Origin: Salipiger mangrovisoli
Lineage (GTDB): Bacteria > Pseudomonadota > Alphaproteobacteria > Rhodobacterales > Rhodobacteraceae
NCBI RefSeq assembly: GCF_015223355.1
Contig: NZ_JADFFK010000011.1
Coordinates: 62,001-126,000, forward strand
Reading direction: 5' to 3'
DNA length: 64,000 nt
Every line of letters starts with the position of its first letter. Position 1 is the stretch's first letter. The notes under the pieces were generated by a model, which was not told where the DNA came from, did not search any database, and saw nothing but the letters and a program-made list of their open reading frames with translations. The position numbers and the translations under genes were made by a program. This document shows, in pieces, positions 1 to 64,000 of this stretch.

Positions 1-828
1 ATCGTGCCGGGCTGGGCGGCCGGCTGGTTCCGGCTTGGCGAATACTTCGAGGCGGTGGGCGAGGTCGAGGCTGCGGCCGAGGCCTGGGACAAGGCGGTTG
101 TCGCCGATCCGCGCGACCCGCTTGGCGCGGGGCTGCGCCGAGACTTGCTGCGCGGCGTGCCGGTGGCCGAAAGCATGCCTCCGGCCTTTGTCGAGCTCTT
201 GTTCGACCAATACGCGCCGCGCTTCGAGCGCTCTTTGGTGGGCAAGCTGAACTACCGCGGACCGGAACTGTTGCTTGCCGCGCTGCGGGCGCAGGGGTTC
301 ACGCAGGCTGGACACGCGCTGGATCTTGGCTGTGGCACCGGGCTCATGGGCGAGGTCCTGCGCTCCTCCTGCACCCGTCTTGACGGTTATGACATCTCGT
401 CGGGCATGCTGGCCGAGGCCGAGGTCAAAGGTCTCTACGACGGGCTCGAAAAGCGTGACATCGGGGCGATGTCGGCGATCCTGCCGCGCTTCGACCTCAT
501 CGTCGCGGCAGATGTGTTCATCTACCTCGGGGCGCTGGAGCGGGTGATCGGCTGGTGCGCCGGGGCGCTGGCTCCGGGTGGGCATCTGGCGTTCACGCTG
601 GAGCTCGGCGAGGCGCCTGTGCAGCTGCGGGAAAGCCGCCGCTTCGCGCATTCGCGCGCCTATGTTCAGGGCCTTCTGGCCGAGGCGGGGTTTGCCGGGG
701 TCGTTTTGGCGGATTGCGTGCTGCGGCAGGACCGCGGGCAGGATGTGGCCGCACTTCTGGTCACCGCGCGGGCCGCGTCGCGGGTGCTGGATCGCGAGGG
801 CGACGGCGAGGCCGAGGCGCTCGTCTAG
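1..828 (+). CDS. SAM-dependent methyltransferase with TPR-like N-terminus (5' truncated)
   Basis: The reading frame is open from the first base, so the true start probably lies upstream; a GTG at 4 is the first usable start inside the window. The first ~50 residues (alternating helices with Leu/Ala/Trp spacing) resemble a tetratricopeptide repeat. A class I methyltransferase fold follows, with motif I ALDLGCGTG near residue 110, then a YDIS acidic strand and DLIVAADVFIYLG as the motif IV region. By family knowledge it would transfer a methyl group from S-adenosylmethionine to an unknown acceptor. It converges on the outer-membrane protein gene 18 bases downstream. Fold is clear; substrate is not. 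Confidence 0.8.
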   Translation: MVPGWAAGWFRLGEYFEAVGEVEAAAEAWDKAVVADPRDPLGAGLRRDLLRGVPVAESMPPAFVELLFDQYAPRFERSLVGKLNYRGPELLLAALRAQGFTQAGHALDLGCGTGLMGEVLRSSCTRLDGYDISSGMLAEAEVKGLYDGLEKRDIGAMSAILPRFDLIVAADVFIYLGALERVIGWCAGALAPGGHLAFTLELGEAPVQLRESRRFAHSRAYVQGLLAEAGFAGVVLADCVLRQDRGQDVAALLVTARAASRVLDREGDGEAEALV

Positions 829-846
829 AGCGCCTGCCCCTGCGGG

Positions 847-1791
847 TCAGAAGTTGAAGCTGAGGTTCAGCCGAAGGGCGGCGTCGCCATCGAGGTTCGA
901 TGCCGCCTCCAGTCGCCCGCCCAGCCCGTGGCCGCCCGCGGCACCATAGTCGACACCCAGCGCCAGCTGGTCCTGCTCGAGAAGCTCGCTGGCCACGAAG
1001 CTGCGGCTCCCAGCCTCGGTGACATAGGTCAGCTTGTCCTGATCACCGCCGAAGACGGTGTAGGCGGCATAGGGGCGCAGCGTGCCGCCCACGGCGCGCA
1101 TCGGTGCCCCGAGTTCGGCACGGAAGGCGCTGGAATAGGTCACCCGGCTTTCGATCTCGCCGCCCTTGCGCACCAGATCATAATTCCCCGTGGCGTGGCG
1201 CAGCACGTCGCCGGTCATCACGAAGTCGAGTCCCGTGCCCGGCGCATCGCCCTCTTTCAGCATGGTCTCGCCGCGCAGGCTGAGGCCGAGGATGCGGCCG
1301 TCATGGTCGGTGCTGCCGCTCGCCGAAGCGGGGCTGGACAGCTTGTTGTGGGTGCGCCCCATGTAGAGCGTGCCACCATAGCTGACGCCATTCGACTCGC
1401 CGCTGTAACCGGTGCCGAGGAAATACGAGCGGATGCGCGCCTCGTGCACATCATCCTCGAGGTAGGAGACACCCTGCCCATAGCCCGCAAAGGCCGACAG
1501 GCCGTTGCTCCAGCCCCAGCCCAGCACCAGGCCCCGGCTGTTGTAATCCGAGTCCTGGGCATGGTCGGCTGCGCTGCTGCCGCCGGCGGCGTAGCCACCA
1601 AGGAAGAAGCCGTCCTGCCGGCTGGACAGGGCGGTATGGCCGATGCCGAAGCCGATCTCGCGCGACAGCAGATCGGCCTGCGTCAGCGGCGCGGGGTCGA
1701 GCGCGGGGACGCTGGCCTCCTGGGCGCGTGCGGCCAGCGGCACGAGAGCGGCGAGAAGGGCGAGGCGGAGGAGGGAGGGCGCGGATGTCAT
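847..1791 (-). CDS. Outer-membrane beta-barrel protein (autotransporter-domain-like)
   Basis: A 314-residue exported protein. An N-terminal signal peptide (hydrophobic LLRLALLAALVPLAARA, cleavage likely after ARA) precedes alternating Gly/aromatic strands typical of an outer-membrane barrel, such as GLVLGWGWSNGLSAFAGYG. The chain ends in LSFNF, a C-terminal Phe consistent with BAM recognition. It resembles a stand-alone autotransporter beta-domain without a passenger. It converges with the methyltransferase gene and lies 77 bases from recR. It could equally be a small porin-like barrel; ligand unknown. Confidence 0.72.
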   Translation of the reverse strand: MTSAPSLLRLALLAALVPLAARAQEASVPALDPAPLTQADLLSREIGFGIGHTALSSRQDGFFLGGYAAGGSSAADHAQDSDYNSRGLVLGWGWSNGLSAFAGYGQGVSYLEDDVHEARIRSYFLGTGYSGESNGVSYGGTLYMGRTHNKLSSPASASGSTDHDGRILGLSLRGETMLKEGDAPGTGLDFVMTGDVLRHATGNYDLVRKGGEIESRVTYSSAFRAELGAPMRAVGGTLRPYAAYTVFGGDQDKLTYVTEAGSRSFVASELLEQDQLALGVDYGAAGGHGLGGRLEAASNLDGDAALRLNLSFNF

Positions 1792-1868
1792 GGTCTGGCT
1801 TTAGCTCCAAGCAGGCGCTCCGCCCAGATGCCGGGGGTCACAGGCGTGTTACCCGCGGGCAGCGCGTT

Positions 1869-2462
1869 TCAGAGTTTGCGGCGGGCGTTCAGCGCCGCGG
1901 TGATCGTGCCGTCGTCGAGGTAATCCAGCTCGCCGCCGATCGGCACACCCTGCGCCAGCGAGGTGAGCGCCACGCGGCTCTCGAGCTGGTCGGCAATGTA
2001 ATGCGCCGTGGTCTGCCCATCGACGGTGGCGTTGAGCGCGAGGATGACCTCGGTGACCGCCTCGCTGTCCACCCGAGCCACCAGTTGCGGAATGCGCAGT
2101 TCCTCGGGGCCGACGCGGTCGAGCGCCGAGAGCGTGCCGCCAAGCACGTGGTAACGGCCCTTGAAGCTGCCGCCGCGCTCCATCGCCCAGAGATCACCCA
2201 CGTCCTCGACCACGCAGATCTGCCCGTTGGCGCGGCGCTCGTCGGCGCAGATCGGGCAGATCTCGGCGGTGCCCACGTTGCCGCAGTTGAGGCATTCGCG
2301 CGCGGTCGAGGCGACCTTGGTCATCAGCTCGGCCAGCGGCTTGAGCTGCAACTCGCGCTTGCGGATGAGGTGCAGCACGGTGCGCCGCGCCGAGCGCGGT
2401 CCGAGGCCCGGCAGGCGGGCCATCATCTCGATCAGCGCATCGATCTCGCTGCGGTCGGGCAT
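1869..2462 (-). CDS. recR: Recombination protein RecR
   Basis: A 197-residue protein of normal RecR length. It has an N-terminal helix-hairpin-helix region ([11 protein letters not shown]), a four-cysteine zinc module (Cys57, 60, 69, 72 in [16 protein letters not shown]), a Toprim domain beginning [15 protein letters not shown], and the C-terminal [15 protein letters not shown] element. RecR acts with RecO and RecF to load RecA at single-stranded gaps in the cytoplasm. It is the last gene of the minus-strand cluster dnaX, small membrane protein, ybaB, recR, an arrangement conserved across bacteria. All diagnostic motifs are present. Confidence 0.97.
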
Positions 2463-2566
2463 GGGGGAGTGACCTTATGGGCGGCAGACCACGACCCGCC
2501 GGACTGCGCAGAGGGCCCGCGGCGCTCCGCTCTGTCCGGCCGGTCCCGGTGCCTGAGGCAGGCGTC

Positions 2567-2911
2567 TTAGAACGGCATCTTCATGTCGGCGGGCAGGCCC
2601 AGCTCTTCGGTGAGCTTGCGCATCTCCTGCTCGGCACGGTCCTGCGCCTTGGACTGCGCGTCCTTGATCGCGGCCAGGATCAGGTCCTCGACCACTTCCT
2701 TGTCGTCGCTGTTGAAGATCGACGGATCGATGTCGAGCCCCTTGAGTTCGCCCTTAGCGGTGGCGGTCGCCTTCACCAGACCGGCACCGGACTCGCCGGT
2801 CACCATGGTGGTATGCAGGCCTTCCTGCAGCTCGGCCATCTTGCTCTGCATGTCCTGCGCGGCCTTCATCATCTTGGCCATGTCGCCAAGACCGCCCAAT
2901 CCTTTGAACAT
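2567..2911 (-). CDS. YbaB/EbfC family nucleoid-associated protein
   Basis: A 114-residue protein matching the YbaB/EbfC family in length and sequence: an N-terminal amphipathic helix (MAKMMKAAQDMQSKMAELQ), the central strand region with KGELKGLDIDPSIF, and a C-terminal helix containing AQDRAEQEMRKLTEELGLP. Members form dimers that bind DNA with little sequence specificity. It sits between dnaX and recR, about 100 bases upstream of recR, as in most proteobacteria. The start fits the family N-terminus MFKGLGGLGDM. Confidence 0.93.
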   Translation of the reverse strand: MFKGLGGLGDMAKMMKAAQDMQSKMAELQEGLHTTMVTGESGAGLVKATATAKGELKGLDIDPSIFNSDDKEVVEDLILAAIKDAQSKAQDRAEQEMRKLTEELGLPADMKMPF

Positions 2912-3100
2912 GTGTCTTCTCCTGTAATGGGTCCTGTGCGGATGTTGCCTTCTAGATACGGGTGGCGGGGGCAGGCGGCAAGGGAGGGGCAGGCGTATTT
3001 GCGGAACAATGAAGGGCCGGGCGCGGTCGCGACAGGCCGCGCCGCGCGAAATTGCGCAAAGGTGAACGGCATGGCGCTGCTGCGCGCGGTTGCGGCGGCT

Positions 3101-3472
3101 CTACTTGCCGTCGCGTCCCGCGGCCTCGTCGAGCAGGCGCGTCAGCAGCAGCGCCGCGCCGCCCAGCATCAGCGACCGGCCAAGGGAGTCGGTGACATTG
3201 GTGGGGGCAAAGGGGGCGACGTGATCGCGGGTGGTCAGCGCGGCGCGGCGCGCGCGCGAGCGCCGGGGCAGGTCGCCGAACTGCTTGGGCTGGGGCACGT
3301 GCCCGATGCGCGGCTTGGCCTTGATCAGCAGCGCGCCGATCGCCAGCAGCCCGCCGGCGAAGACGATCGGGGCGAGCCGGTCGCGGCGGGAGGCGGGCAG
3401 CGCATCGCCGAGGCGGTCGCGCAGGGCGGGCAGGGTGGCCTTGTGCACGGCCTTGTGCGGGTCGAAACTCAT
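3101..3472 (-). CDS. Hypothetical small membrane protein in the dnaX cluster
   Basis: A 123-residue protein I do not recognise. One hydrophobic segment (IVFAGGLLAIGALLI, about residues 36-50) and a second weaker one (LMLGGAALLLTRLL, about 100-114) flank a basic Arg/Lys-rich loop (PRRSRARRAAL). It would be a two-segment inner-membrane protein with a basic cytoplasmic face. It lies 70 bases downstream of dnaX and 189 bases upstream of ybaB on the same strand, so it is likely co-transcribed. Codon use matches its neighbours. No function is assigned. Confidence 0.65.
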   Translation of the reverse strand: MSFDPHKAVHKATLPALRDRLGDALPASRRDRLAPIVFAGGLLAIGALLIKAKPRIGHVPQPKQFGDLPRRSRARRAALTTRDHVAPFAPTNVTDSLGRSLMLGGAALLLTRLLDEAAGRDGK

Positions 3473-3542
3473 GGCGGGTCCTCCGGGATATGACAGAAGT
3501 CAAACCCGGCAGCGGCGCGCGGGTTCCCGCTTCAGGTGCCGA

Positions 3543-5321
<1,779 letters not shown>

Positions 5322-5594
5322 GGAATCCGTGGCGCTCCTTCGGTTGCGGCCAAGGTAAGGTGGGGGAGGGGCGAGGTAAAGCCGGGCGTCGGGGCGGCGA
5401 CGATCCCTCCACATGTGTTGCGCGGGGACTTCCCCATGCGCCGCCGCTCTGGTATGACGCCCTCAGGCCCGATCGCAGGGGGCCGCCCCGTCCGCGGAAA
5501 GCGCGCGCACCTGCCTTTGAGAGCCGATCCCAAATCTTCGGTTTCACTCCTGCCCAGACCAGCGGACACTCGGGCGATGACGGAGGATACCGGC

Positions 5595-7118
5595 ATGCTC
5601 TTTGCTGAGCCCTTTTGGGGGCCGACCCCATCCATCGACGACCTGCGCCGCGAGGCGCGCCGACTTCACAAGTCCTACGAGGCTGGCGAGCGCGGCGCGC
5701 GCGAACGCCTGCGCGCGTTGCCGCCGCGCAATGACGGGCGGGTGCTCAAGCGCGCCGACTTCCTGCAGGTCGTGGCGCGCGAACGCGGCTTTGAAAGCTG
5801 GCCCAAGCTCAAGCTGGCGGCCGAAACGCAGGGTCTTGACCGCGCGGCGCGAATCCAACGGCTGAAGATTGCGCTGTTTCACGGGCAGATGCCGGTGGTG
5901 CAGGCGCTGCTGGCCGAGACACCCGACCTTGCCGAGGGCCACTTCGGCCTGCAATGCGCTTTGGCCGACCTGCCCGGTGTGCGCAGGGCGCTGGCGCAGA
6001 TGCCCCGGTTGGCCACCGAGCGGTTCGGGCCGCGCAGCCCGATCCTGCACCTCGCCTTCTCGCGCTGGCATCAGGTGCATCCCGAACTGCGCCCCGCGAC
6101 GCGGGAGATCGCCGCCCTGCTGGTCGCGCAGGGGGCGGATGTGAACGACGCGCAGGAGGGCGCAGGGGGAGAGAAGCTCTCGGCGCTCTACGGCGCGCTT
6201 TGCGTCGCGCGCAACCTTGATCTGGCGCGCTGGCTGCTGGAGCAGGGGGCCTCTCCCGACGATGGCGAGTCGCTCTACCATTCGGTGGAAATGGGCGCAC
6301 CGGACGGGCTGAAGCTGCTGCTCGACCATGGCGCAAGGCCGCGGGGCACCAACGCGCTCTTGCGCGCGCTCGACTTCAACGACCATGGCGCGGTGGAGCT
6401 TCTGCTCGCCCATGGCGCGCGGCTCGATGAGGACACGCAGACCATTCCCGCGCTCCATCAGGCGGCGCGGCGGGGCTGCGACCGGCGCATGGTTGACCTG
6501 CTGCTCGAGGCCGGGGCGGACCCCGCGCGCGAGTGGCGCTGGGTCTCGCCCTATGCCTATGCCAAGGTGATGGGGTGCCGCCCGCTGGTCGAGGCGCTGG
6601 AGGCGCGCGGCCTCGCCGCTGCTCTGTCGCGGGAAGAGGCGCTTTTGGCCGAGGCCGCCGAGGGGCGTATCACCACGGGCACCTACATCGATCCCGAGGC
6701 GCTGCCACCGGCCTACGACGGGCTGCTGCGCGGGCTTGCGGGCCGCCCGGACCGGCTGGCGCAGATCACCGCGCTGGTGGCGCTCGGGCTGCCCTATGAC
6801 GCAGCGGATGCCGGCGATGGCGTGACGCCGGTACAGGCGGCCGCCTGGGAGGGGTATCCCGAGGTGATGGCGTATTTCCTGGACCTGCGGCCGGACTTGA
6901 GCCACGTGAACGCCCATGGCGGCACCTTGCTCGGCACCTTGCTGCACGGGGCCGAGAACGCGCCGAAGACCGCGGAGCGCGACCATCTCGCCTGTCTGAA
7001 GCTGCTGCTCGAGCATGGGGTTGCGCTGCCGCGCAAGGCCATGGCGATGGTCGGCAGGCCCGATCTCGCCGGGTTCCTGGGGGACTGGGCCAAGGCGCAT
7101 CCGGGGCAGCTCGTCTGA
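5595..7118 (+). CDS. Ankyrin-repeat protein
   Basis: About 507 residues from ATG 5595, chosen because GGAGG lies 8 bases upstream (5582-5586); an in-frame ATG at 5577 is the alternative. The N-terminal ~80 residues (DDLRREARRLHKSYEAG, then VLKRADFLQVVARERGFESWPKL) resemble the extension common in cytosolic ankyrin proteins. The rest contains repeated ankyrin-type units such as LDLARWLLEQGASPDDGES, GLKLLLDHGARP, AVELLLAHGARL and MVDLLLEAGADP. There is no signal peptide. Ankyrin repeats mediate protein-protein contact; the partner is unknown. It is divergent from dnaX, with a 273-base shared upstream region. Confidence 0.8.
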   Translation: MLFAEPFWGPTPSIDDLRREARRLHKSYEAGERGARERLRALPPRNDGRVLKRADFLQVVARERGFESWPKLKLAAETQGLDRAARIQRLKIALFHGQMPVVQALLAETPDLAEGHFGLQCALADLPGVRRALAQMPRLATERFGPRSPILHLAFSRWHQVHPELRPATREIAALLVAQGADVNDAQEGAGGEKLSALYGALCVARNLDLARWLLEQGASPDDGESLYHSVEMGAPDGLKLLLDHGARPRGTNALLRALDFNDHGAVELLLAHGARLDEDTQTIPALHQAARRGCDRRMVDLLLEAGADPAREWRWVSPYAYAKVMGCRPLVEALEARGLAAALSREEALLAEAAEGRITTGTYIDPEALPPAYDGLLRGLAGRPDRLAQITALVALGLPYDAADAGDGVTPVQAAAWEGYPEVMAYFLDLRPDLSHVNAHGGTLLGTLLHGAENAPKTAERDHLACLKLLLEHGVALPRKAMAMVGRPDLAGFLGDWAKAHPGQLV

Positions 7119-7230
7119 TCCCGCCCGCCGGAGGGACGGGTCGCCCAAGGCGGGAAATTCTGTTTCACAAAACCGCGGCACGCCCTACAATCTGGGCTGC
7201 CGCACGTATTTTCATAAAAGGAATTTTGTC

Positions 7231-8070
7231 ATGCGTCTCAGAGGAGTGCGCCGAAGCAGCAATGTCGAGGACCGGCGCCGGTCCGGGGGCCGCGTCGCCA
7301 TGGGCGGCGGGCTCGGCGGCATCGCGCTGCTGATCGTCCTGGCCATCGGCTATTTCGCAGGCGTCGATGTCACCCCGCTGCTCAACAACAGCACGGTGCA
7401 GACTTCGAGCGAGCCGCGCGAACTGACGCCGCAGGAGAAGCTGGCCGGCGAGTTCGCCTCGCAGGTGCTGGCCACAACCGAGGAGGTCTGGAGCCAGCTG
7501 CTGCCCGAACAGGCGGGCCGCGACTACGTGCCGCCGGTGCTGGTGCTCTTCTCCGGTCAGACCGCCTCGCCCTGCGGCGGTGCCAGCGGCGCGACGGGAC
7601 CGTTCTACTGCCCGCTCGACCAGCAGGCCTATCTCGACACCGAGTTCTTCGCCACGCTCGAGCAGCAGCTCGGCGCAGAGGGCGATTTCGCCGCCGCCTA
7701 TGTGATCGCCCATGAAGTGGCGCACCACGTGCAGAACCTGCTCGGCATCCTGCCGCAGGTCGAGGAGATCCGGCAGCAGTCGAGCGAGACCCAGTCCAAC
7801 GCGCTGACCGTGCGGCTGGAGTTGCAGGCCGACTGCCTGTCCGGCGTCTGGGCGACCCATGTGGACGGCATCCTCGAGCCCGGCGACGTCGAAGAGGCGC
7901 TGAATGCCGCCAAGATGATCGGCGACGACCTGTTGCAGAAACGGGCCGGACGGGTGCCGCAGCCGCATACCTTCACCCATGGCACCAGCGCGCAGCGCTC
8001 GGGGTGGTTCGCGCGCGGCTACGAGGCGGGCAATATCGCTGCCTGCGACACTTTCTCCGGGGATATCTGA
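7231..8070 (+). CDS. Membrane-anchored neutral zinc metallopeptidase (YpfJ-like)
   Basis: 279 residues from ATG 7231. The N-terminus is basic (RLRGVRRSSNVEDRR), then one transmembrane segment (IALLIVLAIGYFAG, ~31-44), then an extracytoplasmic catalytic domain. The zinc motif HEVAHH is at residues 161-166, with a downstream LELQADCLSGVWA that supplies the likely third ligand. Conserved Cys pairs (SPCGG, YCPLD) fit this family of putative neutral zinc peptidases. The substrate is unknown for the whole family. The phosphatase gene follows after 4 bases, so the two are probably co-transcribed. Confidence 0.9.
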   Translation: MRLRGVRRSSNVEDRRRSGGRVAMGGGLGGIALLIVLAIGYFAGVDVTPLLNNSTVQTSSEPRELTPQEKLAGEFASQVLATTEEVWSQLLPEQAGRDYVPPVLVLFSGQTASPCGGASGATGPFYCPLDQQAYLDTEFFATLEQQLGAEGDFAAAYVIAHEVAHHVQNLLGILPQVEEIRQQSSETQSNALTVRLELQADCLSGVWATHVDGILEPGDVEEALNAAKMIGDDLLQKRAGRVPQPHTFTHGTSAQRSGWFARGYEAGNIAACDTFSGDI

Positions 8071-8074
8071 TCCG

Positions 8075-8584
8075 ATGATGATCCATGCGCTCTCTGTCCT
8101 CGATGGCATTCTCGCCATCTCGCCCCTGCCGGGGTCGGGTGGGGACTTCCCGGGCGACATGGAGCATGTGACCGAGTGGCGCCCGGCCATGGTGATCACG
8201 CTCGTCACGCGCGCGGAACTGGAGGCGGCTGGGGCGGCGGCGCTCGGCATTCACGTGGAGGACCACGGCTCGCGCTGGGTGCATCTGCCGATCCCCGACT
8301 TCGGCACCCCTCCCGACGAGATGCTCAGGCGCTGGCCCGAGGTCAGCGCGCAGGCGCGGCAGGCGCTCTCGGGCGGTGGCCGGGTGCTGGTGCATTGCCG
8401 GGGCGGCTGCGGGCGGTCCGGCATGGTGGCGCTGCGGCTGATGATCGAGGCCGGCGAGGCCACCGACGAGGCGCTGGCCCGGCTGCGCCACCTGCGCCCC
8501 TGCGCCGTGGAAACCGAGGCGCAGATGGGCTGGGCCCTGCAGGCGCCGCGCTGCGCCGCGCTGTTCCTGCGCCACGTCGACTGA
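8075..8584 (+). CDS. Dual-specificity / tyrosine protein phosphatase family protein
   Basis: A 169-residue cytosolic protein with the cysteine-phosphatase P-loop HCRGGCGRSG at residues 107-116 (Cys108 nucleophile, Arg114) and a candidate general acid Asp75 in LPIPDFG. The length suits a compact dual-specificity phosphatase. By family it hydrolyses phosphotyrosine/serine/threonine or a small phosphorylated molecule. The start at 8075 (two successive ATGs) lies 4 bases after the metallopeptidase stop codon, indicating an operon. The target is unknown. Confidence 0.88.
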   Translation: MMIHALSVLDGILAISPLPGSGGDFPGDMEHVTEWRPAMVITLVTRAELEAAGAAALGIHVEDHGSRWVHLPIPDFGTPPDEMLRRWPEVSAQARQALSGGGRVLVHCRGGCGRSGMVALRLMIEAGEATDEALARLRHLRPCAVETEAQMGWALQAPRCAALFLRHVD

Positions 8585-8679
8585 CCGTAGCCGTGACGAT
8601 TGCCAGCCCGTCACCGCTCGGATAGAGCGGGCGCAGAGCCAGCCTTTCGCCAGCCCCTTCCGTATCAAGGAGATGGTGA

Positions 8680-9561
8680 ATGATCCCCGGTCGCCGACGC
8701 TTTCTGACCACGCTTGCCGCCTTCGCATCCTGCCCCGCCGTTCCGGCCGTGGCGCAGATGCGGCAAGGCCCCGCCGAGTTCCCGCTGTTCGACGCCCCGC
8801 CCGCCAGCCACACGCTGACGCAGTTCGACGTGGTCGCAGAGGGGCTGAGCTACCGGCTGTTCCTGGCGTGTCCCCATGGCGAGGTCCCGGCGCAGGGCTG
8901 GCCGTCGCTCTGGATGCTGGACGGCAACGCCGCCTTCAGCCGGCTGGATGCCGCGCGGCTCGCGGCGCATCCGGGGCTGGCGGTGATCGGCATTGGCTAC
9001 CCTGTGGAAGCGGCCTTCGACGGCGCGTCCCGCGCCCGCGACTATACACCCGTGCCGCTGGAACAGCCGACGCACGGCCGCGGCCGCGACTGGCAGTTCG
9101 GGGGGCAGGAGGCATTCCGCGCCCGTCTGCTTGGTCCGCTGGCGCAGGCACTGGCCGAGCGCGCGCCGCTCGATCCGGCGCGGCGGAGTCTCTGGGGTCA
9201 TTCCTACGGCGGCGTCTTCGTGCTGGCCACGCTGCTCTCGGCGCCCGAGGCCTTCCGTGCCTACATGGCGATCAGCCCGTCCAGCGGCTTCGGTGGCGGC
9301 GCCTTGCAGGCCATGGAGGCCGGGGCGCCAAGGCTGGCGGAAGGGGGCGCCGAGGTGCTCATGATGCTCGGCGACAGCGAGCACCGCTCGGGCACGCCGG
9401 AGCCGGCGGAGCCGCGCCCCAACCCCGACACGATGGCGACGGGCGCGCGTCTCGCAGCGCGGGCCGACCTGCATGTGCAACTCGAGGTGCTGAAAGGGCT
9501 TGGCCATGGCGCGACCTTTGCCGCGTCCTTCCCGCGCAGCTTCGCGCTGGCGGACGCCTAG
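8680..9561 (+). CDS. Tat-exported alpha/beta-hydrolase (IroE/Fes-like esterase)
   Basis: 293 residues. The N-terminus GRRRFLTTLAAFA is a twin-arginine type signal with likely cleavage after AVA, so the mature enzyme is periplasmic. The nucleophile elbow is GHSYGG (residues 173-178, Ser175), and a His in GLGHGATF near residue 286 can close the triad. The WMLDGNAAF segment and general layout match the esterase D / siderophore-esterase family (ferric enterobactin and salmochelin hydrolases). Actual ester substrate is unproven; no siderophore genes are visible nearby. It converges with the next gene, one base apart. Confidence 0.85.
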   Translation: MIPGRRRFLTTLAAFASCPAVPAVAQMRQGPAEFPLFDAPPASHTLTQFDVVAEGLSYRLFLACPHGEVPAQGWPSLWMLDGNAAFSRLDAARLAAHPGLAVIGIGYPVEAAFDGASRARDYTPVPLEQPTHGRGRDWQFGGQEAFRARLLGPLAQALAERAPLDPARRSLWGHSYGGVFVLATLLSAPEAFRAYMAISPSSGFGGGALQAMEAGAPRLAEGGAEVLMMLGDSEHRSGTPEPAEPRPNPDTMATGARLAARADLHVQLEVLKGLGHGATFAASFPRSFALADA

Positions 9562-9562
9562 C

Positions 9563-10306
9563 TCAGGGGAAGATCAGGTAGCCGCCGCGTCCGCCGTCGA
9601 GGGTGAAGCTGGCGCTGCTGCCGATGCCTTCCTCGGGCGTGGCGAAGAGCGCGTTGCCCTGCGCCCCGTCGGTGCAGGCCAGCGCCGAGCCCATGCTGGG
9701 AAAGAGCGCGGGCGGTCCGTCGAGCTGGCCGAGGCAGGTGATGCGGGTGTCGGGCAGGGTGAGCAGCAGCACGTAGTTCTCGCCGTCCGAGCTCAGCACC
9801 TGTCCGAGCGCCGAGCCGCCGCCGTTGAGTTCGCCGACCCCTTGAAGCGCCTGCGCTGGCAGGGCCGGGGACGTGGTGGCGGGGGCGCGCTCGACGATGG
9901 GCGGCTGCGCGGCACGCGCGGCGAGCTGCGGCGCATCGGCGGCCGGGCCGCTGACGACGGGTGCGCCGGGCGAGTTGCGGATCTGCTTGGTGCGGGCGGG
10001 GCTGTCGCGCTCAATGGTCATGACGGGCTCGCGCACCGAGCCATCGGCGCCGGGCACGCGGGTGCCGAGGTCGATGGAAAGGCCAAGCCCGCCATAGCCC
10101 CCCCAGCCGGTGATGCCGCCCGATCCCGGCCAGCCGGGACGATGCGGATGTCCGGGACGGTCGGGACGCGCGGGCCAGCCGGGACGCTCGGGCCAGCGGA
10201 ATGGGCGGCTGCGCTCCGCGGCGTCCAGATCGACCACCGTCCCCTGCGCCCAGAGCGGGGCGGCAAGGCTGATCAGCAGCGGGACAAGACAGGCGATCCT
10301 GCACAT
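9563..10306 (-). CDS. Secreted Pro/Arg/Trp-rich hypothetical protein
   Basis: 247 residues from ATG 10306, chosen because it begins a clean signal peptide (IACLVPLLISLAAPLWA, cleavage after WAQ); an open extension to 10372 lacks this. Residues ~34-64 are low-complexity, with repeated RPGxP units and several Trp residues, followed by a Gly-rich GGYGGLGL stretch. The C-terminal half contains paired cysteines (RITCLGQ, LACTDG) and may be a small disulphide-linked domain. I do not recognise the family. It converges with the esterase gene. Confidence 0.6.
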   Translation of the reverse strand: MCRIACLVPLLISLAAPLWAQGTVVDLDAAERSRPFRWPERPGWPARPDRPGHPHRPGWPGSGGITGWGGYGGLGLSIDLGTRVPGADGSVREPVMTIERDSPARTKQIRNSPGAPVVSGPAADAPQLAARAAQPPIVERAPATTSPALPAQALQGVGELNGGGSALGQVLSSDGENYVLLLTLPDTRITCLGQLDGPPALFPSMGSALACTDGAQGNALFATPEEGIGSSASFTLDGGRGGYLIFP

Positions 10307-10425
10307 CGGGGCGACCTCCGGTTGGAAAAGTGTCGGTCCCAGAATGACATGCGAGTCGCACTCCGGGCGCAAGCCCGAACTTCGCGGGGCAAGTCGGCAG
10401 AAGTGTGACGCGCCGGGTGCTGGCC

Positions 10426-11724
10426 TCAGACGTAGCGGTTCCAGAGGTTCTCGAGCCGCTCCTGCCGCCCCGAGCGCGGCTCAGGGTTGAGGCCCCCGTC
10501 CCGCACCCGCGCCTCGATGCTCGCAAGGTCGGAGGTGAGCAGCGCCTTGTTCTCGGGCCGGTTCCAGCCGGCGTAGCGCTCGGCGCGCCGCGCTTCCAGC
10601 GCACCATCCTCGAGCAGCGCCGCCGCCGCCTTCAGCCCGCGGGCACAGACATCCATTGCCCCGGCATGGCCGAGGATCAGGTCCTCGGGGTCGAGTGACT
10701 GCCGCCGCAGCTTGGCATCGAAATTGGTGCCGCCGGTGGTGAAGCCGCCCGCCTTCAGCACCTCGTAATAGGCGCGGGCGACCTCTGGCACATTGTCGGG
10801 GAACTGGTCGGTGTCCCAGCCGGACTGGTAATCATTGCGGTTCATGTCGATCGAGCCAAGGAGCCCGAGCGAGGCGGCCAGTGCCAGCTCGTGCTCGAAA
10901 CTGTGCCCGGCAAGGATGGCGTGGCCCTGCTCGATGTTGAGCTTCACCTCGTTTTCCAGCCCGAAGCGCTTGAGAAAACCGTAGACCGTGGCGACGTCGT
11001 AATCGTACTGGTGCTTCGACGGCTCCTGCGGCTTCGGCTCGATCAGGATGGTGCCCTTGAAGCCGATCTTGTGCTTGTAATCGACGACCATCGACAGGAA
11101 GGCCCCGGCCTGCTCGGCCTCGCGCGAAAGGTCGGTGTTGAGCAGCGTCTCGTAGCCCTCGCGCCCGCCCCAGAGCACGTAGTTCTCGCCGCCGAGCCTG
11201 TGGGTGGCGTCCATGCAGGTCTTCACCGTCGCGGCGGACCAGGCAAAGACCTCGGGGTCGGGGTTGGTGGCCGCGCCCGACATGAAACGGCGGTGGGTGA
11301 AGAGGTTCGCCGTGCCCCAGAGCAGCCGGGTTTTCGAGCCTTCCATCTTCTGCGCGAAATAGTCGGTTATCTCTTCGAGGTTGCGGGTGGTCTCGGCGAA
11401 ATCCGCGCCCTCGGGGCGCACGTCGGCGTCGTGGAAGCAGAAGAACGGCACGCCGAGCAGGTCGAACATCTCGAAGGCGACGTCGGCCTTGAGCTTGGCC
11501 TTCTCCATCTCCGAGCCGAACCACGGCCGGTCGAAGGTGCGCCCGCCGAAGGGATCGCCGCCCTCCCATGCAAAGCTGTGCCAGTAGGCGACGGCGAAGC
11601 GCAGGTGGTCCTCCAGCCGCTTGCCCATGACGATCTCGTCGGGATCGTAGTGGCGGAAGGCGAAGTCGCTGTCTGCGTCCGGCTGGTAGGTGAGTTTCGG
11701 GATGTCTCGGAAGAAGCCCGTCAT
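10426..11724 (-). CDS. xylA: Xylose isomerase
   Basis: 432 residues, full length for the class II enzyme. Key regions are [13 protein letters not shown] (catalytic His), [13 protein letters not shown], and the metal-binding [24 protein letters not shown] and DMNRNDYQ segments. It converts D-xylose to D-xylulose using divalent metal in the cytoplasm. It is the distal gene of a minus-strand xylF-xylH-xylG-xylA unit, 28 bases after xylG. No xylulokinase gene is visible in the window. Confidence 0.97.
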
Positions 11725-11752
11725 GAATGCCTCGTGTGGAAATGGGGGTGTG

Positions 11753-12523
11753 TCATTGCGCGCCGTGGGGGCGCGGCTGCTTGCCGAGGATGATCATCCC
11801 GAGAATGTCCTCGTCGGTGACCTCGGCCACGTTCACCGTGCCGACGAGCTGGCCGTTTTTCATCACCGAGGCGCGGTCGCAGAGCTTCATCACGTTGTGG
11901 ATGTCATGCTCGATGAGGAAGATGCCGATGCCCTGCGCCTTCAGCTGCTCGATCAGCTCGGCGACCATCTGCGTTTCCTGCGGGCCGAGCGCGGCGGTGG
12001 GCTCGTCCATGATCAGGATGCGGGCGTTGAAATAGACCGCGCGGGCGATGGCCACCGATTGCCGCTGCCCGCCCGAGAGCGCCTTCACCGGATCCTGGAA
12101 CTTGCGGAAGTTGGGGTTGAGCCGCGCCATGATCTTGCGGGTCTCGGCCTCCATCTGCGCATCGTCCACGAGCCCCGTGGGCGAGACCAGCTCGCGCCCC
12201 AGAAAGAGGTTCGAGGCGGCGTCGAGATTGTCGGCCAGCGCCAGCGTCTGGTAGATCGTCTCGATGTTGTAGCGGCGGGCGTCACGGGGGTTGGTGATCT
12301 CGACCTTCTCGCCGTCGATGAGAATCTCGCCGCTGTCCATGCGGTAGGCGCCCGACAGGCACTTGATCAGCGTCGACTTGCCCGCACCATTGTGGCCAAG
12401 CAGGCCGACCACCTCGCCGGGGTAGAGATCGACCGTGACGTGGTCGACCGCCTTGATGCCGCCGAAGGAGACCGAGATGTCACGCATCTCTACGAGGGGC
12501 GCTCCGGTTCTGCTGACCATCAT
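11753..12523 (-). CDS. xylG: Xylose ABC transporter ATP-binding protein
   Basis: 256 residues carrying a single ABC cassette: Walker [12 protein letters not shown], signature [14 protein letters not shown], Walker [13 protein letters not shown], and an H-loop IEHD. E. coli XylG has two fused cassettes; this half-size form is the usual one in alphaproteobacterial xylose/ribose-type systems and would work as a homodimer. The start overlaps the xylH stop by 4 bases (ATGA type), indicating translational coupling. Confidence 0.9.
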
Positions 12524-13812
12524 CTGTCTCCCGTGCGTTTGCGGTAGAGGATGTCGATGAGCACGGCCAGCACCAGCACGACGCCCACGACGATGTTCTG
12601 GAAGGGCGCATCGACGCCGACCATGGCCATGCCCGATTGCAAGGATTGCATGATCAGCGCGCCGAGGATGGCGCCGTAGATCGTGCCGATGCCGCCCGCC
12701 AGCGCGGTGCCGCCGATCACCGCGGCGGCGATGACGCGCAGCTCGTCGAGCGTGCCGATGTCATTGGAGTGGAACGACAGGCGCGCCGAGGCGACCATGC
12801 CCGCCAGCGCGCAGAGCACGCCCATCAGGGCAAAGACCTTGACCGTCAGCAGCCGCGTGTTGATGCCGGAAAGCTCCGCCGCCTCGGGGTTGCCGCCGGT
12901 GGCGAAGATGTAGCGTCCGAGCCGGGTGCGGCGGGCGATGACGGTCATCACCACCGCCACGGCGATCAGCAGCAACACCGAGAAGGGGATGCCGTAGCCT
13001 GCGGTGAAGCCCTCGGGCATGGTCTCGCCGCGCGCCTCGAAGGCGCGGCGCAGCACGCGGCTGGGCACCTCATAGGCGTTGAGGATGGCGACGAAGCCGA
13101 GGATCGCCGCCGCCGAAAGCGCCATGAGAACGCCCTCGGCCCAGAGCGGCTTCACCGGGAACTCGTGATTGATCCGGGCTTTGCGGGCCTGTGCGATGGC
13201 GGCCCAGGCGACCAGCGTGGCGAGCACGCCGAAGATCCAGCTGCCGGTGACGCCGAGTGTGCCGCCGATGCCGCCGAGGGTCTGGAAGGTGTCGTCGAGC
13301 GGTCCGATGGTCTGGCCGCTGGTCAGGTACCAGGCGACGTTGCGCCAGACCAGCAGCCCGCCGAGCGAGACGATGAAGGCCGGCACCGAAAGGTAGCCGA
13401 CGATCCAGCCCTGGAAGGCGCCGATGAGGCCGCCGGTGAGCAGCCCGACAAGGATCGCGACCGGCGCGATCACCGGGTTGCCATAATCGAGCCCGAGGCT
13501 GGGCAGGGCCTGTGTCTGGGTGATCGCCATCATTGCCGAGCAGGTGGCGAGCAGCGAGCCGACGCTCAGGTCGATGTTGCGGGTGACGATGACGAAGACC
13601 ATGCCGGTGGCCATGATTGCCACGCTGACCGTCTGGATCGTCAGGTTGAAGATGTTGCGCGGCGTCAGGAAACGGCCGTCCGTCAGGACGTTGAACACGA
13701 TGCAGACCAGGATGAACGCGCCGACCATGCCGAGCAGGCGGGTGTCGAACTCGAGGGTCTTGAAGATGTTCCTGCGGCCGGCCCCTGCGCCGGAGGCATT
13801 CGCCTCTGCCAT
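12520..13812 (-). CDS. xylH: Xylose ABC transporter permease
   Basis: 430 residues from ATG 13812, which begins MAEANASG; the open frame upstream is Arg/Ser-rich noise over the leader. About ten hydrophobic segments are visible, beginning [18 protein letters not shown] and ending [17 protein letters not shown]. The conserved BPD_transp_2 region ([18 protein letters not shown], then [18 protein letters not shown]) marks the ribose/xylose permease family. It forms the membrane channel for XylF-delivered sugar. It sits between xylF and xylG on the minus strand. Confidence 0.92.
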
Positions 13813-13903
13813 GGTGACCTCTGGGTGTTGGAGCGGTGTCTGTGGTCGGGTTCCCCGCCGCGTGGTTCGCGGCGGGGGCAGATGCGTCAGGCAGGTGCCT
13901 GCA

Positions 13904-14923
13904 TCAGTTGCAGGGCGCCGGGCCGCCCGACACGCCCTGGCAGAGCGCGTCCTTGCTGATCCAGCCCGCATCCACGACGGTGCTGAGGTTGTCCTTGGTG
14001 ATCGGCACCGGCTCGAGGAACTTCGCCCAGAGCGTCGTGCCCGCCGGAGAGGTCCATTCCGCTGCCCCATCGATGTCGCTGGCCATGGTGTCGCCGGCCA
14101 GCTGCACGGCGATCTCGCCCGCCGCCTTGCCCAGCTCGCGTGCGTCCTTCCAGACCGAGACGGTCTGCGTGCCGCGTGCGACGCGGTTCAGCGCGGCATG
14201 GTCGCCGTCCTGCCCCGAGACGGGGATGCCATCGAGGCCCTGCGCGGTCAGCGCCGCCACGGCGCCGCCGGCGGTGCCGTCGTTCGAGGCGACCACGGCA
14301 TCCACCTTGTTGTCGTTGGCGGTCAGGATCTGTTCCATGTTGCGCTGCGCGTTGGCGGGCAGCCAGCCGTCGGTATAGGCCTCGCCGACGATGGTGATCT
14401 TGCCGCTGTCGATGGCCTCCTGCAGCACCTCTTGCTGGCCGCCGCGCAGGAAGTCGGCGTTGGGATCGGTGGGCGAGCCCTTGATCATCACGTAGTTGCC
14501 CTCGGGGGCCGCTTCGAGCACGGCGCGGGCCTGCATCCGGCCAACCTCGACGTTGTCGAAGGTCAGGTAGAAGGCGCGGCTGTCCTCGATCAGCCGGTCA
14601 TAGGCGATCACCGGCACGCCCTCGTTGGCGGCGGCCTCGACGGCGGGGATGATGGCCTGGGTGTCCTGCGCGAGGATGATCAGCGCGTCCACGCCCTGCG
14701 CCATCAGCGACTCGACGTCCGACAGCTGCTTCGAGGACGAGGATTGCGCGTCGGCCGATATATAGGTCGCCCCCGCCGCCTCCAGCGCAGACTTGATTGC
14801 CGCCTCGTCGGTCTTCCAGCGCTCCTCCTGGAAGTTGGACCAGGACACGCCGACGGTCTGGGCGGATGCCGTCACGGCAAGCCCGAGTGTGATGGCCGCA
14901 GAGGCCAGCAAAGTCTTGTACAT
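13904..14923 (-). CDS. xylF: Xylose-binding periplasmic protein
   Basis: 339 residues with a signal peptide ([18 protein letters not shown]) and a type I periplasmic sugar-binding fold. [16 protein letters not shown] is the typical XylF N-terminus, and VIAYDRLI and [16 protein letters not shown] are typical hinge and binding segments. It captures xylose in the periplasm for XylGH. It is the first gene of the minus-strand xyl unit; the divergent ROK repressor begins 225 bases away. The substrate is inferred from XylF-like sequence and the neighbouring xylA. Confidence 0.92.
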
Positions 14924-15148
14924 GTTTTCCTCCCTAGGTGCCCCGGTGGGGCTGCGTCGTTCTCCCTCGACGCTGCGTCAGCCTGAGCCTCTTAAATTCA
15001 GTTGTCAAATTAAATTTACCCGCGCATATTGCCGTGCAGAGCAAAATTTGGCCATGAGCCGCTATGAAGTGCCGATCTGGCACTCGTATCGCGGATTTGA
15101 AGATGAATTTTGTTCGCGACTTAAATGAATTCTGGATACAGCTGAGGC
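14924..15148 (-). promoter_or_regulatory. Divergent xylF / ROK-repressor control region
   Basis: The 225-base gap is markedly AT-rich compared with its surroundings. It contains an inverted repeat TAAATT (14993-14998) and AATTTA (15013-15018) around a minus-strand TTGACA (15008-15003) that could be the xyl -35 box. A related GAATT/AATTC pair lies at about 15105-15131, just before the repressor start. ROK repressors usually bind AT-rich dyads, so these are candidate operators. No convincing -10 match was found at exact spacing. Confidence 0.4.
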
Positions 15149-16405
15149 ATGAGCGACGAAGCGGACATCATCGGCTGCGGCCCCCTTCTTCAGTCCCCGG
15201 ACTCGGTGCAGCGCCCCTTGCGGCAGCAGGTCTTCGAGCACGTGCGCGCGCTTGGCCGCGTGCCGCGGGTCCAGGTCGCCAAGGACCTTCGTGTCAGCCC
15301 GGCCTCGGTGACCACGATCACCTCGGAGCTGATCGAGACCGGCTTTCTGGAGGAGGTGCAGGCCGCGCGGATCGGCGACAGCGGTCGCGGCCGTCCGGCG
15401 GTGGCGCTTCAGGTTCGACCGGGCGTGCATCACGTGATGGGAGTGAAGCTCTCGGACATCCAGCACACGGCCGTGCTTGCCGACCTGTCCGGACGGGTGA
15501 TCGCGACCGCCTCGATGCCGCGGACGCCGGGGCAGCTGTCGGTGGCGATCGTGGGCGATGTGACCGAGGCGCTGATGACCGAGCTCTGCACCGCGGCGGG
15601 GATCGATGCCGGGTCGCTGCGCGCTCTCGGTCTGGGCGTGCCCGGCTTCGTCGATGCCGAAACCGGGCTGGTGCGCTGGTCGCCGATCCTCGACCTGCGC
15701 GACACCGACCTGAGCCCGGCGCTTGCACAGCGGCTCGGACTGCCCGTGCATATCGACAATGACGCCAACCTCGTGACCCTTGCAGAGCTCTGGTTCGGGG
15801 CGGGGCGGACGATGTCGAATTTCGCCGTGGTGACCATCGAGCACGGCGTCGGCATGGGCTTCGTGATGAACCACCGGCTCTATCGCGGCGCGCATGGCAT
15901 GGGTATGGAGCTGGGCCACATGAAGGTGCACCTCGACGGTGCGCTCTGCCGCTGCGGCCAGCGCGGCTGCCTCGAGGCCTATGTCGCGGACTACGCACTG
16001 GTGCGCGAGGCGCGCACCGCGCTGAACCTGCCCGACCTCGAGACCCGCTCGGTGCGGGCGCTGCTCGAGAGCCTGTTCAGCCAGGCCAAGGCGGGCAACC
16101 CGGCGGCGCATTCGATCTTCCGCCGCGCCGGTCGCTACCTGTCGCTGGCGCTGGCCAATGTGACCAACCTCTTCGATCCGCAACTGATCATCCTGTCGGG
16201 GGAGCGGATGCGCTACGACTACCTCTATGCCGAGGGCACGCTGACGGAGATGAAGACGATGATGATCGAGACCGGCCGCGAGGCCCCGAAGGTGGAGATC
16301 CATGCCTGGGGTGACATGGTCTGGGCACGCGGTGCGGCGGCGCTGGCGCTGGAGACGCTGACCGAGCAGATGCTCGGCGCGGGCCGCGACATGGCGGCAC
16401 AATGA
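15149..16405 (+). CDS. ROK-family transcriptional repressor (XylR-like)
   Basis: 418 residues. An N-terminal winged helix (VPRVQVAKDLRVSPASVTTITSELI, ~38-62) is followed by a ROK sugar-sensing domain with ALGLGVPGFVDAETG, DNDANLVTLAELWFG and the zinc-binding CRCGQRGCLEAY. The DNA-binding extension distinguishes it from ROK glucokinases. Its divergent position next to xylF makes it the probable xylose-responsive repressor of the xyl genes and of itself. The next gene overlaps its stop by 4 bases. Confidence 0.9.
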   Translation: MSDEADIIGCGPLLQSPDSVQRPLRQQVFEHVRALGRVPRVQVAKDLRVSPASVTTITSELIETGFLEEVQAARIGDSGRGRPAVALQVRPGVHHVMGVKLSDIQHTAVLADLSGRVIATASMPRTPGQLSVAIVGDVTEALMTELCTAAGIDAGSLRALGLGVPGFVDAETGLVRWSPILDLRDTDLSPALAQRLGLPVHIDNDANLVTLAELWFGAGRTMSNFAVVTIEHGVGMGFVMNHRLYRGAHGMGMELGHMKVHLDGALCRCGQRGCLEAYVADYALVREARTALNLPDLETRSVRALLESLFSQAKAGNPAAHSIFRRAGRYLSLALANVTNLFDPQLIILSGERMRYDYLYAEGTLTEMKTMMIETGREAPKVEIHAWGDMVWARGAAALALETLTEQMLGAGRDMAAQ

Positions 16406-17898
16406 TCCGGGCGGTGCTTTGTCTTGCGCTGGTGCCGTCGCTGGCGGCGGCGGGGCCGAGGTTTGTCGATGACAGTGCCGGTCTGCCGGCCGAGCACATC
16501 TACTCGGGCGGCTGGGAGCATTTCGTCGGCGGCGGTGTCGCGACTTTCGACTGCAATGGCGACGATCTGCCCGAACTTTTCGCTGCCGGGGGCACCTCCT
16601 CTGCCGGGCTTTTCGTCAACCGCTCCGAGACGGGCGGGGCGCTGCGCTTCGAGCACGGCGCGCTGCCGCAGATGACCGGGGTCACCGGGGCCTACCCGCT
16701 GGACATCGACAGCGACGGTCACCTCGACCTCTTCGTGCTGCGCGTCGGGCCGAACCGCGTGCTGCGCGGGCTTGGCGATTGCCGCTTCGAGGATGTCACC
16801 GAGGCCTGGCAGCTGCCGCAGCGCGACGCCTGGTCCACCGCCTTTACCGCCACCTGGCAGCCGGGACAGGACTGGCCGACGCTCTTCACCGGCAATTACG
16901 TCGACCGCTTCGATCCCGATGGCCCCTTCGAGGCCTGCGACAGCAGCGAGTTGATCCGCCCCGGCAAGGGCAGCTTCGGCAAGGTCGAGACCATCGAGCC
17001 CGGCTGGTGCACGCTCTCGGCGCTGATCTCGGACTGGCAGCGCAGCGGCACGCCCGAACTGCGGCTGTCGAACGACCGGCACTACTACGTGAAGGGCGGC
17101 TACGAGCAGATGTTCCGCCTCGCGCCGCTCGCAGAGCGCAGCGACTGGGCGAAGGTCTCGCTCTGGGGCATGGGCATCGCCTCGCGCGACCTGACCGGCG
17201 ACGGGTTGCCCGAGGTGATGATGACCTCGATGGGCGACCAGCTGCTGCAGTTCAACCGGGGCAGCGGTTTCGAAGACGCGCCCTACGCGCAGGGGGCGAC
17301 GGCGCACCGGCCCTATACCGGCGGCGACGGCCGGCCCTCGACCGGCTGGCACGCCGAGTTTGGCGACGTGGACAATGACGGGCGGGCCGATCTCTTCATC
17401 GCGAAGGGCAACGTCGACCAGATGCCGGGCATGGCGATGGATGATCCCAACTCGCTGCTGGTGCAGGGGCCGGACGGGCAGTTCAGCGAAGCCGGGCTCG
17501 AAGCGGGGATCGCCACGATGCACCGCGCGCGCGGTGCGGCGCTGGCCGATCTGAACGGCGACGGGCTCATTGATATCGCGGTCGTCAACCGCCGTGCGCC
17601 AATGGAGCTCTGGCGCAACGTGACCGCGGGGGCGGGTAGCTGGGTCGGGGTCGCGGCCGTGCAGTCCGGGGTCAACCGGCTGGCCGTCGGCGCTTGGGTC
17701 GAGCTGCGCAGCGCGGCGGGCATCCAGGCGCAAGAGATCACCGTGGGGGGCGGCCACGCGGGTGGCAGCGCGCTGCCGCTGCATTTCGGGCTCGGCGGGC
17801 AGAGCGGCGCGGAGCTGCGGGTGATCTGGCCCGATGGCACGCAGGGCGACTGGCAGCCCGTGCGTCCCGGCGAGGTGATGCGGATCGAGCGGCGATAG
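16402..17898 (+). CDS. Exported FG-GAP/VCBS repeat protein with ASPIC/UnbV C-terminus
   Basis: 498 residues with a signal peptide (VLCLALVPSLAAAG). It contains repeated calcium-binding-like FG-GAP units: FDCNGDDLPELFA, IDSDGHLDLFVL, DLTGDGLPEVMM, DVDNDGRADLFIA, DLNGDGLIDIAVV. The C-terminus is an ASPIC/UnbV domain (GLGGQSGAELRVIWPDGTQGDW). The fold is a beta-propeller in the periplasm or outside the cell; function in this family is not established. The start overlaps the repressor stop codon (ATGA), so expression is coupled to the sugar regulator, which is unexpected. Confidence 0.85.
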   Translation: MIRAVLCLALVPSLAAAGPRFVDDSAGLPAEHIYSGGWEHFVGGGVATFDCNGDDLPELFAAGGTSSAGLFVNRSETGGALRFEHGALPQMTGVTGAYPLDIDSDGHLDLFVLRVGPNRVLRGLGDCRFEDVTEAWQLPQRDAWSTAFTATWQPGQDWPTLFTGNYVDRFDPDGPFEACDSSELIRPGKGSFGKVETIEPGWCTLSALISDWQRSGTPELRLSNDRHYYVKGGYEQMFRLAPLAERSDWAKVSLWGMGIASRDLTGDGLPEVMMTSMGDQLLQFNRGSGFEDAPYAQGATAHRPYTGGDGRPSTGWHAEFGDVDNDGRADLFIAKGNVDQMPGMAMDDPNSLLVQGPDGQFSEAGLEAGIATMHRARGAALADLNGDGLIDIAVVNRRAPMELWRNVTAGAGSWVGVAAVQSGVNRLAVGAWVELRSAAGIQAQEITVGGGHAGGSALPLHFGLGGQSGAELRVIWPDGTQGDWQPVRPGEVMRIERR

Positions 17899-17902
17899 CG
17901 GC

Positions 17903-19231
17903 TCAGCGATCCACCGGCAGGCCCGAAGGCACCGTCTGGGGCACGCCGAGGCGGCCCGCCAGCGCAACCGGATCGGTCAGCGTTTCGAGAAAAGCCAGCA
18001 GCGCCGCAACCTCGCCCGAGCTGAGGGTCACACCCGGACCCGCCGCCGCGACCAGCGCTTGCACCTCCTGCGGGTCATCCATCACCGCCCAGTCGGGCTT
18101 GGTCTCGGGCAGATCCGGCAGGACGACATGGCGCGCGTAGCGACCCAGTCCCCCGGCGCGCGCGGCGTGATCGGCGAGAAAGGCCGTCAGGTCGTCATGG
18201 CCGCCCGCGTGGCCCCACGGCCCCGTCTTCGCGACATTGCGCAGCGAGGGCGTGCGAAAGGCAAAACGGTCCGCCTCGCGCCCGGTCACCCGCATCCGAC
18301 CGTCGTCACGGGCGTGGCGCTCGAAGCGCTCGGCCTTGCCCGGCCCAAGCTGCGGTGCGCCCATGGCATGGAAATCATGGTCGGTGAGGAAGGGGCCGGA
18401 GTGGCATTCCGCGCAGCCTGCTGTGCCGTAGAACAGCACCGCGCCGTCAGCCGCGGTGCCTGCAAGCGGCGTCTCGCCGCGCAGGGCCGCGTCGAAGGGG
18501 CTGGCGTCGGAGCGCCACTCGAAGGCGACAAAGGCGGCGATGGCGTTGGAGATGTCGGTGAAATGGATCGGCGCGCCCGCGCCCACATGCGGGTAGACCG
18601 CCTCGAACCGCGCGGCGTAGTCCGGGATCGCCGCGACCCGCTGCGAGATGAGATCCCAGGCCCCGCCCGCGCCGGTGATCCGCCCCGAGCGCACCGCCTT
18701 GGAGACGTCGCTTTCCGAATAGTGCCCGGCCATCTCGTCCGGCGAGAGCACCGGGAACATGGTCTGCGCCGAGAGCACCCCCGAGAACCCCCGCTCCATG
18801 TCTTCGGCCATTGGGGTGCGCAGACCGCCGGGGCGCGACGGGTCGGCCTCGATCCGGCCGTCGTGGAACAGCACGGTGAACTCATGCGCACCGAGATTGA
18901 AGAGCGCGGTGGCGTTGCGCGGGATGCGCTGTTCGGGCGTATCGTCCGCGGTCGCGTGGCGGTCGGGGCCGAGCCCGACGCCGCCCTCGCCGAGCCCGAG
19001 GCTCAGCCCGTCCGAGGTGGCAAAGCGCGGGTGGTGACAGGTGGCGCAGGCAATGTTGCGGTTGCCCGAGAGGATGCGGTCGTAAAAGAGCAGCTGCCCG
19101 AGCGCGACTTCCTCGGCAGTCGTCTCGATGTAATCCGCATCGCCCACGGCGCGCGGCAGCCGCAACTCGGCCGCGGCTCCGGGACCCGCCAGCAGGGTCA
19201 GCCCCACAAGCGCCATGCCCATCTTGCGCAT
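17903..19231 (-). CDS. Di-haem cytochrome c peroxidase (MauG/CcpA family)
   Basis: 442 residues from ATG 19231, which starts a signal peptide (MALVGLTLLAGPGAAA). Two c-type haem sites are present, CATCHH (first ~80 residues of the mature protein) and CAECHS (central). Later FRTPSLRNVAKTGPWGHAG is typical of the family. Such periplasmic enzymes reduce hydrogen peroxide or carry out MauG-like oxidation with electrons from a cytochrome. It lies downstream of the sugar ABC transporter on the same strand, separated by an intergenic repeat, and converges with the UnbV gene (4 bases apart). Confidence 0.9.
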   Translation of the reverse strand: MRKMGMALVGLTLLAGPGAAAELRLPRAVGDADYIETTAEEVALGQLLFYDRILSGNRNIACATCHHPRFATSDGLSLGLGEGGVGLGPDRHATADDTPEQRIPRNATALFNLGAHEFTVLFHDGRIEADPSRPGGLRTPMAEDMERGFSGVLSAQTMFPVLSPDEMAGHYSESDVSKAVRSGRITGAGGAWDLISQRVAAIPDYAARFEAVYPHVGAGAPIHFTDISNAIAAFVAFEWRSDASPFDAALRGETPLAGTAADGAVLFYGTAGCAECHSGPFLTDHDFHAMGAPQLGPGKAERFERHARDDGRMRVTGREADRFAFRTPSLRNVAKTGPWGHAGGHDDLTAFLADHAARAGGLGRYARHVVLPDLPETKPDWAVMDDPQEVQALVAAAGPGVTLSSGEVAALLAFLETLTDPVALAGRLGVPQTVPSGLPVDR

Positions 19232-19299
19232 TGTCCTCTCCTCCCCCTCGCTGGAATAGTGATGGCACGCGGGCGGGCCTTGCGGCAAGCGGCGCAATC

Positions 19300-19360
19300 G
19301 GGGGCTCTGCCCCCGTCCGCTGACGCGGACTCCCCCGGGGATATTTTCGCCTAGAAGAAA
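19300..19360. repeat. Intergenic repeat, copy 1
   Basis: A GGGGGC-TCT-GCCCCC hairpin (19300-19314) is followed by the core GGGATATTT, two variable bases, GCCTAGAAGAA (to about 19360). The same unit occurs at 21664-21709 (opposite orientation) and 27431-27495. It lies just after the ABC ATPase gene and before the peroxidase gene. Three copies in one window suggest a dispersed family in this genome. A terminator or REP-like role is inference. Confidence 0.75.
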
Positions 19361-19364
19361 GCCC

Positions 19365-20390
19365 TCAGCGCAGCGCGCACCCCTCGGCATCGAAGCCGTG
19401 GATCCGCGCCGGCTCGAAGGCGAGGCCACAGGGCGTGCCGGGGGTGAGGTCGGTCCTGCCGATGGCGCGCACCGTGAGCCTGCCCGCCGCGCCGCAGTCG
19501 ACGATCACGTAGGTGTCCGCGCCGAGATACTCGAGCACGTCGACGGTGCCGTCGAGCTGGCCCGCGCCCGGCGCGGTGAGCGCGATGTGCTCGGGGCGGA
19601 TGCCGAGGTGCCGTGCGGCATCCGGCAGCGGCTCGGCAAGCCGGAGACCCGCCACCTCGGCGGGCAGGACGTTCATTTTCGGCGAGCCGATGAACTGCGC
19701 GACGAAGAGGTTGCCCGGCCGCTCGTAGAGCGCGCGCGGGCTGCCGACCTGGCTGATCTGCCCGGCTTCCAGCACCACGATGCGGTCGGCGAGGGTCATC
19801 GCCTCGACCTGGTCATGGGTGACGTAGATCATCGTCGCGCCGAGTGCCTGGTGCAGCTTGGCGATCTCGTAGCGCATCTCGACGCGCAGCGCCGCATCGA
19901 GGTTCGACAGCGGCTCGTCGAAGAGAAAGGCGGTGGGATCGCGCACGATAGATCGGCCGATCGCCACCCGTTGGCGCTGGCCGCCCGAAAGATCCTTGGG
20001 GCGGCGTTCGAGCAGCGGCTCGAGCTTCAGCACCCGCGCCGCCTCATTCACCTTCGCCGCGATCTCCTGCTTCGGCGCGCCCGCGGATTTCAGCGAGAAG
20101 CCCATGTTCTCGCGCACCGACATATGGGGGTAGAGCGCGTAGCTCTGGAACACCATCGCCAGGCCGCGCTCGGCGGGCGGCGCGGCGGTGGCGTCGCGCC
20201 CGCCGATCACGATCTGCCCGCGCGAGGTCTCCTCGAGCCCGGCGATCATCCGCAGCAGCGTGGACTTGCCGCAGCCCGAGGGGCCGACGAAGATGATGAA
20301 TTCGCCCTCCTCGACGGCGAGATCCACGCCCTTGATCACCTGCGCGTCGCCGTACCATTTCTCGACGGATTTGAGCTCGATGCCTGCCAT
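19365..20390 (-). CDS. Sugar ABC transporter ATP-binding protein (MalK/UgpC type)
   Basis: 341 residues. Walker A is [10 protein letters not shown], signature [14 protein letters not shown], Walker [13 protein letters not shown]. After residue ~235 there is a TOBE-type regulatory domain ([23 protein letters not shown]). It powers the CUT1 importer encoded upstream on the same strand (two permeases and a binding protein). The start [15 protein letters not shown] fits the family. The sugar carried cannot be told from the sequence. Confidence 0.93.
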
Positions 20391-20432
20391 GTCAGTCTTT
20401 CCTCGTTGGTCCGGGGCGGGGCGCTGCCCGGG

Positions 20433-21650
20433 TCATCCTTTCACCGAGCCGGCGGTCAGCCCCTTGGTCATGAAGCGCTCGAGTCCGAGGAACAGCACCA
20501 TGATCGGCAGCGTGGCGATCACCGCGCCGGCCATCAGGTGCTGGCGCGGCACCTCGGACGAGTTCAGCGAGGCGATGCCTCGGGTCAGGGTGAACTTGCC
20601 GGGATCGTCGAGCAGCATGAAGGCCAGCAGGAACTCGTTCCAGGCGATCATGAAGACGTAGAGCGAGACCGAGGCCAGCGCCGGCAGCGAGAGCGGCAGG
20701 GTGATGCTCCAGATCACCCGAAGCCGCGACAGCCCGTCCATCAGCCCGGCCTCCTCGACCTCGGACGGCAGGCCGCGGAAGTAGCCCTGCAGCATGTAGA
20801 GCGCCACGGGGATGGTGGTGACCGGGTAGATCAGCACGATGCCGAAGAGCGTGTTGCGCAGCCCGGTCATCGAGAAGGCGATGTAGATCGGCAGCGCCAG
20901 CACGATCATCGGCACCATGTAGATCAGCAGGATCGAGCGCGAGAACAGCGTCTGGCCGCGGAAGCGCAGCCGCGCGACGGCGTAGGCGCCGGGGATGGCG
21001 AAGGCGAGGGTGATCAGCACGGTCAGCACCGACACGTAGAAGGAGGTCCAGAGGTAGCTGCCGAAATCGTAATCCCGCATCAGCTCGACGTAGGACCGGA
21101 AGAGACCCAGCCCCTGATCCAGGTCGAGCGAGAAATCCAGCGGGTTCTGCACCAGCGCCGCCTGGTTCTTCAGCGAGGTCATCACCATCACGTAGAAGGG
21201 GATGACCACGATGGCGGTGAAGAAGATGTAGCCGAAGCCGGTGAGGAACCGGATCACCGCCGCCTCGAAGACATGGCGGGTGAGCTTGCCGGGAGTCACC
21301 TTGACGAGGATCTTCCAAAGCCCCAGCCCGCTGAATAGCACCGTGGCGAAGGTTCCGGACCAGCGTGCCAGCAGCGCGGCTTCGGGATCGATGGCGATGG
21401 GCGAGACGCCGGCGAGCCCGGCGGCCAGCAGCATGACCGCCCCGACCGCCAGCGGCAGCACGGCTGTGCCGCGGCCGCCGCGCAGGCAGGCCAGCCCCAT
21501 CACCGCGCCCCAGGGCAGCGCTTGCCAGGAGGGGCGAAATCCCGCGCCGGTGGCAAAGCTCATGGCAACCGCCACGGTGGTCGCGATGACGCACCCCCAG
21601 AGCGCCCCCAGCAGCGGCGCGGTGACATATCCCAAACGCAGCAGTTTCAT
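20433..21650 (-). CDS. Sugar ABC transporter permease, MalG-like with extended N-terminus
   Basis: 405 residues, more than 100 longer than an ordinary MalG-type permease. The first ~130 residues contain about four extra hydrophobic segments (LLGALWGCVIATTVAVAM, ALPWGAVMGLACL, VLPLAVGAVMLLAAGLAG, FATVLFSGLGLWKILV). The canonical permease follows, from FGYIFFTAIVVIPFYVMVMTSL, with the EAA-loop segment EEAGLMDGLSRLRVIWSITLPLSLPAL. It pairs with the MalF-like permease encoded upstream. An intergenic repeat sits immediately upstream of the start. Confidence 0.88.
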   Translation of the reverse strand: MKLLRLGYVTAPLLGALWGCVIATTVAVAMSFATGAGFRPSWQALPWGAVMGLACLRGGRGTAVLPLAVGAVMLLAAGLAGVSPIAIDPEAALLARWSGTFATVLFSGLGLWKILVKVTPGKLTRHVFEAAVIRFLTGFGYIFFTAIVVIPFYVMVMTSLKNQAALVQNPLDFSLDLDQGLGLFRSYVELMRDYDFGSYLWTSFYVSVLTVLITLAFAIPGAYAVARLRFRGQTLFSRSILLIYMVPMIVLALPIYIAFSMTGLRNTLFGIVLIYPVTTIPVALYMLQGYFRGLPSEVEEAGLMDGLSRLRVIWSITLPLSLPALASVSLYVFMIAWNEFLLAFMLLDDPGKFTLTRGIASLNSSEVPRQHLMAGAVIATLPIMVLFLGLERFMTKGLTAGSVKG

Positions 21651-21663
21651 GCGCGCGCCCTCG

Positions 21664-21709
21664 TTCTTCTAGGCGGAAATATCCCGGGGGTCCGGGGGCT
21701 GGCCCCCGG
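21664..21709. repeat. Intergenic repeat, copy 2 (inverted)
   Basis: The reverse complement of the 19300-19360 unit: TTCTTCTAGGC, two bases, AAATATCCC on the plus strand, then a GGGGGCtggCCCCC hairpin. It separates the two permease genes of the sugar transporter, about 14 bases from the start of the downstream gene. In the mRNA it would fold between the two coding regions and could set differential expression. Confidence 0.75.
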
Positions 21710-21750
21710 TCCGGTGCCGGTCACGCCCGCAGGTTCATGGCAAAAGCGCC

Positions 21751-22995
21751 TCACAGCCCCTCCTCCCGGCTCATCACGCGGAAGAAGAGGAGCGAGAAGA
21801 GGATCAGCGACAGGAAGATCACCACCGCCACCGCCGCGCCCGCGCCGATGTTCGACAGGGCGAAGGCCTGCTCATAGACGTTGACCGTCAGCACGCGCGT
21901 CCCGGCGTTGCCGCCGGTGAGCAGGAAGATGTCGTCGAACTTGTTGAAGGTCCAGATGAAGCGCAGCAGGAACAGCACCGACAGGATCCCCAGCAGTTGC
22001 GGCAGCGACAGGTCGCGGAACTTCTGGAAGGGCGAGGCGCCGTCCATGTCCGCGGCCTCGTACATGTCGGTGTCGATCGACTGCATGCGGGCCAGGATGA
22101 AGAGGAACGACAGCGGGAAGTAGCGCCAGATCTCGAAGAGGGTCACCATGATCAGCGCCAGCGGCCGCTCGCCGAAGAAGTTGATCGCCTGGCTGGTCAC
22201 GCCCATCTGCATCAGCAGGGCGTTGGCCGAGCCGGAGTAGGGGTCGAAAAGCAGGATCCAGGCAAAGGCCACGGCGATCACCGGGGCAACATAGGGAAAG
22301 AGGTACAGCCCGCGCAGGATGCCTTGTCCGGTGAAGCTCTTGTCCAGAAGCATCGCGGCGAAGAGCCCGAGGATCAGCGCGCCGGCGGTGCCGAAAACGG
22401 TGTAGAACAGCGTCACGCCGAGCACCGACCAGAACTCGGCGCCGTTGAAGATGCGCGCGAAGTTCTCCAGCGTGAAGCCCGAGAAGGAGGTCAGGACGTT
22501 GTTGGCGCGTCCGGTGATGACCGGCTCGCTCGCCTCGACGTCGGGCCCCTCGAAATAAGACGGGTCCGCCGCGACAGGGATGCGGATCTGGTCGCGGAAG
22601 CCGCCCTCCCAGTCGCCGAGATCGCAGGTGAGCGTGGCGCCGTCGAGCGTGCAGCGCGGATCCATCTCGGTGGCACTCAGCCCTTCGGGCCATGTGTCGG
22701 TCAGCGTGACGCCGGTGATCGCCTGATCTTGGGACGAATTGCGCAGCCGGTAGCGCAGGTAGGCGTCCGGATCGCCCTCCTCGAGGTCGCCGCGGATGTC
22801 CTCGCGCACCACCGGCGCGGGCGGGCGCAGCTCGGCGAGGCCGATGGGTTTGAAGGCGATCCAGAACACCGCCAGCAGCGGCAGGATCACCACCAGCGCC
22901 ACGGCGGCGAGGGTGGGAAAGAGCAGGCCCCAGGCTAGCCGCGCCTCGCGGCGGGCGAGCGGGCCCATGCCCTTCGGTGGAACGGGTTCCATCAT
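21751..22995 (-). CDS. Sugar ABC transporter permease, MalF-like with large periplasmic insert
   Basis: 414 residues from ATG 22995, chosen because GGAGG lies just upstream. The first membrane segment (FPTLAAVALVVILPLLAVFWIAF) is followed by an insert of about 120 residues before the canonical core starting FWSVLGVTLFYTVFGT. The insert reads like a DUF11-type beta-sandwich (VTLTDTWPEGLSA, then CTLDGATLTCDLGDW). The EAA-loop region EAADMDGASPFQKFRDLSLPQLL is intact. It is the first permease gene, 68 bases after the binding-protein gene. The insert would face the periplasm, as the MalF P2 loop does. Confidence 0.9.
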   Translation of the reverse strand: MMEPVPPKGMGPLARREARLAWGLLFPTLAAVALVVILPLLAVFWIAFKPIGLAELRPPAPVVREDIRGDLEEGDPDAYLRYRLRNSSQDQAITGVTLTDTWPEGLSATEMDPRCTLDGATLTCDLGDWEGGFRDQIRIPVAADPSYFEGPDVEASEPVITGRANNVLTSFSGFTLENFARIFNGAEFWSVLGVTLFYTVFGTAGALILGLFAAMLLDKSFTGQGILRGLYLFPYVAPVIAVAFAWILLFDPYSGSANALLMQMGVTSQAINFFGERPLALIMVTLFEIWRYFPLSFLFILARMQSIDTDMYEAADMDGASPFQKFRDLSLPQLLGILSVLFLLRFIWTFNKFDDIFLLTGGNAGTRVLTVNVYEQAFALSNIGAGAAVAVVIFLSLILFSLLFFRVMSREEGL

Positions 22996-23063
22996 GGACA
23001 CCCTCCGGTCTTGCACGTCAACAGATGCGGGGCGCCGGGAAAGCGCCCCGCCGTATCAATCGC

Positions 23064-24413
23064 TTACTGGATCGCGCCCAGCTCTTCATTGAGCTGGCTG
23101 ACCGCCTCGGCGGCGTCGATCTCGTCGTCGATAAAGGCGCGGACGACGCGGTTCACCGCCTGGCTGTTGACCATCTTCGAGGCCAGTGCCATCTGGCCGA
23201 CGTCGGCACCCCAGCGCTGCGCCACGTCGAGGCCGGCGACAAGCTCGTTCACCGTGTCTTCGCCGTAGAGGTCGCCAAGCGCCGCCTGACGGTCAACGCC
23301 GACCGGCAGCTTCGACCACTCGGTGACGAACATCTCGGGGTCCTCGTCGGTGCCGCGGCGGACCGGGAACTTGCCCTCGGGGGCGATGGCCAGCGTGTCG
23401 AGATAGCCCTCGTCCATCGAGAACTTGACGAATTCCTCGGCGACGTCGGTATTGGCATCGCCGGTAATGCCGAGGAAGTTCAGCTCGGCAAAGGCGGCGC
23501 CGTCGGGGTTGGACGGGCCCGAGAAATTGGTGACGATGCCGGTCTTCCCGGCGAGCTCGGCCGAGGTCGGATCATCGGTGATCGTGGGGGGCGCGCTGTC
23601 GCGCAGGCCGGCCAGCTCGTCGAGGATGAAGGGCGACCAGATGGTCATCGCGGTATTGCCCGAGAAGTAGATCGTCCGCGCCTGGTCCCAGTAGAGATCG
23701 CCCGGCGGCGAGGCCTTGGCGATTGCCTTGTAGAAGTCGAGCACCTCGATGGTGGTGGCCTCGTCGAGCTCGGCAAAGCCGTCCGACCCGACCGGCGAGA
23801 CGCCATTGGCGAGGAAGACATGTTCCAGCACCTGACTCATGAAGGCCTCGTCCACCTTTGTGGCGGCGACGAAGCCGTACATCTCGGGCGGGTTGTGCAG
23901 CTTCTCGATCGCGGCCTCGACCGCGGCGTAGCTGGTCGGCGGCTCCAGCCCGGCCTCGTCGAAGAGGTCCTTGCGGTAGATGATCATCTGCGTCCAGCCG
24001 TCGGCGGGCACCGAGGCGAAGCCGTCGTCGAACTCGGCCATCTTCAGCGCGCCGGGGGCAAAGGTGGCGCCGCCCAGTTCCTCGATCACGTCGGTGGCGG
24101 CATCGGGATCGAGGATGCCGGCCTCGGCCCAGGGCAGGGCGTAGGACAGCGGGTGGTAGATGACGTCGGGCATGTCGCCGGCGGCGAAGGCGGCGGTGGC
24201 ACGGGTGCCCATCTCGCTCTCGGTGACCGGGATCACCTCGACCTCATGTCCGGTGGCCTCGGTGAAGGCGGCGGCCATGGCCTCCTGCTTGGCGAGCCGC
24301 TCGGGCTGCTCCTCGATGGTCCAGAACCGGATGGTGTCGGCATGGGCCATCCCGGCGGTCAGCGCCAATAGCATGGCGGTGCCGCCGAGAGCGCGGCGTT
24401 TGATGGGTGTCAT
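23064..24413 (-). CDS. Extracellular sugar-binding protein of the ABC transporter
   Basis: 449 residues from ATG 24413. A signal peptide (RRALGGTAMLLALTAGMAHA) leads into a family 1 solute-binding fold: TIRFWTIEEQPERLA, EVEVIPVTESEMGTR, FAAGDMPDVIYHP. It delivers substrate to the two permeases encoded next on the minus strand. It resembles binding proteins for oligosaccharides or polyols; the substrate cannot be named. A palindromic candidate operator lies about 190 bases upstream. Confidence 0.92.
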   Translation of the reverse strand: MTPIKRRALGGTAMLLALTAGMAHADTIRFWTIEEQPERLAKQEAMAAAFTEATGHEVEVIPVTESEMGTRATAAFAAGDMPDVIYHPLSYALPWAEAGILDPDAATDVIEELGGATFAPGALKMAEFDDGFASVPADGWTQMIIYRKDLFDEAGLEPPTSYAAVEAAIEKLHNPPEMYGFVAATKVDEAFMSQVLEHVFLANGVSPVGSDGFAELDEATTIEVLDFYKAIAKASPPGDLYWDQARTIYFSGNTAMTIWSPFILDELAGLRDSAPPTITDDPTSAELAGKTGIVTNFSGPSNPDGAAFAELNFLGITGDANTDVAEEFVKFSMDEGYLDTLAIAPEGKFPVRRGTDEDPEMFVTEWSKLPVGVDRQAALGDLYGEDTVNELVAGLDVAQRWGADVGQMALASKMVNSQAVNRVVRAFIDDEIDAAEAVSQLNEELGAIQ

Positions 24414-24599
24414 CGTTTTCCTCCTGATGTTGGTCGTCAAACCAGCGGGCGGAAGGGGATGGGCGCGCGAGACGCAAAACATGAACGAGGACGGGCGCCG
24501 AAGCGCGTGGTTGCCACAATGCGGCAAGTCCTCCTCCCTGGATAACCCCTTCACCACCATAAACATATGAACAATCTCCTGAGGGGAGACTTGAGGCTC

Positions 24600-24609
24600 A
24601 AAGCGCTTT
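24600..24609. promoter_or_regulatory. Candidate LacI-type operator upstream of the sugar ABC transporter
   Basis: AAAGCGCTTT is a perfect 10-base palindrome with the central CG typical of LacI/GalR-family sites. It is the only such dyad in the 245-base gap between urtE and the binding-protein gene, on the upstream side of the transporter. No LacI-family regulator is encoded in the window, so the regulator would act in trans. Confidence 0.35.
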
Positions 24610-24658
24610 AGGCAAGGAAAAAAGACGCCGCGACGCGGCAACTTAGGGGGTTTCGGGA

Positions 24659-25354
24659 TCAGATCGAGACTTTTTCGAGCAGAGCCTCGCGATCGATCTG
24701 CCCGGCCTGTCCGGAAAGCGATACGGCCCCGCGGGTGACCGCATAGAAGCTGTCGGCCAGCCCCCAGGTGAAATCGAAGTATTGTTCGACCAGAACCACC
24801 GCCATGTCGCCCTGGTCGCGCAGCTGCGCGATGACCCGGCCGATCTGCTGGATGATGTTGGGCTGGATGCCCTCGGTCGGCTCGTCGAGCAGCAGCACGC
24901 GCGGGCGGGTGATCAGCGCGCGGGCGATGGCGAGCTGCTGCTGCTGGCCGCCCGAGAGATCGCCGCCGCGGCGGTGCAGGAAGTCCTTGAGAATGGGGAA
25001 AAGCTCGAAGATATGCGCCGGCACGCCGCGCTCGGCGCGCGGCAGGCAGGCAAAGCCCGACTCGAGGTTTTCCTGCACGGTCATCAGCGGGAAGATCTCG
25101 CGCCCCTGCGGGACGTAGGCGATGCCGGCGCGGGCGGCCAGATAGGCGTTGAGGTGCTCGAGCGGCTTGCCGTCGAGGCTGATCGTCCCGCTGGAGTAGG
25201 GGTGGCGCCCGGCGATGGCCTTGAGCAGCGAGGTCTTGCCCACGCCGTTGGTGCCCATCACCGCGGTGACCTTGCCGGGCTCCGCTTCGAGGCCGATCCC
25301 GTGCAGGATCTGGCTCTGCCCGTAGTGCAGGGTGAGGTTGTCGACCTTCAGCAT
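24659..25354 (-). CDS. urtE: Urea ABC transporter ATP-binding protein UrtE
   Basis: 231 residues from ATG 25354 (MLKVDNLTLHYGQSQ). Walker A is VMGTNGVGKTS, signature LSGGQQQQLAIARA, Walker B VLLLDEPTEGIQP; the last is typical of UrtE/LivF proteins. It is the distal gene of the minus-strand urtABCDE set and pairs with UrtD to energise urea import. A double palindrome separates it from urtD. Confidence 0.93.
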   Translation of the reverse strand: MLKVDNLTLHYGQSQILHGIGLEAEPGKVTAVMGTNGVGKTSLLKAIAGRHPYSSGTISLDGKPLEHLNAYLAARAGIAYVPQGREIFPLMTVQENLESGFACLPRAERGVPAHIFELFPILKDFLHRRGGDLSGGQQQQLAIARALITRPRVLLLDEPTEGIQPNIIQQIGRVIAQLRDQGDMAVVLVEQYFDFTWGLADSFYAVTRGAVSLSGQAGQIDREALLEKVSI

Positions 25355-25371
25355 GGCGTCTCGCTCCGTCC

Positions 25372-25417
25372 GCAAATCTCTTCGAAGAGATTTGCAACGT
25401 CCTTCGAAGGACGTTGC
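25372..25417. repeat. Two tandem perfect palindromes between urtD and urtE
   Basis: The first palindrome spans 25372-25395 and the second 25394-25417, each 24 bases, perfect, centred on TTCGAA and sharing a GC dinucleotide. Half-sites are GCAAATCTC and GCAACGTCC. In RNA they would form two adjacent 11-12 bp hairpins between the urtD stop and the urtE start. They look like mobile intergenic palindromes or an mRNA-processing structure rather than a terminator, as no U-tract follows. Confidence 0.8.
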
Positions 25418-25433
25418 AGTTCCGCGTGTGTCT

Positions 25434-26174
25434 TCATCGTCCCAGGTAGACGTCGATGACGTCCTGGTTGGCGGTCACGTGATCGAGCGAGCCCTCGGCC
25501 AGCACCGAGCCCTCGCAGAGCACCGTCACCTTGCAATCGAGCCGCCGCACGAATTCCATGTCGTGCTCGACCACCACCACCGCGTGTTTCGTCGCCGCCC
25601 GGCGCAGGAGGTCCGTCGTGTGTTCACGCTCGGCCGGCGTCATCCCTGCGGCGGGCTCGTCGACCAGCAAGAGGCGCGGGTCCTGCGCCAGCAGCATGCC
25701 GATCTCGAGCCATTGCTTCTGGCCGTGGCTGAGCTCGCCCGAAATGCGGCCAAGCTGGTCCGACAGGCCGATCTCCTCGGCGATGGCGTCGATCCGCTCG
25801 GCCCCGGCGCGGGTCTTGTTGTAGAACAGCACGTCGAACGGTCCGCGCTTGTTCTTCAGCGCCATCGCGAGGTTCTCGCGCACGGTCTGGGCCTCGAAGA
25901 CCGTGGGTTTCTGGAACTTGCGCCCGACGCCGGCGCGGGCGATCTGGCTTTCGCTCATCTTCAGCAGCGAGACGGATTTCTCGCCCCAGAGCACGCGGCC
26001 CTCGTCGGGGCGGGTCTTGCCGGTGATGATGTCCATGAAGGTGGTCTTGCCTGCGCCGTTGGGGCCGATGATGGCGCGCAGCTCGGGCTCGCCGATGCGG
26101 AAGGAGAGGTTGTTGATCGCCTTGAACCCGTCGAAGCTGACGGAGACGCCGGACATTTCGAGCAGGGTGCTCAT
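25434..26174 (-). CDS. urtD: Urea ABC transporter ATP-binding protein UrtD
   Basis: 246 residues. Walker A is IGPNGAGKTTFMD, signature LSHGQKQWLEIGM (the SHGQ variant typical of UrtD), Walker B LLLVDEPAAGMTP. It overlaps the urtC stop by 4 bases, so translation is coupled. Together with UrtE it drives high-affinity urea (or short-chain amide) import. Confidence 0.94.
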   Translation of the reverse strand: MSTLLEMSGVSVSFDGFKAINNLSFRIGEPELRAIIGPNGAGKTTFMDIITGKTRPDEGRVLWGEKSVSLLKMSESQIARAGVGRKFQKPTVFEAQTVRENLAMALKNKRGPFDVLFYNKTRAGAERIDAIAEEIGLSDQLGRISGELSHGQKQWLEIGMLLAQDPRLLLVDEPAAGMTPAEREHTTDLLRRAATKHAVVVVEHDMEFVRRLDCKVTVLCEGSVLAEGSLDHVTANQDVIDVYLGR

Positions 26175-27406
26175 TTCTCTTCCTCCCCTTCGACGGTGCG
26201 GCGTGCGCCCTGATCAGGGCCGAAGTCTCCGACGCGCTCGGGCACCGGGTGGCGGCGGCTGAAGAGATCGAAGATGCCGCCGATGCCCTTGGGCGCAAGC
26301 AGCGTCACGGCGACGAAGCTGAGGCCGAGCAGCACCAGCCACCAGTCGGTCCAGTTGATCGTGTAAAAGCCGAGGTTGACGTTCGGCGCGCCGCCGCCGG
26401 TGAACCAGCTCGACAGCAGCGAGACCACGGCAGCCCCGAGCGCCGCGCCGTAGAGCCGCCCGCGCCCGCCTATGGCGACCCAGACCGCGAGGTAGATCGA
26501 GGCGATGGGGGCGATTTCTGCCGGGTTTATGATGCCCGCCTGCGGATAGTAGAGCGCCCCGGCGAGGCCCGAGACGATGCCGGTGAGCGTGAAGATGAAA
26601 AGCTTGTAGCTTTCCACATGGTAGCCGAGGAAACGCACCCGGTTCTCGTTGTCGCGGATGCCGCGTATCACCGAGCCCATCTTGCCCGAGACCACCCAGG
26701 CAAAGAGCAGGTAGCCAAGTCCGAGCGCCGCCGCCGAGGCCCAGAAGAACCAGATCGAGATCGTCGCCTGCGGCACCACGTCGAGCCCAGGCAGGTTCTG
26801 CAGTCCCGACAGCCCGTTGTTGCCGCGCAGCCCGGCCTCGTTCTGGAAGAGGTAGAGCGAGAGCGCCAGGGTCATCGCCTGCGTCAGGATCGACAGGTAC
26901 ACGCCGGTGACGCGGCTGCGGAAGGCGAGCCAGCCGAAGACCAGCGCCAGCAGGCCCGGCACCAGCACCACCATGGCAAGCTGCAGCGGCAGGCTGTGCG
27001 CGAAGCCCCAGAGCCAGGGAAAGTCGGCGCTGCCGACCACGCCGAAGATCTGCTGGCCGATGGCGTCGTGGATCTCCTCGGGGGTGGGCGGGATCGGCGC
27101 GGCGCGCAGGCTCTCGGCGATGATCAGCTCGGTGCGGGCATACATCAGCCACATGCCGATCATGTAGCCGCCGAGCCCGAAGAAGGCCATGTGCCCGAGG
27201 CTGAGGATGCCGGTGTAGCCCCAGACCACGTCCATCGCCACGGCGACGAGCATCAGGCAGAGCGTCTTGCCCAGCGTCTTGACGAAGGAGGTCGAGAGGA
27301 CCCCGGTCCCCGTGGCAGGTGCCAGCACGGTGACAAGCAGCACGAAGAGCGCGAGCGCCAGCAGGACCCAGGCCACGGACTTGTTCTGCGCGAAGAAACT
27401 GGTCAT
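26171..27406 (-). CDS. urtC: Urea ABC transporter permease UrtC
   Basis: 411 residues with about nine hydrophobic segments and the LivM-like core VWGYTGILSLGHMAFFGLGGYMIG near the N-terminus. The region GNNGLSGLQNLPGLDV and the VWVAIGGRGRLYGAALGAAVV segment are typical of UrtC. It forms the channel with UrtB. It overlaps urtD by 4 bases and is separated from urtB by 115 bases that contain intergenic repeat copy 3. Confidence 0.94.
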   Translation of the reverse strand: MTSFFAQNKSVAWVLLALALFVLLVTVLAPATGTGVLSTSFVKTLGKTLCLMLVAVAMDVVWGYTGILSLGHMAFFGLGGYMIGMWLMYARTELIIAESLRAAPIPPTPEEIHDAIGQQIFGVVGSADFPWLWGFAHSLPLQLAMVVLVPGLLALVFGWLAFRSRVTGVYLSILTQAMTLALSLYLFQNEAGLRGNNGLSGLQNLPGLDVVPQATISIWFFWASAAALGLGYLLFAWVVSGKMGSVIRGIRDNENRVRFLGYHVESYKLFIFTLTGIVSGLAGALYYPQAGIINPAEIAPIASIYLAVWVAIGGRGRLYGAALGAAVVSLLSSWFTGGGAPNVNLGFYTINWTDWWLVLLGLSFVAVTLLAPKGIGGIFDLFSRRHPVPERVGDFGPDQGARRTVEGEEEK

Positions 27407-27430
27407 GCGGCGGCTCCCTTGGCCAGGCGG

Positions 27431-27495
27431 GGGAGGGGGCGCTGCCCCCGAGCCGCGGTGCGGCTCTCCGACGGGATATTTCTGCCTAGAAGAAC
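27431..27495. repeat. Intergenic repeat, copy 3
   Basis: A GGGGGC-GCT-GCCCCC hairpin is followed after about 25 bases by GGGATATTT, two bases, GCCTAGAAGAA. Same orientation as copy 1. It lies between urtB and urtC, two genes expected to be co-transcribed, so it may form an mRNA hairpin within the operon. Confidence 0.75.
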
Positions 27496-27521
27496 GGGCG
27501 GGTGTTGGGTGCAGGGCATGG

Positions 27522-29480
27522 TCAGTCTCCTGCCGCGCGGCCCTTGAGGGCGACGATGCCCTTGGGGCGGACCTGGATGAAGAGGATGATGAAGAGGATC
27601 ATGTAGGTCTGCGCCGCCAGCGTGTTGCTGGGGTTCATCCACTCGATGCCCTTTTGCAGGATGCCGATCAGCGCGGCACCCGCCAGCGTGCCCCAGACGT
27701 TGCCGACGCCGCCGACGACCACGGTCATGAAGCTCTGCACGATGTAGTTGCCGCCCATCTCGGAGGTGACCTGCGCATAGAGGCCGATGGCGATGCCGGC
27801 GATACCGGCGATGCCGGAGCCGAGGCCGAAGGTCAGCATGTTGATCTTGTCGGGGTTGATGCCCATCGAGGCGGCCATGCCGGGGTTCTGGGTGACCGCG
27901 CGGACCTCGAGCCCGATGCGGGTCTTGTTGAGGATGAAGAGGATCAGGCACAGGAACACCAGCGCCAGCACGAAGATCGCGATGCGGATATTGGCGATGC
28001 CGGCGACGTCGTTGATGATCCACGCCCCGTCGAGCCAATGCGGCGAGGTGAGCGGGCGGGCCTGGGTGCCGAAGATGTTCTTCGCAAGCTGCTGCAGCGC
28101 GATGGAGATGCCGAAGGTGGCGAGCAGCGTCTCGAGCGGACGGTGGTAGAGCCAGCGGATCACCAGCCGCTCCATCGCGACGCCGGCGGCAAAGGTGATC
28201 ACGAAGGCCAGCGGCAGGGCGACGATCAGCGACAGCGTGTAGTCGGGGATGAGCTGCTGCACGACGTAGCCGGTATAGGCCCCCATCATGATGAACTCGC
28301 CATGGGCCATGTTGATCACCCCCATGACGCCGAAGGTGATCGCAAGGCCGATGGCGGCGAGGAAGTAGATCGAGGCCAGCGACAGCGAGTCGAGCCCGAA
28401 GTCCACCGCCTGCCAGAGGCCGACGCGGGTGCGCACCGCGCCGAGCGCGTCTTCGGCGGCTCCGGTGATGGCCGCGTCCGGTTCGGCGTATTCCTCATAG
28501 AAGACGTGGGAAGCGAGGGCGGCGGCGCGGTCCTCCGCGGTGACGCGGGCCGGCACGAGCCCCTCTGCCGCGAGGGCGGCATAGGCGCGGTCGCGGCCCG
28601 CTTCCGAGACCAGTTGGCCGAGCGGCACGCCGCCGACGGCACCATCCACGAGGTTGGCGGTGAGCGCGGCCTTGATCTGCTCGCGGCTCTGCACCGGCTG
28701 GGCGAGTTCGGCGGAGACGAGGCGGGCGTAGGCCTCGGCCTCGGTCAGCGCCTTGCCGGGTTTCAGAACCCGGGCGATATTGGCACCCTCGGGCAGGCTC
28801 TCGGCGACGCCGGCGCGGGTGGTGAGAATCTGGTTGAGCACCGCGCGCACGTCGACGCTGAGCTCGGAGGACAGTGCCCCGATGGCGGCGATGCGCGCCT
28901 CGGGGGTGGTGCCGAAGCTGGCGGTGAGCATGCCGTCGAGGCGTTTCTTGCGGGCCAGCACGCCGGGGTCCTGCTCGGTCTCGATGGAGGCGCGCAGCGG
29001 CTCGATCTGGTCGGCGGAGGGACTGCGGGCGATGGCGTCGAGCGCGGCGATGCGGCTGGCGATATTGGGGTCGGAGAGCTGGAACTGCACCAGCGCGGTG
29101 CTGATCGTGCGGCGCACGCCGCCGTTGGGGCGGATCTGCTCGATCTCGGCGGCGGGGGCGGTGCCGGCGGGCGCGCCGGTGGCGATGTCGGTCAACGCGT
29201 AGGCGTCGCCCTGCTTCTCGGCGTAGAAGAATTCTCCGTCGGTCCTGCGCTGGTAGACCTCGCGATCGGCCCAGTTTTGCAGGAAGGCGGGCACGGCGGC
29301 GTCGCCGGAGGCAACCAGTGCAGCGATCAGCGTGTCGACGGTCTGGCGGCCGGGCTTGGCAACCTCGCCGGAATATTGCTGGAGGATCGCCTTGAGGCCC
29401 GTGTTCTGCGCGGTGGCTGCGAGCGGCGCAAGGCTCAGGCAGAGCAGGAGCGCGAGAAAAGAGAGAAGCGCGCGCGGCAT
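27522..29480 (-). CDS. urtB: Urea ABC transporter permease UrtB
   Basis: 652 residues from ATG 29480, which begins a signal sequence (LLSFLALLLCLSLAPLAATAQ). As usual for long-form UrtB, a ~350-residue extracytoplasmic region (HEAT-like, with paired degenerate repeats) precedes the LivH-like permease. The permease core has LGLAITFGVMGVINMAHGEFIMMGAY and, late, GVGNVWGTLAGAALIGI. Upstream in-frame ATG 29510 is less likely because it places charged residues before the signal. It pairs with UrtC. Confidence 0.94.
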   Translation of the reverse strand: MPRALLSFLALLLCLSLAPLAATAQNTGLKAILQQYSGEVAKPGRQTVDTLIAALVASGDAAVPAFLQNWADREVYQRRTDGEFFYAEKQGDAYALTDIATGAPAGTAPAAEIEQIRPNGGVRRTISTALVQFQLSDPNIASRIAALDAIARSPSADQIEPLRASIETEQDPGVLARKKRLDGMLTASFGTTPEARIAAIGALSSELSVDVRAVLNQILTTRAGVAESLPEGANIARVLKPGKALTEAEAYARLVSAELAQPVQSREQIKAALTANLVDGAVGGVPLGQLVSEAGRDRAYAALAAEGLVPARVTAEDRAAALASHVFYEEYAEPDAAITGAAEDALGAVRTRVGLWQAVDFGLDSLSLASIYFLAAIGLAITFGVMGVINMAHGEFIMMGAYTGYVVQQLIPDYTLSLIVALPLAFVITFAAGVAMERLVIRWLYHRPLETLLATFGISIALQQLAKNIFGTQARPLTSPHWLDGAWIINDVAGIANIRIAIFVLALVFLCLILFILNKTRIGLEVRAVTQNPGMAASMGINPDKINMLTFGLGSGIAGIAGIAIGLYAQVTSEMGGNYIVQSFMTVVVGGVGNVWGTLAGAALIGILQKGIEWMNPSNTLAAQTYMILFIILFIQVRPKGIVALKGRAAGD

Positions 29481-29569
29481 GGACGGCCCCCGGGAACAGA
29501 GTTCAGACATTGGCGGAGTGGTGCAGCGGGCGCGCGATCTGGCGCGCGCCCGCTGTCGTTCGGCTCAGA

Positions 29570-30862
29570 TCAGTAGTTGGACTGAATCTGCACGCAGGTC
29601 TTGGTCTCGGTGTTGTACATGCCGCACTCGAGGTCTTTCCAATCGGACTCCAGCACCGCGGACTCGGGCAGGTAGTCGGTCCAGGCGTCGCCCGGCACCG
29701 GCTCGGTCGAGGAGATGATGTCGAACTGGCCGTCGGCGCGGATCTCGCCGATCAGCACCGGCTTCGAGAGGTGGTGGTTCACGCCCATCACGGCGGTGCC
29801 GCCGGTCAGGTTCGGGAACTCCTGGCCCCACATGTGCCCGCGCACGGCGTCGACATCGGTGGTCTCGGCGGCGGTGACCGCGTTCACCCACATGTTGAAG
29901 CCGATGTAATGGGCTTCCATCGGGTCGTTGGTCACGCGCTTCTCGTCGCCGATGAAGGCATGCCATTCCTTGATGAACTCGGCGTTGGCCTCGCCTTCGG
30001 CGGACATGAAGTAGTTCCACGCGGCGAGGTGGCCGACGAGGTTCGAGGTGTCGAGGCCCGAGAGTTCCTCTTCGCCCACCGAGAAGGCGACCACGGGGAT
30101 GTCGTCTGCCGAGACACCCTGCGCCGCGAGTTCCTTGTAGAAGCCGATGTTGGCGTCACCGTTGATGGTCGAGATCACGCCGACCTGCTTGCCGTCGGCG
30201 CCGAGCGCCTTCACGTCCGACACGATGGTCGACCAGTCGGAGTGGCCGAAGGGGGTGTAGTTGACGAAGATGTCCTCTTCGGCGATGCCCTTCGACTTCA
30301 GGTAGGCCTCGAGGATGCGGTTCGTGGTGCGCGGGTAGACGTAGTCGGTGCCGAGCAACGCGAACTTCTCGACGCCAAGCTCGTCGAGGAAGTAGTCGGT
30401 GGCCGGGATCGCCTGCTGGTTCGGGGCGGCGCCGGTGTAGAAGACGTTCTTCGAGCTTTCCTCGCCCTCGTATTGCACCGGGTAGAAGTAGAGCGCGTTG
30501 AGCTCTTCGATGACCGGCAGCACGGCCTTGCGCGAGGCCGAGGTCCAGGAGCCGAAGATCACGTCGACCTTGTCGTTGGAGATCAGCTCGCGCGCCTTTT
30601 CCGCGAAGAGCGGCCAGTCGGAGGCCGGGTCCTTCACGACGGCTTCGAGCTGGCAGCCCAGCAGGCCGCCGGCCTTGTTCTGCTTGTCGATCAGCATCAG
30701 CATGGTGTCTTTCAGAGTGGTCTCGGAAATCGCCATGGTGCCGGAGAGCGAGTGCAGCACGCCCACCTTGATCGGGCAATCGGCCGCCTGAGCGGCACCG
30801 GCGGAAATCAGTGCCAGCGCTGCAACGGTAGAAAACTTCATTGCTTTGATCATGTTCAACAT
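29570..30862 (-). CDS. urtA: Urea-binding periplasmic protein UrtA
   Basis: 430 residues. A signal peptide (FSTVAALALISAGAAQA) precedes CPIKVGVLHSLSGTMAIS, the near-invariant UrtA start. Further UrtA hallmarks are FGSWTSASRKAVLPV, LYFYPVQYEGEE and PRTTNRILEAYLKSKG. It binds urea or short-chain amides in the periplasm and is the first gene of the minus-strand urt operon. Three in-frame ATGs within eight codons (30862, 30853, 30841) leave the exact start open. Confidence 0.96.
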   Translation of the reverse strand: MLNMIKAMKFSTVAALALISAGAAQAADCPIKVGVLHSLSGTMAISETTLKDTMLMLIDKQNKAGGLLGCQLEAVVKDPASDWPLFAEKARELISNDKVDVIFGSWTSASRKAVLPVIEELNALYFYPVQYEGEESSKNVFYTGAAPNQQAIPATDYFLDELGVEKFALLGTDYVYPRTTNRILEAYLKSKGIAEEDIFVNYTPFGHSDWSTIVSDVKALGADGKQVGVISTINGDANIGFYKELAAQGVSADDIPVVAFSVGEEELSGLDTSNLVGHLAAWNYFMSAEGEANAEFIKEWHAFIGDEKRVTNDPMEAHYIGFNMWVNAVTAAETTDVDAVRGHMWGQEFPNLTGGTAVMGVNHHLSKPVLIGEIRADGQFDIISSTEPVPGDAWTDYLPESAVLESDWKDLECGMYNTETKTCVQIQSNY

Positions 30863-31321
30863 CCCTATAGAGCGGGGTCAGGGCTCCGCGCGGATCGGCT
30901 CGTGTTCGGCGATCTGGGCGGGTCCTCCTCCGCTTCGATTATCGTTGTGCCACAGGCGGCTGCCCTGTTGAGCTTGGGCCGCCACGGCTCCCCGTTGACG
31001 CGCCGACACTCGGCGCTCCTTTCGGATAACGGAGCCGTGACCCGCCGCCACGCGCTTTCCGTGGTGGAGACGGGCGCTGGCGGGGTGTGATTAATCCGAG
31101 GGCTTTCGCCACTCCGTGTGCTTAATATTTGGTCGAAATATATGGGGAATTGGGGGGCTATCCGGCTAAACTAAGGCGAATGCTCAGGAGATCAGATTCG
31201 TGACGGGCTATTTGCCGGTTTTTTGGGCAAGTAAAATGGGGCAGTGTTCTATTTTGCGCGCGGGGGGCTTTTCCTCTGCCTGCGAAACGGAGAACGTGAG
31301 CCTCAGAGCAAAGGGATTGTC
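30863..31321. promoter_or_regulatory. Divergent control region of urtA and the Anbu operon
   Basis: A 459-base non-coding gap. The half nearest urtA is GC-rich; 31110-31260 is AT-rich (TTAATATTTGGTCGAAATATA) and probably holds the Anbu-operon promoter. A small TTGCC/GGCAA hairpin with a T-rich loop lies at about 31211-31228. I looked for a sigma-54 -24/-12 site for the urea genes and found only a partial TGGCAC on the minus strand. No RNA gene seen. Confidence 0.45.
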
Positions 31322-32746
31322 ATGAGCGCCACGAAGCCAGCGATTTTCAATGAGATGTTGAACGGCGAGCAGGTTCGCTCGGCCTATCAGAACCTGGAGA
31401 AATGGTATCGGTCGATGCCGGCCGAATTGCGAAGCCTGAAGCAGAACGAGGCCGAGGCGCTGTTTCGCCGGGTCGGGATCACCTTTGCGGTCTACGGCGA
31501 GGGCGGGGATCCCGAGCGCCTGATACCCTTCGACATGTTCCCGCGCGTGATGACCGCCGAGGAGTGGCGCAAGCTCGACCGCGGCGTGCGGCAGCGGGCG
31601 GCGGCGCTGAATGCCTTCCTGGCCGATGTCTACGACCGGCGCGAGATCATCCGCGCGGGCCGGATCCCCGAGCACCTGGTGACCAACAACGAGGCCTTCG
31701 AGAAGGCGGCCATCGGCTTCCGCCCGCCGCGCGGCGTGTTCAGCCATATCGTCGGCGTCGATCTGGTGCGCACCGGGCCGGACCAGTTCTACGTGCTGGA
31801 AGACAACTGCCGCACGCCCTCGGGGGTCAGCTACATGCTGCAGAACCGCGAGATCATGATGCGCATGTTCCCGCAGCTCTTCATGGAAAGTCGCATCCGC
31901 CCGGTGGATGGCTACGCCGGGCTGCTGAAAAAGACGCTGGCCTCGGTCGCCCCTCAGAAATGCCAGGGCGAGCCCAACATTGTCATCCTCACGCCGGGCC
32001 ATTTCAACTCGGCCTATTACGAGCACAGCTTCCTTGCCGACCTGATGGGCGTCGAGCTGGTCGAGGGGCAGGACCTCTTTGTCGAGGGCGATTTCGTCTG
32101 GATGAAGACCACCGAGGGCCCCCGCAAGGTCGACGTGATCTACCGACGGATCGACGACGCCTTCATCGATCCGCTGTGCTTCCGGCCAGACTCGATGCTG
32201 GGCGTGCCGGGGCTGATGAGCGTCTACCGCTCGGGCGGGGTCACCATCTGCTCGGCCCCGGGTGCCGGGGTTGCCGACGACAAGGCGATCTACACCTATG
32301 TGCCAGAGATGATCCGCTTCTACCTTGGCGAGGAGCCGATCCTCGAAAACGTGCCGACCTGGCAATGTGCCAAGGAAGATGACTGCAAGTACGTGCTCGA
32401 GAACCTGTCCGAGCTGGTGGTCAAGGAGGTGCACGGCTCGGGGGGCTACGGCATGCTCGTGGGGCCGAAGTCCGACAAGTCGACCATCGAGTCCTTTGCC
32501 GCGAAGATCCGCAAGAACCCCGACAATTACATTGCCCAGCCGACATTGGCGCTCTCGGCCTGTCCCACCTTCGTCGAGGAGGGGATCGCACCGCGCCACG
32601 TCGATCTGCGTCCCTACTGCCTGGTCGGCGAGACCATCGAACTGGTGCCGGGCGGGCTGACCCGCGTGGCACTGAAGGAAGGCTCGCTGGTGGTGAACTC
32701 GTCGCAGGGCGGCGGGGTCAAGGACACCTGGGTATTGGCGGAGTGA
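31322..32746 (+). CDS. Circularly permuted ATP-grasp protein (Anbu operon)
   Basis: 474 residues from ATG 31322. It matches the circularly permuted type 2 ATP-grasp family (COG2308): RSAYQNLEKWYRSMP, ERLIPFDMFPRV near the N-terminus, the metal/ATP region FYVLEDNCRTPSGVSYM, VVKEVHGSGGYGMLVGP and RHVDLRPYCLVG. Such enzymes ligate a carboxylate to an amine using ATP, probably in peptide synthesis or tagging. The alpha-E gene follows after 4 bases. The substrate is unknown for the family. Confidence 0.9.
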   Translation: MSATKPAIFNEMLNGEQVRSAYQNLEKWYRSMPAELRSLKQNEAEALFRRVGITFAVYGEGGDPERLIPFDMFPRVMTAEEWRKLDRGVRQRAAALNAFLADVYDRREIIRAGRIPEHLVTNNEAFEKAAIGFRPPRGVFSHIVGVDLVRTGPDQFYVLEDNCRTPSGVSYMLQNREIMMRMFPQLFMESRIRPVDGYAGLLKKTLASVAPQKCQGEPNIVILTPGHFNSAYYEHSFLADLMGVELVEGQDLFVEGDFVWMKTTEGPRKVDVIYRRIDDAFIDPLCFRPDSMLGVPGLMSVYRSGGVTICSAPGAGVADDKAIYTYVPEMIRFYLGEEPILENVPTWQCAKEDDCKYVLENLSELVVKEVHGSGGYGMLVGPKSDKSTIESFAAKIRKNPDNYIAQPTLALSACPTFVEEGIAPRHVDLRPYCLVGETIELVPGGLTRVALKEGSLVVNSSQGGGVKDTWVLAE

Positions 32747-32750
32747 CGAC

Positions 32751-33704
32751 ATGTTGAGCCGGACTGCAGAACATCTTTACTGGATGGCGCGCTACATCGA
32801 GCGCACCGAAACCACCGCCCGCCTGCTTGAGGTCGGGGCGCGCAACGCGCTCTTGCCCAATGCCACGGGCGGGTACCGCAACGACTGGGAGGCTGTGCTG
32901 CTGGCGAAAGGCACGCTCGAGCCCTTCCTCGAGAAGTATCGAGAGACCAACCAGCGCAATATCGAGACCTGGCTGTTCTTCGACTCCGACAACCCCTCGT
33001 CGGTCTACTCGTGCCTGTCGGCGGCGCGCGAGAATGCCCGCGTGGTGCGCACCGCGCTGACCGCGCCGGTCTGGGACGCGATCAACGGATCCTTCCAGGA
33101 ACTCCAGCAGCTGCACCGCACCGAGCGCAGCAAGCTGATGGTGACCGATCTGACCGAATGGACGCTGCGCGCCTGCCAGCTGATCCGCGGCGCCTTCATG
33201 TCGACCCAGTTGCGCAACGACGGCTACGATTTCTCCGGCATCGGCACGACCATCGAGCGCGCCGACAACACCGCCCGGCTGATCGACGTGAAATACTACG
33301 TGCTGCTGCCCACGGTGAATTACGTCGGCTCTGGGCTCGATCAGAGCCAATGGGCACTGTTGCTGCAGTCGATGACCGCGCAGCGCGCCTTCAACTGGAG
33401 CTATCAGGGCGAAATCACCGCCGCCAAGATCGCGCACCTGCTGATCCTCAACCGCCGGTTCCCGCGCTCGCTGCGCGCCTGCGTGCAATGGTATTGCGAG
33501 CATCTCGACAATCTCGCCGAGAGCTACCAGACTGCCACTGCGGCGCAGGAGGTGGCGCACAAGTTGCTCGACGATCTGCGTGCGGCGACCGTCGAGGAAA
33601 TTTTCGAGGAGGGGCTGCACGAATTCCTCGCACGCTTCATGTCGCGCAATGCCGAGGTCGCGACCACGGTGCACGAGGTCTACCTGAGCGGGATGCCGAC
33701 ATGA
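32751..33704 (+). CDS. Alpha-E domain protein (Anbu operon)
   Basis: 317 residues, almost wholly helical, with the family N-terminus MLSRTAEHLYWMARYIERTE and the repeated YIERAE-like element GTTIERADNTARLID. It corresponds to the alpha-E family (COG2307), which always keeps company with the circularly permuted ATP-grasp gene. It starts 4 bases after that gene and overlaps the transglutaminase gene by 4. Biochemical role is not established. Confidence 0.9.
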   Translation: MLSRTAEHLYWMARYIERTETTARLLEVGARNALLPNATGGYRNDWEAVLLAKGTLEPFLEKYRETNQRNIETWLFFDSDNPSSVYSCLSAARENARVVRTALTAPVWDAINGSFQELQQLHRTERSKLMVTDLTEWTLRACQLIRGAFMSTQLRNDGYDFSGIGTTIERADNTARLIDVKYYVLLPTVNYVGSGLDQSQWALLLQSMTAQRAFNWSYQGEITAAKIAHLLILNRRFPRSLRACVQWYCEHLDNLAESYQTATAAQEVAHKLLDDLRAATVEEIFEEGLHEFLARFMSRNAEVATTVHEVYLSGMPT

Positions 33705-34540
33705 GACTCTCGATCCGTCATATCACGCGCTACCGGTTCGACGAACCGGTGCGCGGTATCGTCCAGTCGCAGAAACTCTGGCCCGCCGATTGCGCAAGCC
33801 AGCGCGTCCTGGCGTGGACCGTCACCTCGCACGGGGCGCAGACCGGGGCCGAATTCGTCGACGGGGCGGGCGACATGATCCGCCTTGCGACCTGGCGCGG
33901 TCCGCTCACCGAGCTGACCGTCGAAGTCGAGGGTGAGGTCGAGACGGCGGACCTCTACGGCGTGCTGCGCGAGCACCGCGAACGCATCCCGCCCTCGGCC
34001 TACCTGCGGCCGACGCGCCAGGTCGAAGCCGATGCCGAGCTGAAGATGCTGTCCGCCGTCGCGCTGAAGGGGCTGGACGGCGCCAGCGCGCTCGACCGCG
34101 CCCATGCGCTCAGCCGTGCTGTCTCTGAGGCGATTGCCTACAAGCCCGGCGAGACCCAGCCCCACACGACCGCCTCGGAGGCGCTCTCGGGCGGGGTCGG
34201 CGTCTGCCAGGACCACGCCCATGCGCTGATCTCAGTTGCCCATGTGGCGGAGATGCCGGCGCGCTATGTGACCGGCTACCTGCAGGCGAGCGCGGACGGA
34301 AGCCCGCATGAGGCCAGCCATGCCTGGGCCGAGATCTGGGTGCCCGAACTGGGCTGGGTCGGGTTCGACGCTGCCAATGCCTGCTGCCCCGACGCGCGCT
34401 ACGTGCGCCTGGGATCGGGCTACGATGCGCTCGACGCGGCGCCGATCCGGGGGCTGGTGCAAGGCGCCACGCCCGAGGAACACCTCGACGTCGAGGTCAT
34501 GGTGACCGCGGTCCAGTCCGGGCAGCAACAACAGCAATAG
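33701..34540 (+). CDS. Transglutaminase-like cysteine peptidase (Anbu operon)
   Basis: 279 residues from ATG 33701, overlapping the alpha-E stop. The N-terminal domain (RLSIRHITRYRFDEPV) is typical of bacterial transglutaminase-like proteins. The catalytic triad is seen as Cys in GGVGVCQDHAH, His in EASHAWAEIWVP and Asp in GWVGFDAANA. It could cleave or form isopeptide bonds; with the ATP-grasp and Anbu proteins it suggests a peptide tagging and untagging cycle. This functional link is inference from gene association. Confidence 0.9.
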   Translation: MRLSIRHITRYRFDEPVRGIVQSQKLWPADCASQRVLAWTVTSHGAQTGAEFVDGAGDMIRLATWRGPLTELTVEVEGEVETADLYGVLREHRERIPPSAYLRPTRQVEADAELKMLSAVALKGLDGASALDRAHALSRAVSEAIAYKPGETQPHTTASEALSGGVGVCQDHAHALISVAHVAEMPARYVTGYLQASADGSPHEASHAWAEIWVPELGWVGFDAANACCPDARYVRLGSGYDALDAAPIRGLVQGATPEEHLDVEVMVTAVQSGQQQQQ

Positions 34541-34670
34541 GTGCCGCTGGCCGCCGCAATCATGAACAGGCACTCACGGCGCCGTAACCCTATCCCTTAG
34601 AGCAGGATTGCGGGGGCGGGGGGGCGGCGGTATATCGGTGCGTTGCCAATCGGAAGGGACTCGGGGACAG

Positions 34671-35393
34671 ATGACCTATTGCGTGGGATTGCTGCTGGAT
34701 GCGGGCGTGGTCCTGCTGTCCGACACGCGCACCAATGCCGGGCTCGACAATATTGCGACCTATCGCAAGATGTTCCTTTTCGAGAAGCAAGGCGACCGTG
34801 CCATCGGCATCATGACCGCGGGCTCGCTGTCGATTACCCAGACGGTGATCGCCCGGCTGACCGAAGCCAACGAGGAGCCTGACTCGCCGCGCGCGATCCT
34901 GCGCGCGCCGGGCATGCTGCAGGTCGCCGAGATCGTCGGGGCGACGCTTTCGGATGTCACCTCCGAAGTGTCGTCCAAGATGGAGCGGATGAACCAGAGC
35001 GCCACCGCCTCGATGATCGTCGCGGGGCAGCGCAAGGGCGGGCCGATGCGGATGTTCCTCGTCTATCCCGAAGGAAATTTCATCGAAGCGACGCCCGACA
35101 CGCCTTTCCTGCAAATCGGCGAGCACAAATACGGCAAGCCGATCCTCGACCGGGTGATCTCCTCCGAGACCACGCTGGCCGACGCCGAGAAGGCGGTTCT
35201 GCTGTCGATGGATTCGACGCTGCGCTCGAACCTGAGCGTCGGCATGCCGCTCGATTTCGCGGTGATCGAGCGCGACGCGCTGGCGGTAACCCGGCGGCGG
35301 CGCATCGAACCCAGCGACGAGGCTTTCCAGAAGATGAGCCACGACTGGTCCGAGGCGCTGCGCAACGCCTTCGCCGAGATCGATCCGATCTGA
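34671..35393 (+). CDS. Anbu proteasome-family peptidase
   Basis: 240 residues. It begins MTYCVGLLLDAGVVLLSDTRT, so removal of Met1 would expose a catalytic Thr, as in proteasome beta-subunits. The Asp in SDTRT and the basic residue in TYRKMFLF correspond to the active-site Asp and Lys. It matches the Anbu (ancestral beta-subunit, COG3484) family, known to assemble into open helical rings. It lies 130 bases downstream of the transglutaminase gene and completes the four-gene set ATP-grasp, alpha-E, transglutaminase, Anbu. Confidence 0.92.
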   Translation: MTYCVGLLLDAGVVLLSDTRTNAGLDNIATYRKMFLFEKQGDRAIGIMTAGSLSITQTVIARLTEANEEPDSPRAILRAPGMLQVAEIVGATLSDVTSEVSSKMERMNQSATASMIVAGQRKGGPMRMFLVYPEGNFIEATPDTPFLQIGEHKYGKPILDRVISSETTLADAEKAVLLSMDSTLRSNLSVGMPLDFAVIERDALAVTRRRRIEPSDEAFQKMSHDWSEALRNAFAEIDPI

Positions 35394-35427
35394 CCGGGCA
35401 AGGCTGCGCCGACAAGATTGCCCGGTC
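35392..35427. terminator. Hairpin between the convergent Anbu and che operons
   Basis: GACCGGGCAA (35392-35401) and TTGCCCGGTC (35418-35427) form a perfect 10 bp stem with a 16-base loop. It overlaps the Anbu stop codon and ends 24 bases before the cheD stop. It has no clear T-tract on either strand, so bidirectional termination is likely but not certain. Confidence 0.5.
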
Positions 35428-35450
35428 GTGCCGCGGCCTGCCGCGACGGT

Positions 35451-35975
35451 TCAGAACAGGGTGATTTCGGTCTGCGGCGGTTTCGGTGGGGTGATCGGGG
35501 CCACTGCCTCGATTTCACCGGGCACGATGAACTGCCGCACGCGACCGTCGGCGGGCCAGAAGCGGATGCGCCTGGCCGAGGTGCCGCCGGTGCTCTCAGA
35601 AGCCAGCGGAATGGCTTCGTTCTGCAAGAACTCCTTGGCGAAGGCGACGTTCGAGCCGCCGATGTCACGCAACTGGCTGAGCATGTTCGCACCGCCGAAA
35701 AGTTTGGCGACCAGCCGGGTCTTATGCGCCCCGCTTTTGAGCAGCCCGTTGATGAGCAGTTCCATCGAGTAGGCGCCATAGCGCACGTTCTCCCCCTCCT
35801 TGCCGGCGCGTTGCGGCAGCAGGAAATGGTTCATGCCGCCGACCCCGGCCTCGATATCGGTCAGGCACACCGCCACGCAGGACCCCAGAACTGTCGACAG
35901 CACTTCGGAGCGCGACGAGGAGATCCGGTATTCTCCCTGGATCACATTCACGAGCTTTTCAGCGGCTTCGGTCAT
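35451..35975 (-). CDS. cheD: Chemoreceptor glutamine deamidase CheD
   Basis: 174 residues from ATG 35975. The catalytic Cys33 in LGSCVAVCLTD and His50 in GGMNHFLLP match CheD. It deamidates receptor glutamines and, in other species, interacts with a CheY phosphatase. It is the last gene of the minus-strand che operon and overlaps cheB by 4 bases. Confidence 0.95.
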   Translation of the reverse strand: MTEAAEKLVNVIQGEYRISSSRSEVLSTVLGSCVAVCLTDIEAGVGGMNHFLLPQRAGKEGENVRYGAYSMELLINGLLKSGAHKTRLVAKLFGGANMLSQLRDIGGSNVAFAKEFLQNEAIPLASESTGGTSARRIRFWPADGRVRQFIVPGEIEAVAPITPPKPPQTEITLF

Positions 35976-37012
35976 CTTGCGGTCATCCTTCCATGCGAGG
36001 CGGGGGCCGGGGTGGCACAGGCGCGCAGCAGCGCGGGGCCGATCCCCGGAAGCGGAAGGCTGGTCTCGACCGCGCCGAGATCGCGCGCGGCGCGGGGCAT
36101 GCCATAGACGATGCAGGTCTCCTCGTCCTGCGCGAAGGTCCTGGCTCCGGCGTCGCGCAACGCCTTGAGACCCTGGGCGCCGTCGCGGCCCATGCCGGTC
36201 AGCAGCGCCGCCACGGCGCGCGGGGCGCCGGGCAGCGCGGAGGTGAAAAGCGCATCCACAGAGGGCATGTGTCCGGAAATCGGCTCTCCCGCGCGCAAGG
36301 CGATCTTCATCGGCGCGCCACCGGCCAGATGCAGATGCGCGCGGCTGCCGGCGGCGATCACGACCTGGCCGTGATCCACCCGCTCGCCGTCCCGCGCGGG
36401 CCGCACCTGTGCGGCGCATTGCCGGTCGAGCAACCGCGTGAGGCTTTCGCCAAAGCCGCCGCCGGTATGCTGCACGATGAAAGTGGGCGGGCAGTCGGCG
36501 GGAAAATAGGAGAGGACGGTCAGCAGCGCATCGACGCCGCCGGTCGAAGCCCCCAGCAGTATGAAACGATTGCTCAGCGCCCCGCCTGGCAGGCTCGGCG
36601 CCGCCGGTGGTTCCGGCAGGATGCCGCGTCGCCGTGCCGTGCGGGTCAGCGAGCGCAGCGTGCCGATGAGTTCCTCGGAGGGCACTTCGGGATCGATTGC
36701 GAAGAGATCGGAGCGCTTGTCCCAGGGGCTTGCAGGCAGGGCGGCCCCGGTCACGCTGCGGGTCTTGATGACCAGCCAGCGCACGTCGAGCGTGGCGAAG
36801 AGCGCGCGCATGACCTCGAATTCGGGCAGCATGGCGAGCCGCTCGGCGATGAGGACCGCCATCGGCTCCTGCTCTTCGACCGCGGTGTAGGTGGTCATGA
36901 GGTCATGTGTTTCGGCGATCAGCTCGATATGCGGAGATGGACGCAGCCCGGCCGCGATCTGCCGCCGCAGTCCCAGGTCCGGATGGGCCAGGATCAGGGA
37001 TATCTTCGACAT
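35972..37012 (-). CDS. cheB: Chemotaxis methylesterase CheB with degenerate receiver
   Basis: 346 residues from ATG 37012. The C-terminal methylesterase has its triad in GASTGGVDAL (Ser), QHTGGGFGESL (His) and TGMGRDGAQG (Asp). The N-terminal ~120 residues keep a receiver-like length but start LILAHPDLGLRR, with one acidic residue in place of the usual DD pair, and have AVLIAERLAML where the phosphoacceptor Asp should be. Phospho-activation by CheA therefore looks lost. It deamidates/demethylates receptors in the cytoplasm. Confidence 0.93.
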   Translation of the reverse strand: MSKISLILAHPDLGLRRQIAAGLRPSPHIELIAETHDLMTTYTAVEEQEPMAVLIAERLAMLPEFEVMRALFATLDVRWLVIKTRSVTGAALPASPWDKRSDLFAIDPEVPSEELIGTLRSLTRTARRRGILPEPPAAPSLPGGALSNRFILLGASTGGVDALLTVLSYFPADCPPTFIVQHTGGGFGESLTRLLDRQCAAQVRPARDGERVDHGQVVIAAGSRAHLHLAGGAPMKIALRAGEPISGHMPSVDALFTSALPGAPRAVAALLTGMGRDGAQGLKALRDAGARTFAQDEETCIVYGMPRAARDLGAVETSLPLPGIGPALLRACATPAPASHGRMTAR

Positions 37013-37323
37013 CGGTCTTTTCCTTTGCGGCCTGTGGTGTCGGCTGTGATCGCGGCACGGAATTCGTCTCGCCCGGGCCATGCCGTGCGGTCGCCGGGGT
37101 CATGGCGGCCCGCCTTCGCCACGGCGGCAGGGCGCAGGAGACGCAGTTTGCGGCAGGAAGGCCCATCCACATCGCGCAGAGACTGCGTGGCAGGACCCCG
37201 CTTCGCGGGTCACGGCGCGGCTCGGGCGTTTGCCAGTCCCGACCTGCGGCTTCCATCGGTCGCCGCCGGTCGCGCATCGGAGCAAGTGCAGGCATCGCCG
37301 CGATGTCCAGATGCACGGCCACG
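37013..37323 (-). other. Gap inside the che operon without a convincing gene
   Basis: 311 bases between the unknown 120-residue protein gene and cheB. An open frame runs through on the minus strand but its translation is Arg/Pro/Ser-rich, as expected of an off-frame in GC-rich DNA. A short hairpin (CCCGC-TTC-GCGGG, about 37196-37208) is present. The gap may carry an internal promoter for cheB and cheD or be the remnant of a lost gene. Confidence 0.4.
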
Positions 37324-37686
37324 TCAGAACAGCTCGGGGGCATTGGGTTCCAGCCCGTCCCCCTGCGCGCCGCCGAGCCGGTGCCGGAGATCACGAAGGG
37401 GAATGATCGAGAGCGCCTCGCGAAGATCCAACGCGGCTTCCCCGTCCAGAAGGCGTGCGAGGCGTTCGACATAGCCGGCAAGCGCGTCAGTCGATTGCGC
37501 CAGCATATCTAGTTCCTGAAAGGCGGTGATCGCCACGGACCCGAGGCGCGAATCCGCATTGCCCGAATAGATATGCTCCATGCCATGCTCGAGCCTCTCC
37601 AGACGCTGCTGGAGGTGTCTGATCTCGCGAGACAGCAACCATGTCGCTTCATTTGCGGTCATCGGGGCCGAGGTCGAGGCGGTCAT
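37324..37686 (-). CDS. Unknown 120-residue coiled-coil protein in the che operon
   Basis: Not recognised. Residues ~15-40 (TWLLSREIRHLQQRLERLEHGMEHI) form a heptad-like amphipathic helix, followed by a second helical stretch (AFQELDMLAQSTDALAGYVERLARLL). No signal peptide or membrane segment. It lies 4 bases downstream of cheY (37691) and shares operon codon use, so a role in chemotaxis is likely. A helical four-helix-type phosphatase or adaptor is possible but no CheZ or CheX catalytic motif is visible. Confidence 0.72.
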   Translation of the reverse strand: MTASTSAPMTANEATWLLSREIRHLQQRLERLEHGMEHIYSGNADSRLGSVAITAFQELDMLAQSTDALAGYVERLARLLDGEAALDLREALSIIPLRDLRHRLGGAQGDGLEPNAPELF

Positions 37687-37690
37687 GGCT

Positions 37691-38077
37691 TCAGAGCTTT
37701 CCGACGACGCTTTCGATGCATTGCTTCATCGCAAGGGAAGTGAAGGGTTTCTTTATCATGTTGTTGAGACCGAGCTGTTTCGCCTGCGCCACCATGTCTG
37801 GCGTCGGTTTTCCGGTAACCAGGATGAAGCCGACCTTCTGCGTTGCGCGGTTTTGCCGAACAGCTTTCAGCAGGGCAAGGCCATCCATATTTGGCATGTT
37901 GAAGTCCGACAGCACCAGGTGAACCGGACTGCCGGCCATACGGGCAAGGGCCTTGCTGCCATCGTTTTCGGTCAGGTAGTTCTTGATGCCGATCTCATCG
38001 AGCGCCTGGGTAATCAGCCCGCGGCTCGTGGCCATGTCATCGACCACCATGATGCGCAGCGAATCCTTCAAACTCAT
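37691..38077 (-). CDS. cheY: Chemotaxis response regulator CheY (distal copy)
   Basis: 128 residues, a single receiver domain. Acidic pair Asp13-Asp14, phosphoacceptor Asp58 in VLSDFNMPNMDG, Thr88 in ILVTGKP and Lys110 in IKKPF are all present. It lies between cheR and the unknown helical protein. With a second receiver gene at 41536-41910, one may act on the flagellar motor and the other as a phosphate sink, as in alphaproteobacterial systems; which is which cannot be told here. Confidence 0.95.
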   Translation of the reverse strand: MSLKDSLRIMVVDDMATSRGLITQALDEIGIKNYLTENDGSKALARMAGSPVHLVLSDFNMPNMDGLALLKAVRQNRATQKVGFILVTGKPTPDMVAQAKQLGLNNMIKKPFTSLAMKQCIESVVGKL

Positions 38078-38086
38078 CTTATTCTC

Positions 38087-38953
38087 CTAGGTTGGCCGTG
38101 ACGGGCCATGCGAGGCGCGTTTGCGATAGGTGGTCACACCCGCGGTGGTGAATTCTGCCAGGGCTGGGCCGGACAGACGTTCGGAGTGGCCGATGAACAG
38201 AAAGCCTCCGGCGCGCAACATGCCGCTGAAACGGGTCCAGAGCCGTTGTTGCGTTTCTTGGTCGAAGTAGATCGCGACGTTTCGGCAGAAAATCGCGTCG
38301 AAAGGTCCGTTGAAGGGCCAATCGCAGATCAGGTTGAGCTCCGCGAAGCTGATCAGCGCCCTGAGGTCTGGGCCCGTTTCCACCATCTCGGGCTCGCCGG
38401 CCACGGGACGCAGCCAGCGGTGCCGGTAGTCAGCAGGAACCGTCTCGCAATCCTCCGCGGCGTAGCGTCCCTGGCGCGCCTTGCGCAGGATCGCCGGGTC
38501 TATGTCGGTGGCTAGAATCCGGGTGTCGCGCGTGCCAGGCGGCAGGAAGTTCAGCAATGTCATGGCGATCGAGAAGGGTTCCTGTCCAGACGAGCAGCCA
38601 GCGGACCAGATGCGGACGCGCCGTTGAAGCCCAAGCTCGGGGATGAGCGCCTCGCACAGGGTTTCGAAATGGTGCTTCTCGCGGAAGAAGCTGGTGACAT
38701 TCGTTGTCAGCGCCGAGACCAGTTCGAGCCGCTCCGCGCTCTCACTCTCGAGGTCGAGCAATGCCATGTAATCGCGAAAGGAGCCGAGCCCGCGTGCCCG
38801 CAAACGCCGCGCGAGCCGGGAGTAGACCAGGGGCTTCTTGCTGACGGCGAGGCTGAGGCCGAACTCGCTGCGCGCGAGCCGGGCCAGCGCCTCGAAGTCC
38901 GCATCGGTGAAAGCAAATTCCCCCGGCAGCGCGTCAGCGGCAACGAGACTCAT
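38087..38953 (-). CDS. cheR: Chemotaxis protein methyltransferase CheR
   Basis: 288 residues. An N-terminal helical domain (FTDADFEALARLARSEFG) is followed by the SAM-binding domain with IWSAGCSSGQEPFSIAM, ILATDIDPAILRKAR and DAIFCRNVAIYFD. It methylates receptor glutamates, opposing CheB. It overlaps cheW by 4 bases and precedes cheY by 9. Confidence 0.96.
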   Translation of the reverse strand: MSLVAADALPGEFAFTDADFEALARLARSEFGLSLAVSKKPLVYSRLARRLRARGLGSFRDYMALLDLESESAERLELVSALTTNVTSFFREKHHFETLCEALIPELGLQRRVRIWSAGCSSGQEPFSIAMTLLNFLPPGTRDTRILATDIDPAILRKARQGRYAAEDCETVPADYRHRWLRPVAGEPEMVETGPDLRALISFAELNLICDWPFNGPFDAIFCRNVAIYFDQETQQRLWTRFSGMLRAGGFLFIGHSERLSGPALAEFTTAGVTTYRKRASHGPSRPT

Positions 38954-39417
38954 GCGGCGGCCCCGCCTTCCTGATCGAGCACCGCGTCGAGATTGACGAC
39001 CCGCACCATGGATTCCCCGACCGAGATCACGCCGAGGATGGCCTGACGCGCCGCATCGGACTTCATGTCGGGCGTTTCCTGGATCGACGACTTGGCAACC
39101 GAGAGGATTTCGGAGACCGATTCAACCAGGAGACCGATGGTCGTCCCGCCCGCGGCGGCCACGATCACCACGTTGCGCTCATTGTCCGCGGTCACCCCGA
39201 GCCCGAAGCGCGCCGAAAGATCGAAGATCGGGATCACCGCGCCGCGCAGGTTCATCACCCCCAGCACATCGTCGGGCGTGTGCGGCAGCTTGGTGACCGG
39301 GGTCCATCTGCGGATCTCGCGGATCTGCATGATCTCGAGGCAGAAGCTCTGGTTGCCCGCCGAGAAGGTGATGAATTCAAACTGCGCCTCGGTCGGTCCC
39401 TCGTTGGCGTCAAGCAT
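38950..39417 (-). CDS. cheW: Chemotaxis coupling protein CheW
   Basis: 155 residues from ATG 39417, which overlaps the last 8 bases of cheA. Recognised by FEFITFSAGNQSFCLEIMQI, the receptor-binding VMNLRGAVIPIFDLSARFG and the terminal GESMVRVVNLDAVL. It bridges receptors and CheA. No receptor gene is present in the window, so receptors are encoded elsewhere. Confidence 0.96.
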   Translation of the reverse strand: MLDANEGPTEAQFEFITFSAGNQSFCLEIMQIREIRRWTPVTKLPHTPDDVLGVMNLRGAVIPIFDLSARFGLGVTADNERNVVIVAAAGGTTIGLLVESVSEILSVAKSSIQETPDMKSDAARQAILGVISVGESMVRVVNLDAVLDQEGGAAA

Positions 39418-41533
39418 GGTGAAGCTCCAGTTTCGGGGGGGTAATTGCGGGAAAATAGGGGGCGGCGGGCTGCAACTTGACCACTTCTTCGGGGTCAAGG
39501 ATCAGTGCGATCTTGCCGTCACCGAGAATGGTGGCGGCTGAAACGCCGGGGATGGCGGCATAGTTGCTCTCGAGGCTCTTGATCACCACCTGGCGCTGAT
39601 CATGGATCGCCTCGACCCGCAGGGCGGTGAGCCCCTGGCTTTCGGTGCTCACCAGCAGCAGCACGCCTTCGCCCGCCTCCTTGCGCGTCGCGGCAAGGCC
39701 GAGATTGAAGGCGACGTCGACCACCGGGACGTAAGCGCCGCGCACGAGGATCACCACCCCCTTGGTTCCCACCGCGTGCAGGTCACGTTGGCTGGGGCGG
39801 ATCGTTTCGATGATCGAGGCGATCGGGATCACCATGGTCTGATCGGCGACCGAAATCACAAAGCCATCCATCACCGCGAGGGTGAGCGGAAGCACGATGG
39901 TGAAGGTGGTGCCGGAACCGGGGGTCGAGGCGATGGACACCCGGCCGCCGAGCGCGGCAACGGCATTCTTTACCACATCCATGCCGACGCCGCGGCCCGA
40001 AAGGTTCGACACTTCGCTTGCGGTCGAGAAGCCGGGCAGGAAGAGCAAGTTGTCGATTTCGGATTCCGACAGCTCCGCCTCGGGCAAGACAAGCCCTTTC
40101 TCGATGGCCTTTTCCAGGATTCGCGCGCGGTTCAGCCCGGCGCCGTCGTCGCCGATCTCGATGAAGACACTGCCCGAGCGGTGGGAGGCCGACAGGCGGA
40201 TCGTGCCCACCCTTTCCTTTCCGGCGGCGGCGCGGACATCGGCCTTTTCCAGGCCGTGGTCGACGGCGTTGCGCACCATGTGGGTCAGTGGATCGGCCAG
40301 CCGCTCGATCACCGTCTTGTCGACCTCGGTCGAATCACCGACCGTGACCAGCCTTGCCTTCTTGCCCGTCGCTTCCGCCGCCTCGCGCACGATGCGTGAC
40401 ATGCGCTGGAACAGGGGCTTAACGGGCTGAGCGCGGATCGCCATGACCCCCTCTTGGATGTCCCGTGCAAGGAGTTTGTAGGCTTCGAGCTCATTGGTGA
40501 GATGGGCCACCGCGGGCAGGTCCAGTTCCTCGATGCGCTGCGAGATCATCGCCTGGTTGATGATCAGCTCGCCCACCGTGTTGATCAGCCGGTCCACCCG
40601 TTCGAGATCGACCCGCAGGGTGGGGCGGGGGCCGCGCGCCTCGCCGCGCTGGGAATCGGCGCGGGGGTCAAGAATCTCGGCACCCGGTGCGGGCCCGTCC
40701 CGGACCGGGGACGGCGGCGGAGGCGCTATGCCCTCGTCGTCGGGCGGTACCACGCTGAGCGGCGGTTGCGCGTCGCCGTCGTCTTCGCGGATGTCGAGGT
40801 CGCAGAGCGATTCGACGAACTCGAAGATTTCGTGCAGCACCGTCTCGGGCTCGGAGGTTTCGAGCTGCAGCGTCCAGGCGATGACCGCGTCATTGGGATC
40901 GAAGGCGTCGAAATCCGGCAGCCCGGAGAGGTCGGCGGCAGCGCGGAGATCGCCGAGTTCGGCGAGCGCATCGAAGAGCAGGAGTGGCTCATGGCCGTTG
41001 GCGTAGAGCGCCGGGCTGGGTTTGAAACGGATGTGGAAGAGCCGCAGCGCCGCCTCGGTCTCTGTGGCGTCGTCGGCCAGGTCGGGATCCGCCGGGGCGG
41101 CTCCGAAGTCGAGCGTCACTGCGTCAAAGCTGAAACTGTCATCCTTGTCCGCCTCGCCGAGATAGCTGTCGAGTTCCTTGAGGATGGCGGCTTCGGATTC
41201 GGCATTGGGTTCGCGGTCGTCGCGTGCCGCTTCCACCAGATCGGCGAGCTGGTCGCCGGAACGGTGGAACAGGTGCATCAGTGCCTCGGTGACTTTCAGT
41301 TCCTGACTGCGCACCTTGTCCATCACCGTCTCGAAGGTGTGGGCGAAGCTGACCAGGCGGTCGAGCGCGAAGGCACCGGCCCCGCCCTTGATCGAATGGA
41401 CCGCCCGGAACACGGCGTTGACAACATCCATGTCGTCAGGGTCCTGCTCCATCGAGGAGAGCCCTTCGACAAGCGCTTCAAGAAGCTCTTCGCACTCTTC
41501 GAAAAATGTATCGCGGATCGAATTTCCCGACAT
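39410..41533 (-). CDS. cheA: Chemotaxis histidine kinase CheA
   Basis: 707 residues from ATG 41533; a further open stretch upstream overlaps the receiver gene and is not coding. Domains in order: Hpt with phospho-His46 in RAVHSIKGGAGAF; an acidic linker and second regulatory region (~130-330); dimerisation (TLRVDLERVDRLINTVGELII); the ATPase with HMVRNAVDHGLE, IGDDGAGLN and GRGVGMDVVKNAV; and a CheW-like C-terminus. It autophosphorylates and passes phosphate to the CheY proteins. CheB probably receives none. Confidence 0.96.
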   Translation of the reverse strand: MSGNSIRDTFFEECEELLEALVEGLSSMEQDPDDMDVVNAVFRAVHSIKGGAGAFALDRLVSFAHTFETVMDKVRSQELKVTEALMHLFHRSGDQLADLVEAARDDREPNAESEAAILKELDSYLGEADKDDSFSFDAVTLDFGAAPADPDLADDATETEAALRLFHIRFKPSPALYANGHEPLLLFDALAELGDLRAAADLSGLPDFDAFDPNDAVIAWTLQLETSEPETVLHEIFEFVESLCDLDIREDDGDAQPPLSVVPPDDEGIAPPPPSPVRDGPAPGAEILDPRADSQRGEARGPRPTLRVDLERVDRLINTVGELIINQAMISQRIEELDLPAVAHLTNELEAYKLLARDIQEGVMAIRAQPVKPLFQRMSRIVREAAEATGKKARLVTVGDSTEVDKTVIERLADPLTHMVRNAVDHGLEKADVRAAAGKERVGTIRLSASHRSGSVFIEIGDDGAGLNRARILEKAIEKGLVLPEAELSESEIDNLLFLPGFSTASEVSNLSGRGVGMDVVKNAVAALGGRVSIASTPGSGTTFTIVLPLTLAVMDGFVISVADQTMVIPIASIIETIRPSQRDLHAVGTKGVVILVRGAYVPVVDVAFNLGLAATRKEAGEGVLLLVSTESQGLTALRVEAIHDQRQVVIKSLESNYAAIPGVSAATILGDGKIALILDPEEVVKLQPAAPYFPAITPPKLELHHA

Positions 41534-41535
41534 CT

Positions 41536-41910
41536 TTACACCATGTGTCCTGTGAGCCGGCGCAGCACCGAGACCAGCGATGCGTCGTCGAAAGGTTTCA
41601 CGATCCAGCCGGTGGCGCCGGCCGCGCGGGCGCGGGCCTTGAGGTCGGCGCCGCTCTCGGTGGTCAGCACGATGATCGGCACGGTCGTGCGGTTGGGGCC
41701 GCTGCGCAGCGTCTCGATCACGCCAAAGCCGTCCATGTTCGGCATGTTGATGTCGGTGATCACCACGTCGGGCTCGACCTCGGAGAATTGTTCGACCCCT
41801 TCGACGCCGTCGCAGGCGGAATGGAATTCGAACCCGGCGCCCTCGAGCGAGATGCGCAGCAGGTTGCGGATCGTGCGGGAATCGTCGATTGCGAGAACCT
41901 TCGTCGTCAT
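41536..41910 (-). CDS. cheY: Chemotaxis response regulator CheY (proximal copy)
   Basis: 124 residues, a single receiver: Asp9-Asp10, phosphoacceptor Asp53 in VVITDINMPNMDG, Thr in IIVLTTESG and Lys in WIVKPF. It ends 2 bases before the cheA start and overlaps the STAS gene by 4. It is the partner of the distal CheY in the same operon. Confidence 0.94.
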   Translation of the reverse strand: MTTKVLAIDDSRTIRNLLRISLEGAGFEFHSACDGVEGVEQFSEVEPDVVITDINMPNMDGFGVIETLRSGPNRTTVPIIVLTTESGADLKARARAAGATGWIVKPFDDASLVSVLRRLTGHMV

Positions 41911-42212
41911 TGCACGAGCTCCTCACCAGTCTTGAGGCCCTGACTGTCGAAGTGGTCGGGCGGCAACCCGAGCTGTTGCAGTCCGGTGCGGAAGGATTCA
42001 GTGATATCGCAGAGGGTGAAGGGCAGCTGCTCGGCGCGCCATTGCCTCTGCGCGACGAGCAGGATTTGCAGCCGATGCGCATCGAGCCGCAGAACGTCAC
42101 GCACCGAGATCGCCACGGGCATGTGCCGGGCCCCGAGCAGGAAAGGCACGAGCGGGTCCTCGCCGTTGCGGTTGCGCCCGGGATCGAGCACGTGGCTATG
42201 AAGCTCTGTCAT
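41907..42212 (-). CDS. STAS-domain protein heading the che operon
   Basis: 101 residues from ATG 42212. The pattern PVAISVRDVLRLDAHRLQILLVAQRQW fits a STAS (MlaB-like) domain, with Ala in the position where anti-sigma antagonists carry the phosphorylated Ser/Thr. It is the first gene of the minus-strand che operon and overlaps the receiver gene by 4 bases. Function in chemotaxis is not known; a non-phosphorylatable scaffold is a possibility. Confidence 0.75.
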   Translation of the reverse strand: MTELHSHVLDPGRNRNGEDPLVPFLLGARHMPVAISVRDVLRLDAHRLQILLVAQRQWRAEQLPFTLCDITESFRTGLQQLGLPPDHFDSQGLKTGEELVQ

Positions 42213-42591
42213 CGCGATATCGGTCCTTTGCCAAAGGAGAGCGGGGACAACCTGCGCCCTGTCGGATGCCGGTCGCCAAGTGATCGTCGAGCCTACGCCC
42301 CGGCGACGGCGCCGGTGCCGGGTGGTCGGAAGGACACATCTGCGGCGCGCCCGAACCGTCCCTTTCGCCAGCGTGATGGCCGCTGGGATGGCTTCGAGAA
42401 CTACAGCCGGGGTCTTAACAAAGCGTGAGGACACGTTGGGCAAAATAAGCCTTAACAGGGAATGAACTTAGAGCTGAGGGTGGGAGCCCCACACGCACCA
42501 AACCCGCACACAAGGTTCCGTGTGCGCGCCGCCCGTATGCGGCAAAGGGCGGGGTCGCGTATGCCAGACCGCAGTTAACATATGATATGCC
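42213..42591. other. che operon leader and left flank of the integrated element
   Basis: 379 bases with no gene. The first ~210 should contain the che promoter. A 7 bp hairpin CGCACAC/GTGTGCG with an 8-base loop lies at 42505-42526, and further GC-rich dyads follow to 42560; these may terminate the element's minus-strand cassette. The exact host/element junction lies somewhere in the second half and is unresolved. Confidence 0.45.
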
Positions 42592-42604
42592 GTGGCGGGG
42601 TGCA

Positions 42605-42805
42605 TCACACGCCCGCCTTGGCCAACCGCTCCATCTCGGTAAGCCAAGCGTTGGCTTCCTGCCGGGACAACCGCCAGCCGCCTTGGTAGAGGTCAACCGC
42701 ATACATGCCCGTACCTACCTGAACCAAGCGCGCGTCGTAGGGCAGGGACACACGGGCGCGCAGAGCCTCTAGGCGGCGCTGTAGGAGGTCTCTGTGGCTG
42801 GCCAC
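42605..42805 (-). CDS. Small hypothetical protein downstream of the tape-measure gene
   Basis: 66 residues starting with GTG, which shares its first base with the tape-measure stop codon (TAGTG), implying translational coupling. The translation (LVQVGTGMYAVDLYQGGWRLSRQEANAWL) looks like a compact beta-strand then helix unit. Not recognised. It is the last gene of the minus-strand phage-like cassette. Confidence 0.6.
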   Translation of the reverse strand: MASHRDLLQRRLEALRARVSLPYDARLVQVGTGMYAVDLYQGGWRLSRQEANAWLTEMERLAKAGV

Positions 42806-45108
42806 TAGACGATCCTCCGCAAGCCATAGGTGGCCCGCATGGTGCGATCCATGCTGCCGTTGGCCATGGCGGTGCGCACACGGTTATCTATATACATATC
42901 AACGGTCTTGCGGCCCATGCTGTCCTGCCCCTCGGCCATGGTGATTTGGCTGCCATTGTTGTTGTTCACGTTAATAACAACGCCCGCCTCAGCCGTGCGC
43001 GGGGTGCCAGCCGAGTTTATAAACGCCGAGGCCGAGATGCGCCGGGCGGCGGGCTGGATGGCAAACTCAGGCAGCGCCGGTACGGCAACCCGAGCCAAGG
43101 GGGATATTGCCGTGGCAGCGTTAGGCACCGGCGAGGGGCTGGTGGTCACCGTGCCAGAGCCCGAGGCCGCGCCAAGTGCACTAAGAAGCAGATTGCTAAA
43201 TTGCTGCACCTGCTGGCTCAGCAGGAACCGGGCAATGTCGCGCAGGATGTTGTTGAGCATATCCTTAAAGGCATCGCCAACCGTGCTGGTGCCATCAATG
43301 AGGCTGTCGAACATGCCGGTAATGCCATCGGCAAAAATGCCAACTACGTCGGTGACCCCGCTAAGTTCCAACTCAAGCCGCCCCAGTTCTGCATGCAGCT
43401 CTGCCAGCTTGGCCTTGTACGCCTCCACGTCTGCGTCATCCAACAGCTTGGCCTTGCGTAGCGCGTCGTAATCCATCTCAAGCTGGTCAATCTCAGCCCG
43501 CACCTTGCCAATGGGAGTAAGGGTGGCTTTGATGTTATTGCGGAACGCCTCAAGCGCCTTGGTGGTCTCCTGCACCCGCTCCTTAGCGTCCTTGGCAGCA
43601 GCCGCAGTGGCAGCAGATGCCGCCTTGCTGGCAGCAGCCGCCTCGTCCTCAATTTTCTTGCGCCGCCGCAGGATTTCCTCCTGCTTCTCAAGCTCCGTAT
43701 ACGCCTTGTCCCGGTAAGCCGCCGCAGCCGCCGCTTGTTCCTCAAGTTTGGCGTTGGCCATGGCTTCTTCGTACTTGAGATCCACCGCCTTGCGCAGACC
43801 AGCAATCTGCACGTCAATAGCGTCACCGCCAGCCTCGAGAACCTGTAGCTGCGTCTCGTCAATGATGTTCTGAAGCGCCAGCCCCTCAAAGCTGGCCTTA
43901 AGCGCAGAGACAGCAGCGGCGGCACGGTTGAAGTTTTCAGCAATGGCGGCGCTGGTGCCTACCTGCTGGTCCATTACCAGCGAGAGCGCGCGCTCAATAA
44001 CTATACGCTCACGCGCCGAAAGCTCCATGCCATCGTAAGAGGTAAGGAGGCTGGCAACAGATGCCGCAATCTCCTCGCTGGAAAGCTTCTGGTTGTTGAG
44101 AATAGCGTCAACGTTAGACACCAACCCGCTGAGCTGGCCGCCAATGCTGCCCTCAATATCAATAATGTCCTGAAAGTAGTCGCGGACCAATTTGGCAGGA
44201 CCAACCTGCTCCTTGAGCAAGTTGGTATTGCGCGCCCGCAAGGCTTCCTCAGTCGCCTCGTAGCGCGCGATGTTGCGCCGCGCATTAGCAACCTGATTGT
44301 ACGCCTCAAGCTGCGCCGCGTTCATCTTGTCCGTGCTGCCAGCTATGCGAAGCATCTGGCCTTCGATGCCAGCTAGAGCAGCATCCATCTCCGTAAGGCT
44401 AGACGCCTTGGCAAGATCGCGGAACCTATACTCAAGCTGTTGCGCCTGCTCATTGGTGCCACCAATGGAATCCCTGATGCGCTCCCAACGGTAGTCAAGG
44501 AAATCAAACCACCCCGTGTCAGGGTTAAAATCGCCAAGCGCCTTAAGCTGCTCCGTCATATCAAGGAACGCGCGCCGCTTCTCAATCTGCAACAGCGTCT
44601 TATCGAGGTCCGCCAAATCCTCGTTGAACGTGCCCGTCTGCTTCACAACATTGGTGATGCTGCCAAGGTTGTTGTTGAGGCTGCTGGTGTAGGTATCCAA
44701 GCTTTTGGACGCCTTCTCAGACGCCGCCGCAATCTCCTCAATGCTCTTGCCCATGTCCAACAACACAGGGGCCAGCGCGGCAGCAACCGCCACGAATGCG
44801 CCAATGCCAATGCCCAACGCGCCAAAGCTAGACAATAGCTGTGGGAGCTGCTGCCCTAGTGCCTGCGTGGCACTTACACCACCCCCAAGCTGAACAGCCA
44901 AATCCTGCACCTGATAGCCGGTGTTCTGCATGGCTTGGTTGAACTGCCGCTGCTTGCGCGTAAGACCATCTTGGTTCTTGCCAAACTGCTGCGTCTGCCC
45001 GTTCACCTTGCGGATCACGGTGTTGTACGCAGTGAGCGTCTTGCGCACGTCGTTGAGGCGTTCCGCGCCCACAACGTCAATCTGTAGCCTGTGGTGTACG
45101 TCAGCCAT
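42805..45108 (-). CDS. Phage tail tape-measure protein
   Basis: 767 residues. The N-terminus (LQIDVVGAERLNDVRKTL) and the long helical body are typical of tape measures. A hydrophobic stretch (FGALGIGIGAFVAVAAALAPVLLDMG, ~95-120), long Ala/Glu/Lys coiled coil (~440-590), and a lambda-type C-terminus (FKDMLNNILRDIARFLLSQQ, then SMDRTMRATYGLRRIV) are visible. Tape measures fix siphovirus tail length and pass DNA through the envelope. Here no tail tube, baseplate or capsid gene accompanies it. It overlaps the downstream small gene by one base. Confidence 0.85.
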   Translation of the reverse strand: MADVHHRLQIDVVGAERLNDVRKTLTAYNTVIRKVNGQTQQFGKNQDGLTRKQRQFNQAMQNTGYQVQDLAVQLGGGVSATQALGQQLPQLLSSFGALGIGIGAFVAVAAALAPVLLDMGKSIEEIAAASEKASKSLDTYTSSLNNNLGSITNVVKQTGTFNEDLADLDKTLLQIEKRRAFLDMTEQLKALGDFNPDTGWFDFLDYRWERIRDSIGGTNEQAQQLEYRFRDLAKASSLTEMDAALAGIEGQMLRIAGSTDKMNAAQLEAYNQVANARRNIARYEATEEALRARNTNLLKEQVGPAKLVRDYFQDIIDIEGSIGGQLSGLVSNVDAILNNQKLSSEEIAASVASLLTSYDGMELSARERIVIERALSLVMDQQVGTSAAIAENFNRAAAAVSALKASFEGLALQNIIDETQLQVLEAGGDAIDVQIAGLRKAVDLKYEEAMANAKLEEQAAAAAAYRDKAYTELEKQEEILRRRKKIEDEAAAASKAASAATAAAAKDAKERVQETTKALEAFRNNIKATLTPIGKVRAEIDQLEMDYDALRKAKLLDDADVEAYKAKLAELHAELGRLELELSGVTDVVGIFADGITGMFDSLIDGTSTVGDAFKDMLNNILRDIARFLLSQQVQQFSNLLLSALGAASGSGTVTTSPSPVPNAATAISPLARVAVPALPEFAIQPAARRISASAFINSAGTPRTAEAGVVINVNNNNGSQITMAEGQDSMGRKTVDMYIDNRVRTAMANGSMDRTMRATYGLRRIV

Positions 45109-45110
45109 GG

Positions 45111-45389
45111 CTATTCAGTCCCCCATGCCGTCATCCTGCCGCGCGGTGTAAGCTGCGAACCACGCCACTCCGGGCGCAGCATTTTGCGGTAAGACCCTCG
45201 GGCATCGCTGCCCGCAAGCCGCGCCAGATACTGCTCGGCGGGCACAACCTCCACGAGCTTGTTTGTAAGTAAGTTGGTTACCTCAACCACCGGCAGGCCA
45301 TCGCATTCCGTCAGACGCGCACGGTAATTGCTGGGCACCATGTGACGGAGCCTGCCAAGGCGGGCTTTAAGGATTGCCACACGCCTCAT
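45111..45389 (-). CDS. Hypothetical phage-cassette protein, 92 residues
   Basis: Basic at both ends (RRVAILKARLGRLRH, SYRKMLRPEWRGSQL) with a central strand-rich part (LPVVEVTNLLTNKLVEVVPAEQYL). Not recognised. It starts inside the stop of the preceding gene (4-base overlap) and stops 2 bases before the tape-measure start, where tail-chaperone genes often sit, but no frameshift site was seen. Confidence 0.65.
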   Translation of the reverse strand: MRRVAILKARLGRLRHMVPSNYRARLTECDGLPVVEVTNLLTNKLVEVVPAEQYLARLAGSDARGSYRKMLRPEWRGSQLTPRGRMTAWGTE

Positions 45390-45637
45390 TGCGCGCCCTC
45401 CCCGCCAAGCGGGGCAGGATTAGGCCGACGTGCCGCGCACCATTCCTTGCCGCGCGCCCATGGGTAGGTGACCTCTGCCCCGCCTTGCCCCTGCGTGTGC
45501 TGCACAGTGATCCCGTAGTAATTACTCCCGCGCACCACCCCTGTGACGGTGCCGCCACCGGCTATGGGCGCGCGAGCCCATAGCTGAATCACATCCCCAG
45601 GTTCGAGCTCCTGCACGAAGTTGAGTTCCGTACTCAT
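45386..45637 (-). CDS. Hypothetical phage-cassette protein, 83 residues
   Basis: A small beta-rich protein (ELEPGDVIQLWARAPIAGGGTVTGVVRG, then YYGITVQHTQG), possibly an SH3-like barrel. Overlaps both neighbours by 4 bases. No known family assigned. The short basic/proline C-terminal tail is probably disordered. Confidence 0.62.
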   Translation of the reverse strand: MSTELNFVQELEPGDVIQLWARAPIAGGGTVTGVVRGSNYYGITVQHTQGQGGAEVTYPWARGKEWCAARRPNPAPLGGEGAQ

Positions 45638-46320
45638 TGCACCGCCTCCGTGAAGGGTTTCGCCAAGGCCAGCGTGTAAACCGCAGCCGCTTTGCCTATC
45701 TCGGAGGCCAAGTGCTGACAGACCTCGGCGCTGCTGTAGAACAGCGTCGTGCTACCCAAGTTTATAAGGTTGGCCACCCCCGTAACGTGCTGCCGCAAGA
45801 ACACCGGGCAGACCTCAGCCACCGGCAGACCCTCGGTAACCAACTGGCGCTCTATGACGCGGCCCACGGTGAGGATAAGCGTCTCAAAGGTGATGCACAT
45901 AAGCAGAGCAGCGCGCATGTGCGCGTTAAGCACCGCCGGGCTGAGACCCATGGCCTGCGCCTGCTCCCAGTCGTCAGGCGCAATGGCCACCCGCTCGTGA
46001 GCCAGCGCAGGAAACAGACCCGCGCCAAGCCGCAGCGCCTCATGGCGGGTAAGCTGCACCCGTGGGTCAAACAGCGCGGTAGCCGCAGGGCCAGCACAGA
46101 CGCCTAAGGGGTGGAACGGCATCTTGCGCATACTGCCATCGTTGTTGCGCCAGTAGCCGTTGCACTCAGCGTAAAACCCGCGCGCGTCCGTGCCGCAGTG
46201 GATCGTAATACGATCCGCCCCCGGCCTATCGGGAAGTTGGGTAGCGTAAGCGACCGCATGCGCCGCCTCGTGGATGGCCAAGGCGAGGTCAATTTGTTCC
46301 GGTATGGCGGTGCTGGTCAT
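45634..46320 (-). CDS. M41-like zinc metallopeptidase-type protein of the phage cassette
   Basis: 228 residues with ALAIHEAAHAVAYATQ near residues 13-28, the HExxH zinc signature in the M41 (FtsH-peptidase-like) context, and GVCAGPAATALFDP resembling the downstream M41 Gly/Ala motif. No AAA domain or membrane segment. M41-like stand-alone domains occur in phages and plasmids with unknown role. Coupled by 4-base overlaps at both ends. Confidence 0.7.
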   Translation of the reverse strand: MTSTAIPEQIDLALAIHEAAHAVAYATQLPDRPGADRITIHCGTDARGFYAECNGYWRNNDGSMRKMPFHPLGVCAGPAATALFDPRVQLTRHEALRLGAGLFPALAHERVAIAPDDWEQAQAMGLSPAVLNAHMRAALLMCITFETLILTVGRVIERQLVTEGLPVAEVCPVFLRQHVTGVANLINLGSTTLFYSSAEVCQHLASEIGKAAAVYTLALAKPFTEAVQ

Positions 46321-46967
46321 GGCTTGCCCTTTGCTTCTCGCACAGCTTGTTCGGCGTTTGTTCTCGCAACGATTTTGGCAACTTCCTTACGTGAGGTGTC
46401 CTCTTGGCTTTCCGCCCCCATGACCTCGGCCAGCGCGTCAGCCGCCGCCGTGCATGCGCGCTGGGCAACCTCCTGCGGCACCAGATCGCACAGCCGCCAT
46501 TCCAGTATGCCTTGGTTGAAGCCATCGCGCAGCGCCTTGGCCAACCGCTGGAACCGGCTCACGCCAAGCTGATCCTCCATGTGCTGCACCGCCAAAACAT
46601 TCTTGGCCAAGCGCACGTCAGCGTTGGCCCCCGGCATGCTGCGCACCAAGACAACGTCAGCAGGCGACAACCCGGCCTTCTCAGCCAGCGCCCCAAACTC
46701 GTCGTTTCGGAGATACTGCACGGCATCCTTTACCGCCGCAGCCGGGCCAATGGCACACAACGCAGCAATGCGGCGGCTGACCTCGAAATCCGCAGTGCTG
46801 GCCAACACGTCGCCCACCTTGCAAATCACGTGCCCGCTGGCGCTGCGAATGGCTATCTCAACCGTGGCCTCGCTATAACGCGAAGGGGCCAACTCACACA
46901 CCGCAGCGGCAGTGCTGAGCAAATGCCGAAGCTCGTGCTTGCTTATGGAGACGGCCGAATTACCCAC
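46317..46967 (-). CDS. Hypothetical phage-cassette protein, 216 residues
   Basis: Predicted start is GTG at 46967. Mostly helical, no signal peptide or membrane segment; ends with a Lys/Glu-rich tail (RKEVAKIVARTNAEQAVREAKGKP is helical). The segment ISKHELRHLLSTAAAVCELAP may be a helix-turn-helix-like start but no fold is certain. Overlaps the M41-like gene by 4 and the upstream gene by 8 bases. Confidence 0.62.
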   Translation of the reverse strand: MGNSAVSISKHELRHLLSTAAAVCELAPSRYSEATVEIAIRSASGHVICKVGDVLASTADFEVSRRIAALCAIGPAAAVKDAVQYLRNDEFGALAEKAGLSPADVVLVRSMPGANADVRLAKNVLAVQHMEDQLGVSRFQRLAKALRDGFNQGILEWRLCDLVPQEVAQRACTAAADALAEVMGAESQEDTSRKEVAKIVARTNAEQAVREAKGKP

Positions 46968-47220
46968 GGCTAGACCCCTCCCAATGCCGCTTGAGAGAGG
47001 CGGGGGGATGGCCCTTTACCGTCTCAGACTTGCGGGTGCCAACGGGCTCGAAGCGGGCTCGGATGGATTTAAGGTTCTCGCGCGCCATGGTCATTGCCGC
47101 ACTGCGTAAAAGGGCGTTACCGTCAATGTTCTCCAGTTGCTGCTTGGTCCAATCCCGCTCCTCTATGAACATTTCGGTAATGGCGTCGAGCATGGCCTTT
47201 TGCGATATTTGTCCCCTCAT
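46960..47220 (-). CDS. Hypothetical phage-cassette protein, 86 residues
   Basis: From ATG 47220, which overlaps the preceding stop as ATGA. Helical (LDAITEMFIEERDWTKQQLENI), with a basic C-terminal half (ENLKSIRARFEPVGTRKSE). Not recognised. Part of the same translationally coupled cassette. Confidence 0.6.
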   Translation of the reverse strand: MRGQISQKAMLDAITEMFIEERDWTKQQLENIDGNALLRSAAMTMARENLKSIRARFEPVGTRKSETVKGHPPASLKRHWEGSSRG

Positions 47221-48086
47221 GCGCGTGACCCCTCCCAAATTGTCGCCACGTTATCCAGCACAGCCTTTTGAGCCGTGGCCTTGCGCCGTTTCAGAAGTGC
47301 GTTGCGCTCGCTCGCCCGAGCCTGCACCCAAGCTTTTGCGGCTTTCTTGGCCTCAGACACTGGGAGGCGAGGCAGAACATTCTCCATGTCCGCAACCGGC
47401 TCGTATTTGGCCAGGATTTCGCGGGCAGGCAGAGTCGGTCGGCCCACCTCTAATACTTTCTGCCAAGCGGATTGCGTGGAGACGCCTTTTTCCCGTGCCA
47501 TCTCAAATGCTGCTTGGAGCATATGGCTGCGCTCTGCCGCGCTAGGATCGTCAGACAGCGCCACCGCATGCGTAACCTGTTCGCGCATGTGCGCGTCCAT
47601 CTCCTCCGCGCGGGCGGCAACAATGTCCCGCTCTTGCGTAAGATGGCCAAGGGCCACCTTAAGCACCTCAAGCGTCTCGGAAAGCTCGGGCACATCGGCA
47701 TCGGGCTGCATCATGCGCAGGGTGCGCAGCGATGCCTCAACATCCGTTGCCAAAGGGACGCTCTCGCTAGGCGGGCCAACAGCAGATTCATCTATTGGCT
47801 GCCACTCCTCGCCCGCAGCCGCCGCGCCAAGCGTGTTCATAACCTGCTGGATTTCCAAGATGGCCGCGTCAATTTCGACCAGCAGACGCAGCACCAAGTC
47901 TGCCAGTTGGTGCCCTTGCTCAAGAATGCCCATGACGTCATCAAGCGGTGTCTTGTTGCGGATGCCCAAAGCCAAGCACTGCCGCCGCAGCTCACCGCTC
48001 ATATGCCGCGCAACATGAGCACTGGCAGAAATGACCCAGCCATCGCCAAGATCGTACGAAAGCGGACGCAGCTTCTTTAGGAGCAT
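47217..48086 (-). CDS. Hypothetical helical phage-cassette protein, 289 residues
   Basis: Almost wholly helical with probable coiled coil around residues 135-180 (LSETLEVLKVALGHLTQERD) and a basic C-terminus (RASERNALLKRRKATAQKA). Not recognised. It overlaps its neighbours by 4 and 10 bases. Size and helicity would suit a scaffold or virion-internal protein, but that is speculation. Confidence 0.65.
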   Translation of the reverse strand: MLLKKLRPLSYDLGDGWVISASAHVARHMSGELRRQCLALGIRNKTPLDDVMGILEQGHQLADLVLRLLVEIDAAILEIQQVMNTLGAAAAGEEWQPIDESAVGPPSESVPLATDVEASLRTLRMMQPDADVPELSETLEVLKVALGHLTQERDIVAARAEEMDAHMREQVTHAVALSDDPSAAERSHMLQAAFEMAREKGVSTQSAWQKVLEVGRPTLPAREILAKYEPVADMENVLPRLPVSEAKKAAKAWVQARASERNALLKRRKATAQKAVLDNVATIWEGSRA

Positions 48087-48328
48087 TTGCTAACCCCCGT
48101 ATCAGCCAAGAGCGCCGGGTCCATGCCAGTGGCTAGGAGGTCGCCGAGCAGAACCTCCTCAACCTCCCGTAGCTGAGGCTTTACCAGCTTGGGCGCGTTC
48201 TTGCTGTGACGCAGGAGATACCTGACGCGCTCCAACGTGTGCAGTGCATCGGCCTGATACTGCGCAAGCGCAATGGCATCGGCTGCGGTCGGTTGGGCAG
48301 GGATAAGTGACGCAAACTGTGGTCCCAT
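48077..48328 (-). CDS. Hypothetical protein opening the coupled phage cassette
   Basis: 83 residues from ATG 48328 (a GTG at 48337 is the alternative). Helical: AADAIALAQYQADALHTLERVRYLLRH. It overlaps the next gene by 10 bases. Not recognised. Confidence 0.58.
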   Translation of the reverse strand: MGPQFASLIPAQPTAADAIALAQYQADALHTLERVRYLLRHSKNAPKLVKPQLREVEEVLLGDLLATGMDPALLADTGVSKCS

Positions 48329-48424
48329 CTGGCACACCTAATGTTGCGGGGGCTAACAAAAGGGTACTTCAATGGGCAAAGGGCGTGAATGAATAATGCT
48401 GTATACTCAGGGTGTTAGTTTACA

Positions 48425-48715
48425 CTAGCGCCCAATACCGCCAACTCTGGCCCGGTCATTGAAGATCCGATACCGCTGCCTGACTTCGGGTGCCTCCTCC
48501 TGCGCGGCAAGAGCGTATAGGTCTTCGTAAGCCTCCCCCGGCGAGGCGCGCACCAGCGACAGGGGCCAATCGCGAATTGCCGCCTCACGAACCAGCCAGT
48601 GCGCCTCGCGCAAGGTGAGTGCGCGCGCCGTGCCATGTTGCAACTTGCGGCGGTGCTGGCGGCTCTGGGAGGTGTGACTGCGCACCGTCTCAGGGTTCTC
48701 CTGCGGGTGGAACAC
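48425..48715 (-). CDS. Hypothetical protein, 96 residues
   Basis: GTG start at 48715, supported by AGGAGG six bases upstream. The N-terminal third is basic and polar (RSHTSQSRQHRRKLQHG), then a helical region (LTLREAHWLVREAAIRDWPL, then PGEAYEDLYALAAQEEAPE). Not recognised. It could bind nucleic acid. Another open frame on the same strand (48415-48636) is considered a shadow because its start lacks a ribosome site. Confidence 0.52.
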   Translation of the reverse strand: MFHPQENPETVRSHTSQSRQHRRKLQHGTARALTLREAHWLVREAAIRDWPLSLVRASPGEAYEDLYALAAQEEAPEVRQRYRIFNDRARVGGIGR

Positions 48716-48767
48716 CGGGGGCCTCCTCTGCGTCTCGTATGCGCTTGCTAGGACGGGTGCGACCCAT
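48690..48767 (-). CDS. Possible 25-residue leader peptide
   Basis: ATG 48767 with GGAG seven bases upstream opens a 25-codon frame (MGRTRPSKRIRDAEE...) that ends 26 bases inside the 96-residue gene. Such an overlap could couple translation of the downstream gene. Strongly basic. It may be a chance frame. Confidence 0.25.
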   Translation of the reverse strand: MGRTRPSKRIRDAEEAPGVPPAGEP

Positions 48768-48785
48768 GGGCGGCTCCTGTGGAGG

Positions 48786-49262
48786 CTAGTTTAGGATGCT
48801 TGCCCACCCACTTTCGGCATCTTTGGTCTCCGCCAAGACGCCTGCGGCGTTGGCGCGACTGCGGCTGACCACCCCACGGCGGCTGCCAGTAAGGCCGAGG
48901 CATTCCAGCGCGCTTTGCATCACGCGAAGCTGCTGCCGCATCGCACTGCTCATCGCCAAGTAGGTTTTGACGTCACCCGCCGCCTTTGCGGCATCGGCCT
49001 GAGCCTTGCAGAAATCAGCCTCGTCACGGCCGAGCGCGGCCTTGCGGACCATCTCAATGTCAGCCGGGGTTAGGTTGTCGTAGGTGCGCTGAACCTCGCT
49101 GGCCAGCATCGCGAACCGGAGCTTGCCGTTGGCGGTGAGGTCAGAAGGAAGGTCAATGCCGAGGTGATCGGTCAGCTTGCGGGCGCGGGCGGCGGGGCCG
49201 GATGGGCGACCAGACTTTTTGGGCGGCTTGTTGGTGGGCATTGAAGGTGTCTCGCGTACCAT
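48786..49262 (-). CDS. Possible phage small terminase (TerS)-like protein
   Basis: 158 residues from ATG 49262 (ATG 49241 is the alternative; neither has a clear ribosome site). A basic N-terminus (NKPPKKSGRPSGPAARARKL), a helical middle, and a C-terminal pattern LRVMQSALECLGLTGSRRG recall P27-type small terminases, whose ends read like x-EFGLTP-x-SR. TerS binds pac/cos DNA and hands it to the large terminase. No large terminase follows, which is the pattern of phage satellites. The assignment is tentative. Confidence 0.4.
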   Translation of the reverse strand: MVRETPSMPTNKPPKKSGRPSGPAARARKLTDHLGIDLPSDLTANGKLRFAMLASEVQRTYDNLTPADIEMVRKAALGRDEADFCKAQADAAKAAGDVKTYLAMSSAMRQQLRVMQSALECLGLTGSRRGVVSRSRANAAGVLAETKDAESGWASILN

Positions 49263-49384
49263 TGGTACAACATTACGTCACCCATTTCGCTTTGCAAACT
49301 GAGTAGAGGCGGCTGCTTGTTTCCGGGCCACCGAGTCAGTAGCGTCCGGAGGATTTCAGAGTTGCGTCCGCAGGAGAGTCCTTG

Positions 49385-50899
49385 GTGTCTGGCAAAAGTC
49401 CGTTTCGTCAAAAACAACGGTATTGGGAGGAAAAACTTTGGGACCTACTAACCCCTCTTTCGCTGGAAGATTTGCTTATCATGGCGTGGGCAATCGAGGC
49501 ATTCAGGACTGGTCGAGATCAGGCTGCACTCAAGCATGCTGCGCTTCCTGGTGCGCCAGCTGATCACGCTATAGGTGGCAGGTTATTTGTGCCGCCTTGG
49601 AGCGTGGATGCTGTGCTCAACGAGAAGTTGGTTCTGGGCGGCGCAGGTGGGCAACCAGTTCGGCGTCTTGATTTAAAGGCTTGGGGGAGTATTGCTAAAT
49701 TATTGGGTACGTACAACGCTCTCGCAAATGTGGAAAGTGTCAAGGATATAGAGGATAATAAAATAGTTGCGGCTTTGCCTAGGCTGTTTTGGCCACAGTA
49801 CGATTGGCAGATTGGCTATGACAACATGTTCCGTTTGGCTCGGGCTTGGCATGTATATGTAACACCAGAAGCTAGGGAGGTGTTCGAGGCGAAGTACGAT
49901 ATCGAGTTGGACCTATTTATGAAGGTCGTGCTGGCAATTTATGCCGGAACTGAAGATAGTCCCGGCGTTAGTTATGCTCGGATTGAGGGTGTCGGGGCTA
50001 GTAGGGCAGAAATTGCAAGCGTGTCTCGCGTGATCGGTTCTAACTTTGAGGGGCAGATGAGATATTCTGTCGAGTTGAGGGACTCGGATTTGCCCAGAGT
50101 GTTTCGACGCAGTGTCATTAAGGAGAGGCCACTCTTCGAGTATTTGGCGCGTGATGGAAGTAAGGGTTTCTTCGTTCCGTCCAGAGAGTGTTTGCTTCTG
50201 CGAATAACCGATGGCCTGTACTACGACATAGTTAGTGATCCTGATGCGCGTAGGGTTTCGGGGGATAAATTTGAAGATTTGTGTTTCCAGTTGTTGGAGC
50301 ACTTCGCGGGGCCTGAGAACTATGTGGAGAGAGAACGGGAAACTTCATATGGGAAAAGTGCGGATCTTTTTCTTCTTGATCGCAATGGTGAGGCGGGCAT
50401 CACCGTTGAATGCAAGATCAGAAGAATTCCGCAGAGAGTTTTGACGTCTCCTGACCCTTGGCGAGATTGCGCCGACGCGTTTGATGATATCGTAAAGGGT
50501 ATTGTGCAGATTTGGCGCACTCAGGCAGAGCTTTATGCCATATCAAGACCAGAGATGGTCGGAGTGGTGCTGCAATATGATCCTTGGACAGTGATGGGGA
50601 ACGCGTTCATTCAGGAAATATTCGTGAAGGCAGGAGATAAAGCCGATAGGTTGGGAATTCCGAAGGCGCGTAGGATTCCTGTTGCTCTTGTGGGCTATGC
50701 TGAGTTCGAATCTTGCCTCAGATGGTACGAAATAGATGCTATCCGAGAGGGCATCAGGCTATCGGTCGAGGAGAAATACCATGGTTATCAGCTCTCTGGG
50801 ATAATTGAGGGGTTTGCAGCGAAAAGCGGCCCTAAGGACACCTTTGACTATAGCGAAATTGCCGGGCGCGCCGTCCCATGGTGGGGTGAGTTAGCCTGA
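49385..50899 (+). CDS. PD-(D/E)XK restriction-endonuclease-like cargo protein
   Basis: 504 residues from GTG 49385, chosen because AGGAGA lies 7 bases upstream; a TTG sits 3 bases before it. The C-terminal third has a restriction-type nuclease core: a helix with KFEDLCFQLLEHF, then Asp in GKSADLFLLD, then ITVECKIRR 15 residues on, that is E...D-x14-E-x-K (about E297, D327, E342, K344). The N-terminal ~280 residues are unrecognised. It is on the opposite strand to its neighbours and clearly lower in GC, so it is probably transferred cargo, perhaps anti-phage. Confidence 0.75.
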   Translation: MSGKSPFRQKQRYWEEKLWDLLTPLSLEDLLIMAWAIEAFRTGRDQAALKHAALPGAPADHAIGGRLFVPPWSVDAVLNEKLVLGGAGGQPVRRLDLKAWGSIAKLLGTYNALANVESVKDIEDNKIVAALPRLFWPQYDWQIGYDNMFRLARAWHVYVTPEAREVFEAKYDIELDLFMKVVLAIYAGTEDSPGVSYARIEGVGASRAEIASVSRVIGSNFEGQMRYSVELRDSDLPRVFRRSVIKERPLFEYLARDGSKGFFVPSRECLLLRITDGLYYDIVSDPDARRVSGDKFEDLCFQLLEHFAGPENYVERERETSYGKSADLFLLDRNGEAGITVECKIRRIPQRVLTSPDPWRDCADAFDDIVKGIVQIWRTQAELYAISRPEMVGVVLQYDPWTVMGNAFIQEIFVKAGDKADRLGIPKARRIPVALVGYAEFESCLRWYEIDAIREGIRLSVEEKYHGYQLSGIIEGFAAKSGPKDTFDYSEIAGRAVPWWGELA

Positions 50900-51657
50900 A
50901 CTGGTTTTGAGTGCGGGAAAGGCTTGCTTGGGGTTCGGCAGAGCCGAGCCTTTTGGCACTCTTCAAAGTGCAAAGAAGAGCCCCCTGCGCGGTGTGGACA
51001 CCCCCGAGGCCCCTATAATTTGGACGCCCCCCCGTCTATCTGAAGCCCCATGCTCGGCCGCGCTGCGATCAGTTGCTCTGGCGCAACACGTGACCTCGTG
51101 CGCAGCGCAACGGCGTCGGGCCTCAGTGCAGCGGCAAGCAAGGCGGGCATCGCATGGCCGATGCTAGGGCATGGCAGGCAGGCAGGGGCGGGCGCGCAGC
51201 ACAACGCACAGGCGGCGCGCACAGAGGGCAGCGTGGCGGGGCTAGCCCGCCCCACCTAGCTTAAGGTCACCGTCCCACGGGCGCGCATACCCGCGTCCTC
51301 GGTGACCCCGCCCAGCATAGTGAAGCCGAACACCAAGAACAGGGCCACTGCATGCGCTGTCCGCTGCCGCCGCCCGGCGTACACCCGGCAAGCGAAGCGG
51401 TGACGATGTGAGGCGAGCACATGGCAAGCCAAAGACCAAGGGGCGCGGCAGGGGTGGTGTAGGCCGAGGACGGTGTGCCTAACTGCGAGACACGAAACCC
51501 GCCAGCAACCGGCCACAGGAAGCGGATGCTGGCGGGCCCGCCAAGGTTGGCTGACATCACCGTAGCGCGACCAGCCTATCGGGTGCAGGGGAACGAGTGA
51601 AGCAGGGGCCGTGCCAATGTCGGAGCCATTGGTTTTACAACGGCTTAACCATGTTTG
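50900..51657. other. Gene-poor segment of the element
   Basis: 758 bases between the nuclease gene and the repeat-rich segment. Several short open frames occur on both strands (for example 51050-51259 plus and 51256-51516 minus) but none has a ribosome site or a protein-like composition. I see no structured RNA. It may contain an unrecognised small gene or the remains of deleted phage genes. Confidence 0.4.
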
Positions 51658-51664
51658 GTGTCGG

Positions 51665-51712
51665 GGGTGTCGGTAGTGTGTCGGTACACGGATTTTACCG
51701 ACACCCTTTTTT
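51665..51712 (+). terminator. Intrinsic terminator (plus strand)
   Basis: GGGTGTCGGTA (51665-51675) pairs with TACCGACACCC (51696-51706) in an 11 bp stem, followed by six T residues (51707-51712). The loop contains a nested GTGT/ACAC pair. It would stop plus-strand transcription before the helicase gene region. The stem re-uses the GTGTCGG repeat unit found nearby. Confidence 0.7.
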
Positions 51713-51838
51713 GTCCTTCTTTTCTTATACTTATTCTATTTGGTGTTAGGAGTGTCAGGAGAATAGAGTAAATAGAAAAAACGCAGCCAGTGGTGCAGCG
51801 GCTGCTCTATTAGCAAAAAACCGAGAAAAGTCCCTGTG

Positions 51839-51942
51839 CCGACACCCCCGACACCCGATGATGTAAATGGTTGTACTTGCGCAGCAAAAAAGGTGTCAGC
51901 AAATTTGGTCTGCTGACACCGCCCCGACACCCCCGACACCCG
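51839..51942. repeat. Iteron-like 19-base direct repeats
   Basis: CCGACACCCCCGACACCCG occurs exactly at 51839-51857 and 51924-51942. Each copy is itself two CCGACACCC units. The inverted 16-base form lies at 51658-51673, and single units at 51678-51684 and 51698-51706. They cluster within 300 bases of the end of the helicase gene, where a replication origin or repressor sites could be. The role is inference. Confidence 0.65.
51886..51920 (-). terminator. Intrinsic terminator of the primase-helicase unit (minus strand)
   Basis: On the minus strand a 10 bp stem (GGTGTCAGCA, 9-base loop, TGCTGACACC) is followed directly by six T residues. It lies 113 bases beyond the helicase stop and between the two 19-base repeats. 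Confidence 0.75.
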
Positions 51943-52032
51943 GTGGCCAAAATGTCCTGAGAAGCTTTGCCTTTTTAGTAGGGCATGGCTGCACCCTGCA
52001 AGCAAGCAAAAACCGAGGGAGCTGCCAAGGTA

Positions 52033-53616
52033 TCAGTGGCGGCGCTTGTTCGGGGCGTAGCTGGCCGAAACGCCGTCTGAGCCGTCCTCCTCCCACTGCA
52101 TGCTCTGGGACCACTCCCCGCCGTCATCCCACGGGTAGGGCTGGTACTTCATGTCCCATGCGTAGCGGGCTTCGGAAAGCAGGGGGGCCAGATAGAGCGG
52201 TCCCTGCCTGACACGCTTCCGCGCAAAGCCGATGTTCTCAAAAATGGTCTTAAGTTCCTTGGTGAACGGGTTCTTATCTTTACGTCCGATGCCGTGCAGC
52301 TTGCAGAAGCTGCCGTAGGCTTCCTCCAGCCCTTCCACCTCTTTCTTGCCCCGGCAGCTTACCGGCACCTGAAGTTCCTTGGTCCTGGCGTTCTCCACAG
52401 TGCCCGTGGGCAAGGTGCCCATTTCCAGCATGTAGAGGACGAACTGCTCGACGCTGCTCATGCCGCTGAACATCTGTTCACGCAACGCAGCGGTCATGGG
52501 GATATGTGAGCGCGGGTGCCAGTTGGCCAGCGGGCGCATGAGCAGGTCGTACAGCATGGCCTCGTAGCCGCCCGCCTCCATTTGTTCGTTCAGCCGCCCG
52601 AAGTACGCATGGTCTTGCTTGTGCTTGTCCGACACATCGAAGCAGGCGAAGCGGCGCTCCCCCAGCGTGGCGGGTACAACGGTGCGCTGGTTCGCTGCCA
52701 TAACCAAGTTCACGTGGCTCTCATCCGACATGATATCCACCCCCTTGGCTTCCACCGCGAGCACGTTCTCCGTGATGAGGCCCTTTAGAACGGCCTCGGC
52801 CTGCCGGTCATCGGGTGCCAGCGCCTCATCGGCAAAGATCAGCTTCTTGTCCTGCATGTGGCTGTTGAAGCGGCCCGTGACATGCTGCGAGCTGGTTACG
52901 TGCATGGCGTGTATTCCGAACAGGGCGACCAGTGCGTTGGCGAAGGTGCCCTTGCCGTTGCCCTTGTTGCCACGGAAGACCAGTGCGACCTCGGCCTTGC
53001 GGTTAAGGTTCTGCAAGGTGAATGCGGCCCAATTTAGAATATACTCGGCGTACTCCTTGTTTCCCCCGGCCAGGACCTCACGGATATGGTATGCCATAAG
53101 CGACCAGTCGCTGTGCTTGGGGGCATAGCCGAAGCCGCGCCAGAGGTTAAAGTTTCCGTCAACGCTGGGAGCCTCGCCGGGATAGAAGCCGATGCTGGTG
53201 TAGAAGTTCCGGGTGCGGTTGTACCAGTAGGAACTGAGAGGCACGTACTTGTGCTTATTCTCCTCCTCCTCCGGGTTGGTAAGAACCGTGATATTGCCCC
53301 ACGCGCTGCGAAAGTTTCCGACCGTCATTGCTTCAAACTGGGTGAAGCGCAGGTGCTTCATGCGCTTGGCTTTCGCCATGAGCACACATGATTTTCCGCC
53401 ACGGGACCGTATTACGTGGAAGATGCCGTTCATCGCCGCCAGCAGCGTGTCCAACTCGTTGCCGGGCGTGAGGATGGCGTTGTTGCCGCTAAGGTTGTTG
53501 ATGTGCATGTGGGTGTCGCGCACCCGGTTGAAGTTAAGACGCGTGTTTTGTGCATAAATGATACGGCCATCGGGCAGCACAACTTGACCCTCGGGGGTGT
53601 TTTCATTTGCAGACAT
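52033..53616 (-). CDS. SF3-type phage/plasmid replicative helicase (DUF5906/D5-like)
   Basis: 527 residues. Walker A is FRGNKGNGKGTFANAL (~225), Walker B LIFADEALAPDD, and motif C-like VNLVMAANQRTVVPA, with the sensor ERRFACFDV. This matches the helicase half of primase-helicase proteins from phages and satellites. It would unwind the element's origin together with the primase-polymerase encoded 104 bases upstream on the same strand. The start MSANENTPEG follows that gene's stop. Confidence 0.88.
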   Translation of the reverse strand: MSANENTPEGQVVLPDGRIIYAQNTRLNFNRVRDTHMHINNLSGNNAILTPGNELDTLLAAMNGIFHVIRSRGGKSCVLMAKAKRMKHLRFTQFEAMTVGNFRSAWGNITVLTNPEEEENKHKYVPLSSYWYNRTRNFYTSIGFYPGEAPSVDGNFNLWRGFGYAPKHSDWSLMAYHIREVLAGGNKEYAEYILNWAAFTLQNLNRKAEVALVFRGNKGNGKGTFANALVALFGIHAMHVTSSQHVTGRFNSHMQDKKLIFADEALAPDDRQAEAVLKGLITENVLAVEAKGVDIMSDESHVNLVMAANQRTVVPATLGERRFACFDVSDKHKQDHAYFGRLNEQMEAGGYEAMLYDLLMRPLANWHPRSHIPMTAALREQMFSGMSSVEQFVLYMLEMGTLPTGTVENARTKELQVPVSCRGKKEVEGLEEAYGSFCKLHGIGRKDKNPFTKELKTIFENIGFARKRVRQGPLYLAPLLSEARYAWDMKYQPYPWDDGGEWSQSMQWEEDGSDGVSASYAPNKRRH

Positions 53617-53720
53617 GGTGGGTACTATATCCGTGTGAAAGATGAGCTACTTGGGGCCGCACTAGTTGCGGCCCTTTGTTTGCCCACGGTTTAAGGACAC
53701 GGGGGCCGTCCCTGCCTGTG

Positions 53721-55007
53721 CTACGCCATGGCGCTACCTCCGCTAAGTTTCGCTGAAATGGCATCCATAGCCGCGTGTGCGGCGGCCTGTTGCTGGGCAC
53801 GATGCCAGCGGTCGGCCAGCGCCGCAGTGCGCAAGCTGGGCACGACACCCACCTCGGCCAGAAGCTCGTATGCCGTCATGGCATCGGCCGCTTCCTGTTT
53901 AAGGACGCGTACGATGGTGCCGAAGCCGACCATGGTATCCTTGTCCGTCTCAAAGGTGCCGTAGCGGTACTCACACTCTGACGGATCGGCCCTTTCCGCG
54001 TCAGCGGGCTTGTACTTGTCGCCGTTGGCTGACCACTGCTCCCAAAGCTGAAGGCCAGCGGGGCCACCGCCGGTCATGAGGTGCAGGGCCATGCCGATCT
54101 GATACCAGTTGTCGTGGCCGAGATCGGGATCCAGCAGGTCAAGCAGCGCAGCCATCTCAGCCGTGGTGACCCACGGCAGGGCATCGAAGCGCGTGACGCC
54201 CACATACCCATGGCCCTGATCGGCCCACAGCATTTCGGCATGCGCAGCGGGAGCGGGCAGGACGATGGGCGTGGGCTCAAGCATGACCTGTTGGGTGATC
54301 GTATTCCCCAGGTCAGAGCCGACGCCATTGGGCTTGCGCTGCCCTTCCTGTTTGAGCACGGCGAGCAGCCATGCGGGGGCGGGGGCAATGGGCACCTCGC
54401 CGGGCGCACGGCCTCTTACCCAATGGTATGACCCCGTGCGCCTGTGACGCGAGGGCGGGGCTATAACCATGCCGCGCATGCCGCGGACATCGACGCCCGG
54501 CAACACCTCAGTACCGTTAACCACATGGCAGGATTCCGGGACGGTGAAATACAGGTGCCAGCCGCCGCTTGCCGTGCGCGCGGTTACGGTCACAGGGGCA
54601 ACGCCATGGGGCTCGCAGAGGGCTTTGAAGGCTGCAACGCCATCGGCTTTGTGACCGCCCGGTGAGGGCACATCCACATCAATGACCATGAGACGGTTGC
54701 CGCAGGGGAGAAGTTCGCCGGTGGGGATGCCAATCATGGCGCGCGGGCTGTATTCCCAGTACCGGCGCACCACCTCGGCATCCCCGGTGTTAGACCACCG
54801 CTGGCCGTTGTACAGGCGATTGCGCTTGCCAATGATGCCCGCCTTTTGACCTGCCTTGGTTACGTAGGTCGGAAACACCCGGAAGCCGAAAGCAACCAAT
54901 GCCAGCGCGGCCTCAAGCATGCCGCCGCCATTGCCGCCTTTTTGTATAGACGCGGCTATATCAGGTTGCTTGGCTGTTTTGGCTGAGGCAATATGGGAGC
55001 TAGGCAA
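53721..55007 (-). CDS. Bifunctional primase-polymerase with PriCT-type C-terminus
   Basis: 428 residues. A TTG start at 55007 is preferred since AGGAGA lies 5 bases upstream; ATG 54920 is the alternative. The prim-pol catalytic motifs are LMVIDVDVP (DxD), ASGGWHLYF (GGxH) and VDVRGMRGMVIAPPS. After residue ~270 a PriCT-2-like helical domain appears (NWYQIGMALHLMTGGGPAGLQLWEQWS). It would synthesise primers for the element's own replication. With the SF3 helicase it makes a split version of fused primase-helicases such as those of phages and satellites. Confidence 0.88.
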   Translation of the reverse strand: MPSSHIASAKTAKQPDIAASIQKGGNGGGMLEAALALVAFGFRVFPTYVTKAGQKAGIIGKRNRLYNGQRWSNTGDAEVVRRYWEYSPRAMIGIPTGELLPCGNRLMVIDVDVPSPGGHKADGVAAFKALCEPHGVAPVTVTARTASGGWHLYFTVPESCHVVNGTEVLPGVDVRGMRGMVIAPPSRHRRTGSYHWVRGRAPGEVPIAPAPAWLLAVLKQEGQRKPNGVGSDLGNTITQQVMLEPTPIVLPAPAAHAEMLWADQGHGYVGVTRFDALPWVTTAEMAALLDLLDPDLGHDNWYQIGMALHLMTGGGPAGLQLWEQWSANGDKYKPADAERADPSECEYRYGTFETDKDTMVGFGTIVRVLKQEAADAMTAYELLAEVGVVPSLRTAALADRWHRAQQQAAAHAAMDAISAKLSGGSAMA

Positions 55008-55041
55008 GTCATTCTCCTTGGTTGTGACAAGGTTTATGATC

Positions 55042-55074
55042 GCGGCCCTGAGCGCGGCATACGCTCAGGGCCGC
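55042..55074. promoter_or_regulatory. Perfect 13 bp hairpin upstream of the primase gene
   Basis: GCGGCCCTGAGCG (55042-55054) and CGCTCAGGGCCGC (55062-55074) enclose a 7-base loop, 35 bases before the primase start. No T-tract follows on either strand, so it is more likely an operator, origin element or attenuator than a simple terminator. The remaining gap to 55466 shows no gene and is AT-richer, so it probably holds the promoter. Confidence 0.6.
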
Positions 55075-55466
55075 TACCATTTAGCGGCGATGGGTGTGAG
55101 AAGTACTTTGGCGGGCCGTCGCCCGGTGGTCCCATAAGAACCGAAAGCCCGCATATGGTGCCGCGCCGCCCCTCCCTTGGCAACACAAAATCACCCAAAT
55201 TGGCCCGGCCAATTGGCATTTAAGTGTCTGGGCTACAATAAGTTTCTGGCATCGTGGGGCTGGCCGAACCTTAGCTGCAAAGCCAAGCCTTAGTATGACG
55301 CCGCTGCATGAGACACGAATTGTAGGTGATGAGGTTTAGTCATCGAACGATGCCGACTGTGGAAACTGGGTTTGCTAATCTGACTCGTGTGGCGTTCGCC
55401 AAATTTTCGACTTCTAAGTTCGTTTGGTTGGTGTGGAGATGCGATTCATAAAGGTTGCAAATTACT

Positions 55467-57755
55467 TCAGGGTAAGGGGGCAAGAAGATCAGCAATATCC
55501 CGCAGGAGTGGCTCAAGCTTGCTATGGTCCACCTCCAACATATCCTCCTCAATGAGTGAAGTATGGTGTGCGCCAGAGTGGAGCGTATTCGCGCAGTCTC
55601 GAATATTTTTCGCTACGTCAGTTCTTATGGCAGGATCTGGTGCGGCTCCCAAATCGAGCTTCTTCTTGATATTTCCCAACAGCACAGCCGATCGGAAAGT
55701 CGGGTCAGGAGATTTTAGAGCAAGCGTAGCTAGTGCGTAGATTGCATGTTCCAACGTGTGCCATCCCGTTTTGTGCGTACTTGCACGAAATGCCCAGGAA
55801 AGCAGGTAGCCGGCGACCGCTTCGGAAACTTCAGAGGCATCGTTATCTTCGGCAAAGGATGCCGCTTCATACAGCGTCTCTGCTATGTCGTAAGAGCCGA
55901 CGAACCCGAGAGTTTCTTTGTCTGTTGGGATGAAGGTAAAGACCCCTAAGAGTCGCTGTGCTATATTTCGAAGGTCATTGCTCAAAGATGCATCGCAGGC
56001 GGGAGAGGCGGCGGCGGAAATAAGGACATTCGCCATATGGTGGAGCCAGGTGAAGGTCTCAAAGGCAAAGTTCGAGCGTTTCTCGATAGCGTAGAGCATC
56101 TGCTCCTTCGCTGAGCTTTGGGTGCCATCTGCCCAGTTGCTCAGATTCCAGATAACGTTCTTGGCTGCTTCGTCGTCCGCTGGCGCTTCGGCCAGTCCGT
56201 TTGCGATTTTCACCAGCCTGTTCAACAGCGCACCAGAGTAGAAGGGAGACAGGTAGTGCGAGGAATGATCGAACGGCCCGACACTCGGAAGGCTGATGAC
56301 AAGACGCGAGATGTTCGCCATGGCATTGCGTATCGCGTCGGCGGCTAAACCAACGTCATGCTCTTTGAGCGTTAGGAGCTGACCGCTTAGCATTGCCAAT
56401 TGTGCGACCCCGGTGGAGATGATCGGTCGGTAGTTCTCGCGTGTGACACCCGTGCAAGCGATGCTTCCTATGTCACGCACGAGATCGAGAATGCTGTCGG
56501 GTTCCTCTGTTCGCATCAGTCTTGCAGCACACGTCCCCATTTGGCGGACGCCTTCCATAATGATATCAGGTCTGTTCAGCGGAAGTAGCTGCTGGACTTC
56601 ATTAGTAAGATAGTTGGTCGCTAGATGCGTGTGGGTTCGCGATGCGCGCGAAGAAGAATAGCTGATGTTGAGATACAAGATGGCCAAGCGCGTTATTGCT
56701 TGGAGGTTTTGGCGGGTAAGTTGTTCGTCGCCCCGTGCTACCGCTATATGGCCTGTTTGCCGAAGGCACTCCAGAGTGTGGTTGATGAAGGCATCAGTTG
56801 AGAGGTCTGCGTCTGCAAAGGGATTGCTCGCAATAAACGTTCTCCCCTTCGTGCTGATGTAGGCATTGTTTATGGCCAATATTGCATTGATGGCTGCGGC
56901 GCTGACCTCGTGGTCGCCTTGCTCGGCGTAGCGCCGTGCAAACGAGACAGCATATTGAACACTTTTCGTGGCCTCGAGCGTCCAGCTTGGGTTCTTCTGA
57001 AAGAAGATCAGACGCGCGGTGTCGAACTTATGCTTTTCAGGTTCCCCGACTTGTGGTGCCTCACCAGCAATGAGGGGGCCGGTTCGTGTCGCGCGCTTGC
57101 CCCACATGCGGAGATCGCGCTCGGATTGGAGTACAATTATTTCAAGCTGTTTAAGTGGGTTAACCAGGAGGAGTGCGCGGCGGTAGCCGTATAGAAAGAG
57201 TGCTAAAATCAGTCCGATCAGCCATACGGTTCCGAGCGTAACGAGACCAATCCTCTCCTGACTCACAAAGAGCGAGATGCCAGAGATCGCCAGCGCAAAT
57301 ATGAAGGTTCCAGCGAAGGCAGCCAGCAGGCGCGGGTCTTGGCTCAGCTTTCGGAATAGGCCATGTGGCATGCGCTCAATGTTGACCTGCATCGAAAACA
57401 AGACGAGCGAGGACACAATCGCAGCCGCACCAACCAGAGCGCCGCCCAGAGTGATCAGGGCGGACGTGAACGCAGCTAAGCGCGCCTCAGTTGTGAACAA
57501 CGGGCCGAGATGCTGCTGCACGTCGGTGACAGTGGCTAGCGAGAGGGCTGCTAGAGCAGCCCAGATCACAATAACTAGGCGAGTGCTATTGTGCTTGCGC
57601 CATTCGGCAAACCTGAAGTGCATCTTTGCAAGTTTGTGGCAGAGGAGGGCGTATTCCTGAAGAAACCGAAATCTCAGCTGTCTCGCTAGCTGCGTGAGCT
57701 TCTGGCCCATAGATCGCGCCTTCGAGCGCAAACACGCCAACCTACTAAATCCCAT
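55467..57755 (-). CDS. Four-helix membrane protein with long helical C-terminal region (cargo)
   Basis: 762 residues from ATG 57755 (GTG 57776 is the alternative). A basic N-terminus precedes four hydrophobic segments within the first ~190 residues (LVIVIWAALAALSLATV, LITLGGALVGAAAIVSSLVLF, FAGTFIFALAISGISLF, TLGTVWLIGLILALFLYGY), reminiscent of DUF2254-type membrane proteins. The remaining ~560 residues are helical, possibly HEAT/ARM-like, and cytoplasmic. GC content is below that of the host genes. It lies alone between the replication and integration modules, a typical cargo position. A membrane-acting defence or exclusion role is conceivable but unproven. Confidence 0.72.
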   Translation of the reverse strand: MGFSRLACLRSKARSMGQKLTQLARQLRFRFLQEYALLCHKLAKMHFRFAEWRKHNSTRLVIVIWAALAALSLATVTDVQQHLGPLFTTEARLAAFTSALITLGGALVGAAAIVSSLVLFSMQVNIERMPHGLFRKLSQDPRLLAAFAGTFIFALAISGISLFVSQERIGLVTLGTVWLIGLILALFLYGYRRALLLVNPLKQLEIIVLQSERDLRMWGKRATRTGPLIAGEAPQVGEPEKHKFDTARLIFFQKNPSWTLEATKSVQYAVSFARRYAEQGDHEVSAAAINAILAINNAYISTKGRTFIASNPFADADLSTDAFINHTLECLRQTGHIAVARGDEQLTRQNLQAITRLAILYLNISYSSSRASRTHTHLATNYLTNEVQQLLPLNRPDIIMEGVRQMGTCAARLMRTEEPDSILDLVRDIGSIACTGVTRENYRPIISTGVAQLAMLSGQLLTLKEHDVGLAADAIRNAMANISRLVISLPSVGPFDHSSHYLSPFYSGALLNRLVKIANGLAEAPADDEAAKNVIWNLSNWADGTQSSAKEQMLYAIEKRSNFAFETFTWLHHMANVLISAAASPACDASLSNDLRNIAQRLLGVFTFIPTDKETLGFVGSYDIAETLYEAASFAEDNDASEVSEAVAGYLLSWAFRASTHKTGWHTLEHAIYALATLALKSPDPTFRSAVLLGNIKKKLDLGAAPDPAIRTDVAKNIRDCANTLHSGAHHTSLIEEDMLEVDHSKLEPLLRDIADLLAPLP

Positions 57756-57917
57756 TGCGCACCCCAGAAATATCACTTGCGCGAATCCTAAGGGATCAGT
57801 GGGCCGTATGCGATAGCTTAGGGTGCGCGTTTCAGAAATTCTGGAGACTTGTTCGGGCCGTATTGAGGCCGTGGCCTGCGGGCGCGACTGTAGGCGTGTG
57901 CGTAACCGCCGCCCGTC

Positions 57918-58460
57918 TCACGCATGCAGCGGCACGACATTGCCCTTGCACACCCCCTGCGGCTCCCCCTTGGTAATCCGAACCGGAACCGCAGGGCGCA
58001 TCCCACAAAAGGCGGCCTTGCGTTTCAGCGCCACCCCCAGGACCGAGTTGGCCAACCGCTCACTAGCGCCGCCATACTTGGCCACACAGGACGAGCAAAC
58101 CGGCAGGCCGAGGGTGCGCGGCAGGAGCCGCACAGGACTGCCGCTGAAACCAAGTACCACCTCGGCGGCAGACAGACCCACGTAAGCCAGAACGCCATCG
58201 GCTGAGACGTAGCAATCACACTTGCCGCACTGGATAGGCTGGCCATGCCCACCCACAAGCTGATGCCCGAGGACGTCGGCGGCGCTGCACGTGACCCCCT
58301 TCGCCTTGGGTAGCCAGCTATGAGCCGTGGCAAGTGCCATCTGCACACCGGGCCGCTTGCCCCGCGCCTTGGCAGAAAACAGAGCCAGCACCTCACGGTG
58401 CGACAGGCCAATGTGAACGGCACTGGGGGAGCGCCCATAATGCATCTGCGTGTTGTTCAT
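57918..58460 (-). CDS. Hypothetical cysteine-rich (CxxC) protein divergent from the integrase
   Basis: 180 residues from ATG 58460, with GGAGG eight bases upstream. Two CxxC pairs, CGKCDC (~79-84) and CSSC (~123-126), could form a zinc ribbon. The N-terminal part IGLSHREVLALFSAKARGKRPG looks like a basic helical DNA-binding segment. Its divergent position beside the integrase is where excisionase or control genes usually sit, but no known regulator family is recognised. Confidence 0.62.
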   Translation of the reverse strand: MNNTQMHYGRSPSAVHIGLSHREVLALFSAKARGKRPGVQMALATAHSWLPKAKGVTCSAADVLGHQLVGGHGQPIQCGKCDCYVSADGVLAYVGLSAAEVVLGFSGSPVRLLPRTLGLPVCSSCVAKYGGASERLANSVLGVALKRKAAFCGMRPAVPVRITKGEPQGVCKGNVVPLHA

Positions 58461-58778
58461 AATTCAGCCTCCGCTGCGATTGCGCAGGAGGCGGGTTCAG
58501 ATGCACATTGGGCTCACCAACGTTCACATGCATCGCCGCTGCCCCCAGCGGTTACAGAAGGCGCCCCTGACACCACATCAGGGGCGCTTTCACAGTGTGG
58601 CCTTAATGCAACCATGGGGCAATCTGACAGGCCCGGTATACAACTGATAAAATAGCACAATCAGCTTTCAGTTGCGCTGTTGCTCGACCTTTCCCGTGTT
58701 GTAACCTTCAGCCTTTACACGCACACATGTTTAGACCCACACTTGGCCTCAAAGCATAACAAAATAAGGCTAAAACCC
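58461..58778. promoter_or_regulatory. Divergent region before the integrase, with strong hairpin
   Basis: 318 bases without a gene. GCGCCCCTGA (58561-58570) and TCAGGGGCGC (58578-58587) form a perfect 10 bp stem with a 7-base loop, followed by three T residues on the plus strand. AT-rich sequence at 58610-58660 and 58740-58778 may hold integrase promoter elements. No RNA gene recognised. Confidence 0.5.
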
Positions 58779-60077
58779 ATGGCGAGTATCTCACGGACGC
58801 ACACCAAAGCGGGCAAAACCACCTTCCAAGTGCGCTGGCGACCTGCGGGCACACGCGACAGCAAGGCGCGCGCCAAGACGTTCCCTACACTGGCCGCAGC
58901 CAAAAAGTTCGCCGCCACGTTGGAGCTACAGCCGGGCAAGGGGAGCGAAGGCCGCATGACCTTTGCCCAGTACCGGGAGCAATGGCTGGCCTCCCAGTTC
59001 GCCCAAACAGAGGCAACAGGAAGCGGGCAGCGCGGGCTGTCACCAAGCACCGTCGCCGCATACCGGCTTGCCAGCGCGCATCTGCTGCCCACCTTGGGCG
59101 ACATGAAGCTAGGTGACATAACCAACGCAGACTGCCGCAATGCCATACAACATGTGGCCCGCTGCAAGAGCCCGGCTACCGTGCGCCTCACCCGCGCCTG
59201 CGCCCGCAAAATGTTCGGCGATTTGGTGGCGCGCGGCACCTACCAGACCAACCCCATGCCCACCTCAGCTGAGTTCCGCACCAGCGGGCCGCAGCGCCAG
59301 AAGCTCAAGTGCCCCACGCCCGACCAAGTGATGGCCATGGCGCAGCAAGCCACCAACATGCCCGACCGTGCGCTGGTCCTTATAGCCGCCTCAACCGGCG
59401 CGCGCCGCTCAGAGCTGGCCGGTCTGCGCTGGTGCGACTTAGACCTTGGCGAGCAGCCGCACATGCACATCAGGCGCACCGTGACGCTGCAATATGATGC
59501 CGAGGGCAAGCCCTACGTTGCCGTGCAGAACGTGGGCAAAACCGATAGCTCCCTGCGCGCCTTTCCCCTGTCCGAGCCCGAGGCCGCAATCCTGCGCAGC
59601 CTGCATGACGAGATGGTAGCAGCCGCCCGTCGCAACCGGGCCGACTGGTCGCCCAACGCCTACGTATGGCCGCGCGCCTTTACCGCACAGCACGAGCCTC
59701 AGAACCCCAAGAGCATGACCCGGCGCTTGGCCCGCATGCGTGACGCGGCAGGTATATCGCCGGATGTAAGCCCCATGCACGGGCTGCGCCACGCCAGCGC
59801 CACGCAGATGCTTGGCCGGGTGCCCACGGCCATTTTGGCCAAGCGCCTCGGGCACAGCAGCCCGGCAATTACCATGAGCATCTACACCCACCCGGATGAA
59901 ACCCACATGGCCGCTGCCGCTGATGCTGCCGGTGCGGCATGGGGGCAGGCATTGGCTGGTCTGCTTGGCGGCGCGCACACGGGCCAGCAAAAAGGGCAGA
60001 CACGCACACAGACACGCACACCAGCGGCGGAACCGGGGGGCAATGTGGTGCCCCTGCGTAAAGCCAACGGCTCCTAA
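58779..60077 (+). CDS. Tyrosine-type site-specific integrase
   Basis: 432 residues from ATG 58779 (MASISRTHTKAGKTTFQVRW); the open extension upstream has no integrase-like sequence. An N-terminal arm-type binding region and SAM-like core-binding domain (~60-160) precede the catalytic domain. Catalytic residues: Arg209 in TGARRSEL, Lys254, His334-x-x-Arg337 in MHGLRHAS, His359 in RLGHSS and Tyr369 in SIYTH. It would recombine attP and attB. It lies at the element's right edge, pointing outward to the ThDP-enzyme gene. Confidence 0.95.
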   Translation: MASISRTHTKAGKTTFQVRWRPAGTRDSKARAKTFPTLAAAKKFAATLELQPGKGSEGRMTFAQYREQWLASQFAQTEATGSGQRGLSPSTVAAYRLASAHLLPTLGDMKLGDITNADCRNAIQHVARCKSPATVRLTRACARKMFGDLVARGTYQTNPMPTSAEFRTSGPQRQKLKCPTPDQVMAMAQQATNMPDRALVLIAASTGARRSELAGLRWCDLDLGEQPHMHIRRTVTLQYDAEGKPYVAVQNVGKTDSSLRAFPLSEPEAAILRSLHDEMVAAARRNRADWSPNAYVWPRAFTAQHEPQNPKSMTRRLARMRDAAGISPDVSPMHGLRHASATQMLGRVPTAILAKRLGHSSPAITMSIYTHPDETHMAAAADAAGAAWGQALAGLLGGAHTGQQKGQTRTQTRTPAAEPGGNVVPLRKANGS

Positions 60078-60270
60078 AGCTCTTATAAATAAGACCCCGG
60101 CGCACCCCGCCATTTGGGATGTGCCATATACACCGGAACAAAGCGTTCTGAGCGGCGGCATTTCCGCGTGCCGCGCAAAGCGGTGGCGGATCGGCGTGCG
60201 GTGGTGCTTGCATCCCCCCGATGCAGCGCGCAGAAATCTCGAAAAGCGATCTGAGAGGGAGCGGGAGACG

Positions 60271-61935
60271 ATGCGCAACGGTGGACAATTGGTGGTCGAG
60301 AGCCTGATGGCCCTGGGAGCCACGCGGGCCTTCGGCGTTCCGGGAGAGAGTTATCTGGCCGTGCTCGACGCGCTGCATGACACCGGCGGCAAGCTCGATT
60401 TCGTGCTCTGCCGGCAGGAAGGGGGCGCGGCCTTCATGGCGGCGGCGCATGGCAAGCTGACTGGCAGCCCCGGCATCTGCATGGTCACCCGCGGGCCGGG
60501 GGCCACCAACGCGGCGATCGGCGTACACACGGCGATGCAGGACAGCGTGCCGATGATCCTGTTGGTCGGCCAGGTGGCAACCGACATGAAGGAGCGCGAG
60601 GCCTTCCAGGAAGTCGACTACCGCGCGGTCTTTGGCACAATGGCGAAATGGGCGACCGAGATCGAGCACGTCGAAAGGATCCCGGAGATCCTCTCGCGCG
60701 CCTGGATCACCGCCACCACCGGCCGGCCCGGCCCGGTGGTCGTGGCGCTTCCCGAGGACGTGCTCATGGCGCAGACCGACACGCCGCCGTTGAGCGGTCC
60801 GGCAAAGGTCTACGAAGCCGAGCCGGCGGCCGACGCCGTGGTCGAGGCTGTGGCCCTGCTGAAGGGCGCCGAGCGGCCGCTGATCGTGGTCGGCGGTGCC
60901 GAATGGACCGGCCCGGCGCGTGCGGCCCTGCAGAGCTTCGCCGAGGCCTCCGACATCCCGATCATCACCTCGTTCCGGTACCAGGACCAGGTCGACAGCG
61001 CCTGTGCCTGCTTCTGCGGCGACGCGGGTGTGGGCATGACGGCGGGCGTGCGCGCGCTGCTGAAGGACGCCGACGTGGTGCTGGCGCTCGGCACGCGCTT
61101 CGGCGAGAACATGACCGACGGCTACACGCTGCTCTCTGTGCCGCAGCCGCTGCAGAAGATCATCCATGTCCATGCCTCGGACCGCGAGATCGGCAAGGTC
61201 TACCAGCCGACACTCGGTGTCCACGCCGATCCGGGGCGCTTCGCGCAGGCGCTCCCCGCCAAGGTCGCCGGCACCTGGAAAGCCTGGCGCGCCGAGGCGC
61301 GGGCGGCCTATCTCGGCTTCATCGACAAGGCTCCGGCGCAGCCTGGCCCGGTCGACATGGTGGCGGTCTGCAAGCACATGCGCGCGGTGCTGGGCACCGA
61401 TCTGGTGCTGACCAACGGCGCAGGAAATTTCACCGTCTGGCCGACGCGCTTCTTCCGGTTCCGCCCGGGAATGCGGCTGCTCGCACCGCAATCCGGCGCG
61501 ATGGGCTACGGGGTTCCGGCCGCCATTGCCGCCAAGCTGGCGCGACCCGAATCGACGGTGATCTGCTTTGCCGGGGACGGGGATTTCCAGATGAACGGGC
61601 AGGAGCTCTCCTCGGCGCGGCAGGCCGGGGCGGCGGTGATCGTGCTGGTGCTCAACAACGGCACCTACGGCACCATCCGTGCCCACCAGGAACGGGAGTT
61701 CCCCGCGCGGGTCAGCGGAACGACCATCGTCAATCCCGATTTCGCGGCGCTGGGACGGGCCTACGGGATGCACGGCGAACACGTCACGCGGACCGAGGAG
61801 TTTGCTGCCGCCTTCCAGCGGGCACTGGCCGCGCCGCATGGCGCCGTGCTCGAGCTCGACATCGCCGCGGAGGCGCTGACGCCCTATCGCACGCTGTCGG
61901 AAATCCGCGCCGGCGGACTGGCCGCCAAGGCGTGA
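60271..61935 (+). CDS. ThDP-dependent enzyme, acetolactate-synthase-like
   Basis: 554 residues from ATG 60271. The N-terminal PYR domain starts GGQLVVESLMALGATRAFGVPGESYLAVLD, with the catalytic Glu in LCRQEGGAAFMAAAHGKL; the central domain and C-terminal ThDP/metal domain (FAGDGDFQMNGQELSSA, NNGTYGTI) follow. It resembles acetolactate synthase-like decarboxylases; no regulatory subunit gene is adjacent, so a catabolic or other 2-oxo-acid reaction is possible. Upstream DNA was separated from its earlier neighbour by the integrated element. Confidence 0.9.
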   Translation: MRNGGQLVVESLMALGATRAFGVPGESYLAVLDALHDTGGKLDFVLCRQEGGAAFMAAAHGKLTGSPGICMVTRGPGATNAAIGVHTAMQDSVPMILLVGQVATDMKEREAFQEVDYRAVFGTMAKWATEIEHVERIPEILSRAWITATTGRPGPVVVALPEDVLMAQTDTPPLSGPAKVYEAEPAADAVVEAVALLKGAERPLIVVGGAEWTGPARAALQSFAEASDIPIITSFRYQDQVDSACACFCGDAGVGMTAGVRALLKDADVVLALGTRFGENMTDGYTLLSVPQPLQKIIHVHASDREIGKVYQPTLGVHADPGRFAQALPAKVAGTWKAWRAEARAAYLGFIDKAPAQPGPVDMVAVCKHMRAVLGTDLVLTNGAGNFTVWPTRFFRFRPGMRLLAPQSGAMGYGVPAAIAAKLARPESTVICFAGDGDFQMNGQELSSARQAGAAVIVLVLNNGTYGTIRAHQEREFPARVSGTTIVNPDFAALGRAYGMHGEHVTRTEEFAAAFQRALAAPHGAVLELDIAAEALTPYRTLSEIRAGGLAAKA

Positions 61936-61943
61936 TCAAAGCG

Positions 61944-61970
61944 CGGATCCGGCGGCCTCCGCCGGGTCCG
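61944..61970 (+). terminator. Hairpin after the ThDP-enzyme gene
   Basis: CGGATCCGGCGG (61944-61955) and CCGCCGGGTCCG (61959-61970) form a 12 bp stem with one G-U pair and a 3-base loop, 9 bases after the stop codon. Only CTTT follows, so it is a probable but not classical intrinsic terminator. Confidence 0.5.
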
Positions 61971-62123
61971 CCGGAGCTTTGGAAGAAGAATTCTCCCGGC
62001 ATACCATCCAAGGGGATTCACCCCTTAGTGATAAGCGCTTAGATGCCGACTCTCACGTCATATGTTGCTGTAATGTTCCGCTCGCGTTAGGAGGCGGAAA
62101 ACAACGTACCGAGGCGGCAGCAG

Positions 62124-62936
62124 ATGAGGAAAGAGTACGAAACGATCCTGGGCGCGGTGACCTTCTTGGCGCTGCTCTGCGCGGGGTATGCCTATTATGC
62201 GCTGGAGGCGCATGTGGCCACGACGCGGGCGCTGCCGGTGATCGTCATGGGGTATGTCGCGGTGCTCGTGCTGGTGTTCAAGGCGCTCGGCCTGTCGCTC
62301 ACCCGCGCGAAGCGGCAGGAGTTGACCCGTCACGTCGAGGCCCATGCCCCGGCGCTGTCACGCAACCTCCGGCTGGCGGTGAAGAAGAACGACTACAACC
62401 GCGTGGTGGCCGACGAGCGGCAGGAAACGGTGCTCGAATTCCTCGACAGCGTCGATCTCTCCTTCGACTACCGCCGGATCGAGCCGGCGGTGGTCGACTA
62501 CGTTCTGGCAGAGGTCGAGCGGGTCGAGGGCGAGGCGCGCGAGGGCGGTTTTGACGCCAATGACTATCCCAGCGACCCCACCGAGTTCGAGCATTGGTGC
62601 GCCGCGCAGCTGCGTCATTTCGGATGGGATGCGGATGTCACCAAGCGCGGCTACGATCAGGGCATCGACATCGTGGCGCGCAAGGGCGCGCTGGTGATCG
62701 GGCTCCAGGTGAAGCGCTACAATTCGCCCGTCGGCAACAAGGCGATCCAGGAGGCTTTCACCGGCAAGAACTACTACGGGCTTGCCGGGGCGGGGGTGCT
62801 GGCCACCGCCGGGTTCACCCCGAGCGCGCGACGGCTGGCCGCGACGACAGGGGTGCTGCTGCTGAGCCCGCATGACCTGCCGAACATTGACCGCGAATTC
62901 GGGGTCGAGAGTTTCACCGAAGCCTGGGCCATGTGA
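62124..62936 (+). CDS. Membrane-anchored Mrr-type restriction-endonuclease-like protein
   Basis: 270 residues. Two transmembrane segments (ILGAVTFLALLCAGYAYYA, ~8-26, and LPVIVMGYVAVLVLVFKALGL, ~37-57) precede a helical linker and a C-terminal Mrr-catalytic domain. The domain has FEHWCAAQLRHFGWDADV, Asp182 in GYDQGIDIVARKG, and Gln195-x-Lys197 in GLQVKRYN, a D-QxK nuclease core. It may cleave modified or foreign DNA at the membrane, or be a non-defence DNA-processing protein. It is not linked to a methylase gene. Confidence 0.85.
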   Translation: MRKEYETILGAVTFLALLCAGYAYYALEAHVATTRALPVIVMGYVAVLVLVFKALGLSLTRAKRQELTRHVEAHAPALSRNLRLAVKKNDYNRVVADERQETVLEFLDSVDLSFDYRRIEPAVVDYVLAEVERVEGEAREGGFDANDYPSDPTEFEHWCAAQLRHFGWDADVTKRGYDQGIDIVARKGALVIGLQVKRYNSPVGNKAIQEAFTGKNYYGLAGAGVLATAGFTPSARRLAATTGVLLLSPHDLPNIDREFGVESFTEAWAM

Positions 62937-63020
62937 TCGGCGCGCGCGCCCGGCGGGGGAACGCCGCGGGTCGCTCTGTTTGCGCTGGTCTTGGCGGACG
63001 GTGAGGGCGAAGCTGACCGC

Positions 63021-63332
63021 ATGAACCGCGAACACGCCTCTGCCATGTCCCCCGCCTGCTTCGAGCTGCACCGGCAGATCGATGGGCTGATCTATCGTTT
63101 CGAGCGCCACACCGGGCCGCATGGGCGTGTCGGTTTCAAGCGGACCGATGGCGAACACTGGATCTTCCGCCACGAGCGGCTCGGGTGGATCGCCGGTCAC
63201 TGGGACAGCGATGAGGTTTTCGGACGGCCCTGGGACCAGGCGCAGGTGCAGCCCGAGGCCGCCCCGCCCGAAGGCATCTGGGTCAGCCGCAAGGGTCCGA
63301 AGTCCTACGTCTACGAACTGATCTACCTCTGA
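63021..63332 (+). CDS. Small hypothetical protein, 103 residues
   Basis: From ATG 63021 (a TTG at 62991 is in frame). The translation has a compact, Trp/Phe-rich look (GFKRTDGEHWIFRHERLGWIAGHWDSD) and ends SYVYELIYL. No signal peptide or membrane segment. Not recognised. It lies 84 bases after the Mrr-type gene and converges with the glycosyltransferase gene. Confidence 0.6.
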   Translation: MNREHASAMSPACFELHRQIDGLIYRFERHTGPHGRVGFKRTDGEHWIFRHERLGWIAGHWDSDEVFGRPWDQAQVQPEAAPPEGIWVSRKGPKSYVYELIYL

Positions 63333-63336
63333 AGGC

Positions 63337-64000
63337 TCATTGCGGGCGGAAGTGGCGGTAGAAGTTGCGGAAGTAGCCGTCGGGCGAAAGCCACTCCTCC
63401 CAGATCTCGCGCATGCGCCGTTGCTGGTCGACGAATTGCTCGGGGCTGAGTGCGGCGTGGTGGTCCGCGAGGATCTGACCCGCGCGGTGATGGTCCTCCA
63501 GCGGCACCCAGACCAGTTCCTTCGGCCAGTCGAGCAGGAAGTCGTAGGGCAGGATGCAGGTCGTGTCGAGGAACAGCGGCGGGCGGCCCGCGGCCATGAT
63601 CTCGTAAAATCGCAGCGAGTAATTCCCGACACCCCGCACGCAGAGGCTGTAGTCGCTGTCCGCCAGATTGCCGAGAAACTCCTCGAGCGCGCTTTTCTTG
63701 GCCTCCATCTGCGCGGCTTCGGTCGCCTTCTTCGTGGCTCCGGCAAAGAAGTTGCCGCGCAGCACGAAGTTGGTGTCGATGCCGGGATGGTCGAGCAGGG
63801 TCTGCACCGCCTTGGCACGCAGAAACTTGTACTCGTAGCTTTTCTTCAGCGAGGCGGAATAGCCCGCCATGCGCCGCTCGGAAAAATAGGGCAGCTGCCT
63901 GCGGGCGAATTGCACCGCTCGGGATTTCGCGTTGGGCCTGAGAACCAACCCGCAGAAGCCGATCGACGGGCGCTCCTGCTTCTGGCGCAGCGGCGCGGGT
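63337..64000 (-). CDS. Exostosin-type (GT47-like) glycosyltransferase, 5' end outside window
   Basis: The frame is open to the window edge, so the N-terminus is missing; an internal ATG at 63948 is not a likely start. Residues read RPSIGFCGLVLRPN, then TNFVLRGNFFAG, YSLCVRGVGNYSLRFYEIMAAGRPPLFLD and CILPYDFLLDW. This is the conserved exostosin-family C-terminal pattern, with the Glu in RFYEIMAAGRPP as a likely donor-binding residue. It would transfer a sugar in surface polysaccharide synthesis; donor and acceptor unknown. Confidence 0.8.
   Translation of the reverse strand, partial: PAPLRQKQERPSIGFCGLVLRPNAKSRAVQFARRQLPYFSERRMAGYSASLKKSYEYKFLRAKAVQTLLDHPGIDTNFVLRGNFFAGATKKATEAAQMEAKKSALEEFLGNLADSDYSLCVRGVGNYSLRFYEIMAAGRPPLFLDTTCILPYDFLLDWPKELVWVPLEDHHRAGQILADHHAALSPEQFVDQQRRMREIWEEWLSPDGYFRNFYRHFRPQ

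Follow-up and report, generated by a model that had tools for sequence, protein, structure and literature searches.

The 64,000-nucleotide stretch of Salipiger mangrovisoli DNA analyzed here (contig NZ_JADFFK010000011.1; hereafter, the window) contains a 17.7-kb integrated element that is probably a phage satellite, one that would borrow the virion of a siphophage, supply its own tail tape-measure protein (TMP) and so give rise to chimeric tails. The TMP gene, the most informative one on the island, had been missed by the initial annotation, which credited the element with no virion part. On our best reading, the island is an alphaproteobacterial-type example of the recently recognized TMP-bearing satellites, unrelated to the PLEs of Vibrio.

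Element boundaries and empty sites

Flank adjacency and junction alignments place the whole element, attL to attR, at 42417..60146, and on this evidence it is a precisely inserted island in the bacterial chromosome. In 17 of the 19 other genomes of the genus the two flanks are adjacent, no more than 209 bp apart, and the site is empty; G208 and G212 lack this adjacency. For six congeneric genomes, junction alignments show the left homology stopping at 42426 and the right flank picking up 33-58 bp further on. The decamer AACAAAGCGT is present on the plus strand at both ends (attL, 42417..42426; attR, 60137..60146). Alone it is at chance level, as fortuitous matches between the stretches compared are as long as 14 bp, but its coincidence with the homology breakpoint of the empty sites makes it the probable att core. 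Together, decamer and breakpoint refine the boundaries first proposed, 42592-60112.

Integration, replication and cargo genes

Profile matches bear out the integration and replication genes named in the initial annotation: a tyrosine integrase (58680..60077, plus strand; PF00589, 7.1e-21; PHROG 1, 5.8e-59), a prim-pol with PriCT_2 (53721..55007, minus; PF09250, 6.9e-33; PF08707, 3e-13) and a D5-like SF3-type helicase (52033..53616, minus; PF19263 (DUF5906), 5.5e-21; PHROG 1156, 8.2e-45). Its two cargo genes are likewise real in that both are low-GC ORFs without a Pfam or PHROG family. The first encodes a 505-aa protein (49382..50899, plus) with a D..ECK pattern, seen by eye, that we take to be that of PD-(D/E)XK nucleases; the second encodes a 769-aa protein (55467..57776, minus) with a membrane-like N-terminus and no significant family match. 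A 180-aa protein (57918..58460, minus), also without a family in either library, may be a zinc-binding regulator, judging by its Cys pairs; a 30% relative (L074) adjoins a related helicase in G247.

We scanned 18 ORFs of the element with both Pfam and PHROGs, a set that excludes shorter ORFs such as the 66-aa one after the TMP gene. As the initial annotation had held, none of the 18 matched large terminase, portal, capsid, tail tube or lysis families, nor did any match tail-assembly chaperone or hub families or conjugation genes. At the level of sequence homology, the TMP is the sole virion match among them, so that the profile search for virion functions leaves the absence of head, motor and lysis genes standing while adding a tail gene. 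The general features of a satellite are present: the element is integrated, has an integrase and its own replication genes, and lacks a complete virion gene set. Precise insertion with empty sites, an own integrase and replication module, and no head, motor or lysis gene among the 18 scanned ORFs thus support a satellite.

The minus-strand cassette and its tape-measure gene

The cassette at 42605-48337 (minus strand) was initially described as coupled, and its gene spacing confirms translational coupling: seven pairs of neighbors overlap by 1-22 nt and one pair is 2 nt apart. All its genes lie on the minus strand. At its upstream end are an 86-aa protein (48077..48337), for which the Pfam and PHROG scans gave no assignment, and three core proteins of the island family: the coiled-coil-like g289 (47217..48086), recognized by comparison of related loci; the 92-aa g92b (46960..47238), detected in six of eight loci; and g216 (46317..46967), with an HExxH motif in seven of its eight members and a poor single-sequence fold (pLDDT 41.4). 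Relatives of g216 were found neither in phage records nor in plasmid records, and none of g289 in the genome-contig collection. Three proteins without a Pfam or PHROG family follow, of 228 aa (45634..46320), 83 aa (45386..45637) and 92 aa (45111..45389); the first has HEAAH near its N-terminus and is presumably metallopeptidase-like, by that motif only. The TMP gene comes next, its end overlapped by a 66-aa ORF (42605..42805; an ORF call outside the 18-ORF scan). A 96-aa ORF without assignment in the same scans (48425..48715, minus) lies upstream of the cassette.

The TMP gene (42805..45108, 767 aa) is the largest of the cassette. Its product matches PF06791 at 7e-9 (36.1 bits; cut-off, 30.2) and five TMP PHROGs, the best being PHROG 1538 at 2.4e-17, and the assignment also draws on a C-terminal motif and on its clade. 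Phage records contained no match to it at 1e-5. The C-terminal motif of the satellite TMPs, [LM]DR[TQ]MRxx[YF]G, is common to the TMPs of siphophage viral contigs, one of which carries head, portal, tail-tube and fibre J genes.

Related islands in the genus

Relatives elsewhere, which the initial annotation had suggested looking for, do exist: seven further loci have the same cassette core, making eight core loci with the window. Several encode an integrase of their own, use different replication proteins and occupy different att sites. The islands of the genus, found at different sites, span a narrow size range of about 16.6-19.5 kb. The eight leave out G274b (a TerS-like gene only) and G045 (a weak match in a frame with stops). 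They also leave out loci recruited through the helicase, which have no core gene; from those genomes we used G247 and the other locus of G141, found separately through g216. The helicase search of the genome-contig collection gave one Geobacter locus; in viral contigs, no relative was found of the helicase, of g216 or of the TerS-like proteins.

The core proteins g289 and g216 occur in all eight core loci, a TerS-like gene in five and a full TMP in three, with a fourth retaining a 36-residue TMP end. The TMP is therefore not essential to the family, five of whose eight loci are without a full copy, and this counts against the favored reading. The TMPs of G202a (PHROG 1538, 2.8e-16) and G207 (PHROG 167, 2.3e-10) group with that of the window (97/100), and the three are 30-39% identical over their last 190 residues. 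Their open frames, of 603, 707 and 767 aa, are intact, and all keep the end motif; such divergence with frames and motif preserved argues for long use within satellites. In G202a and G207 the TMP gene is immediately preceded by one of 248 or 250 aa (PHROG 16336, unknown function), whose comparison with the TMP-upstream genes of four viral contigs gave no significant match.

The initial annotation had also allowed for a strongly reduced prophage; the TMP would then be the leftover of a lost tail module. That the TMP is the only recognized virion gene fits this idea, as do its incomplete distribution and the locus with just the 36-residue end. We nevertheless find it quite improbable. The related islands share the cassette core yet differ in replication proteins and att sites; the three TMPs have kept open frames and form one group despite their divergence; and the window TMP sits in a coupled operon. 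No full prophage was seen among the core loci, of which two had 20 proteins scanned and the others were covered in part, and the 20 PHROG-scanned proteins of those two related loci (of seven) included no portal, capsid or large terminase. A reduced prophage has thus gained no support so far, whereas the satellite reading has gained seven core-sharing loci, several with their own integrase and other att sites. With two of the related islands carrying a full-length TMP and one its last 36 residues, the TMP does not look like debris, as far as these comparisons go.

The TMP might also act outside particles, either by spoiling helper tails as a decoy or by conferring immunity against the helper. 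The place occupied by the TMP in G207 holds an 815-aa PHROG 8614 gene in G202b and a methyltransferase and helicase pair in G206, as expected of a site for exchangeable genes, and tail assembly is known to be attacked by the defences of satellites and prophages (PMC11364771, PMC12987554). A decoy, however, may not need the full length and tip-end motif that are kept here, and in PLEs the satellite TMP was shown to be part of the virion (PMC12987554). We regard a role outside particles as unlikely.

A candidate small terminase

The 158-aa protein encoded at 48786..49262 (minus strand) is tentatively a divergent, P27-like small terminase (TerS) by profile comparison, and is perhaps the satellite's own. 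In hhalign, its family aligned with P27 TerS at p 0.0021, or 4e-4 with one more member, at a probability of just 13-36%. The window protein had no Pfam or PHROG match; five members of the family matched no PHROG family at E up to 10, Pfam reported no terminase for three relatives, and a PDB search returned nothing meaningful. Its single-sequence fold was poor (pLDDT 52.5). The G274b member has a weak P27 profile match (17 bits), and its first 56 residues match a TerS PHROG at just 0.42; scanned whole, it gave no terminase match.

Upstream of the core, TerS PHROG matches are found in G141b (8.6e-9) and G391 (0.0035). The TerS proteins of these two loci and of G247 gave no profile alignment with the window's 158-aa family, which is thus tied to those of G141b and G391 solely by its location upstream of g289. 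The same two matches bear on whether the island is instead an integrative element of non-phage origin, or a defence island, with phage genes acquired by chance. The cargo genes without a family and the unproven small terminase would suit such an element, but the TerS matches, the island's own replication module, the narrow size class and the lack of any conjugation gene among the scanned ORFs make it highly improbable.

Proposed life cycle and helper search

For the favored satellite reading, we propose that the element integrates via its own tyrosine integrase and would replicate by means of the prim-pol and SF3-type helicase that it encodes. Helper infection would lead to expression of the late cassette, which ends in the siphophage-type TMP, and the helper would provide capsid, portal, large terminase, tail tube, tail tip and lysis functions. 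Inside the tail, the satellite TMP would replace the helper's, its conserved C-terminus meeting the helper tail tip, and satellite particles would receive chimeric tails that owe both their length and their injection protein to the satellite. The 158-aa protein may bias packaging in favor of satellite DNA, and head assembly is a possible target of g289 and g216. The more specific picture of an independent lineage that, while lacking any capsid gene, acts on virion assembly at both its ends, using a TMP with a helper-like tip end to build chimeric tails and a divergent small terminase to select DNA, seems to us somewhat short of an even chance. Besides the incomplete distribution of the TMP, what tells against the favored satellite reading is the weak small-terminase identity and the lack of a recognized chaperone or hub gene, which PLE11 has.

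The search for a helper also weighs against it. A survey of one genome per genus across the family, with two candidates scored per genome, listed 31 TMP matches, none of which, that of the window aside, extends to the C-terminus of the profile. A resident prophage considered as a helper, in the region of the portal gene at G000:C44, had no match to the satellite TMP profile.

Comparison with known satellites

The island resembles PICI/P4-type satellites in its integrase and own replication genes, in the logic of a presumed helper dependence and perhaps in having a small terminase. Sid, Psu and AlpA are marker genes of P4-like satellites; unlike the PICI/P4 type, the island carries a TMP, and its 18 ORFs include no AlpA, Sid, Psu or Cpm match. 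PLEs, at about 18 kb, are similar to the island in size and use a recombinase type other than a tyrosine integrase. Of the PLE tail cluster of TMP, chaperone and hub, family matches in the 18 ORFs show the TMP alone.

Satellite tail remodelling was first demonstrated in 2026, in Vibrio PLEs, which place their own TMP in otherwise helper-made tails and whose transduction falls by 96-99.9% without it (PMC12987554); we draw on this precedent in support of the satellite reading. PLE1, PLE4 and PLE11 of Vibrio cholerae resemble the island in having a satellite-coded TMP and a virion from a helper, the latter inferred here from the genes (PMC12987554). They differ in also coding a tail-assembly chaperone and hub and in using the myophage helper ICP1 (PMC12987554), whereas the island has a siphophage-type TMP, a tyrosine integrase, prim-pol/SF3 replication and no recognized chaperone or hub gene. 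Putative tmp genes also occur in cf-PICIs and PLE-like elements, which, like the island, are satellites with a predicted TMP, but cf-PICIs code capsid genes (PMC12987554), and no head family appears among the island's 18 ORFs. Putative E. coli satellites have a TMP without most tail genes, as here, along with a baseplate component; they also have capsid genes and a replication protein of the RepA_N type, neither detected in the island (PMC10448857). AH14b of Pseudomonas sp. ANT_H14 is a 16.8-kb integrated satellite with a primase/helicase and a tail assembly protein I homologue; unlike the island, it has a demonstrated helper, and no TMP is reported for it (PMC4936722).

If our reading is right, the island would represent a second lineage, unrelated to the first and with a TMP of siphophage type, and would suggest that tail hijacking has evolved repeatedly. 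The PLE paper calls for further work on the benefit of tail remodelling and treats the other satellites with tmp genes as no more than putative (PMC12987554). The TMP end motif offers a concrete handle for finding helper phages, and the sister islands of one genus, with a long, short, remnant or no TMP, make the benefit of an own tail ruler testable.

Island boundaries and the empty site

The element is a discrete island at 42417-60146 of the window, with cheA (39410-42100, minus strand; CheW, HATPase and Hpt domains) as its left neighbour and a thiamine-pyrophosphate enzyme gene as its right neighbour. Of the 19 other genomes of the genus, 17 have the flanks on one contig, no more than 209 bp apart (in the remaining two, G208 and G212, they were not found together within that distance), and a query joining the left and right flanks matches across the junction in congeners. 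In six of these genomes (G202, G205, G206, G207, G210 and G211), homology on the left stops precisely at 42426, with that of the right flank restarting 33-58 bp after this point. The decamer AACAAAGCGT, present at both island ends, is probably the att core: since it is at chance level by itself, its weight in this role comes from its position on the homology breakpoint. A second sequence, GCCGGGGTCTTA, adjoins the left end at 42406-42417 and recurs in reverse complement close to the right end at 60090-60101, an apparent inverted pair read by eye. Just beyond the island lies a gene for an Mrr-type restriction endonuclease domain protein (62124-62936, plus strand; PF04471, 2.6e-18).

Gene content

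Eighteen ORFs of the element were scanned with both Pfam and PHROGs, which bore out the integrase, the prim-pol (with PriCT_2) and the SF3-type helicase of the initial annotation. Its two cargo genes also stand, as low-GC ORFs of 505 and 769 aa with no significant family in either library, and so does its coupled cassette: the minus-strand genes at 42605-48337 meet at eight junctions, of which seven are overlaps of 1-22 nt and one is a 2-nt gap. The absence of packaging motor and capsid genes read from the sequence agrees with our profile search for virion functions, in which the sole virion protein among the 18 ORFs was one that the earlier reading had overlooked, a tail tape-measure protein (TMP) at 42805-45108 (PF06791, 36.1 bits versus a cut-off of 30.2; PHROG 1538 at 2.4e-17, plus four other TMP PHROGs). 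A prim-pol and helicase pair resembling the island's (31% and 38%, respectively) occurs in Geobacter sp. AOG1 (L063).

Related islands

Related elements elsewhere in the family, which the initial annotation had suggested seeking, do exist. With four window cassette proteins as queries, relatives of g216 (46317-46967, minus strand) turned up within the genus in three of the 19 further genomes (two loci in G202, one each in G206 and G207) and, outside the genus but within the family, in G141, G274, G391 and, weakly, G045. At 1e-6 the g216 profile matches only 4 of 394 family genomes, our own included, and the island family is therefore rare. The window island (17.7 kb) and its congeneric relatives fall into a narrow size class: G202a, 17.7 kb (14-bp repeat at the end of tRNA-Met, a length not above chance); G202b, 16.6 kb (97-bp terminal repeat); G206, 19.5 kb (58-bp repeat within a duplicated tRNA-Leu); and G207, about 17.1 kb (37-bp, 84% repeat of its flank gene).

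The genes g289 (47217-48086, minus strand) and g216 adjoin in all eight core loci, and the 92-aa gene (46960-47238 in the window, minus strand) was detected between them in six. The g289 protein is coiled-coil-like; g216 has an HExxH motif in seven of eight members, the first histidine being lost in G274a. A TerS-like gene is present in five loci (window, G202a, G202b, G206 and G207) and a full TMP in three (window, 767 aa; G207, 707 aa; G202a, 603 aa). G202b retains a 36-residue TMP end beside an 815-aa PHROG 8614 gene, in G206 the TerS-like gene and g289 flank a methyltransferase and helicase pair, and the satellite TMP profile has no match at 1e-3 in G206, G391, G141b or G274a. The position beside the TerS-like gene is a cargo slot: it holds the TMP in G207, the methyltransferase and helicase in G206 (L121:12169-16887) and the PHROG 8614 gene in G202b (L115:14411-16858).

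Among ten proteins each from G202a and G207, PHROGs matched integrase, primase/helicase and TMP, and in both islands the gene preceding the TMP is PHROG 16336 (unknown function). Other matches were weak, one being "virion structural protein" (0.032) for the G207 g289 relative; another G207 protein matched Pfam Phage_attach at 0.028, under its cut-off.

The TMP C-terminus and possible helpers

All three satellite TMPs carry [LM]DR[TQ]MRxx[YF]G 15-18 residues before their end; of the 6746 open frames in the satellite regions and neighbouring DNA retrieved, no others contain this motif. It recurs, within the same range of the end, in the TMPs of six viral contigs (L144, L145, L146, L149, L152 and L153). 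Ten proteins scanned from one of these, the 47-kb L145, include a major head protein, portal, head-tail adaptor, major tail protein and central fibre J, and annotated siphophage records of Pseudomonas and Stenotrophomonas contain C-terminal relatives of its TMP (about 33%). The satellite TMPs, 30-39% identical to each other over the last 190 residues, form one group with support 97/100 in a tree of that segment (8 rows, one with a very long branch; root not known).

At 1e-6, the TMP profile matches 29 of 394 family genomes, our own included. Among the matches listed (two candidates scored per genome), the window's alone extends to the C-terminus of the model; the others stop short of it, and thus the search yielded no prophage that is a likely helper. 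Our own genome has a further integrase near a phage portal (G000:C44 70681-79818), probably a prophage, and the satellite TMP profile has no match in that portal region.

Proposed life cycle

Most likely, the island lives as a satellite that relies on a helper phage and contributes a TMP of its own. In the PLE phage satellites of Vibrio cholerae, the satellite TMP takes the place of the helper's in satellite virions, whose tails are 10 nm shorter, and TMP deletion lowers transduction by 96-99.9% (PMC12987554). By analogy, the window TMP would determine how long the tails of satellite particles are and would act as the injection protein of these particles. The conserved TMP end may contact the helper's tail tip, the island would depend on that helper, and g289 and g216 could have roles as well.

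In the available text of the papers concerned, PLE11 is the demonstrated case of a satellite with its own TMP and PLE-like elements and cf-PICIs have putative tmp genes (PMC12987554), capsid-coding putative satellites of E. coli include a TMP (PMC10448857), and AH14b has a tail assembly I homologue (PMC4936722). We found neither a capsid-less satellite with a siphophage-type TMP nor any alphaproteobacterial one in the accessible portion of the open-licence literature.

A candidate small terminase

The product of the TerS-like gene (158 aa; 48786-49262, minus strand) belongs to a family whose sequence pattern appears to resemble that of P27-type TerS. Against a P27 TerS set of 18 rows from 61 family genomes (two rows possibly being one gene), hhalign gave p 0.0021 and a score of 27, none of 40 column shuffles exceeding 16. 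Adding the G274b member gave p 4e-4 (31.5 versus at most 19.9 in 100 shuffles); with three more members p was again 4e-4. The hhalign probabilities are low (13-36%), and library scans of the family for terminase were negative. Genes upstream of g289 match a TerS PHROG in G141b (8.6e-9) and G391 (0.0035), but neither aligns with the family of the window protein. Tentatively, these sequence comparisons suggest that the 158-aa protein is a small terminase.

At G247:C62 (L075:1420-3842), an element whose helicase and 180-aa gene are related has a TerS (PHROG 5601, 8.8e-12). Two genes past the TerS comes a head maturation protease domain (PHROG 80, 9.9e-17) that covers the first part of the PHROG 617 profile but not its capsid portion. 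This element may be a satellite that brings a prohead protease of its own.
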